Source: a virus. From it: a stretch of DNA of 64,000 nt. The notes under the pieces are model-generated. The model was not told the DNA's origin. It worked only from the letters and a program-made list of their open reading frames with translations, and ran no database searches. The stretch covers positions 1 through 64,000 of IMG/VR virus record IMGVR_UViG_3300008448_000023. One strand, given 5' to 3'. Every line of letters begins with the position of its first letter. Positions within the stretch are counted from its first letter, which is position 1. Both the position numbers and the translations under genes were made by a program. Below are positions 1 to 64,000 of this stretch, in pieces.

Positions 1-2251
1 TATTAAGACCAGACATGTCTGCGTTTGGACCTATTTTGAGACTACCTTTGCCCCCGCCTTGTGCCTGACCTGCTGGCGTGGGTTGCCCTGGTTGACCGTC
101 AGGTGCGCCTGCTGACGGAGGCGGTGGGGTCGAACTGCGTGTAGGTGCAGTAGTAGGAGCTGCGCCACCACCTGCTGCACCCCCGCCGCCTGCTGGCACT
201 GCTCCTCCACCTGCTACCGGGGCCAACTTGCCTTTGAGCGTTGATATCTGTCCTGATCTTGTGTCAATACTAGCTTTGGTGTCAGCAATCTTTTGTTCAA
301 CTTTAGCAGTGCTAACTCCTTTGGCAGCAAGATTGGCTCTTTCTTCATTGAGTTTGGCCAGACGTTCAACTTCGCTGACATTCATGGTTTCCAGGCGAGC
401 CAACTCTCCTTGATCAAGTCGTTGTTGTTGCCTTACTTTGCGTTCTTCTCTAGCCGCGTCTGCAATTTTCTTTTCTTGATCTAGCAGCGACTGCGAAGCC
501 TTGGCATATTCTTCTTTGTTCTTGGCAATTTTTTCTTCAAGAGGTTTGAGCTCTTCACCGTACTTGCCTGCACGTTTGGCATCTTTGAGAGATTTTTCGT
601 CAGCTTCTAATTGCTTGGCCAACAGATCTGCACGTTCTTGCAAAGGTTTAGCAACATCTCTTTCTTTGCTAGTAGCCGCCGCGGCCTTGGTTTCTTGTGC
701 AGTTTTTGGTTGTTCTTTTGCTGGTTCCTTGACTCCAAGTCCAAAGAAGCCTAGTACTTTGTTCAATGCTTTGCTTAACATAGTAAACTGATCTGCTAGC
801 ACATTGGTAACGTTGCCTAGCTTTTCAGTCACGCTCAGAGCCTTGTCAATGCCCACAAACACAGCATCTTCCATTTTCTTGTTGAGAGCTTGCTGTTTTT
901 TAATGTTTTCAGCATATTGGTCAGTGATACCATCGGCAGCTTTGCCACCGTCACGACCTTGTTTCTTCATGTCTTCTCGAATTTTTTCAGCTTCGGCTGC
1001 ATTGTCTTTTTGTGTGGCCAATCCTAGCTCTGCGCCTTCACTGATTTTGAGCATGGTCTCTTCACCTACACCCATTTGGTATAGGTAGTTCATTTCTTTG
1101 GTCACTCGGCCTACAGCTTTACCAGTTTGATCAAATGCTTCAATGCCTTTGAGTTGTCCTGCTTTTTGTTTGTCTAGGATGTTCAGAGCTTCGCCTTGTG
1201 TGCTTTGATACAGTTTCATAGCTGCATCAGTGCCCATCATGCCTGTGGCCAAATCTCCGTAACCAGTTGCGGCTTCTTTGCTGCGTTTGTACAGCATCTT
1301 GTAAGTCACTTCCATTTCGTCAGCGGCTGCAATCTGTTTGGCATCACCCGAGTTGCGCATTTCCTCCAGCTTGGCACGGAAACGCTGTTGACTACGTGCT
1401 GCTTCCAGAGCTTGCTCCTGCTCTTTACGACTCATACCTGTGAGTTGAGTCAGTGCGTCTTGTTCTTTAAGATACTTGTTGGCACCTTCAGCTAGCTCCT
1501 TGGTAGTTAAATTCTGTGATTGCCCTATGCGACTTTGCAGGCGCAGATACTGCATGCTGGCATCGTTGATTTCTTGTTGAGTGTAACCAGCTGCCATCAA
1601 GCTCTTGCGATAGGGCTCCATGGCTGCGCCCATGTCTTCAAATTTCTTGCGACCATCTGCTACACTGCCAGCAAACAGGGTCAAATCACCTGCGTTGTCT
1701 GCTATTAGCCCAACATAGCTGTCAAGTTCGTTCATTGACAAGCCTAGTTTTTTGGCTCCTTGGTACACCCCTGTCATGCCATCGCTGGCAGCACCGCCAG
1801 CTTTGGCTAATTTGCTGTAGCCATCATAAATTTTATCAGCCATGACATTGGCTGCTTTGATGTATTCAGCTGTGGCTGCTGTAACTGCGGTAAGACCAGC
1901 AATTAAACCTTTGATTAGTGGGCCGCCAGGAATCAGCAGTGTAAGAGCAGCACCTGCTAGTTTAGCAGCATTGGATAGCTCATCAATAGAACTGTTGAAC
2001 GCTGCGGCACCTTTTTTACCCTCGTACATGGCCTTGGCGCCTTCTACGCCAGCCTTGGCTACACTGGTTAGCGCATCAGCAGCCGCGGTTGTGCCTTTGG
2101 TAAAATTTGTAATGCCATGTTTGCTTTTCATTGCAGCATCTTGCACTTCGTCAGCAGTGCTCTGATGCATACGGCCATACAATTCCATCTCCCGGTTTAC
2201 CCGGCTCATTAAGTCTGCTAATTCTTGTGCTTGCTGATTTACGTCGGCCAT
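1..2251 (-). CDS. Tail tape-measure-like protein (gp29-like), 3' end cut by window edge
   Basis: An open frame runs from ATG at 2251 to base 1 without a stop, giving about 750 residues; the C-terminus lies outside the window. The first 100 residues are charged and helical. A hydrophobic glycine/alanine stretch follows at about residues 95-135 (LIPGGPLIKGLIAGL is visible), then a long Lys/Glu/Gln/Ala helical region, and near the edge a Gly/Pro/Ala-rich low-complexity linker. This build (long helical body plus a hydrophobic patch) is typical of tape-measure proteins, which set tail length and sit inside the tail tube. The gene is divergent from a hub/chaperone gene, which fits, since tail chaperone genes usually adjoin the tape-measure gene. 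A TATAAATA site lies 25 bp upstream of the start. The family assignment is by architecture and context; a different long virion protein is possible. Confidence 0.65.
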   Translation of the reverse strand, partial: MADVNQQAQELADLMSRVNREMELYGRMHQSTADEVQDAAMKSKHGITNFTKGTTAAADALTSVAKAGVEGAKAMYEGKKGAAAFNSSIDELSNAAKLAGAALTLLIPGGPLIKGLIAGLTAVTAATAEYIKAANVMADKIYDGYSKLAKAGGAASDGMTGVYQGAKKLGLSMNELDSYVGLIADNAGDLTLFAGSVADGRKKFEDMGAAMEPYRKSLMAAGYTQQEINDASMQYLRLQSRIGQSQNLTTKELAEGANKYLKEQDALTQLTGMSRKEQEQALEAARSQQRFRAKLEEMRNSGDAKQIAAADEMEVTYKMLYKRSKEAATGYGDLATGMMGTDAAMKLYQSTQGEALNILDKQKAGQLKGIEAFDQTGKAVGRVTKEMNYLYQMGVGEETMLKISEGAELGLATQKDNAAEAEKIREDMKKQGRDGGKAADGITDQYAENIKKQQALNKKMEDAVFVGIDKALSVTEKLGNVTNVLADQFTMLSKALNKVLGFFGLGVKEPAKEQPKTAQETKAAAATSKERDVAKPLQERADLLAKQLEADEKSLKDAKRAGKYGEELKPLEEKIAKNKEEYAKASQSLLDQEKKIADAAREERKVRQQQRLDQGELARLETMNVSEVERLAKLNEERANLAAKGVSTAKVEQKIADTKASIDTRSGQISTLKGKLAPVAGGGAVPAGGGGAAGGGAAPTTAPTRSSTPPPPSAGAPDGQPGQPTPAGQAQGGGKGSLKIGPNADMSGLN

Positions 2252-2262
2252 GCTTGGTTACC

Positions 2263-2270
2263 TATAAGTA
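2263..2270 (+). promoter_or_regulatory. Late-promoter-like site TATAAGTA before the 2293 gene
   Basis: TATAAGTA differs from the T4 late consensus at one position and ends 22 bp before the ATG at 2293. It lies just left of the minus-strand TATAAATA site, so hub/chaperone and tape-measure genes could be co-induced late. Confidence 0.45.
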
Positions 2271-2276
2271 GAAGTA

Positions 2277-2284
2277 TATTTATA
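2277..2284 (-). promoter_or_regulatory. T4-type late promoter (TATAAATA) for the tape-measure gene
   Basis: On the minus strand the bases read exactly TATAAATA, the T4 late promoter -10 element recognised by gp55-type sigma factors. It ends 25 bp before the ATG at 2251. A gp55-like gene is present at 12248-13144. Together with the plus-strand site at 2263-2270 it makes a compact divergent promoter pair. Confidence 0.65.
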
Positions 2285-2292
2285 GGTGACAA

Positions 2293-3135
2293 ATGAACCA
2301 AACTGCTAACCCACTACGTCAATATTTTCGTCGTCCCAGCATCTATCTCAGACTGCCCAGTGGCGGAGATTTTTGGCCTCCGGAGTCGCTGAATTCTACG
2401 CAAAACGGTGAGCTTCCAGTTTTTCCCATGACTGCCATCGACGAGATCACATATCGCACTCCAGATGCACTGTTTAACGGAGAAGCTGTGGTGTCAGTGA
2501 TTCAAAGCTGTATTCCCAGCATTACCAACGCCTGGGACACTCCCGGATCAGACCTCAACAGTATCTTGGTTGCTATTCGAATTGCCAGCTATGGGCATGA
2601 ATTGGAAATGGCATCCGTTTGCCCGGCCTGTCAAAACGAAGGTGAATACAAACTAGATCTACGCACAGTATTGGATCAACTACAAACTCCTGATTTCAAG
2701 TACAGTGTCAATCACGGTGATCTGCAGATATTTTTCCAGCCCATTAGCTACCGACATCAGCAGGAAACCAATGCTACACAATTTGAAGAACAAAAAACAA
2801 TTCAAATGATTCCTGGATCAGACCTGCCAGATGATGAGAAAATAAAGAGACTCAATGCTGCACTCAAGCGCATCACGGAACTCACAGTAAATGCGCTCAA
2901 ACACAGCATTGCTGGTATTAAAACTCCTAGTGCACTGGTCACTGAACCAGAATTTATTCAAGAATTTTTGAACAACTGTGATCGAACATTGTTTAACCAA
3001 ATTAGAGATCATGTGATTGAACTGCGTCAGGCCAGTGAACTCAAGCCCTTGCAGATCAAGTGTAACAATTGCAACCATGAGTACAGTCAACCATTGACCT
3101 TGGACATGGCCAGTTTTTTCGCAGCCGCCTCCTGA
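2293..3135 (+). CDS. T4 gp26-like baseplate hub/tail assembly protein with zinc ribbon
   Basis: A 280-residue protein. A CPAC motif near residue 114 and a CNNC motif near residue 257 could together bind one zinc. The middle part (VVSVIQSCIPSITNAWDTPG, then SILVAIRIASYGHELEM) has the pattern of the T4 baseplate protein family that includes gp26, a hub assembly factor; T4 gp26 itself is 208 residues. The gene lies beside the tape-measure gene, as expected for a hub or tail assembly factor. The frame ends FFAAAS-stop, and just before the end lies T TTT TTC (3114-3120), a canonical -1 slippery heptamer. The following 76 codons are open in the -1 frame and have no early start codon, so a second, 352-residue product is likely. 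The exact gp26 versus gp51 assignment is uncertain. Confidence 0.55.
   Translation: MNQTANPLRQYFRRPSIYLRLPSGGDFWPPESLNSTQNGELPVFPMTAIDEITYRTPDALFNGEAVVSVIQSCIPSITNAWDTPGSDLNSILVAIRIASYGHELEMASVCPACQNEGEYKLDLRTVLDQLQTPDFKYSVNHGDLQIFFQPISYRHQQETNATQFEEQKTIQMIPGSDLPDDEKIKRLNAALKRITELTVNALKHSIAGIKTPSALVTEPEFIQEFLNNCDRTLFNQIRDHVIELRQASELKPLQIKCNNCNHEYSQPLTLDMASFFAAAS
3114..3120 (+). promoter_or_regulatory. Probable -1 ribosomal frameshift site (T TTT TTC)
   Basis: In the upstream frame the codons are AGT TTT TTC, so the heptamer T-TTT-TTC fits the X-XXY-YYZ rule. Slipping back one base gives TTT TTT and continues in the frame that is open to 3350. The in-frame stop is only 13 bases further on (3133-3135). 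Tail chaperone genes of many tailed phages use a -1 shift at this place, next to the tape-measure gene. Confidence 0.6.
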
Positions 3136-3350
3136 CCTTAAGCTACGAAGAAATTGACAAGCTGGTCCAACAAATGGATCAGGAGGCTGACTCATTGCGC
3201 AAACAAGGACTCAAAATGTCATGGTACATGCGAGGAGGAGCTTCTTACGAGGATGTGATGAACATGAGCTATCATGAACGTGCCATGCTCAATGAGTTGA
3301 TCAAAGAAAACTTAGAAACCACACAAAAATCCAAACTACCATTCTTCTAA
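3120..3350 (+). CDS. Frameshift extension of the hub/chaperone protein (no start codon of its own)
   Basis: After the slip at 3114-3120 the -1 frame encodes 76 residues ending KLPFF-stop. The segment looks like real protein: helical, charged, with MSWYMRGGASYEDVMNM in the middle and a C-terminal ENLETTQKSKLPFF. The first ATG in this frame is at 3174, after the upstream gene has ended, and it has no Shine-Dalgarno sequence. Frameshift fusion is therefore the simplest reading. A separately initiated 58-residue protein from 3174 is the alternative. The stop overlaps the next start (TAATG at 3348-3352). Confidence 0.6.
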   Translation, partial: RSRLLTLSYEEIDKLVQQMDQEADSLRKQGLKMSWYMRGGASYEDVMNMSYHERAMLNELIKENLETTQKSKLPFF

Positions 3351-3856
3351 TGTTAGATATAGAAAAAGTTAAACGAGATATTGAGCAGTGGATTGTGAAC
3401 TTTGTAGAAGTTCCGCACCCTGCGTTGGGCGGATTTCCGCCTTGTCCTTACGCCCGTAGTTCACGACTTAAAAACAGTTATGATGTGATCATTGGCACAG
3501 ATCCTTACTATGATCTCAATAATCAAGCACGCCACGGCATGGGCGACAAAGAAGTTGTTATATATGTTTATGATCCTGTGGAATGGCCACATGACCAGTT
3601 TGCAGCAAATATAGATCAGGCCAATCAAGACTTTTTGCTGGCTGCTGACTTGTTGTCTTTGGAAGATCATCCTGCTGATCAAGAGATAGTCAACGGAATT
3701 TGTATGAATCAAGGCACTTATGCACTAGCACTAGTGCAAAGTGTAAGCGATCTTGATGCCAAAGCACGCTTGATGGCACGCAAAGGCTTCTATGATACTT
3801 GGCCGGAAGACTATCTTACAGCACTATTTCAACACAGAGAGGATCCTCGAAAGTGA
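3350..3856 (+). CDS. Unassigned 168-residue protein
   Basis: The ATG overlaps the stop of the frameshift extension (TAATG), so it is translationally coupled to the hub gene. The N-terminal half carries EVPHPALGGFPPCPYAR at residues 20-36, a Pro/Cys motif that loosely recalls DUF1415 proteins (tryptophan, then CPFA); this is only a hint. The rest is an alpha/beta mix with acidic patches and no membrane segment or signal peptide. It sits first in a run of small genes between hub and recombination genes. No function can be given. Confidence 0.7.
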   Translation: MLDIEKVKRDIEQWIVNFVEVPHPALGGFPPCPYARSSRLKNSYDVIIGTDPYYDLNNQARHGMGDKEVVIYVYDPVEWPHDQFAANIDQANQDFLLAADLLSLEDHPADQEIVNGICMNQGTYALALVQSVSDLDAKARLMARKGFYDTWPEDYLTALFQHREDPRK

Positions 3857-4284
3857 CGTACCAGTTTGCCAGAATCAATTTAGAAAAAACAACATACCAG
3901 CCCCAAGTGGATTGGTTCTATATCACTGAGCCTGATATTGCTGAACTGCAAGACATTTATCGAACCTACTGCATCTACAAACACTTTGGCAGTGTGATGC
4001 CGTTGTTTGACAGCCAGTTCACAGAACCAGGTATGGATCTCATTGGCTACAGGGATCAAGGCCAACTGGTGGCGTTTTCAATGATGAAACGCTACGATGA
4101 CAAAAATTTATTAGCCGCACAATTTGCCTGGAACTATCGCAAACCCCGATTACGTTTGGGAATTTCAAGTTTACAGACAGAATGTGCAATCTACAGACAG
4201 CGAGGATTTGAATACTTGTATTTGGATCAAGCGCACTTGTACAAACAGGACCTCGAAGGTTTTGAAATACTAGGACCACTATAA
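3853..4284 (+). CDS. GNAT-fold protein resembling arginyl-tRNA-protein transferase C-terminal domain
   Basis: The start chosen is GTG at 3853, giving a GTGA overlap with the upstream stop; 5' extension to 3799 would only re-use coding bases of the neighbour. The 143-residue protein has GYRDQGQLVAFSMMKRYDD in the middle and RLRLGISSLQTECAIYRQRG followed by FEYLYLD near the end. In arginyl-tRNA-protein transferases and related GNAT domains the same order occurs (a strand with V/A-F, then SLGxxxxxxEI, then YxYLGY). Such enzymes transfer an amino acid from tRNA or an acyl group. The N-terminal zinc/cysteine domain of true ATE enzymes is absent, so the substrate is unknown. Confidence 0.5.
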   Translation: MTYQFARINLEKTTYQPQVDWFYITEPDIAELQDIYRTYCIYKHFGSVMPLFDSQFTEPGMDLIGYRDQGQLVAFSMMKRYDDKNLLAAQFAWNYRKPRLRLGISSLQTECAIYRQRGFEYLYLDQAHLYKQDLEGFEILGPL

Positions 4285-4619
4285 TGGACATTTACACAAT
4301 TTGGGCAGACAAAGAAGGCGACATCTCAGACTTGGACTGGGTCAACGGCATGAAAAGTTTCTTTGATCATTTGAAATCAGAAGGCCGGATGGAAGACTAT
4401 CGCATCACTAGATGCAAGATGGGTTTTAGGTCAATCGCAGACATGCCGGAATGGATGATACTGATGGAGTTCCGAGACATGGCGCAGATGGACTCAGCAT
4501 TTAAACGTGTTGCTCCTCTTGAAGGCGAACTAGAAACCAAACACAAGTCATTCAATCAGTTTGTTTCTGGAACCATACAACATGCACTGTTCCGTGACTG
4601 GCCGGACCAGAATCTATGA
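4284..4619 (+). CDS. Small DUF6614-like protein
   Basis: The start ATG at 4284 directly abuts the previous stop. The 111-residue product begins MDIYTIWADKEGDISDLDW and continues with a helix (FFDHLKSEGRMEDYRITRCK) and a second strand-helix unit (WMILMEFRDMAQMDSAFKRV). This is the layout of a single ferredoxin-like alpha/beta domain. It matches my memory of DUF6614, a family with the same IYxIWxD opening and DLAQLDxAF motif found mostly in bacteria, so the gene may be host-derived. No catalytic residues are known. The stop overlaps the next start (ATGA). Confidence 0.55.
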   Translation: MDIYTIWADKEGDISDLDWVNGMKSFFDHLKSEGRMEDYRITRCKMGFRSIADMPEWMILMEFRDMAQMDSAFKRVAPLEGELETKHKSFNQFVSGTIQHALFRDWPDQNL

Positions 4620-4990
4620 AAGTCATGGCACCTATATCAGTAGGTGAACTGATTGACAAAATCACCATTCTAGAAATCAAACAACTCAGTGCTCGCACAG
4701 ATCAACAGCGTGGCAACATTGATCGTGAACTAGAACAGCTGATCAACATACTTGACTCATTGAGTCTGACTGAAGAGATTGCTGATTTACGAGCCAAGCT
4801 ACGCGGGGTCAATCAAGCATTGTGGTACATTGAAGACTACAAACGCCAATGCGAACGAGCTGACAGTTTTGAAGCTGGTTTTATCACGGCCGCAAGACAA
4901 GTTTATATCAAGAACGATCAACGTGCTGACATCAAACGCAAGATCAACGAGCTGTGTGGCAGTGATATCGTAGAAGAAAAAATTTACTAA
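4616..4990 (+). CDS. DUF6165 family protein
   Basis: The 124-residue protein opens with APISVGELIDKITILEIK and contains LRGVNQALWYIEDYKRQCE and an ending with INELCGSDIVEEKIY. These are the signature segments of DUF6165, a small all-helical bacterial family of unknown function often found near glycosyltransferase and cell-surface polysaccharide genes. The start overlaps the preceding stop (ATGA at 4616-4619). In this window surface-sugar-type genes lie 40 kb away, so the link is only suggestive. Confidence 0.7.
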   Translation: MKVMAPISVGELIDKITILEIKQLSARTDQQRGNIDRELEQLINILDSLSLTEEIADLRAKLRGVNQALWYIEDYKRQCERADSFEAGFITAARQVYIKNDQRADIKRKINELCGSDIVEEKIY

Positions 4991-5002
4991 CAATATCAAA
5001 TC

Positions 5003-6073
5003 ATGACAACAAAAATCATTGCTTTTTTAACTGGAACAAATACTGGTTGCACATTTCTTGATTGGAGTGTGTTGTATTTGTCAGGGCAGACTGAGTTTTA
5101 TTCATTCTTAGACCAAGATTACATACCATTGACACATAATCCAGTGACTCCGCTCAATGCGCACGGACACAAGAAAAATCATCTATGTGGGTTTGATCGA
5201 AACTCCGAAGAAGTCAAAACATTTTTGAATCATTGTCAGGGGTTGTTGACCTTGTACCCTTGGACCTTGCGTTTTTCACAGGCTGCTGAACAAAACGGTA
5301 TAGACATAGAATCTTCAATTCTTACGCAAGATTTGATTGACAAGATTGAAGATTCCATGGCTCAGGATTTAAAAAAACTTTGGTTGTATTTGCATTCATT
5401 ACAAGCCAAAGTGGTGTACGTAGAAGACGATCCTAATCTGTCCTTGGCACATGTGGACCGTCGCAGTACTGAAGGTGGCATTAAAATGTTTAAGCCATCA
5501 ACTCTAGAAGAAATTGACAAAGAATATCAAGAAATATTTTATTCAGACAGTATAAAAGCCTGGCAAGATCTTGGACTAAACAACATCTGGGATGACAGAG
5601 AACGGCGTGCATTAGACTTTCGACATCACCTTGACTACACACAAGCTAGGCAGCATATGATGCCATTTGATCTACCTCATCTAAGAGTCAACACCTCTGA
5701 GCTTTGGACGCAAGGAGAATGGGTAATAAAACAGGTCATGGCTTTTTGTGAGCTTGAGATTGACCAATCTCGTTGGGAACACTGGACGGTTATGTATCAG
5801 CAATGGAAAGATAAACTGCAACAGAGAATATTATTCTGTTATAGATTACCAACAATATTGAAATCCATAGTTAATAATTGGTATTACGACATTGGTGAGC
5901 TGACATTCATGCAAGAAGTTGTAGTGCAACATCTGTTGATTTACAAACATCAGTTGAATCTCAAAACATGGGAATTGTCTAAATTTCCACGCAATGCACA
6001 AGACCTACACAAACTTCTGGAACCAAATATACATTCAGTGCCAGACATCTACAATATAAGATCTACTGCGTAG
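5003..6073 (+). CDS. Unassigned 356-residue protein, possibly sulfotransferase-like
   Basis: No family is recognised with confidence. The N-terminus (IIAFLTGTNTGCTFLDWSV) starts with a strand and a TGTNTGCTFLD turn, where sulfotransferases carry their phosphate-binding GxPRSGTT loop, but the key basic residue is missing. The body is rich in Trp, Tyr and Asp and largely helical, without membrane segments. It is the last gene of the 2293-6073 unit and is separated from the DUF6165-like gene by 12 bp. A hairpin followed by an AT-rich run lies just behind its stop. Confidence 0.65.
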   Translation: MTTKIIAFLTGTNTGCTFLDWSVLYLSGQTEFYSFLDQDYIPLTHNPVTPLNAHGHKKNHLCGFDRNSEEVKTFLNHCQGLLTLYPWTLRFSQAAEQNGIDIESSILTQDLIDKIEDSMAQDLKKLWLYLHSLQAKVVYVEDDPNLSLAHVDRRSTEGGIKMFKPSTLEEIDKEYQEIFYSDSIKAWQDLGLNNIWDDRERRALDFRHHLDYTQARQHMMPFDLPHLRVNTSELWTQGEWVIKQVMAFCELEIDQSRWEHWTVMYQQWKDKLQQRILFCYRLPTILKSIVNNWYYDIGELTFMQEVVVQHLLIYKHQLNLKTWELSKFPRNAQDLHKLLEPNIHSVPDIYNIRSTA

Positions 6074-6076
6074 ATC

Positions 6077-6112
6077 AGTTGTTTTCGCTATCGCTCAACA
6101 ACTATTTTATTT
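6077..6112 (+). terminator. Weak terminator-like hairpin after the 5003-6073 gene
   Basis: AGTTGTT at 6077-6083 pairs with AACAACT at 6097-6103, and the stem is followed by ATTTTATTT. It begins 3 bases after the stop codon, the usual place for an intrinsic terminator. The stem is AT-rich with a 13-base loop, so it is weaker than the site at 44883. Confidence 0.4.
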
Positions 6113-6304
6113 AAAGAGCGAAGCGATTAAGTATTCATCCAGATCCAATGGTCACACTTTGCCCGCACAGGGCAAAGAAACTTCATCCGAGTCGGGCAAG
6201 TCACTTAGCGTTACAGCATTGCAGAGGCGGTTGTCCGGTACCTCGAGCTGCGTCTTTATCACAACGGCGGTTTGTATCACATACGCTAACATGCATACAA
6301 ACGT

Positions 6305-6331
6305 GTACTATCACTAGTACGTCTTTTTCCC
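6305..6331 (+). terminator. Intrinsic-terminator-like hairpin with T run
   Basis: GTACTA (6305-6310) pairs with TAGTAC (6315-6320) around a TCAC loop, with two further G-T pairs possible at the base. CTTTTTCCC follows. It would end a plus-strand RNA covering roughly 6110-6330. Confidence 0.4.
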
Positions 6332-6505
6332 TTTTAAAATTCTGTTCAAACAATCAAACCGCAGGTGTTAAGCGATCGTGGTCCTGTCAAGGATACTGAT
6401 TGAGTGCTCGCTGGCGCGGCGAGGCTTCGGATCCCTGCGACACTGGGCCCAGGTTTCTACTGTTCGGCACACGAGGTTGACCTGTGCGAGTCCTAACTGC
6501 CTAGT

Positions 6506-6934
6506 TTAGATTTTGTTGATTATGTGACTGCCATGTACACGAACTTGGATGTGTCCGTTATACCAGTCTTTTGATTCTAGCACTCTGCGTGAAAATTGTT
6601 CTCTTGCTTCGATATAGCTGCACTCTGATTTGCTTTTACAGTAATAAAGTATTTCTCTTGTAAAATTGTCTTTGCCTAAAAGTTCTACATCCTTGGACAG
6701 TTCTGGTGAGCTACCGTAGTAGTCTCTCCAGTCTGAATCCACTTTGGTGCGAATCTTCTTTTTCTTTTTAGTGCCGTTCTTGAGTTTGACTGTACGTTGT
6801 GTGGTACGAGAGAATTTTGCTAGTTTTTTGCCTATGTATTTGCGTTGATTGGTGACGTTGGTTATAAGATACACAAAGCCTACGCAGTCTTCGGGTAGCT
6901 CCTCTACAAGTTGATTGTTGTAAAACCATGTCAT
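6506..6934 (-). CDS. GIY-YIG-like endonuclease
   Basis: A 142-residue protein. The GIY-YIG nuclease pattern is seen as FVYLIT (residues 20-25) followed by YIGKK (33-37). Downstream are a basic Lys-rich insert, then DWRDYYGSS, and IEAREQFSRRVLE with the glutamate that usually binds the metal. It lacks the long DNA-binding tail of intron homing enzymes, so it resembles the small free-standing phage nucleases. It is last in the minus-strand operon led by gp55. The hairpin-rich region follows its stop directly; no intron boundaries are evident. Confidence 0.65.
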   Translation of the reverse strand: MTWFYNNQLVEELPEDCVGFVYLITNVTNQRKYIGKKLAKFSRTTQRTVKLKNGTKKKKKIRTKVDSDWRDYYGSSPELSKDVELLGKDNFTREILYYCKSKSECSYIEAREQFSRRVLESKDWYNGHIQVRVHGSHIINKI

Positions 6935-6971
6935 CCATGTTAGTTATCTGCTGCCTGTCTAAATGTTATTT

Positions 6972-8735
6972 TTATGCCAAATCTACGTCAGTATTGTATT
7001 GTGTAAAGCCGTTTTCTTTGATCACTTTGAGAATGTTCTCAACACGACCAGCTAGTTCGTCTTTGTGACTCACAAGCCAGATACTCTTGTGGCGTTCGCG
7101 ACTCATCTTCTTCAACAAGCCCAGACCGTTTTCTACACCCTGTGTGTCCAGACCATTGTCCATGAGCTCGTCGATGAACAGCAAGTTGATGGGATGATAT
7201 AGGCTTTCCCAAACATCGCGGAATGCCCAGCTCATTGAAAGTATCAATCGGGTACGTTCGCCGCGACTCAAGTTATCAAAGTCCAGTTCTCGACCCAGTT
7301 CTTCAATGCTCACAGAAAGATCATTCTGGAACTTTACTGTGTGTGGAAGACCAATACGATCCAAGTAGTGTGTGAGACGTTGATTGAGATAGCTCAAGTT
7401 TTGGTCAATGATTTTCTTGCGCACAAAGCTGTCTTTTGATGTTAACAGTTTTAGCAAGAAGTCTTGATGCTCTTGCAGCCTGGTAAGATCATTCAGTGTA
7501 TCGTAGCTTACTGTCTGTAGAGCTTGGCCTTGCATGTCAGAAATTTGTTCGCCATACGGGTCTACCTCATTTTGACGAGTTTCTAGACTGTTTTTAAGTG
7601 TGCTCAAAGTATTGCGATGGTTTAGTGCATTTTCCAAGGTATCGTAGAACACAATGGGTGCTGTGCCCAACGGACCCAGTTTGGACAATGTGTCTTGATG
7701 TTCTTGCCTTTGAGTATCATTGGCCAGGAGTTGCAGTGCAATTTCCTGTAGGCTTTTTTCGCGATCAGCACGAACTTTGTCTAAACTGTTGTCGTGTATC
7801 TCTGTACCACAAGCAAAACACCGATGTTGTTGGATCTCTTTAAGATCTTTGTCTAGTTGTTGTTTTTGTTTTTGTAGCTTGATGTCGTCAGTGGCAATTT
7901 GTCGTATCCAAAGATTCAAGTCATCAATGGATTTTTTCTTGACGTGATAGGCGTCAAGATCACGATGGGCCTGGATTTCAACGTCAATGTTGATGTGTTC
8001 TAGGTCTGTGATAGCTTGTGCAAAATTTGCACAATCCTCAGTTTGTTTTTTCAACCAAAGTGTCTGGCGCTTGCGCAGGCTTTCTATCTGCTCTTCAATG
8101 CGCTTGTTGGCTTCTTGTACTGCACGAATGCGAAATTCTTCTTGCGAGATAGCATCCTTGGTTTGTCGATTTAACTCTTTGACACGATCTGCACGTTCGC
8201 TGAGTTGCGTAATACCCAACAACTGTTCAATGATGATTCTTTGTTCATTGGCTTTCAGACTCAGGAACGGTTCGGTATAAGTGTTCAGAGCCAGTACATG
8301 TTTAAACATGTCATGACTCATACCTAGTATATGCTCAATAGCATCCTGCGTTTCTCTGCTGTCACCTTGTGCTTCATCAGTAGCAGACTGTTCTTCGTTG
8401 TTGACGTAAAACTTCAGCACATTGGGTTTGCGTCCACGTTCAATCTTGTATTCTTTGCTGCCAACTGAAAAATCCAAACTCACCAACATGTGTTTAGCAT
8501 TGGTCTTGTTCACAAGATTGTCCTTGCGAATGTTTGACAGTGCATTGCCATACAAGGCATAGCTCAGTGCATTGATGATGGTGGTCTTACCAGTGCCGTT
8601 GCGACTGCCATCGCCACCTAGGTCAAGGTTCTCGCCTAGTACTAGAGTAAGGTCTCTGCGGTCAAAGTCAATGCCTTGTGTGGCATTGCCCACACTCATA
8701 AAGTTTTTTACAGTTAAATTTTTAAAACGAATCAA
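6972..8735 (-). CDS. gp46: Recombination endonuclease subunit gp46 (Rad50/SbcC-like ATPase)
   Basis: An SMC-type ATPase of 587 residues, close to T4 gp46 (560). It shows Walker A GSRNGTGKTT (43-52), a long coiled coil broken by the zinc hook CFAC (about 306-309), the ABC signature LSRGERTRL (about 486-494) and Walker B NLLFIDELMD (about 514-523). With gp47 it resects DNA ends for recombination-dependent replication and helps degrade host DNA. The start is TTG at 8735, supported by GGAG at 8745-8742 with 6 bases between them; no ATG fits the conserved N-terminus MIRFKNLTVKNF. In T4, gp47 lies just upstream; here two foreign-looking genes separate them. Confidence 0.92.
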   Translation of the reverse strand: MIRFKNLTVKNFMSVGNATQGIDFDRRDLTLVLGENLDLGGDGSRNGTGKTTIINALSYALYGNALSNIRKDNLVNKTNAKHMLVSLDFSVGSKEYKIERGRKPNVLKFYVNNEEQSATDEAQGDSRETQDAIEHILGMSHDMFKHVLALNTYTEPFLSLKANEQRIIIEQLLGITQLSERADRVKELNRQTKDAISQEEFRIRAVQEANKRIEEQIESLRKRQTLWLKKQTEDCANFAQAITDLEHINIDVEIQAHRDLDAYHVKKKSIDDLNLWIRQIATDDIKLQKQKQQLDKDLKEIQQHRCFACGTEIHDNSLDKVRADREKSLQEIALQLLANDTQRQEHQDTLSKLGPLGTAPIVFYDTLENALNHRNTLSTLKNSLETRQNEVDPYGEQISDMQGQALQTVSYDTLNDLTRLQEHQDFLLKLLTSKDSFVRKKIIDQNLSYLNQRLTHYLDRIGLPHTVKFQNDLSVSIEELGRELDFDNLSRGERTRLILSMSWAFRDVWESLYHPINLLFIDELMDNGLDTQGVENGLGLLKKMSRERHKSIWLVSHKDELAGRVENILKVIKENGFTQYNTDVDLA

Positions 8736-8741
8736 TATCTA

Positions 8742-8745
8742 CTCC
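8742..8745 (-). promoter_or_regulatory. Ribosome binding site that fixes the TTG start of gp46
   Basis: Minus-strand GGAG, 6 bases before TTG at 8735. It is the only good Shine-Dalgarno sequence near the conserved N-terminus. Confidence 0.6.
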
Positions 8746-8757
8746 GCAATAGTACAT

Positions 8758-8786
8758 AGTGTAGCAATTTTTAAGAAGTTAAGCAA
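8758..8786 (-). promoter_or_regulatory. Possible sigma-70-type promoter upstream of gp46
   Basis: On the minus strand TTGCTT (8786-8781) and TACACT (8763-8758) are 17 bp apart, within the 60-bp gap between the AMP-binding gene and gp46. The -35 matches only three of six positions. It would let gp46 be made independently of the two inserted genes. Confidence 0.3.
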
Positions 8787-8795
8787 GTTTTTCGA

Positions 8796-10265
8796 TCATT
8801 TGCACTGTCTAAAATACCGCATCAATTTTTGTCTATCAATTTTTCTACTTACAGTGTACTCGATTGGATTAAGATGCCTGGCAATTTTGTTAACCTTGAC
8901 ATGGTCAAAATGCCTGTCAAGGTACTGCAAAAACTCATGCTCGGCAGATTGACTTGGCGCCCATACGCTGAGATACAACTGTTGTTCTTCGTTGTCGATT
9001 ACAACTGTAGCTCCGTCTACGCCAAACAAATCATGAACCATCTTGTCAATGTCACCAAGATTTATCCACTCGTCACCAATTCTGAAATTAGTACCGCGGC
9101 CGTAAAAATAATAGTCGTTGTTTATTTTTTCAAATTTATCTGAACTGGTCTTCCACTGAGTTTCTCCTAGACCAAGAGCTCTAACATAGAGAAAACCGTC
9201 AATGATATCAAATTCAAAAAAATCATCTAGCTGTGGCCCAATGCGATTGGTAATATATTTGTCAGGATCAGTGTCTTGGTCAACGACCTTGACCAAAAAT
9301 CCATATCCAATGGTAGTATCACCAAATACATTTCGAATTGATGCAATATTTTTTTCTTGCATGAGTCGAACACATTGTTCGTTGACATAGAACAACGTAA
9401 CAATATCCAAATTAAAATCAATCTTTGGAGTCTGTTCTAAGAAATTGATTAGTTTTTCTGAGCTATAGAGTAAGATTTTGTTGATCTGATGGTCAGTCAC
9501 ATATTTGCACAAATTTTTGTAGTAATTTGAATCAGGATAATGGTTAAACACGTAGTGGTTTTTGCTTGTTATAAAACTAGGCAAAAAGTGATAACACATA
9601 CTAGCACCGTGATGTAAATTATTGGTATGTAAAGTGTTTTCGTTGGGTTGAAAATTCAAATGTTTACACAGTCGCAGAGTTTGCAAAACAATTTCCTGAT
9701 GAGTAATTTTGATTTGTCGCGGCAATCCAGTGGTCCCGCCTGTGGCAGTCCACACAGCATCTACATCGGGAGTTGCAAACGCAGTATTGAGTATTCTCGA
9801 TACTAGACTATGATTTTGAATTTGATAGTTGTCAAAGTCTTGTTCAGTTATTATGACATTGCAATTGAGTCGATTCCGTTCGTGATCCCAGAAAGAATAG
9901 AAATCTTTGTCGTTGGGATCAGTTTGTCTGCTGTAAACTATGGCAAAATCAACTTTACCGTGCATGGTCATTCTATGACTAGTTGCATCTTCCAAACTGT
10001 AAGCATGCGGCCAATCTACAATCATGATCATGCCTAATTCCCACACAGCAAAAACTGCACTATAGTAGTATGCGTTGGTGAGATTAAATTCTAACATCAC
10101 TGTCTGCCCTGGCCGAGCCTTGTATTTTTCTACCAGCAGTATTTTCCAGTAGTCAATCATCTCACAGAATTCATCTCTGTCGATTTGAAAAATTTCTCCT
10201 GTGTTTAGATTTTCTTGGTGCAGAACAAAGTCTGCAGATATTAGATTCCTCGAAAGAATGTTCAT
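8796..10265 (-). CDS. AMP-binding (adenylate-forming, ANL-type) enzyme
   Basis: A 489-residue protein of near-normal ANL length. The phosphate loop TATGGTTGLPRQIK is at residues 173-186 (consensus TSGTTGxPK, last Lys replaced by Arg). FGDTTIGYGF sits where the adenine-binding aromatic motif belongs, then YGRGTNFRIG resembles the hinge segment. Near the C-terminus YTVSRKIDR keeps the catalytic lysine of the xGKxxR motif. Such enzymes activate a carboxylic acid as acyl-AMP, and usually pass it to CoA or a carrier thiol; the substrate cannot be told. No carrier domain is fused. The start overlaps the stop of the TctC-like gene (ATGA), so the two form a translational pair. It appears intact and is unusual between gp47 and gp46. 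Confidence 0.75.
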   Translation of the reverse strand: MNILSRNLISADFVLHQENLNTGEIFQIDRDEFCEMIDYWKILLVEKYKARPGQTVMLEFNLTNAYYYSAVFAVWELGMIMIVDWPHAYSLEDATSHRMTMHGKVDFAIVYSRQTDPNDKDFYSFWDHERNRLNCNVIITEQDFDNYQIQNHSLVSRILNTAFATPDVDAVWTATGGTTGLPRQIKITHQEIVLQTLRLCKHLNFQPNENTLHTNNLHHGASMCYHFLPSFITSKNHYVFNHYPDSNYYKNLCKYVTDHQINKILLYSSEKLINFLEQTPKIDFNLDIVTLFYVNEQCVRLMQEKNIASIRNVFGDTTIGYGFLVKVVDQDTDPDKYITNRIGPQLDDFFEFDIIDGFLYVRALGLGETQWKTSSDKFEKINNDYYFYGRGTNFRIGDEWINLGDIDKMVHDLFGVDGATVVIDNEEQQLYLSVWAPSQSAEHEFLQYLDRHFDHVKVNKIARHLNPIEYTVSRKIDRQKLMRYFRQCK

Positions 10266-11206
10266 TGTTGCGAGCTAATGTTAAATTTGGAAATAATTGC
10301 GTTGTACTGTGTTTGATCGTTCTTGACTTTTTGTTTAAAATTGTTCAACGACATGGTGTGTAAAGAAATGTAGTCAAATCTTGACATAGTTTCTTGTACC
10401 CGTTGATCTTTTACTGCGTCACGTAGATCTCTTTCCAGTTGTTCTTTTACTGCTCGGGGAGCAGAGCTTGGCACATAAAAAGCACACCATGCAATTAGAG
10501 TAGTGATATTTTTACCAGTTAGTTCTTTTACTGTTGGAATGTTAGGATAGCGAGAATCTCGTTGCTCGGCAGCAATAGCAAACCATTTGTTTTTGCCAGC
10601 TTGGACCATGCTTTTGGTTGTTCCGGTACTGCCAAATCCATATGCTACTTGTTTGGTAGAAATATCAGCTTGCCAAGTACCAAAATCTTTATAAGGTACG
10701 TGAGTGGCCTTGTCTGTGAACAACAAACCATATTCAGCTCCTAATATATGACCCACTGAACCAATGTTCCAAGAGCTATAGGAAGGATTTTTCAAAATTT
10801 CTTGTTTAAGATCGTTGTAGGTCTGAATGCTAGCTGATGCAAACAAAGCCATGTTAGCGTCCAATACTGGAGCAACAGGTTCCAATCGACTAATAGGTTC
10901 GCTGTTCTTGAACAAAGAAGAATATGCAACCACAGTGCCGCCGTCTAAAAAACCAATGGTGTAGCCGTCAGTGGGTTGATCATTGATATGATTCAACCCA
11001 ATAACTCCAGCGCCCCCGGGTTTGTTTTCTACAATCACAGGTTGTTTCCATTTTTCAGTTAGGACTTCAGAAATTTTTCTTGCCATGACATCAGGACCTG
11101 AGCCTACTCCAACTGACAAGACAATTTTCACAGGTTTCTCGGGCCATGTTTGTGCATTAACAGCAAGAGTTGCAGTCAATGATAGAAGTGATAAAAATTT
11201 TTTCAT
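10262..11206 (-). CDS. TctC/Bug-family periplasmic solute-binding protein
   Basis: A 314-residue protein with an obvious signal peptide (MKKFLSLLSLTATLAVNA, cleavage near residue 18). TWPEKPVKIVLSVGVGSGPD is the hallmark opening of mature Bug proteins, followed by MARKISEVLTEKW, VENKPGGAGVIG and DGYTIGF. These bind carboxylates and similar small molecules for tripartite tricarboxylate transporters, or serve as extracytoplasmic sensors. No TctA/TctB membrane partners are present, so it would have to work with host partners. Bug genes are hugely expanded in Burkholderiales, pointing to the host. A Shine-Dalgarno AAAGGA lies 7 bases before the ATG. It sits between gp47 and an acid-activating enzyme, suggesting but not proving a carboxylate link. 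Confidence 0.85.
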   Translation of the reverse strand: MKKFLSLLSLTATLAVNAQTWPEKPVKIVLSVGVGSGPDVMARKISEVLTEKWKQPVIVENKPGGAGVIGLNHINDQPTDGYTIGFLDGGTVVAYSSLFKNSEPISRLEPVAPVLDANMALFASASIQTYNDLKQEILKNPSYSSWNIGSVGHILGAEYGLLFTDKATHVPYKDFGTWQADISTKQVAYGFGSTGTTKSMVQAGKNKWFAIAAEQRDSRYPNIPTVKELTGKNITTLIAWCAFYVPSSAPRAVKEQLERDLRDAVKDQRVQETMSRFDYISLHTMSLNNFKQKVKNDQTQYNAIISKFNISSQQ

Positions 11207-11218
11207 TTGATTTTTCCT

Positions 11219-12235
11219 TTAGAGATTTTGATAAATCTTCAGCAACAGTTTGTTGTCGTAAAATTCAGATTCAATGTTGGTGAGCTGGTCTGTCACAATT
11301 TGATCCACTGATTCGAACTTAACATCACCAGGAGCCATGTCTTCGTCTACACCTACAGCTTTGTTTGGAATCAGGGCCATCTCACGCAGGGTGTAGTCCC
11401 GCACAAAAGTTTCTTTGATGAAGTTGGCTTCTTCGTATGAAATCTCAATGTCTAAGTTAACTCTAACATGCATCTTGGGTCGAAGCAGAGACGCAGCGTT
11501 GTCGATAAGATTTGCAAGGCCGTAAACCCTGTAGGTAGGCTGATCGGGCCAAGCATGATATACTGGATCTTTGCCCCATTCTAACACAGCGAGTCCGCGT
11601 TCGTCGTCACCGGCGTCTGCGTAGTTGTGAGGGAACGCATTTCCAATGTAGGTGATATTCTTTTTAGTCTGGCGTTTGTGAAAGTGCCCAGTGAACACAT
11701 GACCAAAGCCTCCAAGATCTTCGCGACGAATTTCGCCATGATCCGGCATCTCTACCATGGCATTCATCAGGTAACCGGGCAGTTCAAAGTGTCCAAACAG
11801 GTAATCGCCTTTTAGTTTGGCCAAGCGTCGATGATCGTCCCCACATAACCAAGGGGCAATAGTGACATTACCATCGCTGAACCAATCATTGCAGATTTCC
11901 ACACGAGGGAGGTGCTTCGCCCACTCCACGCTTTGAATGTCACGTTTATCGCGATAATATAGATCGTGGTTACCAGGAATAAAATACACACGTTCAAAGT
12001 TGTCATTCATGTGCTCCAGGGCTCGTAGGCTGTAGTTCAGGGTGACAATGTTCAGACTAGCACGATTGTTGTGCCAGTCGCCTAGGAACAAACAGGTTTC
12101 ACAACCCTCTTGCTTGGCTTTTTCGGTAGCCCACTTCACAAAAGCCAAACAGTCTTCGTTGTGAACGGTGCTGTTTGACTTGAGCCCAAAATGTATGTCT
12201 GTGAAGATTGCGGCTTTTTTAAATAGATTACTCAT
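11219..12235 (-). CDS. gp47: Recombination endonuclease subunit gp47 (Mre11/SbcD-like)
   Basis: A calcineurin-type metallophosphoesterase of 338 residues (T4 gp47 has 339). The metal-binding motifs are in order: FTDIHFG (11-17), FLGDWHNN (50-57), IPGNHD (86-91), FGHFE and TGHFHKR. It is the nuclease partner of gp46; together they process DNA ends during recombination and replication. It follows gp55 with a 12-bp gap and precedes the TctC-like gene, whose ribosome binding site overlaps the gp47 stop. Confidence 0.93.
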   Translation of the reverse strand: MSNLFKKAAIFTDIHFGLKSNSTVHNEDCLAFVKWATEKAKQEGCETCLFLGDWHNNRASLNIVTLNYSLRALEHMNDNFERVYFIPGNHDLYYRDKRDIQSVEWAKHLPRVEICNDWFSDGNVTIAPWLCGDDHRRLAKLKGDYLFGHFELPGYLMNAMVEMPDHGEIRREDLGGFGHVFTGHFHKRQTKKNITYIGNAFPHNYADAGDDERGLAVLEWGKDPVYHAWPDQPTYRVYGLANLIDNAASLLRPKMHVRVNLDIEISYEEANFIKETFVRDYTLREMALIPNKAVGVDEDMAPGDVKFESVDQIVTDQLTNIESEFYDNKLLLKIYQNL

Positions 12236-12247
12236 CTACTGATTATA

Positions 12248-13144
12248 CTACTCATCTAGACTAGAAACAACCGGTCCGGACATTTCTGCTGCACTCTTAC
12301 CGCCGGCATTTTGACGAGTCCATGATGGGTTCAGGCCGTTGATTTCCAGGATGTCATCTCGTATGTTTTGCATTTTCTTCTCAATGTTGAGAATACGAGT
12401 AAAACTGTTGGTGATTGCGGCGGTATAGTAAGCGAATGGGTTCTGGCTTTTTGATTCGTCGAATTGTAGACCAATTTGACTGAGTTGAAGAAGAGCTTGT
12501 CCGCGCATTTCCTCGTTGTAGGTGTAGCCACGCCAGTTTGATCTTGTGGCATAGCGTTCACACAGTTTCATAAACATCATAGCAAGCTTGCGGGTCATGT
12601 TGCCGTGTTCTCTCGAAAACTCGCCAGTTTCTAAATCGCCCCGCCAATGACTACGGCCAACCAGATAGGGATTTTTATCTTCATCTATGCGATAGTGTTC
12701 AAACGGCGGGAAATTCAATCTTACATAGTTCATGTCCAGCACCGGAACCTCTACTAGGTCATCCAAGGGGTCTGTTTCGACATCGTCTAGTTCAAAGATT
12801 TCATCCAGTTTCTTTTTCTTTTGCTCAGCTTTGGTAAGTTTTTTAGGTGCTTTGGGAATGTGATCCCAACAGGTAATACGAAACACTAGATCAGTGTTGG
12901 CAATTTTCTTCTGATCAATTACTTCGCCTGTTTCGCGCTTGATGCGGTCTGCACGGTTCTTACGTGCTTCAACCACAGTGCGTTGATTGATTTTGTCTAC
13001 GCTGGGCAGTATCAAATCAAATTGATGATCCAATACTCTATCTCTGTACCAACAGTAGGTATTTTTACTGAGGTGAATTTCTTTGAGAATGTCTCGATTG
13101 TTAAGGTAGTTGACCTTGGCAGGGGTTTTTGTTAGTAATGTCAT
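12248..13144 (-). CDS. gp55: Late-transcription sigma factor gp55
   Basis: The start is taken at ATG 13144 (298 residues), because VNYLNNRDILKEI just after it matches the T4 gp55 opening YNYVNNKELLQAI; an upstream TTG/ATG extension would run through the promoter. The C-terminal third has WRGYTYNEEMRGQALLQLS and DESKSQNPFAYYTAAITNSF, the region-2-like core of gp55 that binds RNA polymerase and the -10 element. T4 gp55 has 185 residues; this one is longer by a middle acidic and lysine-rich segment (about 120-170). It should direct transcription from TATAAATA sites with the sliding clamp. It leads the minus-strand operon. Confidence 0.85.
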   Translation of the reverse strand: MTLLTKTPAKVNYLNNRDILKEIHLSKNTYCWYRDRVLDHQFDLILPSVDKINQRTVVEARKNRADRIKRETGEVIDQKKIANTDLVFRITCWDHIPKAPKKLTKAEQKKKKLDEIFELDDVETDPLDDLVEVPVLDMNYVRLNFPPFEHYRIDEDKNPYLVGRSHWRGDLETGEFSREHGNMTRKLAMMFMKLCERYATRSNWRGYTYNEEMRGQALLQLSQIGLQFDESKSQNPFAYYTAAITNSFTRILNIEKKMQNIRDDILEINGLNPSWTRQNAGGKSAAEMSGPVVSSLDE

Positions 13145-13154
13145 AGATGTATGT

Positions 13155-13182
13155 ATTGTAGCATTTACGCAACAGTTGTCAA
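13155..13182 (-). promoter_or_regulatory. Strong sigma-70-type promoter for the gp55 operon
   Basis: On the minus strand TTGACA (13182-13177) and TACAAT (13160-13155) are 16 bp apart. The expected transcription start falls only about 4 bases before the gp55 ATG at 13144, so the mRNA would be almost leaderless. This is what an early phage gene using unmodified host polymerase would need. Confidence 0.7.
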
Positions 13183-13191
13183 CCAGAATTT

Positions 13192-13199
13192 GGTAAATA
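13192..13199 (+). promoter_or_regulatory. Late-promoter-like GGTAAATA before the Gln-rich gene
   Basis: GGTAAATA shares TAAATA with the T4 late element and ends 18 bp before ATG 13218. The same GGTAAATA recurs at 41367. It is divergent from the gp55 promoter. Confidence 0.4.
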
Positions 13200-13217
13200 T
13201 GGTAAACAGGAGCCATT

Positions 13218-13740
13218 ATGCTTACAGCACCGGACTATTACTATTATCAACAACAGCAACAGGCAAACGCCTACAATGCTTATATTCAACAACAGCAACA
13301 AGCCCAGCAACAAGCCCAGCAACAGGCCTATCTGCAACAACAAGCCTATCTTGCACAACAACAAGCATACTATGCTTATCAAGCTCAACAGCAACAAATT
13401 GCGCAACAACAAGCCTATCAACAGTATTTACAACAGCAACAACTGGCCGCGCAACAAGCAGCTCAAGCAGCCGAACAGGCTCGTCAGTCTGCTGAAAACG
13501 CCGCTATTGAACAGGCTCGTGCTGCCCAGGCCGCACAGGTCGCTGCTATTCAGGCCGCTGCCCTGGCTGCTCAAGACATACTGGCTGCGCAGACTGCACA
13601 GGCTGCACAAGCCGCTCAAGATTTGGCAGCCGCACAGATACAGGCACAAATTGCTGCACAACAGTCAGCTGCCGCTGCCGCTGCTGCCGCGCAACAACAA
13701 CAACAATTACAACTGGCATTGCAGGCACAAGGACAAGAAC
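13218..13740 (+). repeat. CAA/CAG and GCN low-complexity repeat tract
   Basis: Imperfect short repeats of CAACAACAGCAACAAGCC type coding for glutamine runs, changing downstream to GCN-rich repeats. The tract is in frame and lies within the Gln/Ala-rich gene. It is a likely site of slippage-driven length variation. Confidence 0.75.
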
Positions 13741-14117
13741 AATTTGCTGCTTCGGTGGCTGTGGCTGTAGGACAAGCATCCAACAGTGTGACAGCCAGCA
13801 TTGAACAAGCTCAGGTAGCTGCTGGTCGTACTCTGTTTTTGATTGATGTGTCTGACATAGTGGTCACTCAACCTGAACAGAGCTTCTATTCAGATCCGCA
13901 GTACACAGCGCAACAACCAGTAAACGTGCGAATTGGACCCACTTCCACAGTATATGATCCCAGTGTGCCCACGGTTACAACATCAGCTGCAACCACAGGA
14001 TCAGTAAACACCAACTACAGTATAAATGTTGGATCAGATTACAATCTGGCTTTGCAACAGCTGGACAACCAAATCTACGCAGGACCTGCGGTTAGACTAA
14101 CACCTGTTGCAGTGTAA
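13218..14117 (+). CDS. Gln/Ala-rich low-complexity protein, probably virion-associated
   Basis: A 299-residue protein. Residues 1-75 are mostly Q with Y and A (opening APDYYYYQQQQQ), 75-190 are A and Q, and the last 100 residues are ordinary Thr/Ser/Val-rich sequence. The DNA is correspondingly built of CAA/CAG and GCN repeats. An AGGAG Shine-Dalgarno sits 7 bases before the ATG. The composition is prion-like in the first part and alanine-helical in the second. It heads the structural block and has a late-promoter-like site, so a virion role is likely, for example a flexible or multimeric tail or head part; the function is unknown. Confidence 0.75.
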   Translation: MLTAPDYYYYQQQQQANAYNAYIQQQQQAQQQAQQQAYLQQQAYLAQQQAYYAYQAQQQQIAQQQAYQQYLQQQQLAAQQAAQAAEQARQSAENAAIEQARAAQAAQVAAIQAAALAAQDILAAQTAQAAQAAQDLAAAQIQAQIAAQQSAAAAAAAAQQQQQLQLALQAQGQEQFAASVAVAVGQASNSVTASIEQAQVAAGRTLFLIDVSDIVVTQPEQSFYSDPQYTAQQPVNVRIGPTSTVYDPSVPTVTTSAATTGSVNTNYSINVGSDYNLALQQLDNQIYAGPAVRLTPVAV

Positions 14118-14144
14118 TCAGTTATCTACGCCTTTTTTGTTTTG

Positions 14145-14152
14145 AGTAAATA
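14145..14152 (+). promoter_or_regulatory. Late-promoter-like AGTAAATA before the tube-cap-like gene
   Basis: AGTAAATA shares TAAATA with the T4 late element and ends 20 bp before ATG 14173. An AAAGG ribosome binding site follows at about 14158-14163. Confidence 0.35.
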
Positions 14153-14172
14153 ACATATAAAGGTCAGTAGAT

Positions 14173-16638
14173 ATGCCATGGATAACAATTGAAGCCGGTG
14201 AAGGATATATAAACGTTTGGGAAGAAGACCCCAAACCGACGCCTGTATCTGCGGCCTCAGATCCTGAATTACCGCAACCAGATCCCCCACCACCTGCTCC
14301 AACAGCGACCAGCACCACTGCATCCAACAATGCTGCTACCACAGGCAACGGCACATCAACGCCAGCAGGAGATCAGTCAGGACCGACAGCTACCACCAGC
14401 ACGGCAGATATTACTGCGCAGATTCGCGGCGAATTGTCTGGCGGTCCGCAAAATCAGGGCTATCTAAATCTAATTCTCAACAAATACAGCGCAGAAGATT
14501 TGGCACGAGCATATCCTGAGTTTGGTAATGCTGAGGATTATCGAGTTGCAAAAAATGGCTTGCCCAAGGATCTCATAGTGCCAGGAAGCTTGGACGCCGA
14601 AGGCCGACTACAACTAGTTCAAGGCACTCCTGAGTTTATTCGAGCAGAACAGCTTTCAAGACAAGCCAGCCGCGACGCTATACGAAAAGCAGCCATTGCC
14701 AATGGATTTCCGCCTGATGCAGCAATTCCTACCACCGGCGACATCAACGGCCGGGTTTATATTACGCTAGAAAATGGTAAAAATATTGACATCACTGACT
14801 ACTTTGAAGGCAACCCAAAGCCTCCAGTGAATATACCTCTCAATGTGGCCACATACGGCACTTCTACAGTGACTACTCCGTTTAGAGAAGTAGAAATAAC
14901 AGCTCTGCCTGCAGTATCTATAACTGTGAACACTTCTGAAGGTGCAATAGTAGTTGATCCTAACTCTGAAACAGCTAGATTTATTCAGTGGCAAGGTTCT
15001 CAGCCTGGTATTGATGGACGCCCACTTAGAGAAACGTGGGCTCGACAAGGTATCTCTGATCCTTACAGCAATCCTGCAATTGTTGGTCAGGCGGTTAAAC
15101 AAATTGATCGTGCAGATGCGCGAACAGAACTGTTCAATCAAAGTGGAGTGACACCCCCGGCTGGACAAATTGCACCTTGGAACGATCCAAAATGGCCAGA
15201 ATATCAAGGCAGCAACCGAGAAGCCTACGCATCCGCTAGTGCAGCTCTCGCGGATGTTGATGTTAAAAATCAACTCAAAGCCGAAAACGGTTGGGACGAA
15301 GCCACTTTTCAAAGCTGGGCGTTGAGAGCTACCAATCCTGAAGAGTGGGGTCGTCAGGCTGCTGCTTATGATGCAGCCAACGGCATTGTAGTAGGACCAA
15401 GTTCAGGTGCAACCACTGCTCTATCAGCCAATGGTGCCACAGCGGTGACCACAACTGGCCAAGTCAACAGCCAGGGCTTTGCGGTGACTGCATATTCAGC
15501 AGTAAACAACGCCGCTGGTGCGGTTGATGCAGCGACTGGAGGATTGATTACCACAGGGGCAGGTGCTATTAACACAGCAACAAATATAGTTAATACAGCA
15601 ATACCTGTGGCCACAGCGGCACTGGCAGGTTTTGCTAGTGCCTCAGCCGCCGCTGATGCTGCACAGTCGCTGATCAGCGGAGCCGTTAAATCAGCAGTGG
15701 CATTGCCATCGTCGCTGAGTCCATTTGTGACTGCGGCCACTGATGCTTTTAGTGCCGCTGCCAGCACAGGATTGACCACAGTTGAAAACTTGTTTAGTGG
15801 TCAAGCGGCTACCTTGTTGTTGGCCAAAAATCAAGCCACTCTGCAGGCCAGAAACAACGAAGCGGCCACAGCCGATTGGCGAGTGCGATTGCAATTGGGG
15901 ACACAAGCTGACTATCTGTACAAGGATGCTGAACCTGGAATTTTGGCACCATTGTACGACACTGACGGTGTGATATTTCCCTACATGCCCACGATTGAAA
16001 CTTCCTATGCTGCCAACTATGACAAATTTGATCTCACGCATTCCAACTATCGCGGCTATTTTTACAAAGGCAGCAATGTCAATGACATCAATCTTCGTGC
16101 CACATTTACAGCACAAGACACACAGGAAGCTAACTACTTGTTGGCAGTGATACACTTTTTTAGATCAGTAACCAAGATGTTTTATGGCCAGGATGCGTAT
16201 CGTGGCGCACCACCGCCCTTGGTGTTTTTGAATGGACTGGGCAATTATCAGTTCAATGAACATCCTTGTTTTGTGTCTAATTTTAGTTACAGTTTGCCCA
16301 ACGATGTTGATTACATTCGAGCCCAGGCTCCCAACAACTACGGTAACTTGTTTAGCAAACGCGAACGCACTGGCAGCACCAGTGGAGGACTATTAGGCAG
16401 TGTAGCAACCAGATTGCTGGGTCTAGGAGTGTCTACCGTAAATCCAAGCATGCCCAATGTACCATCGCCGGGTATGATACAAAGCAATGTCACCAACATC
16501 AATGATGCCACTTATGTGCCTACCAAAATGGAAATCAACATTACTCTACTGCCAACAAACACTCGAGCTCAAGTCAGTCAACAGTTTAGCCTTACAGAGT
16601 TCGCCAATGGTAACCTGCTCAAAGGAGGATTCTGGTAA
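14173..16638 (+). CDS. gp48-like baseplate tail-tube cap protein, with long variable N-terminal part
   Basis: An 821-residue protein. Residues 1-90 are Pro/Thr/Ala-rich linker; 90-400 mixed domains; 400-550 Ala/Thr/Val-rich low complexity. The conserved end (about 570-821) has NYRGYFYKGSNVNDINLRAT, then FFRSVTKMFYGQDAYRG, PPPLVFLNGLGNYQFNEHP and SNFSYSLPNDVDYIRA. This is the pattern of T4-like marine phage gp48/gp54-type tube cap and initiator proteins, which close the baseplate and start the tail tube. T4 gp48 is 364 residues, so most of the extra length is N-terminal. The next gene, a gp53 homologue, starts in the overlap (TAATG), supporting a baseplate role. gp48 versus gp54 is not settled. 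Confidence 0.6.
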   Translation: MPWITIEAGEGYINVWEEDPKPTPVSAASDPELPQPDPPPPAPTATSTTASNNAATTGNGTSTPAGDQSGPTATTSTADITAQIRGELSGGPQNQGYLNLILNKYSAEDLARAYPEFGNAEDYRVAKNGLPKDLIVPGSLDAEGRLQLVQGTPEFIRAEQLSRQASRDAIRKAAIANGFPPDAAIPTTGDINGRVYITLENGKNIDITDYFEGNPKPPVNIPLNVATYGTSTVTTPFREVEITALPAVSITVNTSEGAIVVDPNSETARFIQWQGSQPGIDGRPLRETWARQGISDPYSNPAIVGQAVKQIDRADARTELFNQSGVTPPAGQIAPWNDPKWPEYQGSNREAYASASAALADVDVKNQLKAENGWDEATFQSWALRATNPEEWGRQAAAYDAANGIVVGPSSGATTALSANGATAVTTTGQVNSQGFAVTAYSAVNNAAGAVDAATGGLITTGAGAINTATNIVNTAIPVATAALAGFASASAAADAAQSLISGAVKSAVALPSSLSPFVTAATDAFSAAASTGLTTVENLFSGQAATLLLAKNQATLQARNNEAATADWRVRLQLGTQADYLYKDAEPGILAPLYDTDGVIFPYMPTIETSYAANYDKFDLTHSNYRGYFYKGSNVNDINLRATFTAQDTQEANYLLAVIHFFRSVTKMFYGQDAYRGAPPPLVFLNGLGNYQFNEHPCFVSNFSYSLPNDVDYIRAQAPNNYGNLFSKRERTGSTSGGLLGSVATRLLGLGVSTVNPSMPNVPSPGMIQSNVTNINDATYVPTKMEINITLLPTNTRAQVSQQFSLTEFANGNLLKGGFW

Positions 16639-16940
16639 TGGCTGCTATCTATAACACCGCTAGTCCTTATTATTCCACTGGGTTCACACAGTTCTACCTT
16701 GACGTCATGGTCAACCGGCCTATACCACGGGAAACTGATGATAAAGAAGTCATAATCAATCAAACCTATCAATACAGACCAGATCTCATGGCCTATGACT
16801 TTTATGGCGATGGCAGTTTGTGGTGGGTTTTTTATCAACGCAATCCTAATACATTGACTGCTCCAGTGATAGATTTTACAGCCGGCAAGAGAATTTTTGT
16901 GCCCAAAATTTCTGTGTTGCAACAAAGTCTTGGAATATAA
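16638..16940 (+). CDS. gp53: Baseplate wedge protein gp53
   Basis: A 100-residue protein with the compact gp53 signature: YQYRPDLMAYDFYGDGSLWW, then VFYQRNPNTLTAPVIDFTAG and a closing RIFVP. This LysM-like unit also occurs in tail protein X. T4 gp53 has 196 residues, so this is a short form as seen in marine relatives. gp53 joins neighbouring wedges around the hub. The start overlaps the preceding stop, and the next gene begins 4 bp after its stop. Confidence 0.8.
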   Translation: MAAIYNTASPYYSTGFTQFYLDVMVNRPIPRETDDKEVIINQTYQYRPDLMAYDFYGDGSLWWVFYQRNPNTLTAPVIDFTAGKRIFVPKISVLQQSLGI

Positions 16941-16943
16941 TCA

Positions 16944-19640
16944 ATGACCAATCCAGCAGCAGTTGCATCACAAATTAACTATTTAGAAAGCTTGATCGCG
17001 GGCTACGCATCAACTTTGAGAGATCCTACATCCAGCCCGCAACAAAAATCTCAAGCACAGCGCGAAATTCCTCAGCTTGAATTGACCATAGAGTCTCTAC
17101 GAACTCAGTTGACTCAACTGTCATTGACTGTGGCCAAAGATGCTGGAGTTGTGCCACCACCACCAAAAACTGCTGGTCAAACAGTCAACGACGACGCGGT
17201 GCCCAACCCAATCAAAACTGCGCCACTGGAAGCAGATCCAGTTACCGGTAGGATACGTCCTATTAAAACAGTGACGGAACCCAGCAACGCCGATATACCG
17301 TCTACGGCCGAAACCGGTGATGTCGATCGCAACATTGATGGCCCTGTAAAAGCATTTTTTACCACACAGGCTATATTTTCTCAACCTGGAGTGCTTGCTG
17401 GGCGTGCACTCTTTGATCCATCTACTATTAACTATCCCAACACTGACGTCAGTTTTGGTATCAGACTACCTGGCAGCAACAGTGATTCAGGATTGTTCAC
17501 TGGAGGCAGTGCTCCGATACAGCCAGGCATTGGGTCCAATGACGATTTTCCATCTCCTAGCCCGCAAAAAACAGCCACAGAAGTCAACAACACCTACAAC
17601 AATGCGCTGCCTATTCAACCGCAGCCCAATGGCCTGGACCAATTTGGCAGCTATACATATTCAGTTAGCCTGTATTTGATGACTCCTCAACAGTACTCAA
17701 TCCTGGTGCAGAGTAAAACCAAAACAGTGGTTGGCTATAATCTATTGATACAGAGTGCAGGTGCGCCCACAGAAGGTCGTAATCCTTATTTTGGCGATGA
17801 TTTTTATATTGAAAGTCTAACAGTAGAAAGCAATTTTCCTGGCGGCGGCACACGCATGGCACATTCGGTGTCTAGCATGAAAATAACTATCACAGAACCT
17901 GCTGGTATTACTCTGTTAGATAGACTATACAAAGCTGTGCAGGATTTTATTCCCAAGGATGGTGCTGGCGCCATTAACTATACCTCAGTGCAATACCTGT
18001 GTGTGATACGCTGGTATGGCTGGGACCTTGACGGCAAATTGATAAAAAATCCTGGTGGTGGTACAACATTGTCAGACCCCAATGCAGCTTTTGAAAAATT
18101 TATTCCGTTTAACATTCGAAAAATAAACTGGGGTGTCAGCAACAAGTTGGTGAGCTATGAATTAGATTGTGCACCCATTGGACAAACGCTGGGTGCATCT
18201 ACTGCTCGAGCAACCATACCTTATGACATTGAACTCAGTGAGAGCACAGTCAAAGGTCTGCTGAGCGGCGATGCTGTGACAACCACAACTTTTACACCTA
18301 CAAATAATTCTACTACAACGTCTACACCAGCACCTGACAAGGCCAATGCTGCACCCAGTACCAAAACAGTGATACGGCAGGGTCTCATGGGCGCCATGAA
18401 TGATTTTCAACAAAAGTTAGTGTCAGACGGCATCTATGAAGTTGCTGATCAGTATGAAATTGAATTTGTCAACGGGGCAGAAGTCATTGCCAATGCCAGC
18501 GTGACCAAACCTGGTAACGTAATAAAAAATCAAAGCGCCACTCCCATGGCTCCGCCAGTGACCAAAAGTCCCGGTGGTGTAGATCCTAAAAAAACCAGTG
18601 TGGATAACACTGTAAGGAATTTTGCTATCACTGCCGGACAACAACTCATGCAGGTCATAGATCTGGTGATTCGCAACAGTACTTTTATCACAGACCAGGC
18701 CAGAGTAAGCGAACAAGAAGAAACTGAAATTTTTGAAGATGAACTGGGCAACGTAGTAGAGATACCAAAAAACACCGCAACCAAGGCCACAATTTTATGG
18801 CACAATGTAACCATGGATGCGGTGCCTATCAAGTATGACAAAAAACGCAATGACTATGCTTACAAAATAACCTATGTTGTAAGCACCTATGTGGCGCCAA
18901 ACTTTGACAGCAAGTACTTTCCGATACCAAACTTCAATGGCGTTCACAAGAGTTACAAGTATTGGTGGACAGGCGAAAACATTGGAATTTTAGATTATCA
19001 AGTTTCCTTCAATGCTTTGTACAACATGACTATCTCTGGTAGTGAGCCAGGAAATTCAGCCACAGAACGCATACGCCAACAGCGTAGTTCCAGCATGCGA
19101 GACATTCCCAAATACACCTACCAAGCTCGTAGTACTGAAAGTTCATCTGGTGCCAAAGGCACCGGCAATGAAGTAGCGGCCAATGCAGCCGAATACCTGT
19201 ACAGTCCCAATGACTTGAGTCAGGTCAAACTACGCATTGTTGGAGATCCAGCCTGGATCATGCAAGGCAGCTTGGCCGAAGGTATAAATGCAAAAAATTT
19301 CAATCGCTCAGGATTTTTGCCTGACGGTACTATAAACTTTGACAGCCAGCAGGTGTTGTTTGAAATAGCCTGGCAGCGTCCTCAAGACTACAATCTTGAC
19401 ACAGGTCTAGCAGATCCTTACGCATTGGTAAGTGGAGCGCGGGAACCTATTCAAAGTAACATCTATCATGCAAGAAAATGTCTTAGCGAATTCCGACAAG
19501 GCAAATTTGAACAAACCATTGAAGGTGCTCTATACTCCTGGCCAATCCCTGCAGGACAGAACACACCGGCTACAACAGTACGCAGCAATGCTGCGGTAAA
19601 TCAAGCCAACAGTGGGCAGCCCGCAGGTGGCGGAGTGTGA
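16944..19640 (+). CDS. Large baseplate-region structural protein, family not recognised
   Basis: An 898-residue protein between gp53 and the gp5-like spike. Residues 1-60 form a predicted coiled coil, 60-240 are Pro/Thr/Asp-rich linker, and 240-420 and 550-760 look like beta-rich domains (SYTYSVSLYLMTPQQYSILV and YKITYVVSTYVAPNFDSKYF are visible). A Thr/Pro-rich linker separates them. Its position suggests a hub protein of the gp27 kind, but I see no clear gp27 motif. The late block, strand and tight spacing support a virion role. Confidence 0.6.
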   Translation: MTNPAAVASQINYLESLIAGYASTLRDPTSSPQQKSQAQREIPQLELTIESLRTQLTQLSLTVAKDAGVVPPPPKTAGQTVNDDAVPNPIKTAPLEADPVTGRIRPIKTVTEPSNADIPSTAETGDVDRNIDGPVKAFFTTQAIFSQPGVLAGRALFDPSTINYPNTDVSFGIRLPGSNSDSGLFTGGSAPIQPGIGSNDDFPSPSPQKTATEVNNTYNNALPIQPQPNGLDQFGSYTYSVSLYLMTPQQYSILVQSKTKTVVGYNLLIQSAGAPTEGRNPYFGDDFYIESLTVESNFPGGGTRMAHSVSSMKITITEPAGITLLDRLYKAVQDFIPKDGAGAINYTSVQYLCVIRWYGWDLDGKLIKNPGGGTTLSDPNAAFEKFIPFNIRKINWGVSNKLVSYELDCAPIGQTLGASTARATIPYDIELSESTVKGLLSGDAVTTTTFTPTNNSTTTSTPAPDKANAAPSTKTVIRQGLMGAMNDFQQKLVSDGIYEVADQYEIEFVNGAEVIANASVTKPGNVIKNQSATPMAPPVTKSPGGVDPKKTSVDNTVRNFAITAGQQLMQVIDLVIRNSTFITDQARVSEQEETEIFEDELGNVVEIPKNTATKATILWHNVTMDAVPIKYDKKRNDYAYKITYVVSTYVAPNFDSKYFPIPNFNGVHKSYKYWWTGENIGILDYQVSFNALYNMTISGSEPGNSATERIRQQRSSSMRDIPKYTYQARSTESSSGAKGTGNEVAANAAEYLYSPNDLSQVKLRIVGDPAWIMQGSLAEGINAKNFNRSGFLPDGTINFDSQQVLFEIAWQRPQDYNLDTGLADPYALVSGAREPIQSNIYHARKCLSEFRQGKFEQTIEGALYSWPIPAGQNTPATTVRSNAAVNQANSGQPAGGGV

Positions 19641-19661
19641 TTATGAAAAGGAAATGTCAAA

Positions 19662-19934
19662 ATGCGTTCTAATCCTGTTGGCTCTCCATCACGACTCAAA
19701 ATACCAGGAGCAGGTCCAATGATTGATCCTCAATCGCCAATCTTGGTTCCACGACAATCTGCTCCTGGACTGCTTGCAACACGTGATACCAATGCTCCGG
19801 CACGCCAGAAAAATAATCCCCCAACCAGTAATGGAGAACTGGTTGGAGTTAATGTGCCCTTGCCCCCGCCGCTACTGATAAATTCATCAACGCTGACAAC
19901 TGAACCATTACAGTTAATCAGCAGTTCACCTTAA
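19662..19934 (+). CDS. Small proline-rich protein of the baseplate block
   Basis: A 90-residue, Pro/Ser/Leu-rich and cysteine-free protein without membrane segment. It has a ribosome binding site (AAAGGAAA) 7-8 bases before the ATG and lies between two structural genes, 11 bp before the spike gene. IPGAGPMIDPQSPILVP is typical of its unstructured character. It may be a linker or plug at the spike, but nothing specific is recognised. Confidence 0.55.
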   Translation: MRSNPVGSPSRLKIPGAGPMIDPQSPILVPRQSAPGLLATRDTNAPARQKNNPPTSNGELVGVNVPLPPPLLINSSTLTTEPLQLISSSP

Positions 19935-19944
19935 AGGATAAAGC

Positions 19945-21441
19945 ATGGCAGAAGACGTCCAAAGAACACGCGGTCGGCCGCAGAATTACAAGCAAGACCG
20001 AGGCGGCGTACCAGCAGAATATGGTCCATACCTAGGCAAAGTAATGAGCAATGTGGACCCTACTCGTGCTGGACGTCTACGTGTGTTTATTGAAGCGTTT
20101 GCTGACGGACCACAGGATGATGACAACAAATGGATCACAGTGAGTTACCTGCCTAACTACTACGGTTCCACTCCCAACGCAGGTACAGGCACAGGTACAG
20201 GCACGTACCCTGGCAACCGTAACAGCTACGGTATGTGGTTTACTCCGCCAGACGTGGGCATAACAGTGATATGTATTTTTGCCAACGGTGATCGCAACCA
20301 GGGCTTTTATATTGGTGTGGTGCCTGAACAAGCATCTACACACATGGTTCCGGCTATTGGAGCCAGCAAAAAATTTGCAGTGGCCAACCAAACTCAACAA
20401 AAATTTTTCTATGGTGCTACTCAACTGCCAGTGGCTGAAATCAACGTCAACGATCCAGACATTGTTAATCAGCCTCGGTATTTTGAAGAAACCAAGCCTG
20501 TACAAAGTTACCAGGCTGCAATTATGTTTCAGCAGGGATTGATTCGTGATGTTAATCGTGGACCTATTTCCAGCACCAGCCAACGTGAAACTCCCAGTCA
20601 GGTGTTTGGTATCAGCACTCCTGGACGCCCAATTTATCTGGGTGGAAAAACACAAGAAGAAGTTATACAAAATCTTGACAACATACAGTCAGGAGAACTA
20701 AAAGTAATTGGACGTCTAGGCGGTCACACTTTGGTCATGGATGATGGCGCCACTGATGGTAAAGATCAACTGGTAAGAATTCGTTCAGCCAAAGGTCACC
20801 AGATAACCATGCATGACAGTGAAGAATTTTTCTACATCACACATGCCAACGGCAAAACCTGGATTGAATTTGGCAAAGAAGGCACCGTAGATGTTTACAG
20901 TACTAATTCTGTGAATGTTCGTACCGCAGGCACAATAAATCTGCACGCCGACCAAGACATCAACATGTTTGCCGGTAGAAAAATCAACATGAGAAGTTTA
21001 GATGACATCAACGTTGAGTCGGTGAAAAATATCAACATCAGTTCTGAAGCTAACTTGACTGTGTATGGAAAAACTGCGGTGCGAGTCAAATCTGACGGCA
21101 CATTGGCCATACAAAGTGCCAGCACCGGATCCTGGGGAGCCAGTGCATTGGTCTTCAAAGGAGACACTATTGATTTGAATGGTCCATGGGCGCCCACGGT
21201 TACCAAACCTGCACCAATTGTGATATCCTCACTGGATGACACCGAATTCAATGCCAGCGAAGGATGGCAGGTCAAAGCAGCCGCGATTAAAACATCAGCC
21301 ACACGAGCACCCACGCACGAACCGTATCCATATCACAATCAAGGTGTATCTACTGCCGGTCCGGCTGCATCTTCAGTCAGCAACACGCCTCCGGGATCTC
21401 AGTCGGTGCCGTCTGGGGTCTCAGTGGGCAGAAATTCTTGA
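19945..21441 (+). CDS. gp5-like baseplate hub/spike protein (OB fold plus beta-helix)
   Basis: A 498-residue protein. The N-terminal OB-fold, about residues 20-130, contains GPYLGKVMSNVDPTRAGRLR and GMWFTPPDVGITVICIFANG, as in T4 gp5 and VgrG. Residues 235-420 are a repetitive beta-prism/helix: GHTLVMDDG, RIRSAKGHQITMHDSEEF, then strands NINISSEANLTVYGK and VRVKSDGTLAIQSA. The lysozyme domain that splits these two parts in T4 gp5 is absent; in its place are about 100 residues of linker. The protein probably forms the membrane-piercing spike. Confidence 0.8.
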   Translation: MAEDVQRTRGRPQNYKQDRGGVPAEYGPYLGKVMSNVDPTRAGRLRVFIEAFADGPQDDDNKWITVSYLPNYYGSTPNAGTGTGTGTYPGNRNSYGMWFTPPDVGITVICIFANGDRNQGFYIGVVPEQASTHMVPAIGASKKFAVANQTQQKFFYGATQLPVAEINVNDPDIVNQPRYFEETKPVQSYQAAIMFQQGLIRDVNRGPISSTSQRETPSQVFGISTPGRPIYLGGKTQEEVIQNLDNIQSGELKVIGRLGGHTLVMDDGATDGKDQLVRIRSAKGHQITMHDSEEFFYITHANGKTWIEFGKEGTVDVYSTNSVNVRTAGTINLHADQDINMFAGRKINMRSLDDINVESVKNINISSEANLTVYGKTAVRVKSDGTLAIQSASTGSWGASALVFKGDTIDLNGPWAPTVTKPAPIVISSLDDTEFNASEGWQVKAAAIKTSATRAPTHEPYPYHNQGVSTAGPAASSVSNTPPGSQSVPSGVSVGRNS

Positions 21442-21457
21442 CAAGGCATAGTCTACC

Positions 21458-22864
21458 ATGGCAACATATAATTTTCGCAATGTAGATAACGGTCTTTCTT
21501 ATTTTGTAAGAGGACCAGCTTCTCTCACCAAAGAACAGGCAGAAAGAATTTTTAATCAACAGCAGTCAGCAGGCGCCTTGATTGCTATCCAGCCTGGGCA
21601 AGCAATCACAGCAGAATTTCAATTGTCCAATGGTCTTACTACGGCTCAATCAGCAGTGACCAAAGATATTGCACAGTTTTCAAATGTTATTGCCAACAAG
21701 TTAGGAGAACTGCCCAAGATTGGTGTGACCGATGGAATAACTATTGCAAACTACGCCAAGCAAGCCCCGGTTGTAGAAGGTATAAAAAACATATCCAGCG
21801 TTGAAGTCACAGGGGTATTGGCACAGTGCCAAAATCTCACACAACAAAAAGCCACAGAAGCTACCAATTTGGGAGCAGGCAAGTATGCATTTACTGTTTC
21901 GCAATTGGAACGTGCAGGGTATGTCAAGCCTGGCACCACAACCACTTACATGACTTCAGGCACACGCAGTACTCTCACAGTGTTGAATATGACAGAAATT
22001 TGGTCAGGCAAAGATGGCATATCTAATCTAACTCAGTTGTTGTCTAACTCATCGTTGCAAGATACAATTCAACAATTTTTAATGAGTTCAGGCCTGGACC
22101 AGCTGGCTGAAGTGGGCATTGATGTAGATCAGTTGCCCTCAAAAACTCAGGCTGGCCTGGCATGTCTCAGCGCCATTGATCCAGCACTAGCAGTGAACTG
22201 GGTTAAAAATACATCGGCAACCGCATCTATTGCAGTACTTGGACGAATTGGTCCAGCGACATCGGCTGCAATTACAGCTGGAGGTTTTAAAAATTGGCAA
22301 ACTCCAGATCGCATTGTCAGAGACGCAGCATTTGCCTGTGAATTTTCTGTTACAAAAACCAACAATGCCATGCGCAACGAAACAGCAGAAGTTTTTGTGA
22401 TCAACCCCGAAACTATTGTTGAGCAGCAGGTGATAAATTTTGCCTGTAATCAAATTGTGGGCAATGATAAAGTGGCAAAAATAGGCTACGGAGGCACCCT
22501 ACCTCCTGCTGACTTGGTCCAGACACTGACAGAACTTACACAGGAGCTGACCAGTATCAGCAACCAAACCACAGCGGCACTAGAGCAAAAAATCACAGTG
22601 TTTAATGCATCAGTTCGCCGTACTCAGTTAGAAACGTATCGTAAAGAACTGGTAAATCTCAATGCCAATTTTTCTTTACTGACCAACAAGGCCTTGACAG
22701 CTACACCGGTGTCTGCACAGTTTTTAGCTGATATCGAAGTGCAACGTTTGTCTATCCAAAATTTAGTTTTAAGGATAGATCAAGTACTACAAGTGATAGC
22801 GCAGGTACTAGGTCAACGCACAATTAGAACACTAGGCGATATAGTCACTGGTGCTGGTGTATAA
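21458..22864 (+). CDS. Baseplate-block structural protein, family not recognised
   Basis: A 468-residue protein between spike and gp25. It is helical and Ala/Thr/Gln-rich, with a segment GAGKYAFTVSQLERAGYVKP at about 147-166 that resembles a short motif seen in other phage hub proteins, and a C-terminal coiled coil (about 370-450). There is no signal or membrane segment. The stop codon overlaps a TATAAATA sequence ahead of gp25. A hub or tail-internal role is likely by position only. Confidence 0.6.
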   Translation: MATYNFRNVDNGLSYFVRGPASLTKEQAERIFNQQQSAGALIAIQPGQAITAEFQLSNGLTTAQSAVTKDIAQFSNVIANKLGELPKIGVTDGITIANYAKQAPVVEGIKNISSVEVTGVLAQCQNLTQQKATEATNLGAGKYAFTVSQLERAGYVKPGTTTTYMTSGTRSTLTVLNMTEIWSGKDGISNLTQLLSNSSLQDTIQQFLMSSGLDQLAEVGIDVDQLPSKTQAGLACLSAIDPALAVNWVKNTSATASIAVLGRIGPATSAAITAGGFKNWQTPDRIVRDAAFACEFSVTKTNNAMRNETAEVFVINPETIVEQQVINFACNQIVGNDKVAKIGYGGTLPPADLVQTLTELTQELTSISNQTTAALEQKITVFNASVRRTQLETYRKELVNLNANFSLLTNKALTATPVSAQFLADIEVQRLSIQNLVLRIDQVLQVIAQVLGQRTIRTLGDIVTGAGV

Positions 22865-22867
22865 ATA
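22860..22867 (+). promoter_or_regulatory. TATAAATA overlapping the stop before gp25
   Basis: An exact match to the T4 late consensus, but its end is only 5 bases before the gp25 ATG at 22873. A transcript from here would be leaderless, so the match may be accidental. Confidence 0.3.
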
Positions 22868-22872
22868 TTATC

Positions 22873-23247
22873 ATGACCGTATTTGTTGGATTCAATACTA
22901 TTAACCAGTTCAAAAAGTTTACACTGACAGACTTTGATCTAATCAAGCGTGATCTACTGAACGCATTTAATATTCGCCAAGGACAACTGCCTGGACGTCC
23001 TGCATATGGCAGTTCAATCTATGATTTTGTGTTTGAGCCACAGACTCAAAAAACACAACAAGAAGTAATTCAAGAAATACAGAGAGTGGCCGGCGGCGAT
23101 CCAAGAATTTATGTCAGTGACCTCAAATGCTATCCACAAGAAAATGGCCTGTTGGTAGAATTACAAATACAGGTCATTCCATCTAAAAACGCCGAACGCC
23201 TGAGCATCTTTTTTGATCAACAACAACGCAACGCCAGCTACGTATAA
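22873..23247 (+). CDS. gp25: Baseplate wedge protein gp25 (GPW/gp25 family)
   Basis: A 124-residue protein; T4 gp25 has 132. The family core is clear: FTLTDFDLIKRDLLNAF, then NIRQGQLPGRPAYGSSIYDF and FEP, where the family has its conserved E-P-(R) motif, followed by the C-terminal sandwich with IYVSDLKCYPQENGLLVELQ. gp25 is part of the inner baseplate ring and forms the junction for sheath assembly. It is followed by gp6, exactly as expected for wedge genes. Confidence 0.9.
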   Translation: MTVFVGFNTINQFKKFTLTDFDLIKRDLLNAFNIRQGQLPGRPAYGSSIYDFVFEPQTQKTQQEVIQEIQRVAGGDPRIYVSDLKCYPQENGLLVELQIQVIPSKNAERLSIFFDQQQRNASYV

Positions 23248-23266
23248 CTGAGCCGTTTTTTGTCAC

Positions 23267-23274
23267 CATAAATA
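23267..23274 (+). promoter_or_regulatory. Late-promoter-like CATAAATA before gp6
   Basis: CATAAATA matches the T4 late element at seven of eight positions and ends 27 bp before ATG 23302, in the 54-bp gap after gp25. Confidence 0.5.
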
Positions 23275-23301
23275 CTTCAAGGTGACTTAAGGTTAACAAG
23301 C

Positions 23302-26300
23302 ATGGCAAAAACCACTAGACAAACGGCAATATTTGGCGTAGAAGACTGGAAACAGATCTATCAAACCTATCGTGAAGCTGACTTCCAAAGCTACGATTTT
23401 GAGACTCTTCGCAAGAGTTTCATTGACTATCTACGTTTGTATTATCCCGAAACGTTCAACGACTACATCGAAAGCAGTGAGTTTATTGCACTGTTAGACG
23501 TAATTGCGTTCATGGGGCAAAGTCTTGCATTCCGTACTGACCTTAACACTCGCGAAAACTACCTAGACACTGCTGAACGTAGAGATTCAGTGGTACGACT
23601 TGCCAACCTTGTTAGCTACAGTCCAAAGCGTAATACTGCGGCGCAGGGCCTGCTCAAAGTTTTTAGCATGAGCACCACCGAAAATGTTGTGGACTACAAC
23701 GGTGTAAATCTTAGCAATGTCACAGTTAACTGGGCCGACCCAACCAATCCAGACTGGCAAGAGCAATTCACTGCTATTATAAATGCCAGCTTGGTAGACA
23801 GTCAACGCATAGGTCGCCCAGGCAACCGTCAGACTATACTGGGTGTGCGCACTGACGAATATGCTATTAACCTGCTGCCAGGATTTTTGCCTGTAATTCC
23901 TTACACAGCCACAGTGGATGGCGTGAGCATGCCTTTTGAAGCAGTTACATCAACGTCTATCAATCGTGACTACATCTACGAACCAAGTCCTCAGCCCAAT
24001 TCGCCATTTAATATTTTGTTCCGCAATGATCAGCTGGGGTTTGACAGCGCCAACACAGGATATTTCTTTGCGTTCAAGCAAGGCACACTGACCAACACAG
24101 ACTTTAACCTAGCTGAACGTATCAGTAACCGCACAGTAAACATCAACGTAGAAGGCGTCAACAACGAAGATCGTTGGTTGTTCCAACTTGACAACATTGG
24201 CAACATTGCTCGCGAGTGGGCCTACGTAGAAAGTGTGTACACAGCCGCTGCTGAACAACAAGTAGAACTACGTCCAATTTTTTCTACAACCAGTAGAACC
24301 AATGACCAAATTACCCTGGTTTTTGGCGACGGTGTGTTTTCAGAAATTCCTGTGGGTATTTTCCGTTGTTATACTCGTGCTAGCAACGGTTTAGAATACA
24401 TCATCAACCCAGAAGAAATGCAGGCAGTATCACTGCCTATCAGCTACACTGACCGCAATGGCAACCTGCAGACCATAACATTTACTTGTGGAATCACTCA
24501 GCCAGTGACCAATGCACAGGCACGTGAAACCATTGATGCTATCAAACAACGTGCCCCTGCTCGTTACTACACACAGAACCGCATGGTCAACGGCGAAGAC
24601 TATAATATCTTCCCGTTCACAGCCTACAACTCAATTATCAAGAGCAAGGCCTTGAACCGTTCAAGTATTGGTACTAGTCGCTATCTTGATCTTGTGGACA
24701 ACACTGGCAAATATTCCAGTACCAACACATTCTCCAGTGACGGAGCACTGTGGGAACAAAACATATTACCGGCCATACTGTTCTCGTGGATCAATCGCAA
24801 TGACATCGCTGACTTTGTGACCAATCAGGTGCAACCACAGCTGAGTGAAGCCACCATGAAGCAGTTTTACTATGCTAATTTTCAACCTAGGCCACAGCTC
24901 AACACCGCACCTACTGCACTGAGTACCTGGAATCAAAGCACTACACTGGCCAACGAAACCACTGGCTATTTTAAAAATGCCACAGGCACACCTATTCCTG
25001 TGGGCACAAATACCACAACAAATTTCAAATATGTGCAGGTAGGAAGCTTGATCAAGTTTACCGCGCCCACAATCAATGAGCAGTCCTACTACTTTGACAA
25101 AAACAATCGATTGCAACCTGGTACACCCACCCGACCTGATGAGCGACTGGACATTTGGGCCAGTCCCATGGCCATCATTGGCGACGGCTATAACAACGGA
25201 CTGGGCAATTTGATCAACGGCCAAGGACCAGTTACACTCAACAATTTTGTGCCCACAGGTGCCATAGTCAGCGAAGTGATACCAGTATTTGTTACTGATT
25301 TGTCGGTGACACTGGAACAAGAAATTGGAGATCAAATTGAACTGCTACGAAACTTTGGACTGGGCTACGACTGGCTAGGTACAATAACTGGTACTATAGG
25401 ATCCTGGTATTTGATTACACAGCAAAATCTAGCTACTGATGCAGAGTTTAGTTTGACCAACGCTGGTTCTACTTCAGGTACGGGCCAAGATGCCAGCTGG
25501 TTGGTACAGTTTGAAGTTGAAAATCAAAACTACACAGTGACATTCCGTGGCCTGGCCTATTACTTTGGTTCAGTGCTACAGACACGATTCTTCTTTTATG
25601 ACAATCAACTGATCTACGACAGCCGCACAGGAACAGTGATCAAGGACTTTGTGAATGTGTTGGCTATGAACACACAGCCTGACAGTACTAGTCCGTTGCC
25701 AGGCGACGTATACATGACCATTATTGGACAACCTGTGGAGTCAGATGGCTACGTTGACGACTTCCAGGTCCTGGTCAGCTATCGAGATTCAGACAATGAT
25801 GGTGTACCTGATGATCCAGATTTCTTTAATGAAATTGTTGCCCCCAATGTCAACGCCAACCAGAAACTGATATTTTTACAACAAACTGTGGACTTTGACA
25901 ATCTACAACGTTATCTTCTAGTAGAAGAAGGTGTGGTCAACAGTGACTATGCTACCTATGATGAAATAGAGTTAGCAAAAAGCGAGTGGTCGCCGGGTCA
26001 GGTGTTCTATGCCTACAACGAAGGTACTTTCTGGTTGCTGAGTGTCAACGTAGCCGGAGTTCGCACATTGGTGCAGCAGTCAGGCTGGATTGCACGCAAT
26101 GGCCGACAAGACCTCTACTTCCAGTATCGTCACAACTCTCCGTTGACAGCAAGAATAGATCCAGGTACTACCAACATTATCGATCTTTACGTGGTCACAC
26201 AGGCCTACTATACAGCCTACCAAAACTGGATCAGAGATACTACAAACACAGTGACAGAACCCAGTGTGCCTACCATTGATGAGTTGAGCACAGCATATCA

Positions 26301-26745
26301 AGGTCTGCAGGACTACAAAATGATTTCAGACAACGTGGTTCTAAATTCAGTGGTATTCAAACCACTGTTTGGTGCCAAGGCTGCACAACAGCTACGGGCC
26401 ACTATCAAAGTGATTCGTGCACAAGGATCAACCGCCAGCACCAGCGAAATAAAAAGCTCTGTGGTAGCTGAACTCAACAAATATTTCAGTATTGATAAAT
26501 GGAATTTTGGCGATACATTCTACTTCTCAGAACTGGCAGCGTATCTGCATCGTCAGCTGGGTAGTATCATTAGTTCTGTTGTGTTGGTACCATTGGATCC
26601 ACAAAAGAGTTTTGGTGACTTGTATGAGATTAGATCTGCTCCCAACGAAATTTTCGTTAATGCAGCAGACATAACTAATATAGATGTGATTGAGGCTTTA
26701 ACCAGCACCAATCTCCGAACAGCTCCTGGTAGCGGGGTAATTTAA
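23302..26745 (+). CDS. gp6: Baseplate wedge protein gp6
   Basis: A 1,147-residue protein; T4 gp6 has 660. The start is diagnostic: DWKQIYQTYREADFQSYDFE, then FIDYLRLYYPETFNDYIESS and VIAFMGQSLAFRTDLNTREN. This is the gp6/gpJ-like core of the dodecameric inner baseplate ring. The central part (about 500-900) is an insertion relative to T4, made of beta-rich domains. The C-terminus has the gp6 tail region, with YFSELAAYLHRQLGSIISSV near residues 1075-1094. The ORF shares one base with the next start (TAATG). Confidence 0.9.
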   Translation: MAKTTRQTAIFGVEDWKQIYQTYREADFQSYDFETLRKSFIDYLRLYYPETFNDYIESSEFIALLDVIAFMGQSLAFRTDLNTRENYLDTAERRDSVVRLANLVSYSPKRNTAAQGLLKVFSMSTTENVVDYNGVNLSNVTVNWADPTNPDWQEQFTAIINASLVDSQRIGRPGNRQTILGVRTDEYAINLLPGFLPVIPYTATVDGVSMPFEAVTSTSINRDYIYEPSPQPNSPFNILFRNDQLGFDSANTGYFFAFKQGTLTNTDFNLAERISNRTVNINVEGVNNEDRWLFQLDNIGNIAREWAYVESVYTAAAEQQVELRPIFSTTSRTNDQITLVFGDGVFSEIPVGIFRCYTRASNGLEYIINPEEMQAVSLPISYTDRNGNLQTITFTCGITQPVTNAQARETIDAIKQRAPARYYTQNRMVNGEDYNIFPFTAYNSIIKSKALNRSSIGTSRYLDLVDNTGKYSSTNTFSSDGALWEQNILPAILFSWINRNDIADFVTNQVQPQLSEATMKQFYYANFQPRPQLNTAPTALSTWNQSTTLANETTGYFKNATGTPIPVGTNTTTNFKYVQVGSLIKFTAPTINEQSYYFDKNNRLQPGTPTRPDERLDIWASPMAIIGDGYNNGLGNLINGQGPVTLNNFVPTGAIVSEVIPVFVTDLSVTLEQEIGDQIELLRNFGLGYDWLGTITGTIGSWYLITQQNLATDAEFSLTNAGSTSGTGQDASWLVQFEVENQNYTVTFRGLAYYFGSVLQTRFFFYDNQLIYDSRTGTVIKDFVNVLAMNTQPDSTSPLPGDVYMTIIGQPVESDGYVDDFQVLVSYRDSDNDGVPDDPDFFNEIVAPNVNANQKLIFLQQTVDFDNLQRYLLVEEGVVNSDYATYDEIELAKSEWSPGQVFYAYNEGTFWLLSVNVAGVRTLVQQSGWIARNGRQDLYFQYRHNSPLTARIDPGTTNIIDLYVVTQAYYTAYQNWIRDTTNTVTEPSVPTIDELSTAYQGLQDYKMISDNVVLNSVVFKPLFGAKAAQQLRATIKVIRAQGSTASTSEIKSSVVAELNKYFSIDKWNFGDTFYFSELAAYLHRQLGSIISSVVLVPLDPQKSFGDLYEIRSAPNEIFVNAADITNIDVIEALTSTNLRTAPGSGVI

Positions 26746-29700
26746 TGTCAAGAATTAGAAGTGTAGATTTTTTACCTGAGATTTTTCAAACTGATGTCAA
26801 CAAGCAGTTTTTTGCTGCTACTTTGGATCAGTTGATACAAGAACCTCAATTTAAGAAGACCCAGGGCTTTATTGGCCGCACAGTGGGACCTGGGGTCAAC
26901 CCCAACGACCGTTATGTGATCGAGCCTAATCGTGTTCGCGCTGACTATCAGCTAGAAGCAGGTGTGATCAGTCTTGAACCAGGCACAGGTAAAATTCAAG
27001 ATGCTATTACCTATCCTGGTCTGCTGGATAGCATAGCTTATCAGACGGGTAGTCCTGGACTGACTAGTGGCATTATCTCTACCGAAGGTGGCGACAGTAT
27101 TCGTCCAGACCGACTGTTCGAAAGCCAATACTACACTTGGGACCCGTTCATTAACTGGGATACCTTTATCAACTTCAGTCAGTATTTCTGGTTGCCCAAT
27201 GGCCCAGATGCTGTGACTGTGGCTGCTTCTACTGTACCAGCTACCAACAACTTCACAGTTACTCGTTCTAACGATTATTATAACTTTTCTGGAGTACAAG
27301 GCAACGATCCTACTATTGATCTTGTGCGTGGCGGCAGCTATACTTTCCAAGTAGCTCAAAATCAAAAGCAAACCATAAACTACGGAGTAGGAAACAACGG
27401 CACCAGTGCTTATATAATAAATCTGGCAGCTAACCCCACTGTGTCTCTGGTACGGGGGAACACCTACACCTTTACATTGAGTCTAACAGGCGACTATCCG
27501 TTTTACATCAAAACATCGCCTACCACTGGTCTGACCAATATCTACAGCGATGGCGTAACCAACAATGGCGCTGTCACAGGCGTGATCACTTTTGTTGTAC
27601 CACAAAATGCTCCAGACGTATTATACTATGCCGCTGCAAATCAAAGCAACATGCGTGGACAATTCAATGTCATTGACGCATCATCAGGCACTGGTTCCGG
27701 CTTCTGGATCCAAACAGCACCAGGGGTAAGCGGGCGAATTCCAGCTACACCAAACATCAGCAGTCGTGATGTACTGGGAGTGACCAACAACGGTGAAGAC
27801 CTTGGCACAATCACTTTCAATGTGCCCACTAAAACTGCTCAACAATTCTATTACGGCCTACCTAACGTAGGTGGCGGTACTAGTCCTTACAATGTTGACT
27901 TAATTACAGATCTTAAATTCAATCAAATTGATGGAATAAAAGTCACTGATTTCCTAGCTACCTATGGTGGCATCGATGGCATCACTGAACTCAATGGTCG
28001 CACATTAGTTTTTGATCAACCCATTGTGGACGTTGACCAAGGTGGCTGGTACAGCACTTCAATGTTTGATCCATTGAGTGCAGGCAGCACCAACAATGGT
28101 CTACCTGGTAGCTTTGACAGCTTGCCTTATGCTCTGCAAACCACAGTACCGGTGAACGAACGATATAGCGTATGGCAAATCAACTATGTAGACAACGATG
28201 GCTATGTGACTATTCAGTTGGTTAGTACTCAGTTGATTGGCAATTTAGAAAAATTTAATATTCTGTACGGTACTACATACGCCAGCACTAGTTGGTACAA
28301 AAACGATGCTGGTTTCCTGCGACAAATACCTTTGCTCAGTGCTATTCAAGATACTTTGTACTATCAAGACGGTACTAACCCAGAAATTTTTGGACGTATT
28401 CGACTAATTGAACAACCGTTGGCATCAACACTGTTCATAGAAGAAATACTAGGCAAAAAAACTTATACCAGCCCCAATGGAATTACATTTACCAACGGAC
28501 TAAAAATTATTTTACGTGGTGAAGTAGTACCAGCCAGCTATGCTGACAAAGAATACTATGTATCAGGCGTGGGCACAGCCATTGAACTGTTGCTGGTATC
28601 AAACTTTGTTGTGCCTGAAACTTATGTAGTTGACGCCAACGACAGTACCGCTGCGGTAGAACCAGCTGAGCTTGACTACTTGACTATAAACCGTGCCAGC
28701 AAAGATCTCAATGCCTGGACACGCAGCAATCGATGGTTCCATATTGACGTTATCAATGCCACAGCTGAATACAACAGCACCACAGCTGATATCGACAACA
28801 GCTACAGAGCCAAACGACCAATCATTGAGTTTCGTCCTGGACTGCGCCTGTTTGACATGGGCACTGAAGGCAAGCAACCCGTTGATATAATAGATTTTGA
28901 AGAAACTGATGCGTTTTCTAATATTCAAGGTGCCACAGCCTACAGTGTTGATGGTTACAATTTAGTCAACGGCAGTCGAGTTATTTTTGCTGCTGACGAA
29001 GATGCAGATGTACGAAACAAAATTTGGGTGGTAAACTTTGTTGATCCAGACTCGATACCTCCACTAATTGCACAGCCAATTATTAACCTGACCTTGGCCA
29101 CCGACGGCATAGTGCTGTTTAATCAATGTACAGTTTGCACAGAAGGTACCACACTCAAAGGACTAACTTTCTGGTATGACGGTGTTGATTGGATCCGAGC
29201 ACAACAAAAACAAGGTGTTCAACAATCTCCGTTGTATGATGTTTACGATGCCAACGGTGTTAGCTTTGGCAATAGAGCTGTATACCCATCGTCTACGTTT
29301 GTAGGCAGCAAGTTGTTTAGCTATGCGGTGGGCGACACAGGAATACTAGATCCTATATTACAGTTTCCTTTGCAGTATCTCAACCTCAACAACGTTGGCG
29401 ATATTGTGTTTGAAAACAACTTGTACAAAGATACATTCTTGTATGTTCGGGACAACGTGTCTGTTACTGAACCTATCAGTGCAGGTTTTGTTCAAGAATT
29501 TTTAACCAGAACAACAAGTGTTCGAGACATTGGATGGAAAGTGGCAGCCACTGACACCCAGATTCGACAACAGTTTAAATTTACCTACACTGGTGAGTCA
29601 TTGAAGTTAGACATCAAAGTTGAGTCAACAGTGGCACCTTTACAAAATCCTGTGCCTCCAGTTAAAGTATATGTTGGTTCAGAATTCAAAGACCCGGACA

Positions 29701-32700
29701 CATATACTGTTGTTACCACAGACAACACTACCACTATTACACTAGACGAAACCTATTTTGTTGGTGATATAATTGAAGTTTTAGCTTTGAGCAATCAAAG
29801 CAGTGCAGTGGCTTTTTATCAGGTGCCTATTAACCTTGAAAAGAACCCACTCAATGGAAACAGTGCAAGTTTTACACTGGGTACAATTCGCACACACTAC
29901 GAAAGTATCTGCGAAAATTTGTTGGATCTGACTGGATCAATCAACGGTGCCAACAACACTAGAGACCTTGGTGACATTGGCCCGTATGGCTTGATAATTC
30001 TTCAACAGAGTGCTCCGTTGACGTTGGCTGGTTACTTTAATCGCAGCAAAGAATACAATATCTTTGCCAGCCTTCAATACAACAGTCGCGAGTATACCAA
30101 GTTTAAAAACCTGCTGATGAAAGAAGTTACTCAACTAGAGATTAACTTTCAGACCACGGCTGAACTGCTCACAGAAGCCATGGCAAATATCACCGCTGGC
30201 AGAGTAGAAACCAACCCATTCTATTGGAGCGACATGTTGCCCAGTAGTTCAGTGTTTACTCAAACAGTGTACACAGTGAGCCTGATAACGACCAACGTAT
30301 TTGATACAGTACAGGTATATAATTACACTTCTGCTAACTATCTTGGCCTGCTGGTTTACAAAAACAATCAACTGTTGATTCGCGGCATTGACTATGTTGT
30401 TGCCACAGATGGTCCACGAATCACAATCACAACAACTCTGGCAGTGGGTGATAAAATCACCGTACAAGAGTTTCCAGCTACCTACGGCAATTTTGTGCCA
30501 AACACACCAACCAAATTGGGACTATACCCAGCATGGAAACCCGGCATAGTCACAGTAGACACCACCACTGGCACAGCTCAAGTAATCGTAGGACACGACG
30601 GCAGCCAAACACCTGTGTTTGGTGACGTGCGCGACGATGTGTTGTTGGAATTTGAAAAACGTATCTACAATAACCTCAAGGTAGACGGAAATCCAGTACC
30701 ACTCAGTGTGTACGATGTATTGCCTGGACAATTCAGAGACACTGGTTATAGTTTTTCAGAGATCAATCAGATTCTAGCACAAGATTTTTTAAGCTACGTT
30801 GGTTGGAACAAACTAGACTACAACAATCAGAATTACATTGCCAGCAATGAATTTAGTTGGAATTATTCTAATGCTACCAACAAGCTCAACGGAGAAAATC
30901 TTCTAGGTGCCTGGCGCGGGATCTATCGTTATTTCTATGACACTCAAGATCCTTCCCGCACACCATGGGAAATGCTGGGCTTTACTATTGAACCTACCTG
31001 GTGGATCTCTACCTATGGTCCAGCACCTTATACTAATACCAACCTGGTACTGTGGGATGATTTAGAAGCTGGCCTGATACGTGATCCTGCTGGCTCGTAT
31101 TTCTTGCCGCAATATGTAAGGCCTGGTCTTACTGATGTAATTCCAGTGGACTCAGAAGGCAACTTACTGAGCCCATTTGATTGTGTTGTTCAAGACTACG
31201 ATGACCAGCAATGGCAACGAAGCTGGGTAGCAGGCGACGGCGGACCAGTAGAAGCATCTTGGTGGAATTCTAGTTCTTATCCTTTTGCTGTAATGCGACT
31301 GTTAGCATTGACTCGTCCAGCTAAATTTTACAGCCTGTTTGCTGACCGAGATCTTTACAAGTTCAACGATGCGTTTAGCCAGTATCTTTACAATCAACGT
31401 TACCGCTTGGACGCCAACGGCATTGAAGTCTACGGCGACGGCGTCAGCAAAGCCAGTTATATCAACTGGATTGTGGATTACAATCAGCAGTTGGGTCTAA
31501 ATTCTACAAAACGATTACAAGACGACTTGGCCAATTTAGATGTTCGTCTGTGCTATCGCATGGCCAGTTTCAGCGACAAGCAGTATATCAAACTATACAC
31601 AGAAAAATCTAGCCCCAACAGTCTCAACAGCACGTTGCAGATCCCAGACGAAAGCTACGATTTACTGTTGTACAAAAATCAACCTGTTGAGCGATTGATT
31701 TACAGTTCTGTGGTAGTCCAAATAGTCGAAGGCGGGTACGCAGTCTATGGTTATTCAACTTCTCAACCCTATTTTAACATTGCAGTAAGCCAAGGTATTG
31801 GTAGGTTACGTCCTATCACCGTTGGTGATGTCACGGTCAGAGTTCCTACACAGTACACCAATTCAGTGGCTCAGGTTCCCTATGGCTTTGTGTTCACCAA
31901 CCCCACCAGTGTGTGTGATTTCTTGTTGAGTTATGGCAAATTGTTGAAAGATCAAGGGTTGACCTTTGATGATCGCGCCAACGGATTCATACTAGACTGG
32001 GATCAAATGGCTCAGGAATTTTTGTATTGGACACAGCAAGGATGGGAAAATGATAGTCTTATCAATCTTAACCCATTGGCAGGAAAGTTGATCATCACTA
32101 AACCAGGTTTGGTTGCTGACAGTATCGTAACGCAGACCAGCGAAAACATTTTGTTGAATCAAAACAAACGTGAACTGAATACTCGCAACTTGAACATTGT
32201 ACGTTTGGGCAACACACTGAGCCTTGAGCCATTGACAGACGAAAGTTTGAGTTTTGCTGATTTTAGATTTACCAATTTTGAACACATGATTGTGCTAAAC
32301 AATCGTAGTGTGTTCGGAGACTTGATCTATGAACCAGTAACCGGAGCTAGACAAAGTCGTCTTGACCTAGTTGCCTTTAACTCAACACAGTGGAATGGTG
32401 TTGTTGATGCCCAGGGCTTTATTCTCAATCAAGACAACGTTGAAGAATGGACTGGATTTAAGAAATACACCAAAGGCCAAATTGTCAAATACAAAGATCA
32501 GTTTTGGAGTGCGCAAACCATAGTGAACCCAAAATCAAACTTTGATTTCAATGATTGGGTCAAGAGCGATTATGAACAAATTGAGCAAGGTTTGTTGCCT
32601 AACATTGCCAACAAATCCAATCAGTTGCAACAGACCTACAGTGTTAATTCTGCTAACTTGGAACAAGATCAGGACTTGTTGAGTTATGGTCTAATTGGAT

Positions 32701-35700
32701 TCCGACCAAGGCAGTATATGGCTGCACTGAATCTAGATGATGTCAGTCAAGTCAACATATATCAGCAGTTCCTTAAGACCAAAGGAACTATTCTATCTGC
32801 CGAATTGTTAAGTCGAGCAAACCTAGGCAAAGAAGCAGCCGACTACAATATCTATGAAAATTGGGCAGTTCAGCGTGCGGTGTACGGCGCCAACGCCAAC
32901 CGTAGTTTTGTTGAACTACGCCTTAACCGAGCACTGTTGAGTAGTAATCCAAGCCTGGTACAAGTGATTGAACCACAGCAAGTAAGTCAAGCTGACCAAC
33001 AAATTTTGTTGAGTGATGTTTGGAAACAAAGTTACAAACTCACCGGAACAAACTTTTTGCCTACCACCGAAGAAACCATCACTGATACTGCTTTGCCCAG
33101 TGCCGGTTATGTAAATCTTAATGATGTAGATATTACTGCATTTTCACTGACTGATGATAGTTCTGCCATTGAGGCAGCCCTTGGTGCAGTCAAGGTTGGA
33201 TCAGATCTGTGGGTAGCCAAGGTCAACACCTATGATTGGGATGTATTCCGTTGCGTACAAGTTCCTGGATATATTGATCACGTCTGTGACAATCTTGACG
33301 GAACCAGTATTGCAAGATTTACCAAGGCACACGGACTAGTTCCAAGTGACCAACTGATCATCAGAGAATTTGATCCGTTGGTAGACGGTGTCTACACAGT
33401 GTTAGAAACACCAGACATCAACAGTGTTGTTATTGCGTATACGTTTGTTGGATCGCAGAGCGTGATTGAAGGTGTGGGCATTGGTTTTAGCTTGCAATCA
33501 GAGCGAGTAGCACAGGCCAGTGATATAATCAATCTTCCCTACGCTAATGATATTACCACAGGCAACAAAGTCTGGGTAGACAACAACGGCAACGGTCGCT
33601 GGGCAGTACTGGAAAAACAAAATCCGTTCTCAGACATTACTGAACTTGCGCCGCAACTTTTAGATGCCACAGAAGAGTACGGAGTAGCTGTAGCCCAGGC
33701 CAAAAATAGATTGGCAGCATTGGTAGGCAGTCCACGATACGGATTTAACGTTGGTGCTGAAAAAGGCGGAGTGTATGTTTACGTTAAAAACTACGGTGAT
33801 CAATACATTCCTGTCAGTCCGCTAGATCAAGGAGATGCTGTACTCACACTTGACGTTACTGGAGCCCTAGGCTACGGTAATGCGGTGGACTTTGGAAATC
33901 AAACCTGGGCTATAGCTGGCGCCAGCAAGAGTCTAGGACCCGCAGGACAAGCAGATGTAGGTTATGCTGCAATCATTTATCGTGATCCTACACTGGGAGA
34001 ACCAGGAGTAAATCCATATGCACAATGGCAACTCATTGTGCCTGAAGATTTAGATACCCTGGGAGAGTTTGGTCACAGTGTTACCGTGAGCACAGATGAG
34101 CGCTGGGCTTATGTTGGAGCACCAGGAGCCAACAAAGTCTATGCCTATGGACGTGTGGATTGGGAAGACCAATTTGTACAGGCATTGGGCAACGGAACAA
34201 CCAAGACTTATCAAATTGGTAATGTTATTCAAATCAATGCCAACACACAGTTAACAGTCACACTTGACGACACTGTGCAGTTTCTCACCACTGACTATAC
34301 TGTAGCCGCTGATTTCAACTCTGTAACATTTACAACTGCTCCAGCAGCAGGTGTAGTGGTCAAAATACAAAGAATCAATCGTCTTAACGTGGATGGTGGT
34401 ACCTATTTCAACGTAACTCAAAGCTCTACCACTGGTGGCGGCTCTGGAGCAACATTTACAATTGAACGAATCAGAGGCCAAGTAGGACAGCTTCCGGGAG
34501 CTCCAACTATCAAGGGTAGAGTGGGTCTAGTGGCTGGAGGTATAGGTTACGCAGCCGGCAATACTGTTAGATTTGCTCCAAGCAAATTTGGCGGAACTGG
34601 AACCAGTCCCAGCAATGATATTGTTTTAACAATCACTGGAGTCAACGCAACCACCGGTGCTATCGAAGCATATACTATTGCGTATAGTGCTCCAATAACA
34701 AACACATTCTCATTGAATGAATATTTCTTCACAGCAACCAACATATATTCGTTCTCAGTGTATGTTGACGGTGTGTTGCAACGCCCACAGATTGATTACA
34801 CATTTGGAGAAGATTCAACCTACGACCTTACTTTGACTTCCAGCAGTTCTGGCTACAATGTTTATGGAACTGTAATTGAAGTACAAGCACAAAGTTACTT
34901 TGATTATGTTTACACGTTGACTGTTGCTGGACTTGACGCTGGTGCAAGATTTGGTCACAGTGTGGCCACATCCACTGACGGTCGTCAAGTACTAGTCGGA
35001 ACTCCTGACCGCACTGTTAGTGGCAAAGTAGAAGCCGGTAGTGTCTATGTATTTGATCGTAACGTGCAAAGATTTATCTACGGAACCGATCCAAGCTCAG
35101 TTGCATTTACAGTACTCGGAACAGTGACAGAACCAGTGAGTGTTATTGTAAACAATCAATTTTTGGTCAACGAAGCCAACGATGTTCTCAATGGCACCAA
35201 TACCTTTACTGTGGCAGGGAATCTTGTGACAGTAAACACTGATTTGGCAGTTGGCGACACAGTTGAAATAGAAACCAACCAATTTAGATTGATGCAGGCT
35301 ATCACACAAAATACTGTTGCAGAATTTTCTAATTTTGGACAAGCGGTAGACCTTTGTGCTTACAATTGCAGCTTGTATGTTGGAGCACCACAAGATAGTA
35401 CCGCCACCTGGAAAGCAGGTGCAGTGCAACGCAGTGTAAATCAAAGTCGCAGCTATGGTACAATCACTGCCACAGTGGCCAACCCAAGTATCACAGTCGG
35501 CGACACACTGAGAGTCAACAACATTGACGTTGCAGTACCGTCAGCTGGCACACTGACCAGTTTTGCTTCGGCTATCAATGCTGATGTTCCCAATGTGATT
35601 GCAACTGTCAACAACGGTTTGTTGACTTTGAAAGTAAAAAATGCTGCCGCAGCCTCGCCTACAGACCTACTACAAGTTGCACCGGGCTCAGTTGGCACTG

Positions 35701-38700
35701 CATTTAATGCGTTTGGATTCCAGACGTTTACCTACTCTCAGACACTGTACAGTCCTTACCCAACAGAATTTGCTCAGTTTGGTTACAGCGTGTCTGTGGA
35801 TGAAACTGCGGTGAACCTAGTAGTGGGATCGCCACAGGGAACTTTGTGGGTGCTAACAATATGGGACGATGGACTGGTAGACTGGGACGGCAACAGTACC
35901 ACATTCTTTAGTACCGTGGAGCAGAGCGGTAGTGTATACACCTACGATTATTTGCCTGCTGCCAACGAAAGCGCAGCCAACACAGGAAAATTTGTGTTTG
36001 GAATTCAAATAATTGATTCCAATGTAAGACCGTTGGACGGTTATGGTACTTCGGTGAGCTATGTAGACGGGGTGCTGATGTTAGGTGCTCCGGGCAGCGA
36101 TGCTGTGGCCAGTGACAGTACCGCTGCTGATTACGGCCGAGTTTTTGTGTCACAAAACCCAAATAGAATTCCTGCGTGGACCACATTAAGACAACAACAA
36201 CCAGTGGTTGACATTGGACTAATCAATGGAGTATTCACATACGATCGAATCACCAGTGCTCGTACTGAACAGTTTGATTTCTTTGATCCTTTGCAAGGCA
36301 AAATACTTGGCGCAGCAAGACAAAACATCGATTACATTGGAGCTGTTGATCCAGCACAGTACGACAACGGTCCAACCAACAACAATGGCACAACATGGTT
36401 TGCAGAGCATGTGGGAGAAATTTGGTGGGATATTGGTACAGTAAGATTTATTGACCCCAACCAAGATGATATCGTATATGCCAGCCGACGCTGGGGACAA
36501 CTGTTCCCTGGTAGTACTGTAGACATTTATCAGTGGGTCGAAAGCACAGTACCGCCAGCGTCTTACTCAGGACCTGGAGTACCTCTCAACATAAATTCGT
36601 TTAGTTTCAGCGCTCGTCTCAGCACAGACGGTGTTGTGAACACATATTATTATTTCTGGGTTCGAGGTATAACCACAGTGGCCACTAACAAAGGTAAAAC
36701 TTTGAGTGCTACAACTGTAAGTCGCTACATTGAAAATCCAAAAAGCAGCGGTATTCCGTACATTGCTCCTATCAATGCCAGCACAATTGCCTTGTATAAT
36801 GCCGCAAACATCATCGAAGCGCAGGATACCATAATCAACATTGAGTATGATCGTGAGTATACCACCAACAATGTTCACGTAGAGTATGAGCTGATTGCGC
36901 AAGACAAGTCCGACGGCTTCTTGAGCGACGGATTATATCGTAAATTACAGGACAGTTTCTGCGGAGTTGACACAGCAGGTAATCTTGTACCAGATCCTAA
37001 CTTGAACGCAGCAGAACGATACGGTGTCCAATTCCGTCCGCGCCAGTCAATGTTTGTGGATCGCTTTGAAGCTCTGAAAAATTATTTACAACGTGCCAAT
37101 GCAGTGTTGGCCATGTACACTATTTCCGAAAGTAGAAGTTTTAATCTGCTGAATTCCAGCGATCCTGAGCCAGATTCCACCACCCCTGGACAGACTGAGC
37201 CAAACTGGAACATGCGTGTAGCCAACTTGGAAATTTTGAGTTTCCAAAACATATATGCTGTGCCAATTGGTTATAGATATCTAGTAGCCAGCGACAGTAG
37301 CAACAACGGTCTGTGGACAATCTATCAAGTGCAATACGTACAAAACGGACTATTTGATGCTCGAGAGTTAGTACTAATCAAGGTACAAAACTATGACACC
37401 AAACGTTACTGGAGTTACATTGACTGGTACTTGCCGGGATACAACCCATCTACTAAAGTAACTGCAGAAGTTCCTAACTTCAGTACGTTAGACACCTTGT
37501 CTGTTCCTGTGGGAACCAGTGTGCGAGTGACTGCTAACGCACAAGGTAAATTTGAAATTTATCTCAGGTCGTTGACTGGCTGGGATCGAGTGGCTTTAGA
37601 AGACGGTACCATTGCATTCTCGGCTGAATTGTGGGATTATGCACTGGGACGTTTTGGATTTGACGTTGAAGTGTTTGATGCGCAGTACTTTGATCAAGAG
37701 CCAGTGATTGAAACTCGCAAGATCATTCAGGCCATCAATCAAGAACTGTTCATCGACGACCTGCTGTTAGAACGCAATCGCAGCTTGACGCTGATGTTTA
37801 ACTATGTGCTCAGTGAGTTTGCAGCCCCTGAGTGGTTGGTTAAAACTTCGTTGATTGACGTTGATCACCGAATTCGAAATCTAGAACCCTTCCAGAACTA
37901 TCGTCAAGATAATCAGGAATTCGTTCTTGACTATATTCAAGAAGTCAAGCCTTATCACGTACAAATTCGTGAATTTAATCTGTTGTACAATGGTCAAGAC
38001 CAGTACGGCGGCGACGTCACTGACTTCGATGTGCCAGCATACTACAACACTAGTTTGCCAATACCGCAGTACACAAGTCCAATATTAAACATCAGCGACA
38101 CAACTGATCCACGTTACCAATCGCCATATTTGCTCAGCACTCCTGAACCTGATAACACACTCAGCGACGCTGATCCAGGTGCGTTAATTTGGCAAACTTG
38201 GCCTTACACACAATGGTATGGCAACTATTTGCTGAACTTACAAAGAATTGAGATAGTAGATGCAGGCTCAGGCTATACAGATGTTCCAACTGTGATTATC
38301 ACTGGTGATGCTGATGTTCCTGCTACTGCTGAAGCTTTCTTGACCAGCTTTGGATCTATTGCTTTTATTACTATAACTGATCCAGGATCAGGATATTTTG
38401 CCACTCCAGTGATTACATTTGACGGGGGCAACGGCACAGGCGCAAGAGCTTATCCTATAATGGGCAATGATCTTGTTCGTAGCTTTAAGACAGTGATCAA
38501 GTATGACCGTTGTTCGTATCAAACACAAGTTCTTACTTGGGATCCTAGTGGCACGTATGAAGACGGCACACTGGTACGATTCACTGATCGTGTATGGAGA
38601 GCATCTAGTCTAGATTCAACGGCTGTAGTAGGACCAACGTTTAATCTTGAAGATTGGACTCTAGTACCTGCCAGCGAACTTGGCGGCATAGACCGAACAG

Positions 38701-41363
38701 CTGGTTATTATGTTCCTGGGGTCAACGAGCCTGGTATAGATTTGCCTTTGTTGATTGATGGCATAGACTATCCTGGTGTACAAGTTTATGGTAAAGAGTT
38801 TGTGTCTGGGGAGACCCTGGATGTTGAGTACAGCAGCAGTTTTACTGACGTATATCTTGGCACACGAGTTACAGACATCAATGTTGATGGTGGCGAGTTC
38901 ATTGGACTGTACGAAGGCCATGCACCTGAAGAACTAGTAAATGGCAGCGAGTTTGACACTGTTGATATCAAAGTGTTCACACGCCCGGGCAGTGATTGGT
39001 CTTTGCTTGACGGTGTTGCAGGAAATGACGGTCATGGATTTCAAATAGCTAGCCGTCGCTACACAGTGTCTGATGTGGGTAATGCTGTGTTTAACTGGGA
39101 CGGTATTGAAGAACATCCTGTTTATCTTGATGTTGCAAACATTACTACTGGCGTAAATCTGGATCTCAGTACAGACTATACAGTTGATTGGGTAGCAAAA
39201 ACTGTTACAGTTACTGGTAATATCAGTGTCAACGATTCTATATCAATCACAGCTTATGAAGTTGGCGGTGGTAGTCAGCTATATCGAGCCAATGCCATAG
39301 GTGATAACGAAGATTTCTTAATAGTACCTGTAGCAGCTAACGAAATTTACGATGTTGTGCTATTTGTCAACGGCGTGTTGACTCAGGTCAACACATGGGA
39401 AGCTTACTACCCAGCTGACGTTTGGAATCAACTCACAGCCTACAACAGATTAGATGTAGTCTATACCACAGGTCCTAGCTATTACCGTGCTATTCAAAAT
39501 GTTCCTGCTGGTATTGCAATCACCAACACTGATTATTGGCAGTCTTTTGTGCCTGGGCAGTTAAGCAAGGTCAACTTGTCTACTGCTTACACCGCCAGCG
39601 ACTATTTGACTTTTGTTGTACTAGGCATCACTACACCAATTCAATATTCCTGGAGCACTCCACAAACTGAATATTTTACAGTTGATGCAGCAATCAATGC
39701 GGCTCGCACTGTAAATCTTTCCAACAACACTGGCGGCACCAATCCTTGCAACGCCATTGTTGAGATCAATGGCTTACGCCTGCGTCCTTCGGAAGGCGCA
39801 GAATACATTGGAGACAACACTACCACAGGATTTGCTTTGCCAACCCGAGGTGGATATTCCCAAGGTATTGTTAATGCACTAACTGATGTGACGGTGTATG
39901 TTAACAATGTGCTGCAACAGCAAAACACTGGCGCAGGCGGAGCTTATGTAGTAACTCCCTGGAACAGCGTCAGTAATGACCGTGAAGTAGTGTTTGCAGT
40001 ACCTCCGGCAGTTGGTGATCGTATATTGATTGCTGTAAGTACAGTAGCTGAATACCTTATTGTGAACTCACAACTACAACTAGTTACTGCACCCACAATT
40101 GGCGCAACTATTGCAGTGACCACTTATAACGACACAAGTCAACAAAATATTCTTACCTTGGTATTCCAGGGTCCATTGAATACTGGTATCACTGTAACTG
40201 AAAGCTATGACAGCACTACTTTTGATGCTGGCAGCACAACCGGTGCTCCAGGATCTTATGATTATTCTGCTGGTGCAATAATTCCAGACAACAATCTTGA
40301 TCTTCAGCGATTGGGAGTACAAGCTGGTCGTTTGTGGGTCACACTCAACGGCTATAGACTGTTTGACGGTGTAGATTACACTGTACAGGGCCAGTATCTC
40401 ATACTGGCATCTGGACCAATGGCCAGTTCTGATATTGTTGTGATAACTGAGTTCACAGAAAGCGTGGTGCCTGAGGCATTGGCTTTCCGTATTTTCCAAG
40501 ACATGCGCGGAGTGCAGGCAACCTATCGCATGACTACCGCAACAACCACATTCTTAACAGCCAATGTCACTGCCAGTGCTGATATCATTTATGTTAATAA
40601 TGCCAGTGCGCTGACCGAACCAGATTTGCCCAACGGAATTTTTGGTGTGTGCATGATAGAAGGCGAACGTATTATGTATCGCAACAGAAATACAGCATTG
40701 AACACCATCAGTGGACTCATGCGTGGCACAGCAGGAACTGCTACAACTGGCCACAGTGCTGGTACTGTGGTCTATAACATGGGACGCGGCAATTTGATGT
40801 ATGAAGAATACCAAGATCGTATTGTAAAAGATACATCGTTGGGCGACGGTTCTACTACTATTTTCTATGCACCCAACATCAATGCTGTGCCAGAATATCC
40901 ACGTGACAGCAGTACTGCTTATATTGATCACAGCATTGAAGTGTATGTAGGCGGAATTAGACAGTATCCTATCACTGAGCTTGAAACCCCAAGTCAGTAT
41001 AGATACACTGTGTCTATGATAGAGCCATTGAGCATTGAGTTTATCACTGACAATGATCCAGTTAGTCCGCTGCTGGCACCAGCTGCTGGTGAAGAAGTTT
41101 CAATAACTCAACGAGTAAGCAAGAGCTGGTACGATCTTGGAACTATTTCTCCAGTCACCAGCATCGTGGTTGGAAACAGCTACTTTATCTGGGCTCTAGG
41201 AAATACCAACTGGATTGCACTGGGCGCTGAAGACGCTAGAGAAGGTGCGTTGTTTACAGCTACCGCAGCAGGAACGGGAACAGGACAAGTGCGTACTGCC
41301 AGCGATGGTATAGCTCTGCAGGAAACTGACACTCAGGCTGCAAGGTTCCTGCGTGGTTTATAA
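26745..41363 (+). CDS. Giant baseplate wedge protein (gp7 position), 4,872 residues
   Basis: A single uninterrupted 14.6-kb frame. It stands where T4 has gp7 (1,032 residues) and opens RSVDFLPEIFQTDVNKQF, a start typical of the huge gp7-like proteins of marine T4 relatives. Visible modules: two cupredoxin-like or beta-sandwich repeats (about 190-400); an extended helical/beta body (about 750-2250); seven FG-GAP-like blades (2312-3140); GSGY-type glycine repeats (about 3840-3900); three segments like carbohydrate-binding module 5/12 (near 1908, 3938 and 4233); and a small C-terminal GNTNWIALGA module at about 4810-4860. The end AARFLRGL is also typical. It probably links wedge, fibres and cell surface. 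The gp7 name rests on synteny and the N-terminus only. Confidence 0.75.
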   Translation: MSRIRSVDFLPEIFQTDVNKQFFAATLDQLIQEPQFKKTQGFIGRTVGPGVNPNDRYVIEPNRVRADYQLEAGVISLEPGTGKIQDAITYPGLLDSIAYQTGSPGLTSGIISTEGGDSIRPDRLFESQYYTWDPFINWDTFINFSQYFWLPNGPDAVTVAASTVPATNNFTVTRSNDYYNFSGVQGNDPTIDLVRGGSYTFQVAQNQKQTINYGVGNNGTSAYIINLAANPTVSLVRGNTYTFTLSLTGDYPFYIKTSPTTGLTNIYSDGVTNNGAVTGVITFVVPQNAPDVLYYAAANQSNMRGQFNVIDASSGTGSGFWIQTAPGVSGRIPATPNISSRDVLGVTNNGEDLGTITFNVPTKTAQQFYYGLPNVGGGTSPYNVDLITDLKFNQIDGIKVTDFLATYGGIDGITELNGRTLVFDQPIVDVDQGGWYSTSMFDPLSAGSTNNGLPGSFDSLPYALQTTVPVNERYSVWQINYVDNDGYVTIQLVSTQLIGNLEKFNILYGTTYASTSWYKNDAGFLRQIPLLSAIQDTLYYQDGTNPEIFGRIRLIEQPLASTLFIEEILGKKTYTSPNGITFTNGLKIILRGEVVPASYADKEYYVSGVGTAIELLLVSNFVVPETYVVDANDSTAAVEPAELDYLTINRASKDLNAWTRSNRWFHIDVINATAEYNSTTADIDNSYRAKRPIIEFRPGLRLFDMGTEGKQPVDIIDFEETDAFSNIQGATAYSVDGYNLVNGSRVIFAADEDADVRNKIWVVNFVDPDSIPPLIAQPIINLTLATDGIVLFNQCTVCTEGTTLKGLTFWYDGVDWIRAQQKQGVQQSPLYDVYDANGVSFGNRAVYPSSTFVGSKLFSYAVGDTGILDPILQFPLQYLNLNNVGDIVFENNLYKDTFLYVRDNVSVTEPISAGFVQEFLTRTTSVRDIGWKVAATDTQIRQQFKFTYTGESLKLDIKVESTVAPLQNPVPPVKVYVGSEFKDPDTYTVVTTDNTTTITLDETYFVGDIIEVLALSNQSSAVAFYQVPINLEKNPLNGNSASFTLGTIRTHYESICENLLDLTGSINGANNTRDLGDIGPYGLIILQQSAPLTLAGYFNRSKEYNIFASLQYNSREYTKFKNLLMKEVTQLEINFQTTAELLTEAMANITAGRVETNPFYWSDMLPSSSVFTQTVYTVSLITTNVFDTVQVYNYTSANYLGLLVYKNNQLLIRGIDYVVATDGPRITITTTLAVGDKITVQEFPATYGNFVPNTPTKLGLYPAWKPGIVTVDTTTGTAQVIVGHDGSQTPVFGDVRDDVLLEFEKRIYNNLKVDGNPVPLSVYDVLPGQFRDTGYSFSEINQILAQDFLSYVGWNKLDYNNQNYIASNEFSWNYSNATNKLNGENLLGAWRGIYRYFYDTQDPSRTPWEMLGFTIEPTWWISTYGPAPYTNTNLVLWDDLEAGLIRDPAGSYFLPQYVRPGLTDVIPVDSEGNLLSPFDCVVQDYDDQQWQRSWVAGDGGPVEASWWNSSSYPFAVMRLLALTRPAKFYSLFADRDLYKFNDAFSQYLYNQRYRLDANGIEVYGDGVSKASYINWIVDYNQQLGLNSTKRLQDDLANLDVRLCYRMASFSDKQYIKLYTEKSSPNSLNSTLQIPDESYDLLLYKNQPVERLIYSSVVVQIVEGGYAVYGYSTSQPYFNIAVSQGIGRLRPITVGDVTVRVPTQYTNSVAQVPYGFVFTNPTSVCDFLLSYGKLLKDQGLTFDDRANGFILDWDQMAQEFLYWTQQGWENDSLINLNPLAGKLIITKPGLVADSIVTQTSENILLNQNKRELNTRNLNIVRLGNTLSLEPLTDESLSFADFRFTNFEHMIVLNNRSVFGDLIYEPVTGARQSRLDLVAFNSTQWNGVVDAQGFILNQDNVEEWTGFKKYTKGQIVKYKDQFWSAQTIVNPKSNFDFNDWVKSDYEQIEQGLLPNIANKSNQLQQTYSVNSANLEQDQDLLSYGLIGFRPRQYMAALNLDDVSQVNIYQQFLKTKGTILSAELLSRANLGKEAADYNIYENWAVQRAVYGANANRSFVELRLNRALLSSNPSLVQVIEPQQVSQADQQILLSDVWKQSYKLTGTNFLPTTEETITDTALPSAGYVNLNDVDITAFSLTDDSSAIEAALGAVKVGSDLWVAKVNTYDWDVFRCVQVPGYIDHVCDNLDGTSIARFTKAHGLVPSDQLIIREFDPLVDGVYTVLETPDINSVVIAYTFVGSQSVIEGVGIGFSLQSERVAQASDIINLPYANDITTGNKVWVDNNGNGRWAVLEKQNPFSDITELAPQLLDATEEYGVAVAQAKNRLAALVGSPRYGFNVGAEKGGVYVYVKNYGDQYIPVSPLDQGDAVLTLDVTGALGYGNAVDFGNQTWAIAGASKSLGPAGQADVGYAAIIYRDPTLGEPGVNPYAQWQLIVPEDLDTLGEFGHSVTVSTDERWAYVGAPGANKVYAYGRVDWEDQFVQALGNGTTKTYQIGNVIQINANTQLTVTLDDTVQFLTTDYTVAADFNSVTFTTAPAAGVVVKIQRINRLNVDGGTYFNVTQSSTTGGGSGATFTIERIRGQVGQLPGAPTIKGRVGLVAGGIGYAAGNTVRFAPSKFGGTGTSPSNDIVLTITGVNATTGAIEAYTIAYSAPITNTFSLNEYFFTATNIYSFSVYVDGVLQRPQIDYTFGEDSTYDLTLTSSSSGYNVYGTVIEVQAQSYFDYVYTLTVAGLDAGARFGHSVATSTDGRQVLVGTPDRTVSGKVEAGSVYVFDRNVQRFIYGTDPSSVAFTVLGTVTEPVSVIVNNQFLVNEANDVLNGTNTFTVAGNLVTVNTDLAVGDTVEIETNQFRLMQAITQNTVAEFSNFGQAVDLCAYNCSLYVGAPQDSTATWKAGAVQRSVNQSRSYGTITATVANPSITVGDTLRVNNIDVAVPSAGTLTSFASAINADVPNVIATVNNGLLTLKVKNAAAASPTDLLQVAPGSVGTAFNAFGFQTFTYSQTLYSPYPTEFAQFGYSVSVDETAVNLVVGSPQGTLWVLTIWDDGLVDWDGNSTTFFSTVEQSGSVYTYDYLPAANESAANTGKFVFGIQIIDSNVRPLDGYGTSVSYVDGVLMLGAPGSDAVASDSTAADYGRVFVSQNPNRIPAWTTLRQQQPVVDIGLINGVFTYDRITSARTEQFDFFDPLQGKILGAARQNIDYIGAVDPAQYDNGPTNNNGTTWFAEHVGEIWWDIGTVRFIDPNQDDIVYASRRWGQLFPGSTVDIYQWVESTVPPASYSGPGVPLNINSFSFSARLSTDGVVNTYYYFWVRGITTVATNKGKTLSATTVSRYIENPKSSGIPYIAPINASTIALYNAANIIEAQDTIINIEYDREYTTNNVHVEYELIAQDKSDGFLSDGLYRKLQDSFCGVDTAGNLVPDPNLNAAERYGVQFRPRQSMFVDRFEALKNYLQRANAVLAMYTISESRSFNLLNSSDPEPDSTTPGQTEPNWNMRVANLEILSFQNIYAVPIGYRYLVASDSSNNGLWTIYQVQYVQNGLFDARELVLIKVQNYDTKRYWSYIDWYLPGYNPSTKVTAEVPNFSTLDTLSVPVGTSVRVTANAQGKFEIYLRSLTGWDRVALEDGTIAFSAELWDYALGRFGFDVEVFDAQYFDQEPVIETRKIIQAINQELFIDDLLLERNRSLTLMFNYVLSEFAAPEWLVKTSLIDVDHRIRNLEPFQNYRQDNQEFVLDYIQEVKPYHVQIREFNLLYNGQDQYGGDVTDFDVPAYYNTSLPIPQYTSPILNISDTTDPRYQSPYLLSTPEPDNTLSDADPGALIWQTWPYTQWYGNYLLNLQRIEIVDAGSGYTDVPTVIITGDADVPATAEAFLTSFGSIAFITITDPGSGYFATPVITFDGGNGTGARAYPIMGNDLVRSFKTVIKYDRCSYQTQVLTWDPSGTYEDGTLVRFTDRVWRASSLDSTAVVGPTFNLEDWTLVPASELGGIDRTAGYYVPGVNEPGIDLPLLIDGIDYPGVQVYGKEFVSGETLDVEYSSSFTDVYLGTRVTDINVDGGEFIGLYEGHAPEELVNGSEFDTVDIKVFTRPGSDWSLLDGVAGNDGHGFQIASRRYTVSDVGNAVFNWDGIEEHPVYLDVANITTGVNLDLSTDYTVDWVAKTVTVTGNISVNDSISITAYEVGGGSQLYRANAIGDNEDFLIVPVAANEIYDVVLFVNGVLTQVNTWEAYYPADVWNQLTAYNRLDVVYTTGPSYYRAIQNVPAGIAITNTDYWQSFVPGQLSKVNLSTAYTASDYLTFVVLGITTPIQYSWSTPQTEYFTVDAAINAARTVNLSNNTGGTNPCNAIVEINGLRLRPSEGAEYIGDNTTTGFALPTRGGYSQGIVNALTDVTVYVNNVLQQQNTGAGGAYVVTPWNSVSNDREVVFAVPPAVGDRILIAVSTVAEYLIVNSQLQLVTAPTIGATIAVTTYNDTSQQNILTLVFQGPLNTGITVTESYDSTTFDAGSTTGAPGSYDYSAGAIIPDNNLDLQRLGVQAGRLWVTLNGYRLFDGVDYTVQGQYLILASGPMASSDIVVITEFTESVVPEALAFRIFQDMRGVQATYRMTTATTTFLTANVTASADIIYVNNASALTEPDLPNGIFGVCMIEGERIMYRNRNTALNTISGLMRGTAGTATTGHSAGTVVYNMGRGNLMYEEYQDRIVKDTSLGDGSTTIFYAPNINAVPEYPRDSSTAYIDHSIEVYVGGIRQYPITELETPSQYRYTVSMIEPLSIEFITDNDPVSPLLAPAAGEEVSITQRVSKSWYDLGTISPVTSIVVGNSYFIWALGNTNWIALGAEDAREGALFTATAAGTGTGQVRTASDGIALQETDTQAARFLRGL

Positions 41364-41366
41364 CAA

Positions 41367-41374
41367 GGTAAATA
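41367..41374 (+). promoter_or_regulatory. Late-promoter-like GGTAAATA
   Basis: The same GGTAAATA as at 13192. It ends 7 bases before the ATG at 41382, close for a leader with a ribosome binding site, and may instead serve the 41528 gene. Confidence 0.3.
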
Positions 41375-41381
41375 AGTGATC

Positions 41382-41531
41382 ATGTCAAATACAGTACCAA
41401 ACAAGCAACAACCACCAAAAATGCCGGCTGCACCGCGCCGGCCCAACGAGCACGGTACAATCAGCGTACAGGGTTATTTTAGAGTGTTTGATCCAAAAAC
41501 ACAAAAAACCATTGTGGAGGGTCGCTCATGA
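41382..41531 (+). CDS. Small 49-residue protein, related to the start of the next gene
   Basis: An ATG frame of 49 codons fills the gap after the giant gene. Its first half is Pro/Lys/Arg-rich. Its second half (ISVQGYFRVFDPKTQKTIVE) lines up with the start of the next protein (AKIEGFVKIHNPETGEVFVD), including the aromatic-V/R-hydrophobic-x-(D/N)P-(K/E)T core. The stop overlaps the next ATG (ATGA). The likeness suggests that the pair arose by duplication or that the small protein caps or templates the larger one. Either could be a fibre-base protein. Confidence 0.6.
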   Translation: MSNTVPNKQQPPKMPAAPRRPNEHGTISVQGYFRVFDPKTQKTIVEGRS

Positions 41532-42133
41532 TAGTTCCTGGATTGGCCAAAATTGAAGGTTTTGTAAAAATTCACAACCCAGAAACCGGCGAAGTTTTTG
41601 TTGACAAGAAAAATGCTATTCACTACGAAAATATTAGTATCAGCATGGCACAAACACTGAGTGATCGCAACACCGGCTACATCTATGCTATGGCGTTTGG
41701 CAACGGTGGTAGCTCGGTAGATCCCACTGGTGTTATTACATACTTGCCGCCTAACACAACTGGCCAAAACGCTGACTTGTATAATCAAACTTATATTAAA
41801 GTTGTCAACGATAATTCAGCAGCCGACACTGACCCTGAAAACAACAAAATGACTGTGATTCACACTCCAGGCACAGTGTATACAGACATTCTTGTTACTT
41901 GTTTGTTGGACTACGGGGAACCTCCTGAACAGCAGGCATTTGACAATTCAACCAATTTCAATGGTGAATATGTTTTTGACGAGCTTGGACTCAAAGCCTG
42001 GAATGGCAGCGCAGACAATTTAAGATTGATCACTCATGTGATTTTTCACCCTGTGCAAAAGAGCTTGAACCGTCAAATTCAAATTGACTATACCTTGCGT
42101 ATTCAAACGCTCAGCAACATAAATGCTGTATAA
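41528..42133 (+). CDS. Virion structural protein in the wedge/fibre region
   Basis: A 201-residue protein with a short N-terminal strand motif (KIEGFVKIHNPETGEVFVD), then NISISMAQTLSDRNTGYIYA and AFGNGGSSVDPTGVITYLPP, and a beta-rich C-terminal half ending with an IDYTLRIQT strand. This arrangement is common in proteins that follow gp7 in marine T4-like phages. It occupies the gp8 position, but no gp8 motif is certain. Translation is coupled to the 49-residue gene by ATGA. Confidence 0.6.
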   Translation: MIVPGLAKIEGFVKIHNPETGEVFVDKKNAIHYENISISMAQTLSDRNTGYIYAMAFGNGGSSVDPTGVITYLPPNTTGQNADLYNQTYIKVVNDNSAADTDPENNKMTVIHTPGTVYTDILVTCLLDYGEPPEQQAFDNSTNFNGEYVFDELGLKAWNGSADNLRLITHVIFHPVQKSLNRQIQIDYTLRIQTLSNINAV

Positions 42134-42136
42134 ATA
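42129..42136 (+). promoter_or_regulatory. T4-type late promoter (TATAAATA) for the fibre gene
   Basis: An exact TATAAATA, ending 27 bp before ATG 42164, with the stop of the previous gene at 42131-42133 inside it. A ribosome binding site (AGGAAC) follows at about 42146-42152. Confidence 0.6.
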
Positions 42137-42163
42137 TGATATAATTAGGAACAGGTAACTGAC

Positions 42164-43900
42164 ATGGCTTATGTAATCAACCTTACCGATGGTGCTACTT
42201 TTGCTACCATTGCAGATGGTACTATCAATACTTCTAGCTCAATGACGCTGGTAGGTAAAAACTACGCCGGCTACGGTGAGTTCTTAGACGAAAACTTTAT
42301 TCACTTGTTGGAAAACGGTTCTAACACCACTGCACCCCCAGCACCGTTGACTGGTCAGCTTTGGTGGGACAAAACCAATAACTTGCTGAAAGTTTACAAC
42401 GGCTCAACATTCAAAACTATTTCAGCAGCTACAGCCAGTGCCAGTGCACCTGCATCTAATGTCACAGGAGATTTGTGGTACGACACGGTTAACCAGCAAC
42501 TTAAGGTGTGGACTGGTTCTGCTTTCTTAGTAGTTGGTCCGGCCTTCTCTAGTGCTACAGGCACAGCTGGCGCTATTCCTGAAACTATTAACGATTCAGG
42601 CGGCAGCCCGCACTTTGTTACCACTTTGTACGTAAACAACAGCAGACAGGCTATTGTCAGTTTAGACTCGGCTTTTACACCTGCGTCGCCAATTAACACC
42701 AACTTCCCAACTATCTATCCAGGTATAACCGTGACCAAGAACGCCAGCAGTGTTCTCAGCGGAAACGTGGTCAACACTGGTAACCTTACTTTAGGCGCAG
42801 GCGGCGCAACCACTGTTACTGTAACTAGCACAGGCGGCAACATTTCTGGCTATGTTAGTGCTAGTGGAAACGTTACAGGTGGCAATTTAATCACAGCTGG
42901 CCTGGCCACAGTGTCTGGCAACGTTACAGGTGGCAATTTCTTAACCAGCGGCATTGTCAGTGCCACAGGCAACATCACCGCCGGCAACGTTGCAGCAACC
43001 AATTACACTGGTACCGTAGTTAGCGTGACTGGCAACGTCACCGGCGGTAATGTACTAACAGGTGGAATTTTGAGTGCTAGTGGTAACATCACTGGTGGCA
43101 ATATTGCTGCTACATTGCACACTGGTACCGCAGTTAGTGTTACAGGAAACGTCACTGGTGGTAATTTGATTACTAGTGGTCTAGTGACTGTGACTGGTAA
43201 TATCAACAGTTCAGCTAACATTGCAGGTAGTTACTTCTTGGGCAACGGTGCATTACTAACTGGTATCAGTGCAGCGGTTAGTGTTCAAAAGATCTCTGCT
43301 GGCACAACCGAAGTTAACATTCCTAGCTCAGGTGGATCAATTTTTGCCAACGTAGCAGGAACTTCCAACGTCATGGTTGTTTCTAGTTCAGGCGCTACCT
43401 TCAGCGGCATTACTGTGCCCAGCATTGGTAAAAGCGGTTCAAATGCTGTGGGCAACATTGGATCTAGCTCAAACTATTTTAACCAGGTATTTGCCACAGC
43501 AACTACAGCACTGTACGCTGACGTTGCAGAACGATTTGAAGCTGACGAAGTCATGGAACCAGGTACAGTGGTCGAACTTGGTGGCGAAAAAGAAATTACC
43601 AAATCTCGTGCAGAACTCAGCGACTTAGTGTTTGGTGTGATAAGTACAAAGCCCGCATTTACTATGAACGGTGGAGCAGGCGAAAACGATACTCATCCTC
43701 CTGTGGCAATGACTGGTCGCGTTCCAGTTAAAGTTTCAGGTATAATACACAAAGGCGATCGATTAGTTTCAGCAGGAGATGGGTTGGCCCGTGCAGCTCG
43801 CCCAGGCGAAGCAACATCATTTAATGTGATCGGGCGTGCATTGACATCCAAGCTGAGCACAGATATTGGTACCGTTGAAGCAATTGTGAGTATCAAATAA
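42164..43900 (+). CDS. Tail fibre protein with repeated N-terminal units and a C-terminal chaperone-like domain
   Basis: A 578-residue protein. Residues 60-125 hold two copies of a short unit: GQLWWDKTNNLLKVYNG and GDLWYDTVNQQLKVWTG. Residues 215-365 are repeats of type SVTGNVTGGNLITSGLV, predicted to form a trimeric beta-helix shaft. The last 140 residues start at ALYADVAERFEADEVMEPG and include VMEPGTVVELGG and VIGRALTSK, which resemble the intramolecular chaperone/peptidase-G2-like ends of other fibres, which may be cut off after folding. It is preceded by a clear late promoter. Receptor binding is the probable role. Confidence 0.75.
   Translation: MAYVINLTDGATFATIADGTINTSSSMTLVGKNYAGYGEFLDENFIHLLENGSNTTAPPAPLTGQLWWDKTNNLLKVYNGSTFKTISAATASASAPASNVTGDLWYDTVNQQLKVWTGSAFLVVGPAFSSATGTAGAIPETINDSGGSPHFVTTLYVNNSRQAIVSLDSAFTPASPINTNFPTIYPGITVTKNASSVLSGNVVNTGNLTLGAGGATTVTVTSTGGNISGYVSASGNVTGGNLITAGLATVSGNVTGGNFLTSGIVSATGNITAGNVAATNYTGTVVSVTGNVTGGNVLTGGILSASGNITGGNIAATLHTGTAVSVTGNVTGGNLITSGLVTVTGNINSSANIAGSYFLGNGALLTGISAAVSVQKISAGTTEVNIPSSGGSIFANVAGTSNVMVVSSSGATFSGITVPSIGKSGSNAVGNIGSSSNYFNQVFATATTALYADVAERFEADEVMEPGTVVELGGEKEITKSRAELSDLVFGVISTKPAFTMNGGAGENDTHPPVAMTGRVPVKVSGIIHKGDRLVSAGDGLARAARPGEATSFNVIGRALTSKLSTDIGTVEAIVSIK
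42855..43215 (+). repeat. In-frame fibre-shaft repeats (xVTGNVTGGNxxT)
   Basis: About six related units coding for (S/T)GN(V/I)TGGN followed by a short hydrophobic turn. DNA copies such as GGCAACGTTACAGGTGGCAA recur with synonymous changes. They are coding repeats of the fibre shaft. Confidence 0.75.
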
Positions 43901-43913
43901 TTAGGACAAAAGC

Positions 43914-44879
43914 ATGACATACGTAAGCGGTGGTTTAATACAGGCCACAGACTATAATGGATTCGTAAGTACCAATGCCAATGCCAACGTCAACGACGTT
44001 TGGGGCACTGGATCGGGAGACAAAGGCTGGGGGCAAAGTGCGCTGGCCACTGTGAGTGCTACCAATACAATCACTGCTACTCAATGGGGTAGTTTGGTCA
44101 ACACTCTTGCCAGCATGGGAAGCCAGACCAACACCGCAATCACTGCAAGATCAGCACCCACCACTGGGCAAACCATTGGCATACTATCAGCTCTCAACAC
44201 TGATCTAACCAACATAACCACTAACCGCGCATTTGCAGCAGCCAACGGTAGTCAATTTACAGGATGGACTGGCACCAATTCTAAAACCGCTGCCACATCG
44301 GGCGCACCCTGGAGCATTACTTTTACCAATACAGTAACTTTTGCTAGTGCAAATGCTGCTCGCTGGTTTTTCAATGCTGGAGGTCGAATCAAACTAGACG
44401 TAAGCAAAACAGCCACAGGTGCCACAGGCGATCCAGAATGGAACGATCTGGCCAATACCTTGTGTGGTGATATATTTTTCACCGGCATTGCTGCCAGCAA
44501 AACTATTGCTGGTGCTGCATACACTGGAACTACCAAAGTTGGCGGTTCGGGTACGCCCAACACACTGAGCACTGCTACTGGTTTTTATGCTTTGACCCCT
44601 GGTGCAGCAGCCACTATTATCTATAAACAGTTTGCCGATACTGCTCCGTACACCGCAAACTTTATTCAACACAGTGTGGCGCTGAACGCCGCTTCGACTG
44701 TTTTAACATTTACTACACTTTGGTCAGCATCAGACGGCGACCCAATTTCGGGCGGTACTGCAAGTACAGGAGCCACTCCCGGAACTGCACCTACTACTAT
44801 TTGTACATATTTCCCGCCCTCAACAACATATTTGAGCAACAGTTGGGGAACACCAGCTGTAGCTGCTACAACAGTTTAA
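43914..44879 (+). CDS. Fibre-associated or receptor-binding-like structural protein
   Basis: A 321-residue protein, rich in Thr, Ala, Ser and Gly with few charges. It has a short helical start (ITATQWGSLVNTLASMG near 45-65), then beta-rich sequence with ARWFFNAGGRIKLDVSK and a Gly/Thr-rich end. This N-terminal pattern followed by an FFNAGGxI-type strand is common in small phage fibre or adhesin proteins. It is the last structural gene before the terminator at 44883. It starts 14 bp after the fibre stop. Confidence 0.6.
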   Translation: MTYVSGGLIQATDYNGFVSTNANANVNDVWGTGSGDKGWGQSALATVSATNTITATQWGSLVNTLASMGSQTNTAITARSAPTTGQTIGILSALNTDLTNITTNRAFAAANGSQFTGWTGTNSKTAATSGAPWSITFTNTVTFASANAARWFFNAGGRIKLDVSKTATGATGDPEWNDLANTLCGDIFFTGIAASKTIAGAAYTGTTKVGGSGTPNTLSTATGFYALTPGAAATIIYKQFADTAPYTANFIQHSVALNAASTVLTFTTLWSASDGDPISGGTASTGATPGTAPTTICTYFPPSTTYLSNSWGTPAVAATTV

Positions 44880-44882
44880 TCA

Positions 44883-44918
44883 AAAGGGCCGCAAGGCCCT
44901 TTACTTTTCTCTTTTTTT
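44883..44918 (+). terminator. Strong intrinsic terminator closing the late structural block
   Basis: AAAGGGCC (44883-44890) and GGCCCTTT (44895-44902) form an 8-bp stem with a GCAA tetraloop, followed by ACTTTTCTCTTTTTTT. It starts 4 bases after the stop of the 43914 gene. Its downstream arm overlaps the -35 of the next promoter. Confidence 0.9.
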
Positions 44919-44928
44919 CCTGTATACT
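44900..44928 (+). promoter_or_regulatory. Probable sigma-70-type promoter of the accessory block
   Basis: TTTACT (44900-44905) and TATACT (44923-44928) are 17 bp apart. The start of transcription would fall on or next to the ATG at 44935, so the first gene would be leaderless, like gp55. It directly follows the terminator and so marks a new unit. Confidence 0.5.
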
Positions 44929-44934
44929 AACATC

Positions 44935-45243
44935 ATGGATACTGATGCCCTTGTTGCTCACGCACGAGCAAGATTTAATCATGCTGTTGCAAAACGGCTA
45001 CTAAAAGAAAAATACCTGGCCAAAATGACCTTTGCTTATCGCGGTGGCATGTGGCGTGCTGGTCCTGAACTGCTGGCTGTGTTACAAACTGTGCCAGTAG
45101 AAGATGAAGTGGTTATTGTTGACTTATACGAAAACCCTGTTAAAATTGATCCACTAGAACTACAGCACTTGGCATTTGACCGTTGGCAAGAACAAATGAA
45201 TGCCTGGCACGTGGAGTTTGAAGAAATGAGCAAACGTCGATGA
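44935..45243 (+). CDS. Unassigned 102-residue protein
   Basis: First gene after the terminator. The N-terminal half is helical and basic (HARARFNHAVAKRLLKEKYL), followed by a small beta-rich centre (MTFAYRGGMWRAGPELLAVL, VVIVDLYENPVKIDP) and a C-terminal helix. There is no signal or membrane segment. It is likely leaderless, because no ribosome binding site is seen and the promoter ends 6 bases ahead. Its stop overlaps the next start (ATGA). No function is known to me. Confidence 0.65.
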   Translation: MDTDALVAHARARFNHAVAKRLLKEKYLAKMTFAYRGGMWRAGPELLAVLQTVPVEDEVVIVDLYENPVKIDPLELQHLAFDRWQEQMNAWHVEFEEMSKRR

Positions 45244-46043
45244 CCACCGGCGCACTGATATTTGCATTTAACAATGAACAAACCGACTACCTTGCTATGG
45301 CTCGATGGAATGCTGCAAACATTCGTAGGCACCTTAACATTCCAGTGGCCGTGGTCACAGACCAAACAGGATCTGATATTGTGGAAGGATTTGATCACGT
45401 CATTCATGCAGACCCCAAAGCGGGAGGAACCCGTTATTTCCAGGATTATGATGCCACTGTTACGTGGCATAACGCAGGCCGAGTTGATGCTTATAGTTTG
45501 TCCCCTTGGGACTGCACACTAGTATTAGATGCTGATTATGTTGTGGCCAGTGCTGCACTGCGCAATGTAATCAACGCTGATCGTGACTTTATGTGCTATC
45601 GCTGGGCCACAGACATGACCACTGGACGGGAGTTAGAAGCTCTCAACACATTTGGGCGCCATCAAATGCCCATGCGTTGGGCCACAGTAATGATGTTCCG
45701 TAGATCAAACACAGCACAATATATATTTGACTGTATGCAAATGATTCAAGACAACTGGCAACACTATCGCGATTTGTATGCCATAGACAAAAGCACATAT
45801 CGCAACGACTTTGCATTGAGTATTGCTCTGGGCATTGTAAGTGGACACACCAACCATGTAAGTGATATTCCATGGCCCATGATGAGCGTCATGCCTGAAC
45901 ATACTTTAAAGCAAGTGGACGCTGACAGTTACGAGATTACATTTGTAGATGCTGATCGAAAACCTCAAACAGTAGGCTGGATTGGTTTTGATTTCCATGC
46001 CATGGGCAAACGTCATTTGGAGAATATCGTTGCGTCCTGTTGA
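45240..46043 (+). CDS. Glycosyltransferase-like protein (GT-A type, DAD motif)
   Basis: A 267-residue protein. The N-terminal nucleotide-binding strand (GALIFAFNNEQTDYLAMARW), the region IPVAVVTDQTG and the acidic CTLVLDADYV motif with DAD at 97-99 fit a metal-dependent GT-A sugar transferase. Further on RWATVMMFRRS and NDFALSIALG resemble the acceptor half of such enzymes. It has no signal peptide. It overlaps its neighbours at both ends, in a run of four sugar-transferase-like genes next to fibre genes, which suggests modification of virion or host-surface glycans. Confidence 0.6.
   Translation: MTTGALIFAFNNEQTDYLAMARWNAANIRRHLNIPVAVVTDQTGSDIVEGFDHVIHADPKAGGTRYFQDYDATVTWHNAGRVDAYSLSPWDCTLVLDADYVVASAALRNVINADRDFMCYRWATDMTTGRELEALNTFGRHQMPMRWATVMMFRRSNTAQYIFDCMQMIQDNWQHYRDLYAIDKSTYRNDFALSIALGIVSGHTNHVSDIPWPMMSVMPEHTLKQVDADSYEITFVDADRKPQTVGWIGFDFHAMGKRHLENIVASC
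46019..46022 (+). promoter_or_regulatory. Ribosome binding site that fixes the TTG start at 46030
   Basis: GGAG with 7 bases to TTG 46030, inside the end of the previous gene. There is no comparable site before the ATG codons upstream. Confidence 0.5.
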
Positions 46044-46794
46044 AGAACAAGGTTACATTATTCCTGCGTTCAATGTAGACAAGATAGACTACGTTGATTG
46101 TGCTCGTACCTTGGCAAAAACTTTACTGGCACAACATCCCAGGGCACGTATCTGTTTGCTGACCAACGAACCCTATGCAGCGGACTATAGTTTGTTTGCC
46201 TACACACACGTTGTAGACATCAATCGAGAAAATCCCTATGCCAACGACCCTTTGGTATTTGCTCAAACACCCTTCCGCGAAACTATCAAGCTAGAAGCAG
46301 ACATGCTGATTGCCAGTCCAATAGATCACTGGTGGACCATGTTTAGGCATCGTGATGTGGTGTTGTCCACTGGCTGCCGTAACTGGCGCGACGAAATCAG
46401 CACAGCTCGAGACTACCGAACAGTTTTTGATCAAAACAATTTGCCAGACGTGTACAATGCTATTACCTATTGGCGTCGCAGTGAAATGGCCAAAGAGTTC
46501 TTTGACACTGTGCGCAATATATTTGTTCATTGGACAGAATATCGTCGGCTCATCAAATACTCGCCCGATGTACCAGATACAGATTTGGTCTATGCCATGG
46601 CTGCACAGGTTATAGGGCCTGAATTGGTTACTATTCCAGGATCGCCCTCAATTGTACACATGAAACAAGCACATGCAGGCACAGCCACAAAAGACTGGAC
46701 ACAAGAATTGGTTTGGGAAATGAATCCATTGAGAATCAATACCGTTGCTCAATGGGGTGCGTTCCACTATAATGTTAAAAGGTGGCAACCATGA
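46030..46794 (+). CDS. Glycosyltransferase-like protein (second, EAD motif)
   Basis: The start chosen is TTG 46030, with GGAG 7 bases before; an upstream extension to 45982 would only overlap more of the previous gene. The 254-residue protein starts RPVEEQGYIIPAFNVDKIDY. It has RARICLLTNEP, then ETIKLEADMLIASPIDHWW with an acidic EAD (89-91) at the place of the DxD motif, then DVVLSTGCRNW. The layout is that of GT-A sugar transferases with an acidic metal site. It lies directly behind a related gene, but the sequences differ strongly. The substrate is unknown. Confidence 0.55.
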   Translation: MRPVEEQGYIIPAFNVDKIDYVDCARTLAKTLLAQHPRARICLLTNEPYAADYSLFAYTHVVDINRENPYANDPLVFAQTPFRETIKLEADMLIASPIDHWWTMFRHRDVVLSTGCRNWRDEISTARDYRTVFDQNNLPDVYNAITYWRRSEMAKEFFDTVRNIFVHWTEYRRLIKYSPDVPDTDLVYAMAAQVIGPELVTIPGSPSIVHMKQAHAGTATKDWTQELVWEMNPLRINTVAQWGAFHYNVKRWQP

Positions 46795-47117
46795 TGACCC
46801 CAGATGAATTCTTTGGTGTATTAGAAAGTATGCCACAACCTCAGTCTGTATTTTATAGACTGTATTATGAAGGTGAACGCCCACTATTCTACAGCATGGA
46901 AGACTTGCCCGGTACATACATTGAAGTTACCCCTGAACAGTATGCTAGGAGCCAAATGAAAGTGCGTATTCGCAACGGAAGGATAATTCCTATCACTTGG
47001 CAAACGGCACAAAAACTCGCACCCAGCAACGCAGGCACACTGTGCCATTTGCAAGATGTTGCTATTGTTGTAAAAGAAAACGGAACCTATTGGAGCAAAC
47101 GGACTTATGAAAGTTGA
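46791..47117 (+). CDS. Unassigned small protein, 108 residues
   Basis: The start is taken at ATG 46791 (ATGATG, overlapping the previous stop), with AAGG 8-9 bases upstream; GTG at 46782 is an alternative. Sequence: VFYRLYYEGERPLFYSMEDL, then EQYARSQMKVRIRNGRIIPI and a C-terminal LCHLQDVAIVVKENGTYWSK. This beta-rich small protein recurs in T4-like phage genomes as a hypothetical. The gene sits between sugar-transferase-like genes, and its end overlaps the next start by 11 bases. Confidence 0.6.
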   Translation: MMTPDEFFGVLESMPQPQSVFYRLYYEGERPLFYSMEDLPGTYIEVTPEQYARSQMKVRIRNGRIIPITWQTAQKLAPSNAGTLCHLQDVAIVVKENGTYWSKRTYES

Positions 47118-48027
47118 TATCGCAGATTTAGACTGCATTTACTTAACCTATGACGAACCACAAAAAGAAGAGTTTTGGATCAAAATTCGCAACATGGTGC
47201 CTTGGGCAAAACGGGTGGATGGCGTTAAGGGCAGCGATGCTGCTCACAAAGCGGCGGCGCAGGCCAGTGACAGTGATAGATTCATTCTCATTGATGGCGA
47301 CAATCTCCCCAACCCGTCGTTTTTTAATCAGACGCTTGTTCTTCCTAATGAAGAATACAAGAACGCTGTGTTCCGGTGGCGGGCACGTAATCACATTAAC
47401 GGTTTGATGTACGGCAACGGAGGCCTAAGTTCATGGACAAAGGAGTTTGTGATGAACATGCAAACTCATGAAGCCACAGACGGACGAGATGAAACTCAGG
47501 TAGAGTTTTGTTTTGATCCCTTGTATTGGCCCATGCATGATTGTTATTCAACAACTTACCCCAACGGTGATGATTTCCATGCGTGGCGTGCAGGATTTCG
47601 AGAAGGCGTTAAGATGTGCCTGCAACGCGGTCGCAAACCCACGGTAGAAGAATTTAAAAATCAAGTGCTACGAAACTTAGACAATCTCACAATCTGGCAC
47701 AACGTGGGCACAGATGTAGAATATGGCGAGTGGGCCATCGCTGGCGCACGTCAAGGCACCTATATGACCATGCTTACTAATTGGGATCATACCTTGGTGC
47801 AAAGTTTTGATGCCTTGGCCGAACTATGGCTCACAGTGAAAGATGGCCAACCAAGATTGCTCAGTAATCGGTTGGCCGAGGACTTGCACACACAATTGGA
47901 TCTGCCAATGGCCATCCTAGAATGTGAACAAAGCGCATTTTTTAAACATCACTATCGTTTGAACTGGCACAATCAAGGTGTTATGGTTCGAGAAATTGAC
48001 GTTATTCGCAAGATAGAAGGTTGGTAA
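47107..48027 (+). CDS. Glycosyltransferase-like protein (third, DGD motif)
   Basis: A 306-residue protein. LDCIYLTYDEPQKEEFWIKI and PWAKRVDGVKGSDAAHKAA form the nucleotide-binding half, followed by DRFILIDGDNLPNPSFF with DGD at 63-65, the metal site of GT-A transferases. Further on are TVEEFKNQVLRNLDNLTIWH and GARQGTYMTML. I recall the same family from marine phage genomes without an assigned reaction. The stop (TAATG) overlaps the following radical SAM gene. Confidence 0.6.
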   Translation: MKVDIADLDCIYLTYDEPQKEEFWIKIRNMVPWAKRVDGVKGSDAAHKAAAQASDSDRFILIDGDNLPNPSFFNQTLVLPNEEYKNAVFRWRARNHINGLMYGNGGLSSWTKEFVMNMQTHEATDGRDETQVEFCFDPLYWPMHDCYSTTYPNGDDFHAWRAGFREGVKMCLQRGRKPTVEEFKNQVLRNLDNLTIWHNVGTDVEYGEWAIAGARQGTYMTMLTNWDHTLVQSFDALAELWLTVKDGQPRLLSNRLAEDLHTQLDLPMAILECEQSAFFKHHYRLNWHNQGVMVREIDVIRKIEGW

Positions 48028-49412
48028 TGAGCAAAGGCGACCAAAGCCGATTCATGAGCAGTGCGGAACAAATGTCGCAGGACCTAGGTCCTGCGCTGTG
48101 TTTGGCTAAATGGAAGCAGGTCAGCTTTCACTTGCCCACAGGTCTAAACAACTCATGTTACCATCCGCCCCTGCACCAAATTACCGCAGACGATTTGACA
48201 CGCCCTGGTGGCCTGCACAATACAGCACACAAGAAATCTCAACGAGTAATGATGATACAAGGCGAAAAGCCTGGTGAGTGTCAGTATTGCTGGAACATGG
48301 AGAATCTAGGCAAACTCAGTGACAGACATTATCGTTCAGGAGAGCCGTGGGCCGCTGTGGATTTTGAACGCATTCGTAATTCAACAGGAACTGAAGATGA
48401 TGTCATTCCAAGCTACGTGGAAGTCAATTTTAATAATGCTTGCAATCTTCGTTGTAGTTATTGCAGCCCTCAGTTTAGCAGCAGTTGGATGGACGAAACT
48501 ACTAGACACGGAGCATACCCAACTAGTAAACCTCATAATGATCCTGCACACTTTGTGGGTTCGCGACGCCCCATACCGGCTAGGGAAGCTAATCCCTACG
48601 TTGATGCGTTTTGGGCGTGGTGGCCCACTCTCTATCCCAAACTAGAACACTTTCGCATGACCGGCGGCGAGCCGCTGATGGACAAAAATACCTATCGAGT
48701 GTTTGACTATGTGTTGGAGCATGACAATCCCAAACTGCATTTGAATGTAACTTCAAACTTTTCAGTAGAGGATGCGCTGTTTGAAAAATACATGGACTAT
48801 GCCAAGAGATTATGTACACCACGGATTGAACATTTCATGCAGTATGTTAGCCTAGACTCGGGCATTGCTACGCAAGCAGAATACCTGCGTCACGGCCTAG
48901 ACTATGCTCGCATGAGTCGCAATGTTGAACGATTCTTACAGGAAATACCAAGTCGCAACAGCCTGACGTTTATTATTACAATGAACAATCTCAGTGTCAC
49001 AGGACTGCGGCCCATGCTGGAATGGATACTGAATCTACGCCGGACACACAGTTCAACCTATCAACGTGTATGGTTTGATACACCTGTGCTGCGCGAACCT
49101 GCTTGGCAAAGTCTACAAATACTGCCAGAAAGTTATGTACGTCAACTAGAACAGGCTAGAGATTACATGCTGGCCAACTTGACCACAGAAGCCAATCCCC
49201 TACACGGATTCAAAGACTACGAAGTGCAACGCCTGGAGCGTGACATTGCCTGGATGCGTGAAGGACAGTTACAGTACAATAGTATAGCCAAAGCAGACTT
49301 CTATCGTTTCTTTGCAGAACACGATCGTCGAAGGGGCACAGACTTTTTGAAGTCTTTTCCTGAGATGCGAGCCTGGTGGGCAGAATGTGAGTATCATGCT
49401 AGGAATACATAA
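48027..49412 (+). CDS. Radical SAM protein with N-terminal twitch-like cysteine module (1)
   Basis: The start is ATG 48027, with AGAAGG 6 bases before it; 461 residues. The cluster motif CNLRCSYC has Cys139, Cys143 and Cys146 (CxxxCxxC), binding the 4Fe-4S that splits SAM to the 5'-deoxyadenosyl radical; FRMTGGEPLMDK follows, the GGE motif that binds SAM. Before the core is a second cysteine group: CLAKW (near 26), SCYHPP (near 46) and CQYCW (about 85-89). The N-terminal position of this auxiliary module matches the N-twitch radical SAM group. The reaction is unknown. It overlaps the sugar-transferase-like genes on both sides. Confidence 0.8.
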   Translation: MSKGDQSRFMSSAEQMSQDLGPALCLAKWKQVSFHLPTGLNNSCYHPPLHQITADDLTRPGGLHNTAHKKSQRVMMIQGEKPGECQYCWNMENLGKLSDRHYRSGEPWAAVDFERIRNSTGTEDDVIPSYVEVNFNNACNLRCSYCSPQFSSSWMDETTRHGAYPTSKPHNDPAHFVGSRRPIPAREANPYVDAFWAWWPTLYPKLEHFRMTGGEPLMDKNTYRVFDYVLEHDNPKLHLNVTSNFSVEDALFEKYMDYAKRLCTPRIEHFMQYVSLDSGIATQAEYLRHGLDYARMSRNVERFLQEIPSRNSLTFIITMNNLSVTGLRPMLEWILNLRRTHSSTYQRVWFDTPVLREPAWQSLQILPESYVRQLEQARDYMLANLTTEANPLHGFKDYEVQRLERDIAWMREGQLQYNSIAKADFYRFFAEHDRRRGTDFLKSFPEMRAWWAECEYHARNT

Positions 49413-50502
49413 AATTTTTGTTGACGAATGGGCCGAAACCTGGGACTTGCTAAAGCCCTATGCTGATGAGGTGTTTTGGCAATGGCCTAAAGAATTGGAT
49501 CCTTCTAGTGTGTACATTGTAGGTCGTGTGCTGCTGAAGCAACACTGGACAGAAATCACAGAATGGGCTACTCAGCATCCCGGACGCATTGTGTTTTCAA
49601 ATCCTGCTGAAGGATCTGAAACTATACTACTGCAACTCCGACGACTGCGTATTACAGAGCATGTGCGTGACGGACGTATTGGCCTACTAACCTCCGGTGA
49701 CATGGAACCCGGCTGGCGTTATTGCAAAACAGATTGCTACTTCTCTAACATAGTAGAGTTCACAGAAAATCGAGCAGCACAGATTGAAGCTGCACTGGAC
49801 CACAAAGTTCAGCGCCCTTATGAATTTTTGTTCTTAAATGGTAGACTGAGACCGCATCGCAAGTACCTAATAGACCATCTAAGAGCTCAAGAGTTATTGT
49901 CAAATGCACTGTGGACCAATCTTGGTAGTCAAGTTGAAATGGCTTTTACGTCTGCGTTGGACACAGGCAAAACAGAACCCATTAGATTGTTGCCCCCAGA
50001 ATACGAGATCCCACGTGCTGTGTCGCAGTTGAATACAGTACCTGAGTCGGGGTTTGTCAAACACGAGTTGTTCAACAACACCTGGGGTGATGCCATAGTC
50101 AATCATCGGTGCTACACAGACGCCTGGTTCAGTTTGGTAACAGAAACAATATTTGATTATCCGCACACGTTTCGCACAGAAAAGATCTACAAGCCTATTC
50201 TAATGGCACATCCATTTGTGGTTGCAGCCAATCCAGGCTATTTGCGAGATTTAAGAAACGCTGGATTCAAAACATTCGACACCTTGATAGATGAATCGTA
50301 TGATCAAATCAATACCCCAACTGCACGAATAGAGCGTATAATAGATACAGTGCGTGACATAAGTTTGAATGGTGCTGCTAATTTCTGGGAAGCCAGTCGT
50401 GATATCTGTAAATACAATCAGCAACATCTTGTGGAATACAATCGTCAGCAACGTGCTGAGTTGCCCACACTACTAGAACAATACCTCAATGAACGATCTT
50501 GA
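49396..50502 (+). CDS. Glycosyltransferase-like protein (fourth)
   Basis: Taken from ATG 49396 (368 residues); GTG 49387 is possible. The N-terminal half has IFVDEWAETWDLLKPYADEV and HPGRIVFSNPAEGSE, and the centre has RPYEFLFLNGRLRPHRKYLI. The C-terminal half has EKIYKPILMAHPFVVAANPG and YLRDLRNAGFKTFD. That last pattern (T-E-K-xxKPI-xxxHPF, then LRxxGFxTF) is found in exostosin/fucosyltransferase-like sugar transferases, where the K/R and E contact the donor nucleotide. It lies between two radical SAM genes and overlaps both. Confidence 0.6.
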   Translation: MLGIHKIFVDEWAETWDLLKPYADEVFWQWPKELDPSSVYIVGRVLLKQHWTEITEWATQHPGRIVFSNPAEGSETILLQLRRLRITEHVRDGRIGLLTSGDMEPGWRYCKTDCYFSNIVEFTENRAAQIEAALDHKVQRPYEFLFLNGRLRPHRKYLIDHLRAQELLSNALWTNLGSQVEMAFTSALDTGKTEPIRLLPPEYEIPRAVSQLNTVPESGFVKHELFNNTWGDAIVNHRCYTDAWFSLVTETIFDYPHTFRTEKIYKPILMAHPFVVAANPGYLRDLRNAGFKTFDTLIDESYDQINTPTARIERIIDTVRDISLNGAANFWEASRDICKYNQQHLVEYNRQQRAELPTLLEQYLNERS

Positions 50503-51817
50503 TTTTCGCCAGCAAGTACTGGATACCTTGAGTCCTAGCTTTTGTGGGGCAAAGTGGTTTAATGCTACCATTTGGCTTGGTAGCGGCATGAGCACCAGCT
50601 GCCATCACCCGCCAGCTCATTTGGTGGACATTGATAAAGTCACTACCAACCCTAAGCTGCTGCACAATACACCCGAAAAGAAAGACGACCGTGCAAAAAT
50701 GCAGGCAGGCGAACGTCCCAGTGGTTGCGAATACTGCTGGAAGATTGAAGACATGGGTCGCAATGCTGTTTCAGACCGTGTGTACAAATCAAAAATTTAC
50801 CCTATAGCTGCATTAAAGGAAGCACATGAAACTCCGCCTGATCAAGACGTGGATTTGCGAACTCTTGAAATTTCTTTTGATCGGACCTGCCAGTTTGCTT
50901 GTTCTTATTGTAATCCTGCATTCAGTAGCACATGGGTTAAAGACATTAGGAATAACGGACCCTATATGGGCCTTGTGTCTGACGGTCGTAATCACTTTAC
51001 ACATGAGCATTCAAGTGCTCAATTGTATCGCTTCGGGGAGACCAATCCGTATGTTGAAGCTTTTTTTGCGTGGTGGGAATCAGATCTACATCACACATTA
51101 CAAGAATTAAGAATCACCGGCGGTGAGCCACTAATGAGCGGCCACACCTGGAAACTGATTGACTGGTTCCGTAACAATCCAGGACGCAGTCGCACACGCC
51201 TGGCCATCAACTCAAACCTGGGTGCAGATGTAGATGTGGATCGACTGCTGGATTCCATACAGGGGCTGGATGTGGACGTCTATACCAGCCAGGAAGCTGT
51301 GGGCGTTCAAGCCGAATACATACGTGATGGCCTGGACTATGTTGCCTGGAAGGCAAATGTAGAAAAGATCTTGGCCAGTGGCCGTGTGCGTACCTTGCAC
51401 TTTATGGGCACTATTAACGCACTGTGCCTGCCCAGCTTGCCCGACCATTTGCGTTATCTACTGGAACTAAAACAACGCTACGGGCGTGACGCAGTAAGTT
51501 ACACACTGAACATTTTGAGATTCCCCAGCTTTCAAAGTGCGCTGGTAATGCCACATGAACTACGTGCTAGATTTTCTGTAGAACTAAAAGAATTGCACTA
51601 CCGCAATCAACACAATCCGCTGTTTCATGAGCATGAATTGGATCACTTGCAACGGCTGATTGATTACTTGGATGTAGTCGAAACTCCGCATTCAGAAGCA
51701 TTTGACCTCCCTAAACTACTGAACGATTTTGTTGAATTTTATCGACAGTACGATATTCGCAGAGCAAAGAACTTTGCACTGACGTTCCCTAAATTAAAGA
51801 AACTCATAAACAAATGA
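50489..51817 (+). CDS. Radical SAM protein with N-terminal twitch-like cysteine module (2)
   Basis: A 442-residue paralogue of the 48027 protein. Core motif CQFACSYC has Cys134, Cys138 and Cys141; LRITGGEPLMSG is the SAM-binding GGE motif. The N-terminal module has SFCGAKWF, TSCHHPPAH and CEYCWKIEDMG, in the same order and spacing as in the first protein. The C-terminal end KKLINK is short, with no further cysteine module, so any second cluster must use the N-terminal cysteines. It overlaps the preceding gene by 14 bases and the next by ATGA. Confidence 0.8.
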   Translation: MNDLDFRQQVLDTLSPSFCGAKWFNATIWLGSGMSTSCHHPPAHLVDIDKVTTNPKLLHNTPEKKDDRAKMQAGERPSGCEYCWKIEDMGRNAVSDRVYKSKIYPIAALKEAHETPPDQDVDLRTLEISFDRTCQFACSYCNPAFSSTWVKDIRNNGPYMGLVSDGRNHFTHEHSSAQLYRFGETNPYVEAFFAWWESDLHHTLQELRITGGEPLMSGHTWKLIDWFRNNPGRSRTRLAINSNLGADVDVDRLLDSIQGLDVDVYTSQEAVGVQAEYIRDGLDYVAWKANVEKILASGRVRTLHFMGTINALCLPSLPDHLRYLLELKQRYGRDAVSYTLNILRFPSFQSALVMPHELRARFSVELKELHYRNQHNPLFHEHELDHLQRLIDYLDVVETPHSEAFDLPKLLNDFVEFYRQYDIRRAKNFALTFPKLKKLINK

Positions 51818-53502
51818 CCCTAGAAGAATTACAAACACAATACAACGTAGTTGGCATAATTGATTTGTCTGCATGGACTAACAACTACGAAACCAGCACA
51901 CAGTGGCTACGCAGTCAATGCCAAGCTGTGTACCAACCAGCCTACGCAGAAAATCAACGCATTGTGTTTGTACATTCACATGATTACTATGTTAAGAATG
52001 CAGACTCTGCGGGTATCATTTTAAAGAACATACAAGTAGCACTGAATGAAACTGATATTAGCAATTATTTTGCGCTAGTACTCAGTACCAATCCCAATAT
52101 TGAACAAGAAATGGCTTATATCAATTCGCAGAGTTCTGACCCAGTGCCTGTGAAATTTGAACGCTGTGTTGGCGAGTTTGTTACAAAAGAATTGACCCAG
52201 CATCCTTACAGTCGTAAAGAGCAGTATCAGTACGGATCGGCTAACCCTATAAAAATCAGCCTAAATGAAGTCAGCGAGCAAGATAAATTTTTACTCAGTG
52301 AAAGCAAGAACTTCTGCATTTACCCTTGGATTCACCTGCACGCTTGGCCCACGGGCGAAGCATATCCTTGCTGTCATGCCACACAGCATCCTGTGTATGG
52401 TAACACACGTAAAGAAACCTTGTCTGATGTATGGAATGGCACACGCATGCGACAACTAAGACAAGACATGCTGAGTGATACACCAAATGAAACCTGCCGT
52501 AAATGTCACGAACAAGAAGATTCTGGATTCTTTAGTGGCAGACAAAGTGCAAACAAACATCACGGACACCATATTGATCGTGTGCATAGAACAGGACCTG
52601 ATGGCACATTCAATGAGTTTGAAATGACTTATTGGGATATTCGTTTTAGTAATCTTTGCAATTTAAAATGTCGTAGCTGTGGACATATCTTTAGCTCACA
52701 GTGGTATCAAGATCAAGCCAAGTTAGCTGGAGGTACCTGGAAACAATCTAATCCTGTGCTTAACTATGCAGGACGTACAGAAACAGACATGTGGGAACAA
52801 TTGATTCCACATCTGGACTATGTGGAACAGATTTATTTTGCCGGTGGCGAACCCTTGCTGATGGAAGAACACTATCATATTCTCGACGAGTTAGTAAAAA
52901 GAAAAAGATTTGATGTAAGATTGATTTACAACACCAATTTTACACACACTGACTTGAAAGGTAATTCGGTATTTGACTACTGGAAACAATTTGATTCGGT
53001 GGCTGTAGGCGCCAGCTTAGATGCTTCAGGAGCACGTGGAGAATACATACGCAAAGGCACAGACTGGGCACAAGTAGAACAAAATCGCAGAGACATGTTG
53101 GCAATTTGTCCTGGCGTGGATTTTTATATTTCGCCCACACTCAGTATCATGAATGCGCTACACCTGCCAGATTTTCATCGTGACTGGGTAGAAAAAGGCC
53201 TGCTAAAACCGCAAGATCTAAATGTGAATATTCTTCAGGACCCCTACGAATACAGACTGGACATTGCTACTCCTGAATACAAACAACAAATACAACAGCG
53301 ATTTCTTGAACACATTGAATGGTTGCGACCACAAGACCCCTTGCATAGAGCCACAGTGGGTTTTGAATCGGCAATCAACTACATGATGAGCACAGACAAC
53401 ACCGCACTGATACCTAAATTTTGGGACAAGACTCAACAGCTGGATAAAATCAGAAAAGAAAACATCTTGGACATTATTCCTGAATTAGCTGCATTAAAAT
53501 GA
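51814..53502 (+). CDS. Radical SAM protein with N-terminal extension and SPASM-like module (3)
   Basis: The largest member, 562 residues. Residues 1-150 form an extra domain without a recognised family (DLSAWTNNYETSTQWLRSQC). Then comes an SPASM-like module ahead of the core: CIYPWIHLHAWPTGEAYPCC, a downstream VWNGTRMRQLRQDMLS, and CRKCHEQEDSG. The core has CNLKCRSC with Cys282, Cys286 and Cys289, and IYFAGGEPLLMEE. In standard SPASM enzymes this module is C-terminal; here the order is reversed. The stop overlaps the SGNH-like gene start (ATGA). Confidence 0.8.
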   Translation: MTLEELQTQYNVVGIIDLSAWTNNYETSTQWLRSQCQAVYQPAYAENQRIVFVHSHDYYVKNADSAGIILKNIQVALNETDISNYFALVLSTNPNIEQEMAYINSQSSDPVPVKFERCVGEFVTKELTQHPYSRKEQYQYGSANPIKISLNEVSEQDKFLLSESKNFCIYPWIHLHAWPTGEAYPCCHATQHPVYGNTRKETLSDVWNGTRMRQLRQDMLSDTPNETCRKCHEQEDSGFFSGRQSANKHHGHHIDRVHRTGPDGTFNEFEMTYWDIRFSNLCNLKCRSCGHIFSSQWYQDQAKLAGGTWKQSNPVLNYAGRTETDMWEQLIPHLDYVEQIYFAGGEPLLMEEHYHILDELVKRKRFDVRLIYNTNFTHTDLKGNSVFDYWKQFDSVAVGASLDASGARGEYIRKGTDWAQVEQNRRDMLAICPGVDFYISPTLSIMNALHLPDFHRDWVEKGLLKPQDLNVNILQDPYEYRLDIATPEYKQQIQQRFLEHIEWLRPQDPLHRATVGFESAINYMMSTDNTALIPKFWDKTQQLDKIRKENILDIIPELAALK

Positions 53503-54137
53503 GTTTGAATTTTGATAGTTTTTTTGGCGCACCTACTTCCTATGTGCCGGGACCGTATTTTTTAGCAGCAGGTTGCAGTCATACTTCAGCGGTGGGGGTA
53601 GATGCTGATCAATGCTGGGCAGGCCAACTGGCTCAACGCACTCGAATCAAGACTTGTAATCTAGCCGAAGCCGGGGGCAATGCCTGGATTGCCAGTATGC
53701 GTATAGCACAGTGGATTCTGGTCACCGGTCGTCCAGAGTTTGTTGTGGTACAATGGCCTCACCCCATACGCACAGTGATATGGAAAAACGGACAAGGTAA
53801 TTCTGTTAACGTACACGACACTGAAGATCATTTATTTCACACCCGCTTGCGCTACGGTGACTCCAATTACTGGGCTGAGTGGATGCAGGCAATAATTACT
53901 ACAAATGCCATTTGCGTCGCAGCCAAAATCCCCATTATAAATTGGAGTCTTGACAACGTTGATCCGCACTATCTTGCACTGTTAAAGGCCAATGGCATTG
54001 TTGTGCATGATCAAACAGATCAACCACGCTGGGAAAGAGACCGGTCGGGCTCAGATCAACGACATGCCGGGCCCTTGTCACATGCGCAATGGGCACAACA
54101 ATTACAGGAAATGTTAAATGCAATTACCACACGATAA
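53499..54137 (+). CDS. SGNH/GDSL-hydrolase-like protein (first)
   Basis: A 212-residue protein. YFLAAGCSHTSAVGVDAD has the form of SGNH block I (GDSxTxG, here GCSHTxxxG with Ser kept), AEAGGNAWIASMRIAQWIL holds a GGN as in block II/III, and near the end RHAGPLSHAQWAQQL has the D/HxxxH end pattern (block V). SGNH enzymes are esterases or acyl-transferases of sugars and lipids. No signal peptide. The gene lies inside the radical SAM run and overlaps both neighbours. Confidence 0.5.
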   Translation: MSLNFDSFFGAPTSYVPGPYFLAAGCSHTSAVGVDADQCWAGQLAQRTRIKTCNLAEAGGNAWIASMRIAQWILVTGRPEFVVVQWPHPIRTVIWKNGQGNSVNVHDTEDHLFHTRLRYGDSNYWAEWMQAIITTNAICVAAKIPIINWSLDNVDPHYLALLKANGIVVHDQTDQPRWERDRSGSDQRHAGPLSHAQWAQQLQEMLNAITTR

Positions 54138-55356
54138 ATTCTGCGTATTACCTTGGATCAGTTTGGAGGCCAGCCCTATAGGTACAGTACGTCCTTGTTG
54201 CCTAGCCGACGACGAAATTGTAGACAACGCTGGCAACAAATTTGAATTAAGTACAGCAAATTTTGGAGACATTCAAAATTCCAATCACATGCGCGATCTT
54301 CGCCAGGAGTTCTTGGATGGAAAAAAACCTCAAACCTGCCGTAAGTGCTGGAACGAAGAACGTGCAGGACGCACATCAAAACGTATGCACACCCTGGACA
54401 GACTCAAACATGTGGTCACAGATACAGAGTGGACCGCAGATGCTAAACCTTTGATGTTCCTGGATCTCAAGCTGGGCAACATCTGCAACTTGAAATGCCG
54501 TATATGCGGTTCATGGTCTAGCAGTCAATTTGCCGCAGAAGAAATCCAATGGACTGCCTCGCATGAACGCAAGCAAACCTATGCATATCAAATGTTGCGA
54601 GCTGGTGCATGGCCACAGGAAAATCAACAATTCTGGAATCAAATTGATAGCTGCCTGACAGATATTCGTTATATTGAATTCACAGGTGGTGAGCCATTTA
54701 TGATTAAAGAACACTTTGCTATGTTACAAGGCATTGTGGATCGTGGTATTGCACATCAGGTAGAAATACATTACAACACCAACGGAACCATTTTTCCCGA
54801 AGAAGCTGTTGAAATCTGGCGCCATTTCAAAACTGTAGAAGTAGCGTTCAGCATCGACGACATGGGTCCTCGTTTTGAATATCAGCGCACCAATGCCAAG
54901 TGGGTAGAAGTAGAAGAAAATATAGCACGTTTCTTTGAATTGAAAAACACGTTGCCTGGGTTGAAATTACAGGTCTGCTGCACAGTCAATGTATTCAACG
55001 TCATGTATTTGCATCAAACGTCAGACTGGATTGTACAGCAAGGATTTGACTTTGTGTATTGGAATATGATGCATGATGCTTGGTATTTTTCTATAGCCAC
55101 ACTGCCCAAAGAAGCCAAAGAAAAAATTGATCAGCATTTTGCACGGCATGTTACACAGCCCAGCTGTCAAGCTGAATTTATTCGCATAATTGATTTTATG
55201 AATCGTGGTGCTGATTCCGACGGTGATATGTTGCGTATGAAAATACGTGACTTAGATCGTAAACGCGGACAGAATCTTGCAGACTTTGCACCCGAATTTG
55301 CAGCCATGATCAACTACAATTACAATGACACAGACCCCAACGCTCCCAAAGCCTGA
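54118..55356 (+). CDS. Radical SAM protein with N-terminal SPASM-like module (4)
   Basis: A 412-residue protein. The N-terminal module is close to the SPASM pattern: FCVLPWISLEASPIGTVRPC with a second Cys after it, then MRDLRQEFLDGKKPQTCRKC and WNEERAG. The core has CNLKCRIC with Cys123, Cys127 and Cys130, followed by YIEFTGGEPFMIKEHFAML. Near the middle, AFSIDDMGPRFEYQRTNAKW is the usual radical SAM strand-6 region. The AGGA ribosome binding site lies before ATG 54118. It overlaps the previous gene by 20 bases. Confidence 0.8.
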   Translation: MQLPHDKFCVLPWISLEASPIGTVRPCCLADDEIVDNAGNKFELSTANFGDIQNSNHMRDLRQEFLDGKKPQTCRKCWNEERAGRTSKRMHTLDRLKHVVTDTEWTADAKPLMFLDLKLGNICNLKCRICGSWSSSQFAAEEIQWTASHERKQTYAYQMLRAGAWPQENQQFWNQIDSCLTDIRYIEFTGGEPFMIKEHFAMLQGIVDRGIAHQVEIHYNTNGTIFPEEAVEIWRHFKTVEVAFSIDDMGPRFEYQRTNAKWVEVEENIARFFELKNTLPGLKLQVCCTVNVFNVMYLHQTSDWIVQQGFDFVYWNMMHDAWYFSIATLPKEAKEKIDQHFARHVTQPSCQAEFIRIIDFMNRGADSDGDMLRMKIRDLDRKRGQNLADFAPEFAAMINYNYNDTDPNAPKA

Positions 55357-56641
55357 CACCTTGTGCATGGCACCTTGGACGCACACATATCTAAGCCCGC
55401 AAACCGAGCGTAGAATGTGCTGTGCGTCGAGAGAACCTGCACAGAACTTTGCGCAATACATAGACACAGCCGCAGGCACTGGGCGCTATATTCCTGTCAC
55501 ACTAGAACAGCACTGGAACAGTGATCACATGAAGTCAGTTCGTCGCAGAATGATGGCAGGGGAAACCTTGCCTGAGTGTGAAGTATGCAATGACCGACTG
55601 CTTAATACCAGCGTTTACCGCACTTACTTTGATCATTTGTTTGGGCACAAACTAGAGGAAATATATGCAAGTACCGATGCTTCAGGGCACACAAGCATGG
55701 CTCCTGTTTCGTGGGATTACCGCTTTAGTAACCTTTGCAACTTCAAATGCAGAACCTGCGGAGATATGCTTTCGTCAGCATGGGAGACCGAAGAAAAGAC
55801 TCAAAACATGGTTGACTGGCATAATCCAAAAAATAATTGGATGCAACCTAATTATCGTCAACAGATCACTGAGTTTCAGGATAGTCAGGTTGAGGCCGAA
55901 TTTGCTGCCGCCGTTGAGCGACATGATGTTGAAGAGATCTACTGGGTAGGTGGCGAACCCTTGATGTATGAACAACACTGGCGTTACATGCAACGCATTG
56001 TTGAACTAGGAGATGGACCCAGATTATATGCACGATACAACACTAACCTTAGCCGAATTCATTATCGGGGGCGTGACCTTTATAGTGATATCCTGGATCA
56101 TATACGAGATTGGCAAATTTGCGCGAGCATTGACGGCACTGGAGCAATCGGTGAATACATTAGAACAGGTCTTGACTACGCAACGTTCTGCAGAAACTTC
56201 GAAGCAGGACTGCAACACCAGCGAAACCGACGACAGATGAGACTGGACTTTACATTGACGTTGCCGGGCATGTTTGAAGTTGATGCAATGCAGCAATTGG
56301 CCTCCAGCTATGACGTAGAATTGTTGGTCAAAGTGATATTCAGTTTTACTCCAGATATTATTATGAGTCCTTTGGCATTGCCACGACATCTGTTGGATGT
56401 CTGGGTAGATGAACTAGTGCCCAATTGTACCTCCGGTGCCATGCGCGATGTACTGCTACAGTTAAAGAACCGTCCCACATTTGAACAACAATGGCCTGAA
56501 GAATATCGTGCAGGTCTTGCTCGAGGCAAGGCTCGTGTGTTAAAATTAGAAAGCATAAGAACACAGTCGGTAACAATGACTGACATTCTGGGCACACGTC
56601 CAGAAATACTAAAATGGTGGAACGAAATTGGAATCAATTGA
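55325..56641 (+). CDS. Radical SAM protein with N-terminal SPASM-like module (5)
   Basis: A 438-residue protein starting in the previous gene (32-base overlap); the ATG at 55366 would remove conserved TLCMAPW context and is less likely. N-terminal module: LCMAPWTHTYLSPQTERRMC plus a second Cys, then MKSVRRRMMAGETLPECEVC. The core has CNFKCRTC with Cys138, Cys142 and Cys145, and IYWVGGEPLMYEQHW for the GGE motif. CASIDGTGAIGEYIRTGLDY is the strand that carries the substrate-near DxS-type residues in this family. It overlaps the next gene by 14 bases. Confidence 0.8.
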   Translation: MTQTPTLPKPDTLCMAPWTHTYLSPQTERRMCCASREPAQNFAQYIDTAAGTGRYIPVTLEQHWNSDHMKSVRRRMMAGETLPECEVCNDRLLNTSVYRTYFDHLFGHKLEEIYASTDASGHTSMAPVSWDYRFSNLCNFKCRTCGDMLSSAWETEEKTQNMVDWHNPKNNWMQPNYRQQITEFQDSQVEAEFAAAVERHDVEEIYWVGGEPLMYEQHWRYMQRIVELGDGPRLYARYNTNLSRIHYRGRDLYSDILDHIRDWQICASIDGTGAIGEYIRTGLDYATFCRNFEAGLQHQRNRRQMRLDFTLTLPGMFEVDAMQQLASSYDVELLVKVIFSFTPDIIMSPLALPRHLLDVWVDELVPNCTSGAMRDVLLQLKNRPTFEQQWPEEYRAGLARGKARVLKLESIRTQSVTMTDILGTRPEILKWWNEIGIN

Positions 56642-57662
56642 AATAGATCTCCGTGGCAACAGCGGAGACTGTCTAACTGTTTATATCAATGTGCACGACA
56701 ACAGTTTGAGTCGTAAATGGTTGGCCGCGCTCAATGATATTATTCGTAATCAACTGCATCTAGAAAAGAACTATTGTTGGATGGGCTGGACTGAGCATGA
56801 TCGCAACTTAGAATATCTTTGTACACAAGTCAATCGCAGTATTCATGCAATCAACAGCAGCAATTTAGATTATCGTATACAAGACTTTTTTAGTCCTGCC
56901 AATGTAATACAAAAAAATCTTGATGTCAATCATGACAAAATGAATCATCTGCATCGTTATTTCGAAGACCTGCAAGGAACTTCGGGTGCAATGAGCAGGT
57001 ACTACACAGCCGCAGACGATCACACACGTTGGCACATACGCCAATTAAATTTATTGTGTCATGAAATAGAAAGTCTTGTGCTGAGCATGCGCAAAGATGT
57101 GCAAGCACCTGAATGGAAGCGTCCCAGCCAGTTGATGTGCTGGCTCAATGCCCCACGTTTTGTGCTAGAACAAGAAGATTATGAGTTGTTTGGTGTTGAC
57201 ACCATTAACCGTAGTCTTGGTGGTGTGTATGTGGGCGTGAACAAAGCAGTAGGCAAGCACCATTGGGAAGTGTTCAACGACGAAGGCCGCGACAGTCGCA
57301 TCGGCGAACTTGTTACGTCCTCACTAAAAGCACAGACTGAAGCCGCAGGAGATTTTGATATTGAGTGGGCACGTGACCCTGGCGCTTACCATTGGCAAAA
57401 GACCAAATTGGCTGAATTCCGTGAATGGCTTATCGCGAACGGATTTGATCCTGACGACAAAGCCCTCACTATCGGCCATCCCAAGGTTGCTCAAGTTGAT
57501 TTGCAGCGCTCATTCGGCACAACAGACTACACAGAGATATGGGCACAGCTAGCCCAACATCTGGATGTGTATAAAATACGCACCAGTTCAGCAGAAGCTA
57601 CATATAACTATAACTGGAGCGATGCAGACTATGCAGAGCAACAAATAAAGGAACTTAAATGA
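56628..57662 (+). CDS. Unrecognised 344-residue protein, second-last before the 33-codon gene
   Basis: The start is TTG 56628, with GGTGG 8 bases before; there is no ATG until residue 53. It has LTVYINVHDNSLSRKWLAAL and LHLEKNYCWMGWTEHDRNLE in the first 70 residues, HRYFEDLQGT then ADDHTRWHIRQLNLLCHEIE in the middle, and GGVYVGVNKAVGKHHWEVFN. It is soluble, rich in His, Trp and acidic residues, and contains few cysteines. I recall similar phage proteins next to the small DPFIYK protein and radical SAM genes, without a function. It overlaps the preceding radical SAM gene and the following peptide gene. Confidence 0.6.
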   Translation: MESIEIDLRGNSGDCLTVYINVHDNSLSRKWLAALNDIIRNQLHLEKNYCWMGWTEHDRNLEYLCTQVNRSIHAINSSNLDYRIQDFFSPANVIQKNLDVNHDKMNHLHRYFEDLQGTSGAMSRYYTAADDHTRWHIRQLNLLCHEIESLVLSMRKDVQAPEWKRPSQLMCWLNAPRFVLEQEDYELFGVDTINRSLGGVYVGVNKAVGKHHWEVFNDEGRDSRIGELVTSSLKAQTEAAGDFDIEWARDPGAYHWQKTKLAEFREWLIANGFDPDDKALTIGHPKVAQVDLQRSFGTTDYTEIWAQLAQHLDVYKIRTSSAEATYNYNWSDADYAEQQIKELK

Positions 57663-57760
57663 ACTGGATTAAAAGCATCTGGAATCGAATTACCTTGGAA
57701 ATTCGCTATCGTAAAAAGCTAAAAGAACTACGCAAGCGCGATCCATTTATCTACAAATGA
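57659..57760 (+). CDS. 33-residue basic peptide ending DPFIYK
   Basis: Too short for usual gene callers. ATG 57659 overlaps the previous stop (ATGA) and its stop overlaps the next start (ATG 57757), so it is held in the operon with no intergenic space. The peptide is amphipathic: WIKSIWNRITLEIRYRKKLK, then ELRKRDPFIYK at the end. It carries 13 Lys or Arg residues, no Cys, and 2 Trp and 2 Tyr. Such strict packing between two genes in a set of radical SAM, carbamoyl and amidino enzymes makes a substrate peptide or a small assembly factor plausible. I recall similar DPFIYK-ended peptides in marine phage genomes, but no function. Confidence 0.65.
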   Translation: MNWIKSIWNRITLEIRYRKKLKELRKRDPFIYK

Positions 57761-58401
57761 AAAAGCAGTTGTTAACAGTAGGGGATAGTTTTACCTATGG
57801 TGATGAACTTGACGATATCTATCAGGCTTGGCCTTATCAGTTGGCAGATCTACTAGATTACGAAGTGCATAACATGGGCCTAAGCGGTGCCAGCAATGCT
57901 AGTATATTGCGTAGATCACTAGAAGAACTAGTAACCAACGAGTACGATCTAGTAATCATTGGATGGACTAACCCGGGACGTATCGAGTGGAAAGACGACA
58001 CTGGTATTCCCTATAACATGTGGCCAGGACATGCAGGGTCGTCGGCGTTCTTTGTTGAACAACCATGGCGGTTGGATCTGCTGAGCTACATTAGTCAACA
58101 TCATAATTCATCATACCTGTATCAGCGATATCTAATTCAAGTTCTTTCTTTACAATCTTATTTTGAAGCACATAACATTGAGTATAGAATGATAGATACT
58201 GTACGCAACAACTACTATCGAAAAGTTGGCGCCGAAGAACATGATAAATTAGAAGCAAAAATAAACACTAAAAAGTTTGTAGGCTGGAACAGTTTTGGAA
58301 TGTCTGAGCTAACTATGGATTGTCCACGCGGTGTAGGTAGTCACCCACTGGAAAAAGGCCATAAAAAAATAGCCAATGAAATATATCAAGGATTAAAATG
58401 A
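57757..58401 (+). CDS. SGNH/GDSL-hydrolase-like protein (second)
   Basis: A 214-residue protein with the full SGNH set: LTVGDSFTYGDEL (block I, with catalytic Ser), NMGLSGASNASILRRSLEEL (block II Gly and block III-like Asn), DLVIIGWTNPGR, and SHPLEKGHKKIANEI near the end (SxxxxxGH, block V). Members deacylate or transacylate sugars, lipids and peptidoglycan. No signal peptide is seen, so it should act in the cytoplasm. The start overlaps the 33-codon gene and the stop overlaps the carbamoyltransferase start (ATGA). Confidence 0.7.
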   Translation: MKKQLLTVGDSFTYGDELDDIYQAWPYQLADLLDYEVHNMGLSGASNASILRRSLEELVTNEYDLVIIGWTNPGRIEWKDDTGIPYNMWPGHAGSSAFFVEQPWRLDLLSYISQHHNSSYLYQRYLIQVLSLQSYFEAHNIEYRMIDTVRNNYYRKVGAEEHDKLEAKINTKKFVGWNSFGMSELTMDCPRGVGSHPLEKGHKKIANEIYQGLK

Positions 58402-59879
58402 ATATTCTAGGGATATCCGGCGGCTTTCACGATGCTGCTGCCACAGTAATTGATAGTTCAGGCAACATCTTGTTTGCTGGCCATGCAGAACGCTATAGTA
58501 AATGCAAGAGCGATGCTGACATTGGCTCTGCACTGTTAGACGAACTAGAGCAATACAATCCCATTGGTACTGTAGCATACTATGAACGACCGCTAGTAAA
58601 GCAACTGCGTCAATGGTACGCAGGACAGGGCATAGAGTGGGATAAACTAACTGCTCGACAAGCTGTGAACAAACAAACACAAGGGAGGTACGATCATGTG
58701 CCCATACAGTCTTTCAATCATCATCTTAGCCATGCTGCTGCGGGGTTTCAAACGAGCACGTTCCAAAGAGCCACAGTTGTGGTAATAGATGCTGTGGGTG
58801 AATTTGAAACAATCACAATATGGGGAGCACAATATGATCGAAGTGGTGTGGCAAAGTATAAAAGACTTTGGAGCCAGCGTTATCCACATTCAATTGGACT
58901 GTTCTACAGCGCAGCTACTGGCAGCGTTGGCCTACGCCCACTAGATGAAGAATACATCTTGATGGGCATGGCTGCTTACGGCAGCTCAGAACATAATCTA
59001 ACACTGCAAAAAAAGCTAGTCAGTGATACTGTGAATATTAAATTCCGTGAAAATCTACACACAGGCATAGACAGTAAACACCTAGCTGACATGACAGACT
59101 ATGACATTGCTGCCAGCGCACAGGCCATTGCAGAAAATTTGATCAACAATGTCATGAGCAGAGCACGTGATTTTAAGTGGTCTGACAATCTGGTATACAT
59201 GGGTGGCGTTGCTCTCAATTGTTCAGCCAACAGGCATATAGGACGGTATTTTGATAACATATGGATTATGCCTTGCCCTGGCGATGCTGGCAGTAGCCTG
59301 GGTGCTGCTGCCCTGGCTTGGGGTAAAAGAGTTAAATGGACTGATGCTTATCTCGGACACAATATCGCTGGTGACTATCCTGTTAATGATATTCTCAATC
59401 ATCTGGCATCTGATCTCATTGTTGGTGTTGCTAGCGGCCGTGCTGAGTTTGGTCCTCGTGCACTAGGAAATCGTAGCTTGCTGGCCGATCCACGAGGCGA
59501 GCGTATCAAGGACCAAGTAAATGCAATCAAACGTAGACAAAAATTTAGACCTTTTGCCCCTGTTATTTTGGAGGAACATGTTGATATGTACTTTGATATG
59601 CCTAGGGGTTTCCCTGACAGTAGGTATATGCAAGTCATCGCTCGTTGCCGGCATCCTCACATATTTCCTGCTATCATTCATCATGACCACACTAGTCGTG
59701 TACAAACTGTGCCGCGAGATGGAAGCGGAATTAGACAACTACTCGAAAAGTGGTACACAATGACTGGGTGTCCCATGTTGCTGAACACATCGTTGAACAT
59801 TCGCGGCGAACCCATGGTCAACGATCGCAAGGACGCAGACAGATTTGAAACATTGTATGGCGTCAAAGTATGCAGTTGA
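58398..59879 (+). CDS. NodU/TobZ-type carbamoyltransferase
   Basis: A 493-residue protein (family usually 550-600). It has the typical N-terminal NILGISGGFHDAAATVID, the metal/His motif NHHLSHAAAGF (107-117), VVVIDAVGE, SIGLFYSAATG and DEEYILMGMAAYG. The second half has GGVALNCSANRHIG, MPCPGDAGSSLGAAALAWG, then the C-terminal domain GRAEFGPRALGNRSLLADPR and MLLNTSLNIRGEP. Such enzymes transfer the carbamoyl group of carbamoyl phosphate, through carbamoyl-adenylate, to hydroxyl groups of sugars or antibiotics. All major motifs are present. It is the most firmly assigned catalytic gene of the block. Confidence 0.92.
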   Translation: MNILGISGGFHDAAATVIDSSGNILFAGHAERYSKCKSDADIGSALLDELEQYNPIGTVAYYERPLVKQLRQWYAGQGIEWDKLTARQAVNKQTQGRYDHVPIQSFNHHLSHAAAGFQTSTFQRATVVVIDAVGEFETITIWGAQYDRSGVAKYKRLWSQRYPHSIGLFYSAATGSVGLRPLDEEYILMGMAAYGSSEHNLTLQKKLVSDTVNIKFRENLHTGIDSKHLADMTDYDIAASAQAIAENLINNVMSRARDFKWSDNLVYMGGVALNCSANRHIGRYFDNIWIMPCPGDAGSSLGAAALAWGKRVKWTDAYLGHNIAGDYPVNDILNHLASDLIVGVASGRAEFGPRALGNRSLLADPRGERIKDQVNAIKRRQKFRPFAPVILEEHVDMYFDMPRGFPDSRYMQVIARCRHPHIFPAIIHHDHTSRVQTVPRDGSGIRQLLEKWYTMTGCPMLLNTSLNIRGEPMVNDRKDADRFETLYGVKVCS

Positions 59880-60562
59880 GCGGAAATTTGTTGATACTGG
59901 GAGATAGCTTTTGTCAACATCCTGAATACTGGCCTGAGTATTTTGCTGGTCATATACTGGGACCAACCAGTCAACATCGTTGCCTAGGGTACGGCGGCGC
60001 CAGCTGGTGGTTTTTGCGCGACAAATTATTGCAGTTCATATCTTGTGAATCAAAGTTTTGGAACAACACAGAGCTGCTGGTTATGATACATCCTCCGCGA
60101 TCACGAATTCATACTACATTAGACGAAGTTAGATTTAAAACTTTTGATCCTCCTTTGCCACGTGTTTTCAACAATGTTGATTTTGAAGAGTTAGACATAG
60201 CAGTCAAGCTTTATTACAAGTATTTTCATTCAGAAGAATATTGCCGTTGGGCAGAAACTCAATGGTTCAAAGAATTATCCACACTGTGCAAAAATAAACA
60301 AGTTATCAATCTGTTTGTAGACATAGATGTGCCTAGATCATCTGACCACTTGCCAGGAATAACAATAGATCAGTCATTGATTGGAATTCAATTCAATCAA
60401 TACATGCGTACACAAGATATTGAACCATTTGATGGTATCATTGGATTTCAAAATCATTTCACGGCAAACAACAACAAAATCTTTGCCAAACAACTATATG
60501 AAATTGCTCAAGGTACAACCAAAAAATTTAACCCAACAGAATTTGAAAAGTATGAGCAATAG
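59870..60562 (+). CDS. SGNH-like protein (third, divergent)
   Basis: A 230-residue protein that starts LLILGDSFCQHPEYWPEYFA, that is, block I GDSF of SGNH hydrolases, with CLGYGGASWWFLRDKLLQF for block II. IIGFQNHFTANNNKIFAKQL near the end gives the final HxxxxN(K) pattern instead of a clear DxxH. Catalysis is uncertain. It overlaps the carbamoyltransferase by 10 bases and the next radical SAM gene by 11. Confidence 0.55.
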   Translation: MQLSGNLLILGDSFCQHPEYWPEYFAGHILGPTSQHRCLGYGGASWWFLRDKLLQFISCESKFWNNTELLVMIHPPRSRIHTTLDEVRFKTFDPPLPRVFNNVDFEELDIAVKLYYKYFHSEEYCRWAETQWFKELSTLCKNKQVINLFVDIDVPRSSDHLPGITIDQSLIGIQFNQYMRTQDIEPFDGIIGFQNHFTANNNKIFAKQLYEIAQGTTKKFNPTEFEKYEQ

Positions 60563-61817
60563 AGTATTCCCGATTAAAAGCGACACGGCCTGTTTGTTGA
60601 AGTGGGCCTGGTCAACAGTATATCTAGGTCAGGGCACAAGCTCAAGTTGTCACCGCACAGATCAGGCACTTATTCCCCCAGACAACTTTGCAAGCTTTCA
60701 CAACTTGCCCAACAAAGTGGCAGCACGAAAGCAAATGCAGGAAGGCACTTGGCCACAAGGCGGATGTCAGTACTGTGAAAAGATTGAGCAAGCAGGCGGC
60801 ATGAGCGATCGACAATACCAACTCAAGGCTGGTCACGAAGCTGATCGCACTCCTGAAGAGTTGTTGACAGACCCCACTGCCACAGAAGTTGTGCCCACTA
60901 TCTTGGAAGTCTACTTCAACAACACCTGCAACATGGCCTGCTTGTATTGCGGTAGTCACTTCAGTACCAAATGGGAAGAAGAAAACAAGAGATTTGGCGT
61001 ATTTGAACAAGGGCGTGTACGGTTTGGATACAATCAACCCTCCAATCCCAACTATGACAAAATGTTGGCAGACTTCTGGCAGTATCTCAGAGACAAAGAT
61101 CGCTACAAGCACATACGCTACTATCAGATCCTAGGCGGAGAACCATTCTTTCAGCCAGAGTTTGACACCAGCTTAGACTTCTGGGAAAGTCATCCCAACC
61201 CGGAACTCACATTCAACATCATTACCAACTTGAAAGTGCCCACAAAGAAGTTCAAAGCATACATAGATCGCTTTGGGGCAATGGTTGAGTCTGGTGCATT
61301 AAAACGTCTACAAATAACTGGCAGCTTGGATGCCTGGGGTCCACAAGAAGAATATGTGCGCTGGGGACTTGACCTTGAGGAGTGGCAAGAGAACTGGGAA
61401 TACTTGCTGGACAAAGACTGGGTTGTGATGTGCATGAACACAGCTATCAGTGCGCTGACAATTAAAACACTGCCTGACTTAGTGGAACGTATCAATGGTT
61501 GGAATGCTCGCCGCAATCCCTGGAATCCCATCAGCTTCAGCTTTATGTCAGTAATGACACCGCCTGAAATGGTTCCGGATATCTTTGGTGCTGGAGTGTT
61601 TGATGCAGACTTTGAACGTGTGTTGGCAGCCATGCCTACAGACAAACCTGGATCCCAAGAAGCACGAGAACACATGACTGGCATTATGCGACAGATACAA
61701 GCAGGCCCCAGAGATCAAAGCCGCATTGATGATCTCAAAGTTTATCTAACTGAGATTGATCGCCGCCGCGGAACCAATTGGAAACAGTTATTTCCGTGGC
61801 TTGCAGAGCTCAACTAA
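60552..61817 (+). CDS. Radical SAM protein with N-terminal twitch-like cysteine module (6)
   Basis: The start is ATG 60552 (421 residues), because conservation begins there (CLLKWAWSTVYLGQGTSSSC); an upstream ATG at 60381 would re-use the previous gene. N-terminal module: CLLKW, SSCHRTDQ and CQYCEKIEQAG, as in proteins 1 and 2. The core has CNMACLYC with Cys126, Cys130 and Cys133, and YYQILGGEPFFQPEFD. It is convergent with the next minus-strand gene; the coding ends overlap by 30 bases (61788-61817), with no terminator between them. Confidence 0.8.
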   Translation: MSNRVFPIKSDTACLLKWAWSTVYLGQGTSSSCHRTDQALIPPDNFASFHNLPNKVAARKQMQEGTWPQGGCQYCEKIEQAGGMSDRQYQLKAGHEADRTPEELLTDPTATEVVPTILEVYFNNTCNMACLYCGSHFSTKWEEENKRFGVFEQGRVRFGYNQPSNPNYDKMLADFWQYLRDKDRYKHIRYYQILGGEPFFQPEFDTSLDFWESHPNPELTFNIITNLKVPTKKFKAYIDRFGAMVESGALKRLQITGSLDAWGPQEEYVRWGLDLEEWQENWEYLLDKDWVVMCMNTAISALTIKTLPDLVERINGWNARRNPWNPISFSFMSVMTPPEMVPDIFGAGVFDADFERVLAAMPTDKPGSQEAREHMTGIMRQIQAGPRDQSRIDDLKVYLTEIDRRRGTNWKQLFPWLAELN

Positions 61818-62816
61818 ACTGGCGTTAAACTGAATTTGATCTGCGTAGGTATCATGTGCCGTACGCAGATTTTCTATTGCAGCCAGGTGTTCAGAGTGTG
61901 CAGGATTGACAACATCTTGGACAGCAAAGTCAGCCCATGTGCCCCAATCTTCGAGTCTGTTGACTACCCCGTCAAACCCAAAGTTAACACATAGCTCGCA
62001 GAAGTTTTGCACGTCATGATGGTTGGCTTGTTGAAACACGAACTTCAACAGCACTTCCGACTTGGTACGTTGTTGTACCAGCTTCAGCCACTCTAAGTTG
62101 CGCATTAGTACATCCCAGCGTCCGGGTCTGCGTACATTGTGATACACTTCTGCAGAACCTGCGTCCATACTGATAAAGTATTGCGTAATGTTGTCTAGTA
62201 TAGGTGAGTCGCTTAATTGCTTTTCCATCAGCAAACCATTGGTAAACAATCGTATAGTTTGTTGTGGAGTCGGCTGGAACTCACGGATCAGCGGACGCAT
62301 GATAGAACTTGCTAGTGGATCGCCATTGCCCGACATAACAATATGACAAGGTTCTTCAAATTGTTCTAACAGTCTTCGTGTGTGTTCTACTTGTGCTAGC
62401 TTGCGCTCATAGTCTGCGCCTTGTGAAACCATGATAGCATCACTGCGGCAACTAGGGCAAGCTAGATTGCAACTTTCGTCTATGTTGATGCTGACAACAT
62501 AGCCAGTATCAAATAAGTCTCGGTTTCTAACACCGCAACGGTCTACGGCACAGTGCGTGAACTTGCCATCTACAATGTCTTGTTGTAAGGCTTGTGCTGT
62601 GGGATGTGCCCATACATCCGCTAGGCGATCAAAGTCAGTGATCCGGCCAGGACTAACAGGCAACCATGCTTCGCAGCCGCATACAAAACAATCTCCTTTC
62701 CAATCTACTACCAATTGACGACTAGGTGCATTGCAGCGGTAGTCTATGGTGTAGCCTAGTTGCGCATTGCGCGGGATTGAGTTATATGCATGCTGGTTAG
62801 CAATCGGGATGATCAT
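61788..62816 (-). CDS. Radical SAM protein with N-terminal SPASM-like module (7)
   Basis: A 342-residue protein on the opposite strand. N-terminal cysteines: YRCNAPSRQLVVDWKGDCFV (with CGC following), a VWAHPTAQALQQDIVDGKFT segment, and CAVDRCG. The core has CNLACPSC with Cys116, Cys120 and Cys123; IVMSGNGDPLASS stands in the place of the GGE motif (GNGD, a known variation). FISMDAGSAEVYHNVRRPG follows. The closer match to SPASM-type partners suggests peptide or sugar chemistry. The start overlaps the amidinotransferase stop (ATGA), so these two are coupled. Confidence 0.75.
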   Translation of the reverse strand: MIIPIANQHAYNSIPRNAQLGYTIDYRCNAPSRQLVVDWKGDCFVCGCEAWLPVSPGRITDFDRLADVWAHPTAQALQQDIVDGKFTHCAVDRCGVRNRDLFDTGYVVSINIDESCNLACPSCRSDAIMVSQGADYERKLAQVEHTRRLLEQFEEPCHIVMSGNGDPLASSIMRPLIREFQPTPQQTIRLFTNGLLMEKQLSDSPILDNITQYFISMDAGSAEVYHNVRRPGRWDVLMRNLEWLKLVQQRTKSEVLLKFVFQQANHHDVQNFCELCVNFGFDGVVNRLEDWGTWADFAVQDVVNPAHSEHLAAIENLRTAHDTYADQIQFNASLVELCKPRK

Positions 62817-63832
62817 AGATATGACTCTAGACCACCGCGACGACGTAGGTCCTGGGTACAGCAGCTGATGCCGCCGTCCCAGAAGTAGCTGTGACGCAAC
62901 TCACTTATAATCGGATTGATCCGATGCTTCTTACAATAATCAAACACCTGCTTGTTATAAGCAGAGAAGATTACATTCTCTTCGTCAAGCACAAGACAGT
63001 TAACATCAAAAACTGTCTCAGCTACAAACCCTGTCCATTTATTTAGATACTTGTCCACAAAGTCTGTAAACTCTGCTGTGGGAGTTTGTCCTTGTACATA
63101 CCAAGCACCAGGGCTTTGTTCGTACTTGAACTTGCCAACTTCCATGGCGGCCCAGATACTTGGATCCCAGATCTTGCACACATCCCAGCCAGGGAAATCA
63201 CGTGCTAGATCCAAGTTAACATCGTGCTTGGAACTTAACAGCACACCAGGTTTGAGAATAGCAAACACAGCATCGCCATGTCCGTCGGTGATGGCCTCAT
63301 GGATTTGATATTCTGGTCCTAACACGTTATCCACTATCCAACGGGTTTGTTCGGGCTTTAGGAAGTCTGAGTTGTCAAAGAATACATCGCGGCCCACACG
63401 CACGATACAGCTGGCACTTGCACCATTTAGAATGCAGTCTTCATCCCACTCGCTCTTGTGTGGGTTAACAACTTGATCCTTGTATTCAGCACAAATAGTG
63501 TCTAGCTCTTTCATGTTTAGTACACGCAACAGTTTGTCGCCTAGTGTGATTTGCCAATCTCTTGGAGTCAGTGGCGGTAGCGGAGCACCCCCACCTTCGG
63601 TTTGAAACCAAACAAACTCGTCCTTGGGACGCACGTCAGGTCTGCGCACTCGGGCACCATATTGCTCGATGGTCTTTTGTAGGTTGTTGAGATCCTCTTC
63701 TGTTTCATGCAGGATCTGTTGCATTTGATTACGAACTTGAGGATTGTCGATGAAGTCAAAGTAATCTGCTGGGTAGGCACGGCCCACAATAACTTCTTCT
63801 AAAGGTTGCCAAGATGTGTAACTGTTGATCAT
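62813..63832 (-). CDS. Amidinotransferase-like enzyme (glycine/StrB1 amidinotransferase family)
   Basis: The start is ATG 63832 (339 residues), where family likeness begins (SYTSWQPLEEVIVGRAYPAD) and which overlaps the upstream stop; the longer frame to 63985 runs into the neighbour. Residues: GRDVFFDNSDFLKP (148-160), DGHGDAVFAILKPGVLLS with His185, and GGISCCTQDLRRRG, where Cys324 lines up with the catalytic Cys of L-arginine:glycine amidinotransferase (HCWTCDVRRRG). His185 lines up with its active-site His. Such enzymes move the amidino group of arginine to an amine. The acceptor here is unknown. Confidence 0.8.
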   Translation of the reverse strand: MINSYTSWQPLEEVIVGRAYPADYFDFIDNPQVRNQMQQILHETEEDLNNLQKTIEQYGARVRRPDVRPKDEFVWFQTEGGGAPLPPLTPRDWQITLGDKLLRVLNMKELDTICAEYKDQVVNPHKSEWDEDCILNGASASCIVRVGRDVFFDNSDFLKPEQTRWIVDNVLGPEYQIHEAITDGHGDAVFAILKPGVLLSSKHDVNLDLARDFPGWDVCKIWDPSIWAAMEVGKFKYEQSPGAWYVQGQTPTAEFTDFVDKYLNKWTGFVAETVFDVNCLVLDEENVIFSAYNKQVFDYCKKHRINPIISELRHSYFWDGGISCCTQDLRRRGGLESYL

Positions 63833-64000
63833 ATGTTTAATTGTGCGAATAAAGTATTTAGGCGTTGAGTCTTGCTGGCGGCAAATAAACGCTGGTTGTG
63901 TACAATGTCGTCCCAGCAGCCGGTATACCAAGCTTGCATGTCTTGACTTTGTAGTTGTTGCAAGCTGGATTTGATAGCTTGCCACCTTTGGGTGTTGTTG
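63829..64000 (-). CDS. C-terminal end of an unidentified protein (5' part outside window)
   Basis: A frame open from the right edge to a TGA at 63831-63829, overlapping the next ATG at 63832 (ATGA). The visible 56 residues include WQAIKSSLQQLQSQDMQAWY and end RLNTLFAQLNI. The helical character and tight coupling fit another member of the accessory cassette, but no family can be named. The amidinotransferase frame is also open over most of this stretch; the overlap at the start codon favours the assignment given. Confidence 0.55.
   Translation of the reverse strand, partial: NNTQRWQAIKSSLQQLQSQDMQAWYTGCWDDIVHNQRLFAASKTQRLNTLFAQLNI

Follow-up and report, generated by a model that had tools for sequence, protein, structure and literature searches.

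A fixed-order cassette of five N_Twi_rSAM enzymes beside phage tail-fibre genes, with a possible role in remodelling host surface glycans

The window (the whole stretch of 64,000 nucleotides analysed here) stems from a large freshwater bacterial virus in which radical SAM (rSAM) and putative sugar-transferase genes are tightly packed beside tail-fibre genes (Table 1). Five of the rSAM proteins, r1 to r5, recur in fixed order in related aquatic viral contigs and are preceded by a predicted promoter that would serve this cassette. Neither the enzyme family nor the underlying idea is new, but such a cassette of five enzymes in fixed order, served by a promoter of its own, is apparently undescribed. 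The reading that we prefer, with a probability of roughly 0.45, is that the cassette is expressed early, is swapped by recombination and remodels glycans on the surface of the host.

Table 1. Features of the cassette region, in window coordinates.
Feature	Position	Strand	Basis or remark
T4-type late promoter motif TATAAATA	42129..42136	+	before tail-fibre genes, outside cassette
tail43, tail-fibre/virion-structural-like	42164..43900	+	PHROG virion structural and tail fibre matches
tail439, putative tail-fibre gene	43914..44879	+	named from position; no family match
intrinsic terminator hairpin, end of tail operon	44883..44902	+	hairpin and T tract
predicted cassette promoter, sigma-70 type, TTTACT-17-TATACT	44900..44928	+	sequence pattern
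w44935, first gene of cassette, 102 aa	44935..45243	+	conserved; no PHROG match
gtA, putative GT-A glycosyltransferase	45240..46043	+	invariant LDADY (D97, D99); inferred, no database match
gtB, putative GT8-like glycosyltransferase	46039..46794	+	weak glycogenin match, E 0.017; invariant E-x-D
w46782, small conserved protein, 111 aa	46782..47117	+	conservation
gtC, putative sugar-nucleotide transferase, cassette hallmark	47107..48027	+	invariant DGDN; function inferred
r1, N_Twi_rSAM, KW/SC type	48021..49412	+	NF033640 303.5 bits; 7 Cys 100%, 136 relatives
exo, exostosin/fucosyltransferase-like	49387..50502	+	motif resemblance; no database match
r2, N_Twi_rSAM, KW/SC type	50489..51817	+	NF033640 278.9 bits; Cys conservation
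r3, N_Twi_rSAM, PW/CC type	51814..53502	+	NF033640 405.9 bits; Cys conservation
SGNH-hydrolase-like, accessory	53499..54137	+	motif by eye; no Pfam match
r4, N_Twi_rSAM, PW/CC type	54118..55356	+	NF033640 348.3 bits; Cys conservation
r5, N_Twi_rSAM, PW/CC type	55325..56641	+	NF033640 280.7 bits; Cys conservation
w56628, conserved partner	56628..57662	+	confident structure model
GDSL/SGNH-like, accessory	57757..58401	+	PF13472 E 8.9e-7 (slightly below cut-off); PF19547 above
O-carbamoyltransferase, NovN/TobZ/NodU family	58398..59879	+	PF16861, PF02543; NovN E 2e-43, TobZ
SGNH-like, accessory	59870..60562	+	motif by eye; no Pfam match
r6, accessory N_Twi_rSAM, KW/SC type	about 60543..61817	+	NF033640 230.1 bits
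r7, rSAM with N-terminal SPASM-like domain	61788..62816	-	PF13186 23.4 bits, PF04055 34.4 bits
amidinotransferase, glycine/inosamine-phosphate (StrB) family	62813..63820	-	AGAT E 1.4e-13; StrB 1bwd E 7.7e-13

In agreement with the initial annotation, which had listed seven CxxxCxxC proteins within 15 kb, seven such open reading frames are present between 48.0 and 62.8 kb, and both alignment and family searches bore out its observation that an auxiliary cysteine set precedes the core in all seven. An alignment (A1) revealed the CxxxCxxC and GGEP-type SAM motifs that mark the radical SAM superfamily; against PF04055, r1 to r6 yielded E-values from 6e-9 to 0.008, several of them short of Pfam's own cut-off. 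The suggested comparison with the NCBIfam N-twitch family NF033640 ("N_Twi_rSAM", cut-off 170 bits) placed six of the seven window proteins above the cut-off over their full length, r1 to r6 reaching whole-protein scores of 230-406 bits, as it did an eighth rSAM outside the window (r8, 89703-90821 of the 94,412-base contig, 204.7 bits). With 32.1 bits, r7 lies outside this family and is a predicted rSAM of a different, SPASM type. The Pfam SPASM domain (PF13186) is located N-terminal to the core in r3, r4, r5 and r7, with r3, r4 and r7 above the Pfam cut-off and r5 slightly short of it (19.6 vs. 21.5). In alignment A1, all eight rSAMs of the contig share three invariant N-terminal and the three core cysteines, four auxiliary and three core cysteines are conserved to 100% among relatives of r1 to r5 (84-136 distinct sequences per group), and the N-terminal set is present in 604 of 627 rSAM open reading frames of related contigs. 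These figures and the family scores rule out chance or mis-annotated cysteine motifs; each rSAM would carry a putative N-terminal auxiliary cluster. The "SCHxP" motif originally given for r1, r2 and r6 proved a loose description, since the stretch is SCYHPP in r1, SCHHPP in r2 and SCHRTD in r6.

For comparison, related aquatic viral contigs of up to 365 kb with 5-21 N_Twi family matches each were used. In the resulting tree, r1 to r5 constitute five separate orthologous groups. The sub-group of r1, r2 and r6 that had been proposed initially came out as one branch with full support and the seventh protein as the expected outlier, whereas the sub-group of r3, r4 and r5 dissolved into three separate, though neighbouring, branches with bacterial sequences between them. 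The paralogues diverged earlier than the phages, which rules out recent tandem duplication within the window phage. The order of r1 to r5 is identical in 194 of 194 loci tested, gtC lies directly before them (an rSAM gene follows within 4 kb of gtC in 214 of 224 loci), and the core genes overlap at stop and start. All five are under purifying selection (dN/dS 0.04-0.14) and no cysteine has been lost, excluding redundant or decaying copies. Separate orthology, fixed order, gene overlaps, retention of all cluster cysteines and purifying selection support the non-redundancy of the five paralogues, which would likely catalyze five non-redundant rSAM steps, and are in keeping with several different steps of a single process; the orthologous groups, the order and the position of gtC also argue for glycan remodelling. 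Two bacterial MAG loci (L186 and L187) that hold tail-side genes and all five rSAMs were left out of the bacterial count because they are probably wrongly binned phage contigs.

In one pair of close relatives, identity is about 95% but drops to 63-85% precisely across r1-r3, with a second drop in r4, as expected for a swapped trait such as surface chemistry. This allele exchange speaks for glycan remodelling, with the reservation that it stems from a single pair of contigs. In addition, accessory members come and go, namely r6 (found in a minority of relatives), r7, the SGNH proteins, the carbamoyltransferase and the amidinotransferase, while exo varies between phages and an N-terminal extension of about 160 residues in r3 is optional. 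Exchange of alleles and variability of accessory genes lend partial and indirect support to the combinatorial pathway proposed at the outset. It appears rather unlikely to us that r1 to r5 form a fixed viral five-step radical assembly line whose members each carry out a different C-H reaction on one shared substrate, a sugar or lipid-linked glycan, to yield surface sugars beyond the host's own capacity, and that phages trade alleles of this line to vary the product.

With regard to expression, 39 of 124 distinct relatives carry the late motif TATAAATA before the tail-fibre gene, and the core cassette genes from gtA to w56628 are preceded by it in 0 cases. A terminator hairpin with T tract occurs between tail genes and cassette in 59 of 130 relatives, compared to 0-1 at other gene starts, and the sigma-70 promoter scores at least 9/12 in 76% of the 130 relatives vs. 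15% in shuffles and at least 10 in 49% vs. 2.6%. The predicted terminator and the conserved sigma-70-type promoter set the cassette apart from the late tail operon. Early expression is probable because a sigma-70 promoter would be read by host RNA polymerase. Both the separation and the confinement of the late motif to the tail genes favor glycan remodelling; on the other hand, the promoter calls are sequence patterns from which the timing of expression is deduced, and this weakens the case.

The same arrangement bears on the possibility, improbable in our judgment, that the virion itself is modified, with the rSAMs altering side chains or backbone of the tail fibre, the transferases glycosylating it and the adhesin being diversified. 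In relatives, the cassette immediately follows the tail-fibre genes, with tail43 kept as upstream neighbor, a location that fits virion modification as well, and phage enzymes are known to glycosylate the virion in mycobacteriophages according to a reference quoted in PMC12619734. The AlphaFold2 model of r4 (pLDDT 92) is closest to the peptide-modifying SPASM enzymes CteB, SkfB and anSME as well as to viperin, with TM-scores of only 0.3-0.4, and this likewise counts for virion modification and against a glycan substrate. These maturases share with the window proteins a radical SAM barrel and a cysteine-rich auxiliary domain, which follows the core in the former and precedes it in the latter. 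Virion modification is at odds with the conserved terminator and promoter that split the cassette from the late tail operon, with identifiable neighbors that are mainly sugar-tailoring enzymes and with an rSAM/GT8 cluster of Vibrio phage K566 that lies by PagP and LpxC.

If host surface glycans are the target, host RNA polymerase would read the sigma-70 promoter, probably early in infection, and the putative sugar transferases gtA, gtB, gtC and exo would be produced together with r1 to r5 and w56628, joined by exchangeable decorating enzymes (O-carbamoyltransferase, SGNH proteins, r6 and, from the opposite strand, r7 and amidinotransferase). Jointly, these enzymes may assemble or remodel a glycan of the host envelope, with LPS or O-antigen sugars as the most likely target. 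Each rSAM would combine a SAM-binding [4Fe-4S] cluster with the N-terminal auxiliary cluster and carry out a different C-H abstraction on a sugar or an intermediate linked to one, be it for oxidation, epimerisation, deoxygenation or the formation of a C-C bond. A surface changed in this way could keep competing phages from adsorbing or conceal the receptor from the progeny. This reading is favored by the carbamoyltransferase being nearest to NovN and TobZ, by the amidinotransferase being nearest to AGAT and StrB and by a DegT aminotransferase and an NAD-epimerase in the vicinity. It is weakened by the assignment of gtA, gtB, gtC and exo from motifs and a weak glycogenin match: in profile searches against the PDB, gtB retrieved glycogenin alone, while gtA, gtC, exo and w56628 gave no match. 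A fold search with the w56628 model likewise returned no match in the PDB, and its matches in BFVD were limited to uncharacterised phage proteins.

SPASM/twitch rSAM arrays are often part of RiPP pathways, and the array might make a peptide-derived (RiPP-like) product or another small molecule that is set free inside the host, e.g., an inhibitor of competitors. We consider this quite improbable. The small conserved proteins w44935 and w46782 upstream, which are candidate precursors, and the existence of arrays without sugar enzymes in Bdellovibrionota are in line with it, but the overlapping core genes leave no space between them for a precursor peptide, the two small proteins look folded and are devoid of repeats or cysteine-rich cores, and neither a peptidase nor an exporter was recognised beside the array. 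Very improbable is a role in auxiliary metabolism or DNA hypermodification, with the rSAMs producing a cofactor or a modified nucleotide to be used in the genome of the phage, as QueE-type phage rSAMs do. Although a ThyX gene lies nearby (L008:10074-10766; recognised by eye in its sequence), QueE-like matches are weak and far below family cut-offs, so that this identity was rejected; the conserved core lacks a linked DNA-modification partner, and the cassette sits in the tail/host-recognition region.

A system without precedent is not supported, given that N_Twi_rSAM is a curated family and that modules of rSAM and sugar enzymes in T4-like phages have already been published (PMC2853527, PMC7029224). 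NF033640, however, is defined per protein under a name without a function, and an ordered five-paralogue phage cassette falls outside its definition. For this family, the cassette supplies a genetic context: five orthologous groups in a single order behind a single predicted promoter, surrounded by putative sugar enzymes, in many aquatic phages. The T4-like Campylobacter phages CP220 and CPt10 (Firehammervirus) contain clustered rSAM, amidinotransferase and sugar-transferase genes in an exchangeable 10-kb module (PMC2853527), with five rSAMs, an amidinotransferase and two nucleotide-diphospho-sugar transferases in CP220. The window likewise joins clustered rSAMs with an amidinotransferase and putative sugar transferases in a T4-like phage. 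In CP220, the transferases are annotated, whereas those of the window are putative; the rSAMs fall short of the N_Twi cut-off (best 31 bits) and hence belong to a different subfamily; and the whole module is swapped instead of alleles of the same genes. In pelagimyophages, a host-recognition cluster features glycosyltransferases and rSAM cassettes beside tail fibres, and modification of the O-chain against coinfection has been proposed (PMC7029224). The window cassette similarly lies beside tail-fibre genes together with the glycosyltransferase-like gtA to gtC. Pelagimyophages are marine and infect SAR11, and the available part of that report describes neither an ordered five-gene core nor a promoter and does not give the rSAM sub-family.

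Among bacterial N_Twi loci, some have a carbamoyltransferase gene or an ABC-2 exporter in their vicinity, which, like the CP220 module and the K566 cluster, is in favor of glycan remodelling, while several arrays sit among unrelated genes (ATP synthase, FUR) and count against it; the Pfam tally of these neighborhoods gave a mixed picture. The cassette offers a testable case for phages applying radical chemistry to envelope glycans. In the Vibrio phages K566 and K567, two rSAMs exceed the N_Twi cut-off and three fall below it, most of the five being interleaved with GT8 genes; they share about 23-27% identity with those of the window and fall outside the r1 to r5 groups in the tree. The N_Twi rSAMs of K566, an independent lineage, alternate with two GT8 genes and one GT4-like gene, and their cluster adjoins PagP and LpxC where the window cassette adjoins tail fibres, so that an isolate open to experiment carries such a cluster beside LPS genes.

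All seven radical SAM (rSAM) open reading frames that the initial annotation had placed at 48.0-62.8 kb (r1-r7) were found there; the window covers positions 1-64000 of a viral contig of 94,412 bases. In the alignment, the auxiliary, twitch/SPASM-like cysteine set lies N-terminal to the core, as had been proposed for these seven, in all eight rSAM proteins of the contig, i.e., including r8 encoded outside the window. Proteins r1-r6 score 230-406 bits each against NCBIfam NF033640 (N_Twi_rSAM, cut-off 170 bits) and r8 is again of the N_Twi type; r7, encoded on the minus strand, stays below the cut-off with 32 bits and in Pfam comparison looks like a general SPASM rSAM. The suggested sub-grouping held in outline, with r1, r2 and r6 on one well supported branch and r7 as outlier, except that r3, r4 and r5 form three separate branches instead of one group.

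Each of two profile scans over viral contigs provided more than 570 relatives among the matches listed. When 23 large contigs of 138-364 kb were searched over their whole records, they returned 5-21 N_Twi matches each at E <= 0.001, part of them under the family cut-off. In relatives, the tail-fibre-side genes tail43 and tail439 are followed by w44935 - gtA - gtB - (w46782) - gtC - r1 - (exo) - r2 - r3 - r4 - r5 - w56628 - (SGNH) - (carbamoyltransferase), where gtA-gtC are putative sugar transferases, exo is exostosin/fucosyltransferase-like, SGNH denotes hydrolase-like accessory genes and the w-numbers conserved cassette proteins. The presence of r6, r7, the amidinotransferase and extra sugar-type genes varies. 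The order r1-r5 is kept in 194 of 194 loci with at least three of these genes, a figure that measures conservation and not frequency, as the loci were retrieved through similarity to the cassette itself and are partly overlapping pieces of one contig, such that independent phages number fewer than 194. Most adjacent core genes share a few bases, with median gaps of -22 to +3, and an rSAM gene lies at most 4 kb behind gtC in 214 of 224 loci. A more distant set retains gtC followed by different N_Twi rSAMs; the slot is thus constant while the enzymes change with distance.

In a tree of 184 sequences, r1, r2 and r4 each form a single branch and the five group labels require 5 changes (shuffled mean 71.8), deep placements being unsure because of the quick method and long branches. 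Four auxiliary and three core cysteines are 100% conserved among the 84-136 distinct sequences per group, and r1-r6 have dN/dS values of 0.04-0.14 wherever dS is unsaturated. Near-invariant additional cysteines in r1 (C265), r2 (C313), r4 (C287) and r5 (C266) occupy non-equivalent alignment columns and, speculatively, reflect differing active-site roles. One pair of contigs shows exchange of alleles with the rSAM genes at its centre: identity to the close contig 3300034283_002112, which lacks two SGNH genes of the window, is about 95% to the end of gtC, falls to 63-85% in r1, exo, r2 and r3, reaches 96% in an SGNH gene, drops to 73-79% over the greater part of r4 and is ~90% again thereafter. 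dS, at 0.12-0.24 for gtA-gtC, rises to 0.86-1.82 for r1-r4.

The late-promoter motif of T4-like phages, TATAAATA, precedes tail43 in 39 of 124 distinct relatives (0.0037 expected per stretch). It was found upstream of none of the genes from gtA to w56628, and elsewhere before w44935 (2/127) and carbT, the O-carbamoyltransferase gene (1/81). The tail439-w44935 interval holds a terminator hairpin whose tail is overlapped by a sigma-70 promoter (TTTACT-17-TATACT). Hairpin and T tract occur here in 59 of 130 relatives, vs. 0-1 at other gene starts; promoter scores reach at least 9/12 in 76% of relatives (15% of shuffles) and at least 10/12 in 49% (2.6%), and in distant relatives TTGACA/TATAAT is perfect or near-perfect. 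Terminator, sigma-70 promoter and a late motif largely confined to tail43 argue, at the sequence level, that the cassette is probably its own transcription unit read by host RNA polymerase. In many loci, only about 6-7 bases separate the -10 box from the start codon; with this spacing, the message would be leaderless or the start would lie further downstream.

By sequence, the source phage is placed among the T4-like myoviruses, its baseplate wedge protein being closest to those of the jumbo phages Phosso, Atu_ph07 and PBECO4 (~35% identity). Isolate collections contained only distant rSAM relatives, almost all from Vibrio phages, and no gtC relatives. Related contigs are mainly from freshwater according to our reading of IMG sample numbers. 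Two MAG contigs labelled Rickettsiales and Pelagibacter (L186, L187) carry tail-side genes and a complete five-rSAM cassette; they are probably wrongly binned phage contigs and suggest that the cassette occurs in the sea, too.

The identifiable neighbors point to sugar chemistry: a carbamoyltransferase closest to NovN and TobZ, an amidinotransferase closest to AGAT and StrB, a DegT aminotransferase, an NAD-epimerase and a GDSL-like protein. Vibrio phage K566 offers an independent parallel, with N_Twi rSAMs amid GT8 and GT4-like genes beside PagP and LpxC. We tentatively propose remodelling of host surface glycans as the role of the cassette (probability roughly 0.45), the main rival being that the virion itself is modified. 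The r4 model is of high confidence (pLDDT 92, pTM 0.89), and its nearest solved folds, at TM 0.3-0.4 (CteB, SkfB, anSME, viperin, BlsE, DesII), are a mixture of enzymes acting on peptides, nucleotides and sugars, so that the substrate is not readable from the fold. The confident w56628 model (88.6) had no match in the PDB and possibly represents a new fold; the protein belongs to a phage family of two sub-groups, with BFVD matches including an Atu_ph07 (Agrobacterium phage) protein.

rSAM-rich modules in T4-like phages are already known. In Campylobacter phages CP220/CPt10, one exchangeable block combines five rSAMs with an amidinotransferase and sugar transferases (PMC2853527), although, unlike r1-r6, these rSAMs are not N_Twi, and a pelagimyophage study places rSAM cassettes in the host-recognition cluster (PMC7029224). 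As far as searches of open-access papers indicate, the novel features are the fixed order of five N_Twi groups in one cassette, the constancy of its slot, the promoter/terminator signature and the allele exchange. Among about 78 bacterial N_Twi loci, five contain a carbamoyltransferase and three an ABC-2 permease; others have neither. On bacterial contigs, mostly Bdellovibrionota (L236, L207, L230, L229 and others), as many as nine N_Twi rSAM genes are clustered in arrays, and close relatives of r1, r2 and r3 occur in Oligoflexia (L235).

Coordinates of individual features (window positions unless marked; L008 and L009, contig stretches)
Feature	Position	Strand	Observation
AMP-binding enzyme	8796-10265	-	phage-encoded, acyl-CoA ligase-like (PF00501)
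TctC/Bug-type protein	10262-11206	-	named by eye
4872-residue open frame	26745-41363	+	between baseplate and tail-fibre genes; in conserved tail block
r3 N-terminal extra region	51814-52302	+	~160 aa; common to some relatives only (27 BLAST hits)
w56628	56628-57662	+	
r8	89.7-90.8 kb (contig)		
SGGxDS protein	L009:5663-6934	-	PP-loop-like motif; asparagine-synthase-like by eye; no Pfam match
TctC/Bug-type protein	L009:6931-7779	-	Pfam TctC E 1.2e-5, just under cut-off
SGGxDS protein	L009:9447-10604	-	as preceding SGGxDS protein; adjoins second amidinotransferase
1128-aa repeat protein	L008:4055-7441 (contig 66054-69440)	+	about nine repeats 'SWxPxPxxPPYIYVFGNQ...ATExKYMD'

It is unusual for a phage to encode periplasmic receptor-like proteins of the TctC/Bug type such as these two; they abound in Burkholderiales and may be a clue to the host. 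The 1128-aa repeat protein has a gtC-like C-terminal part and is conserved close to the cassette.
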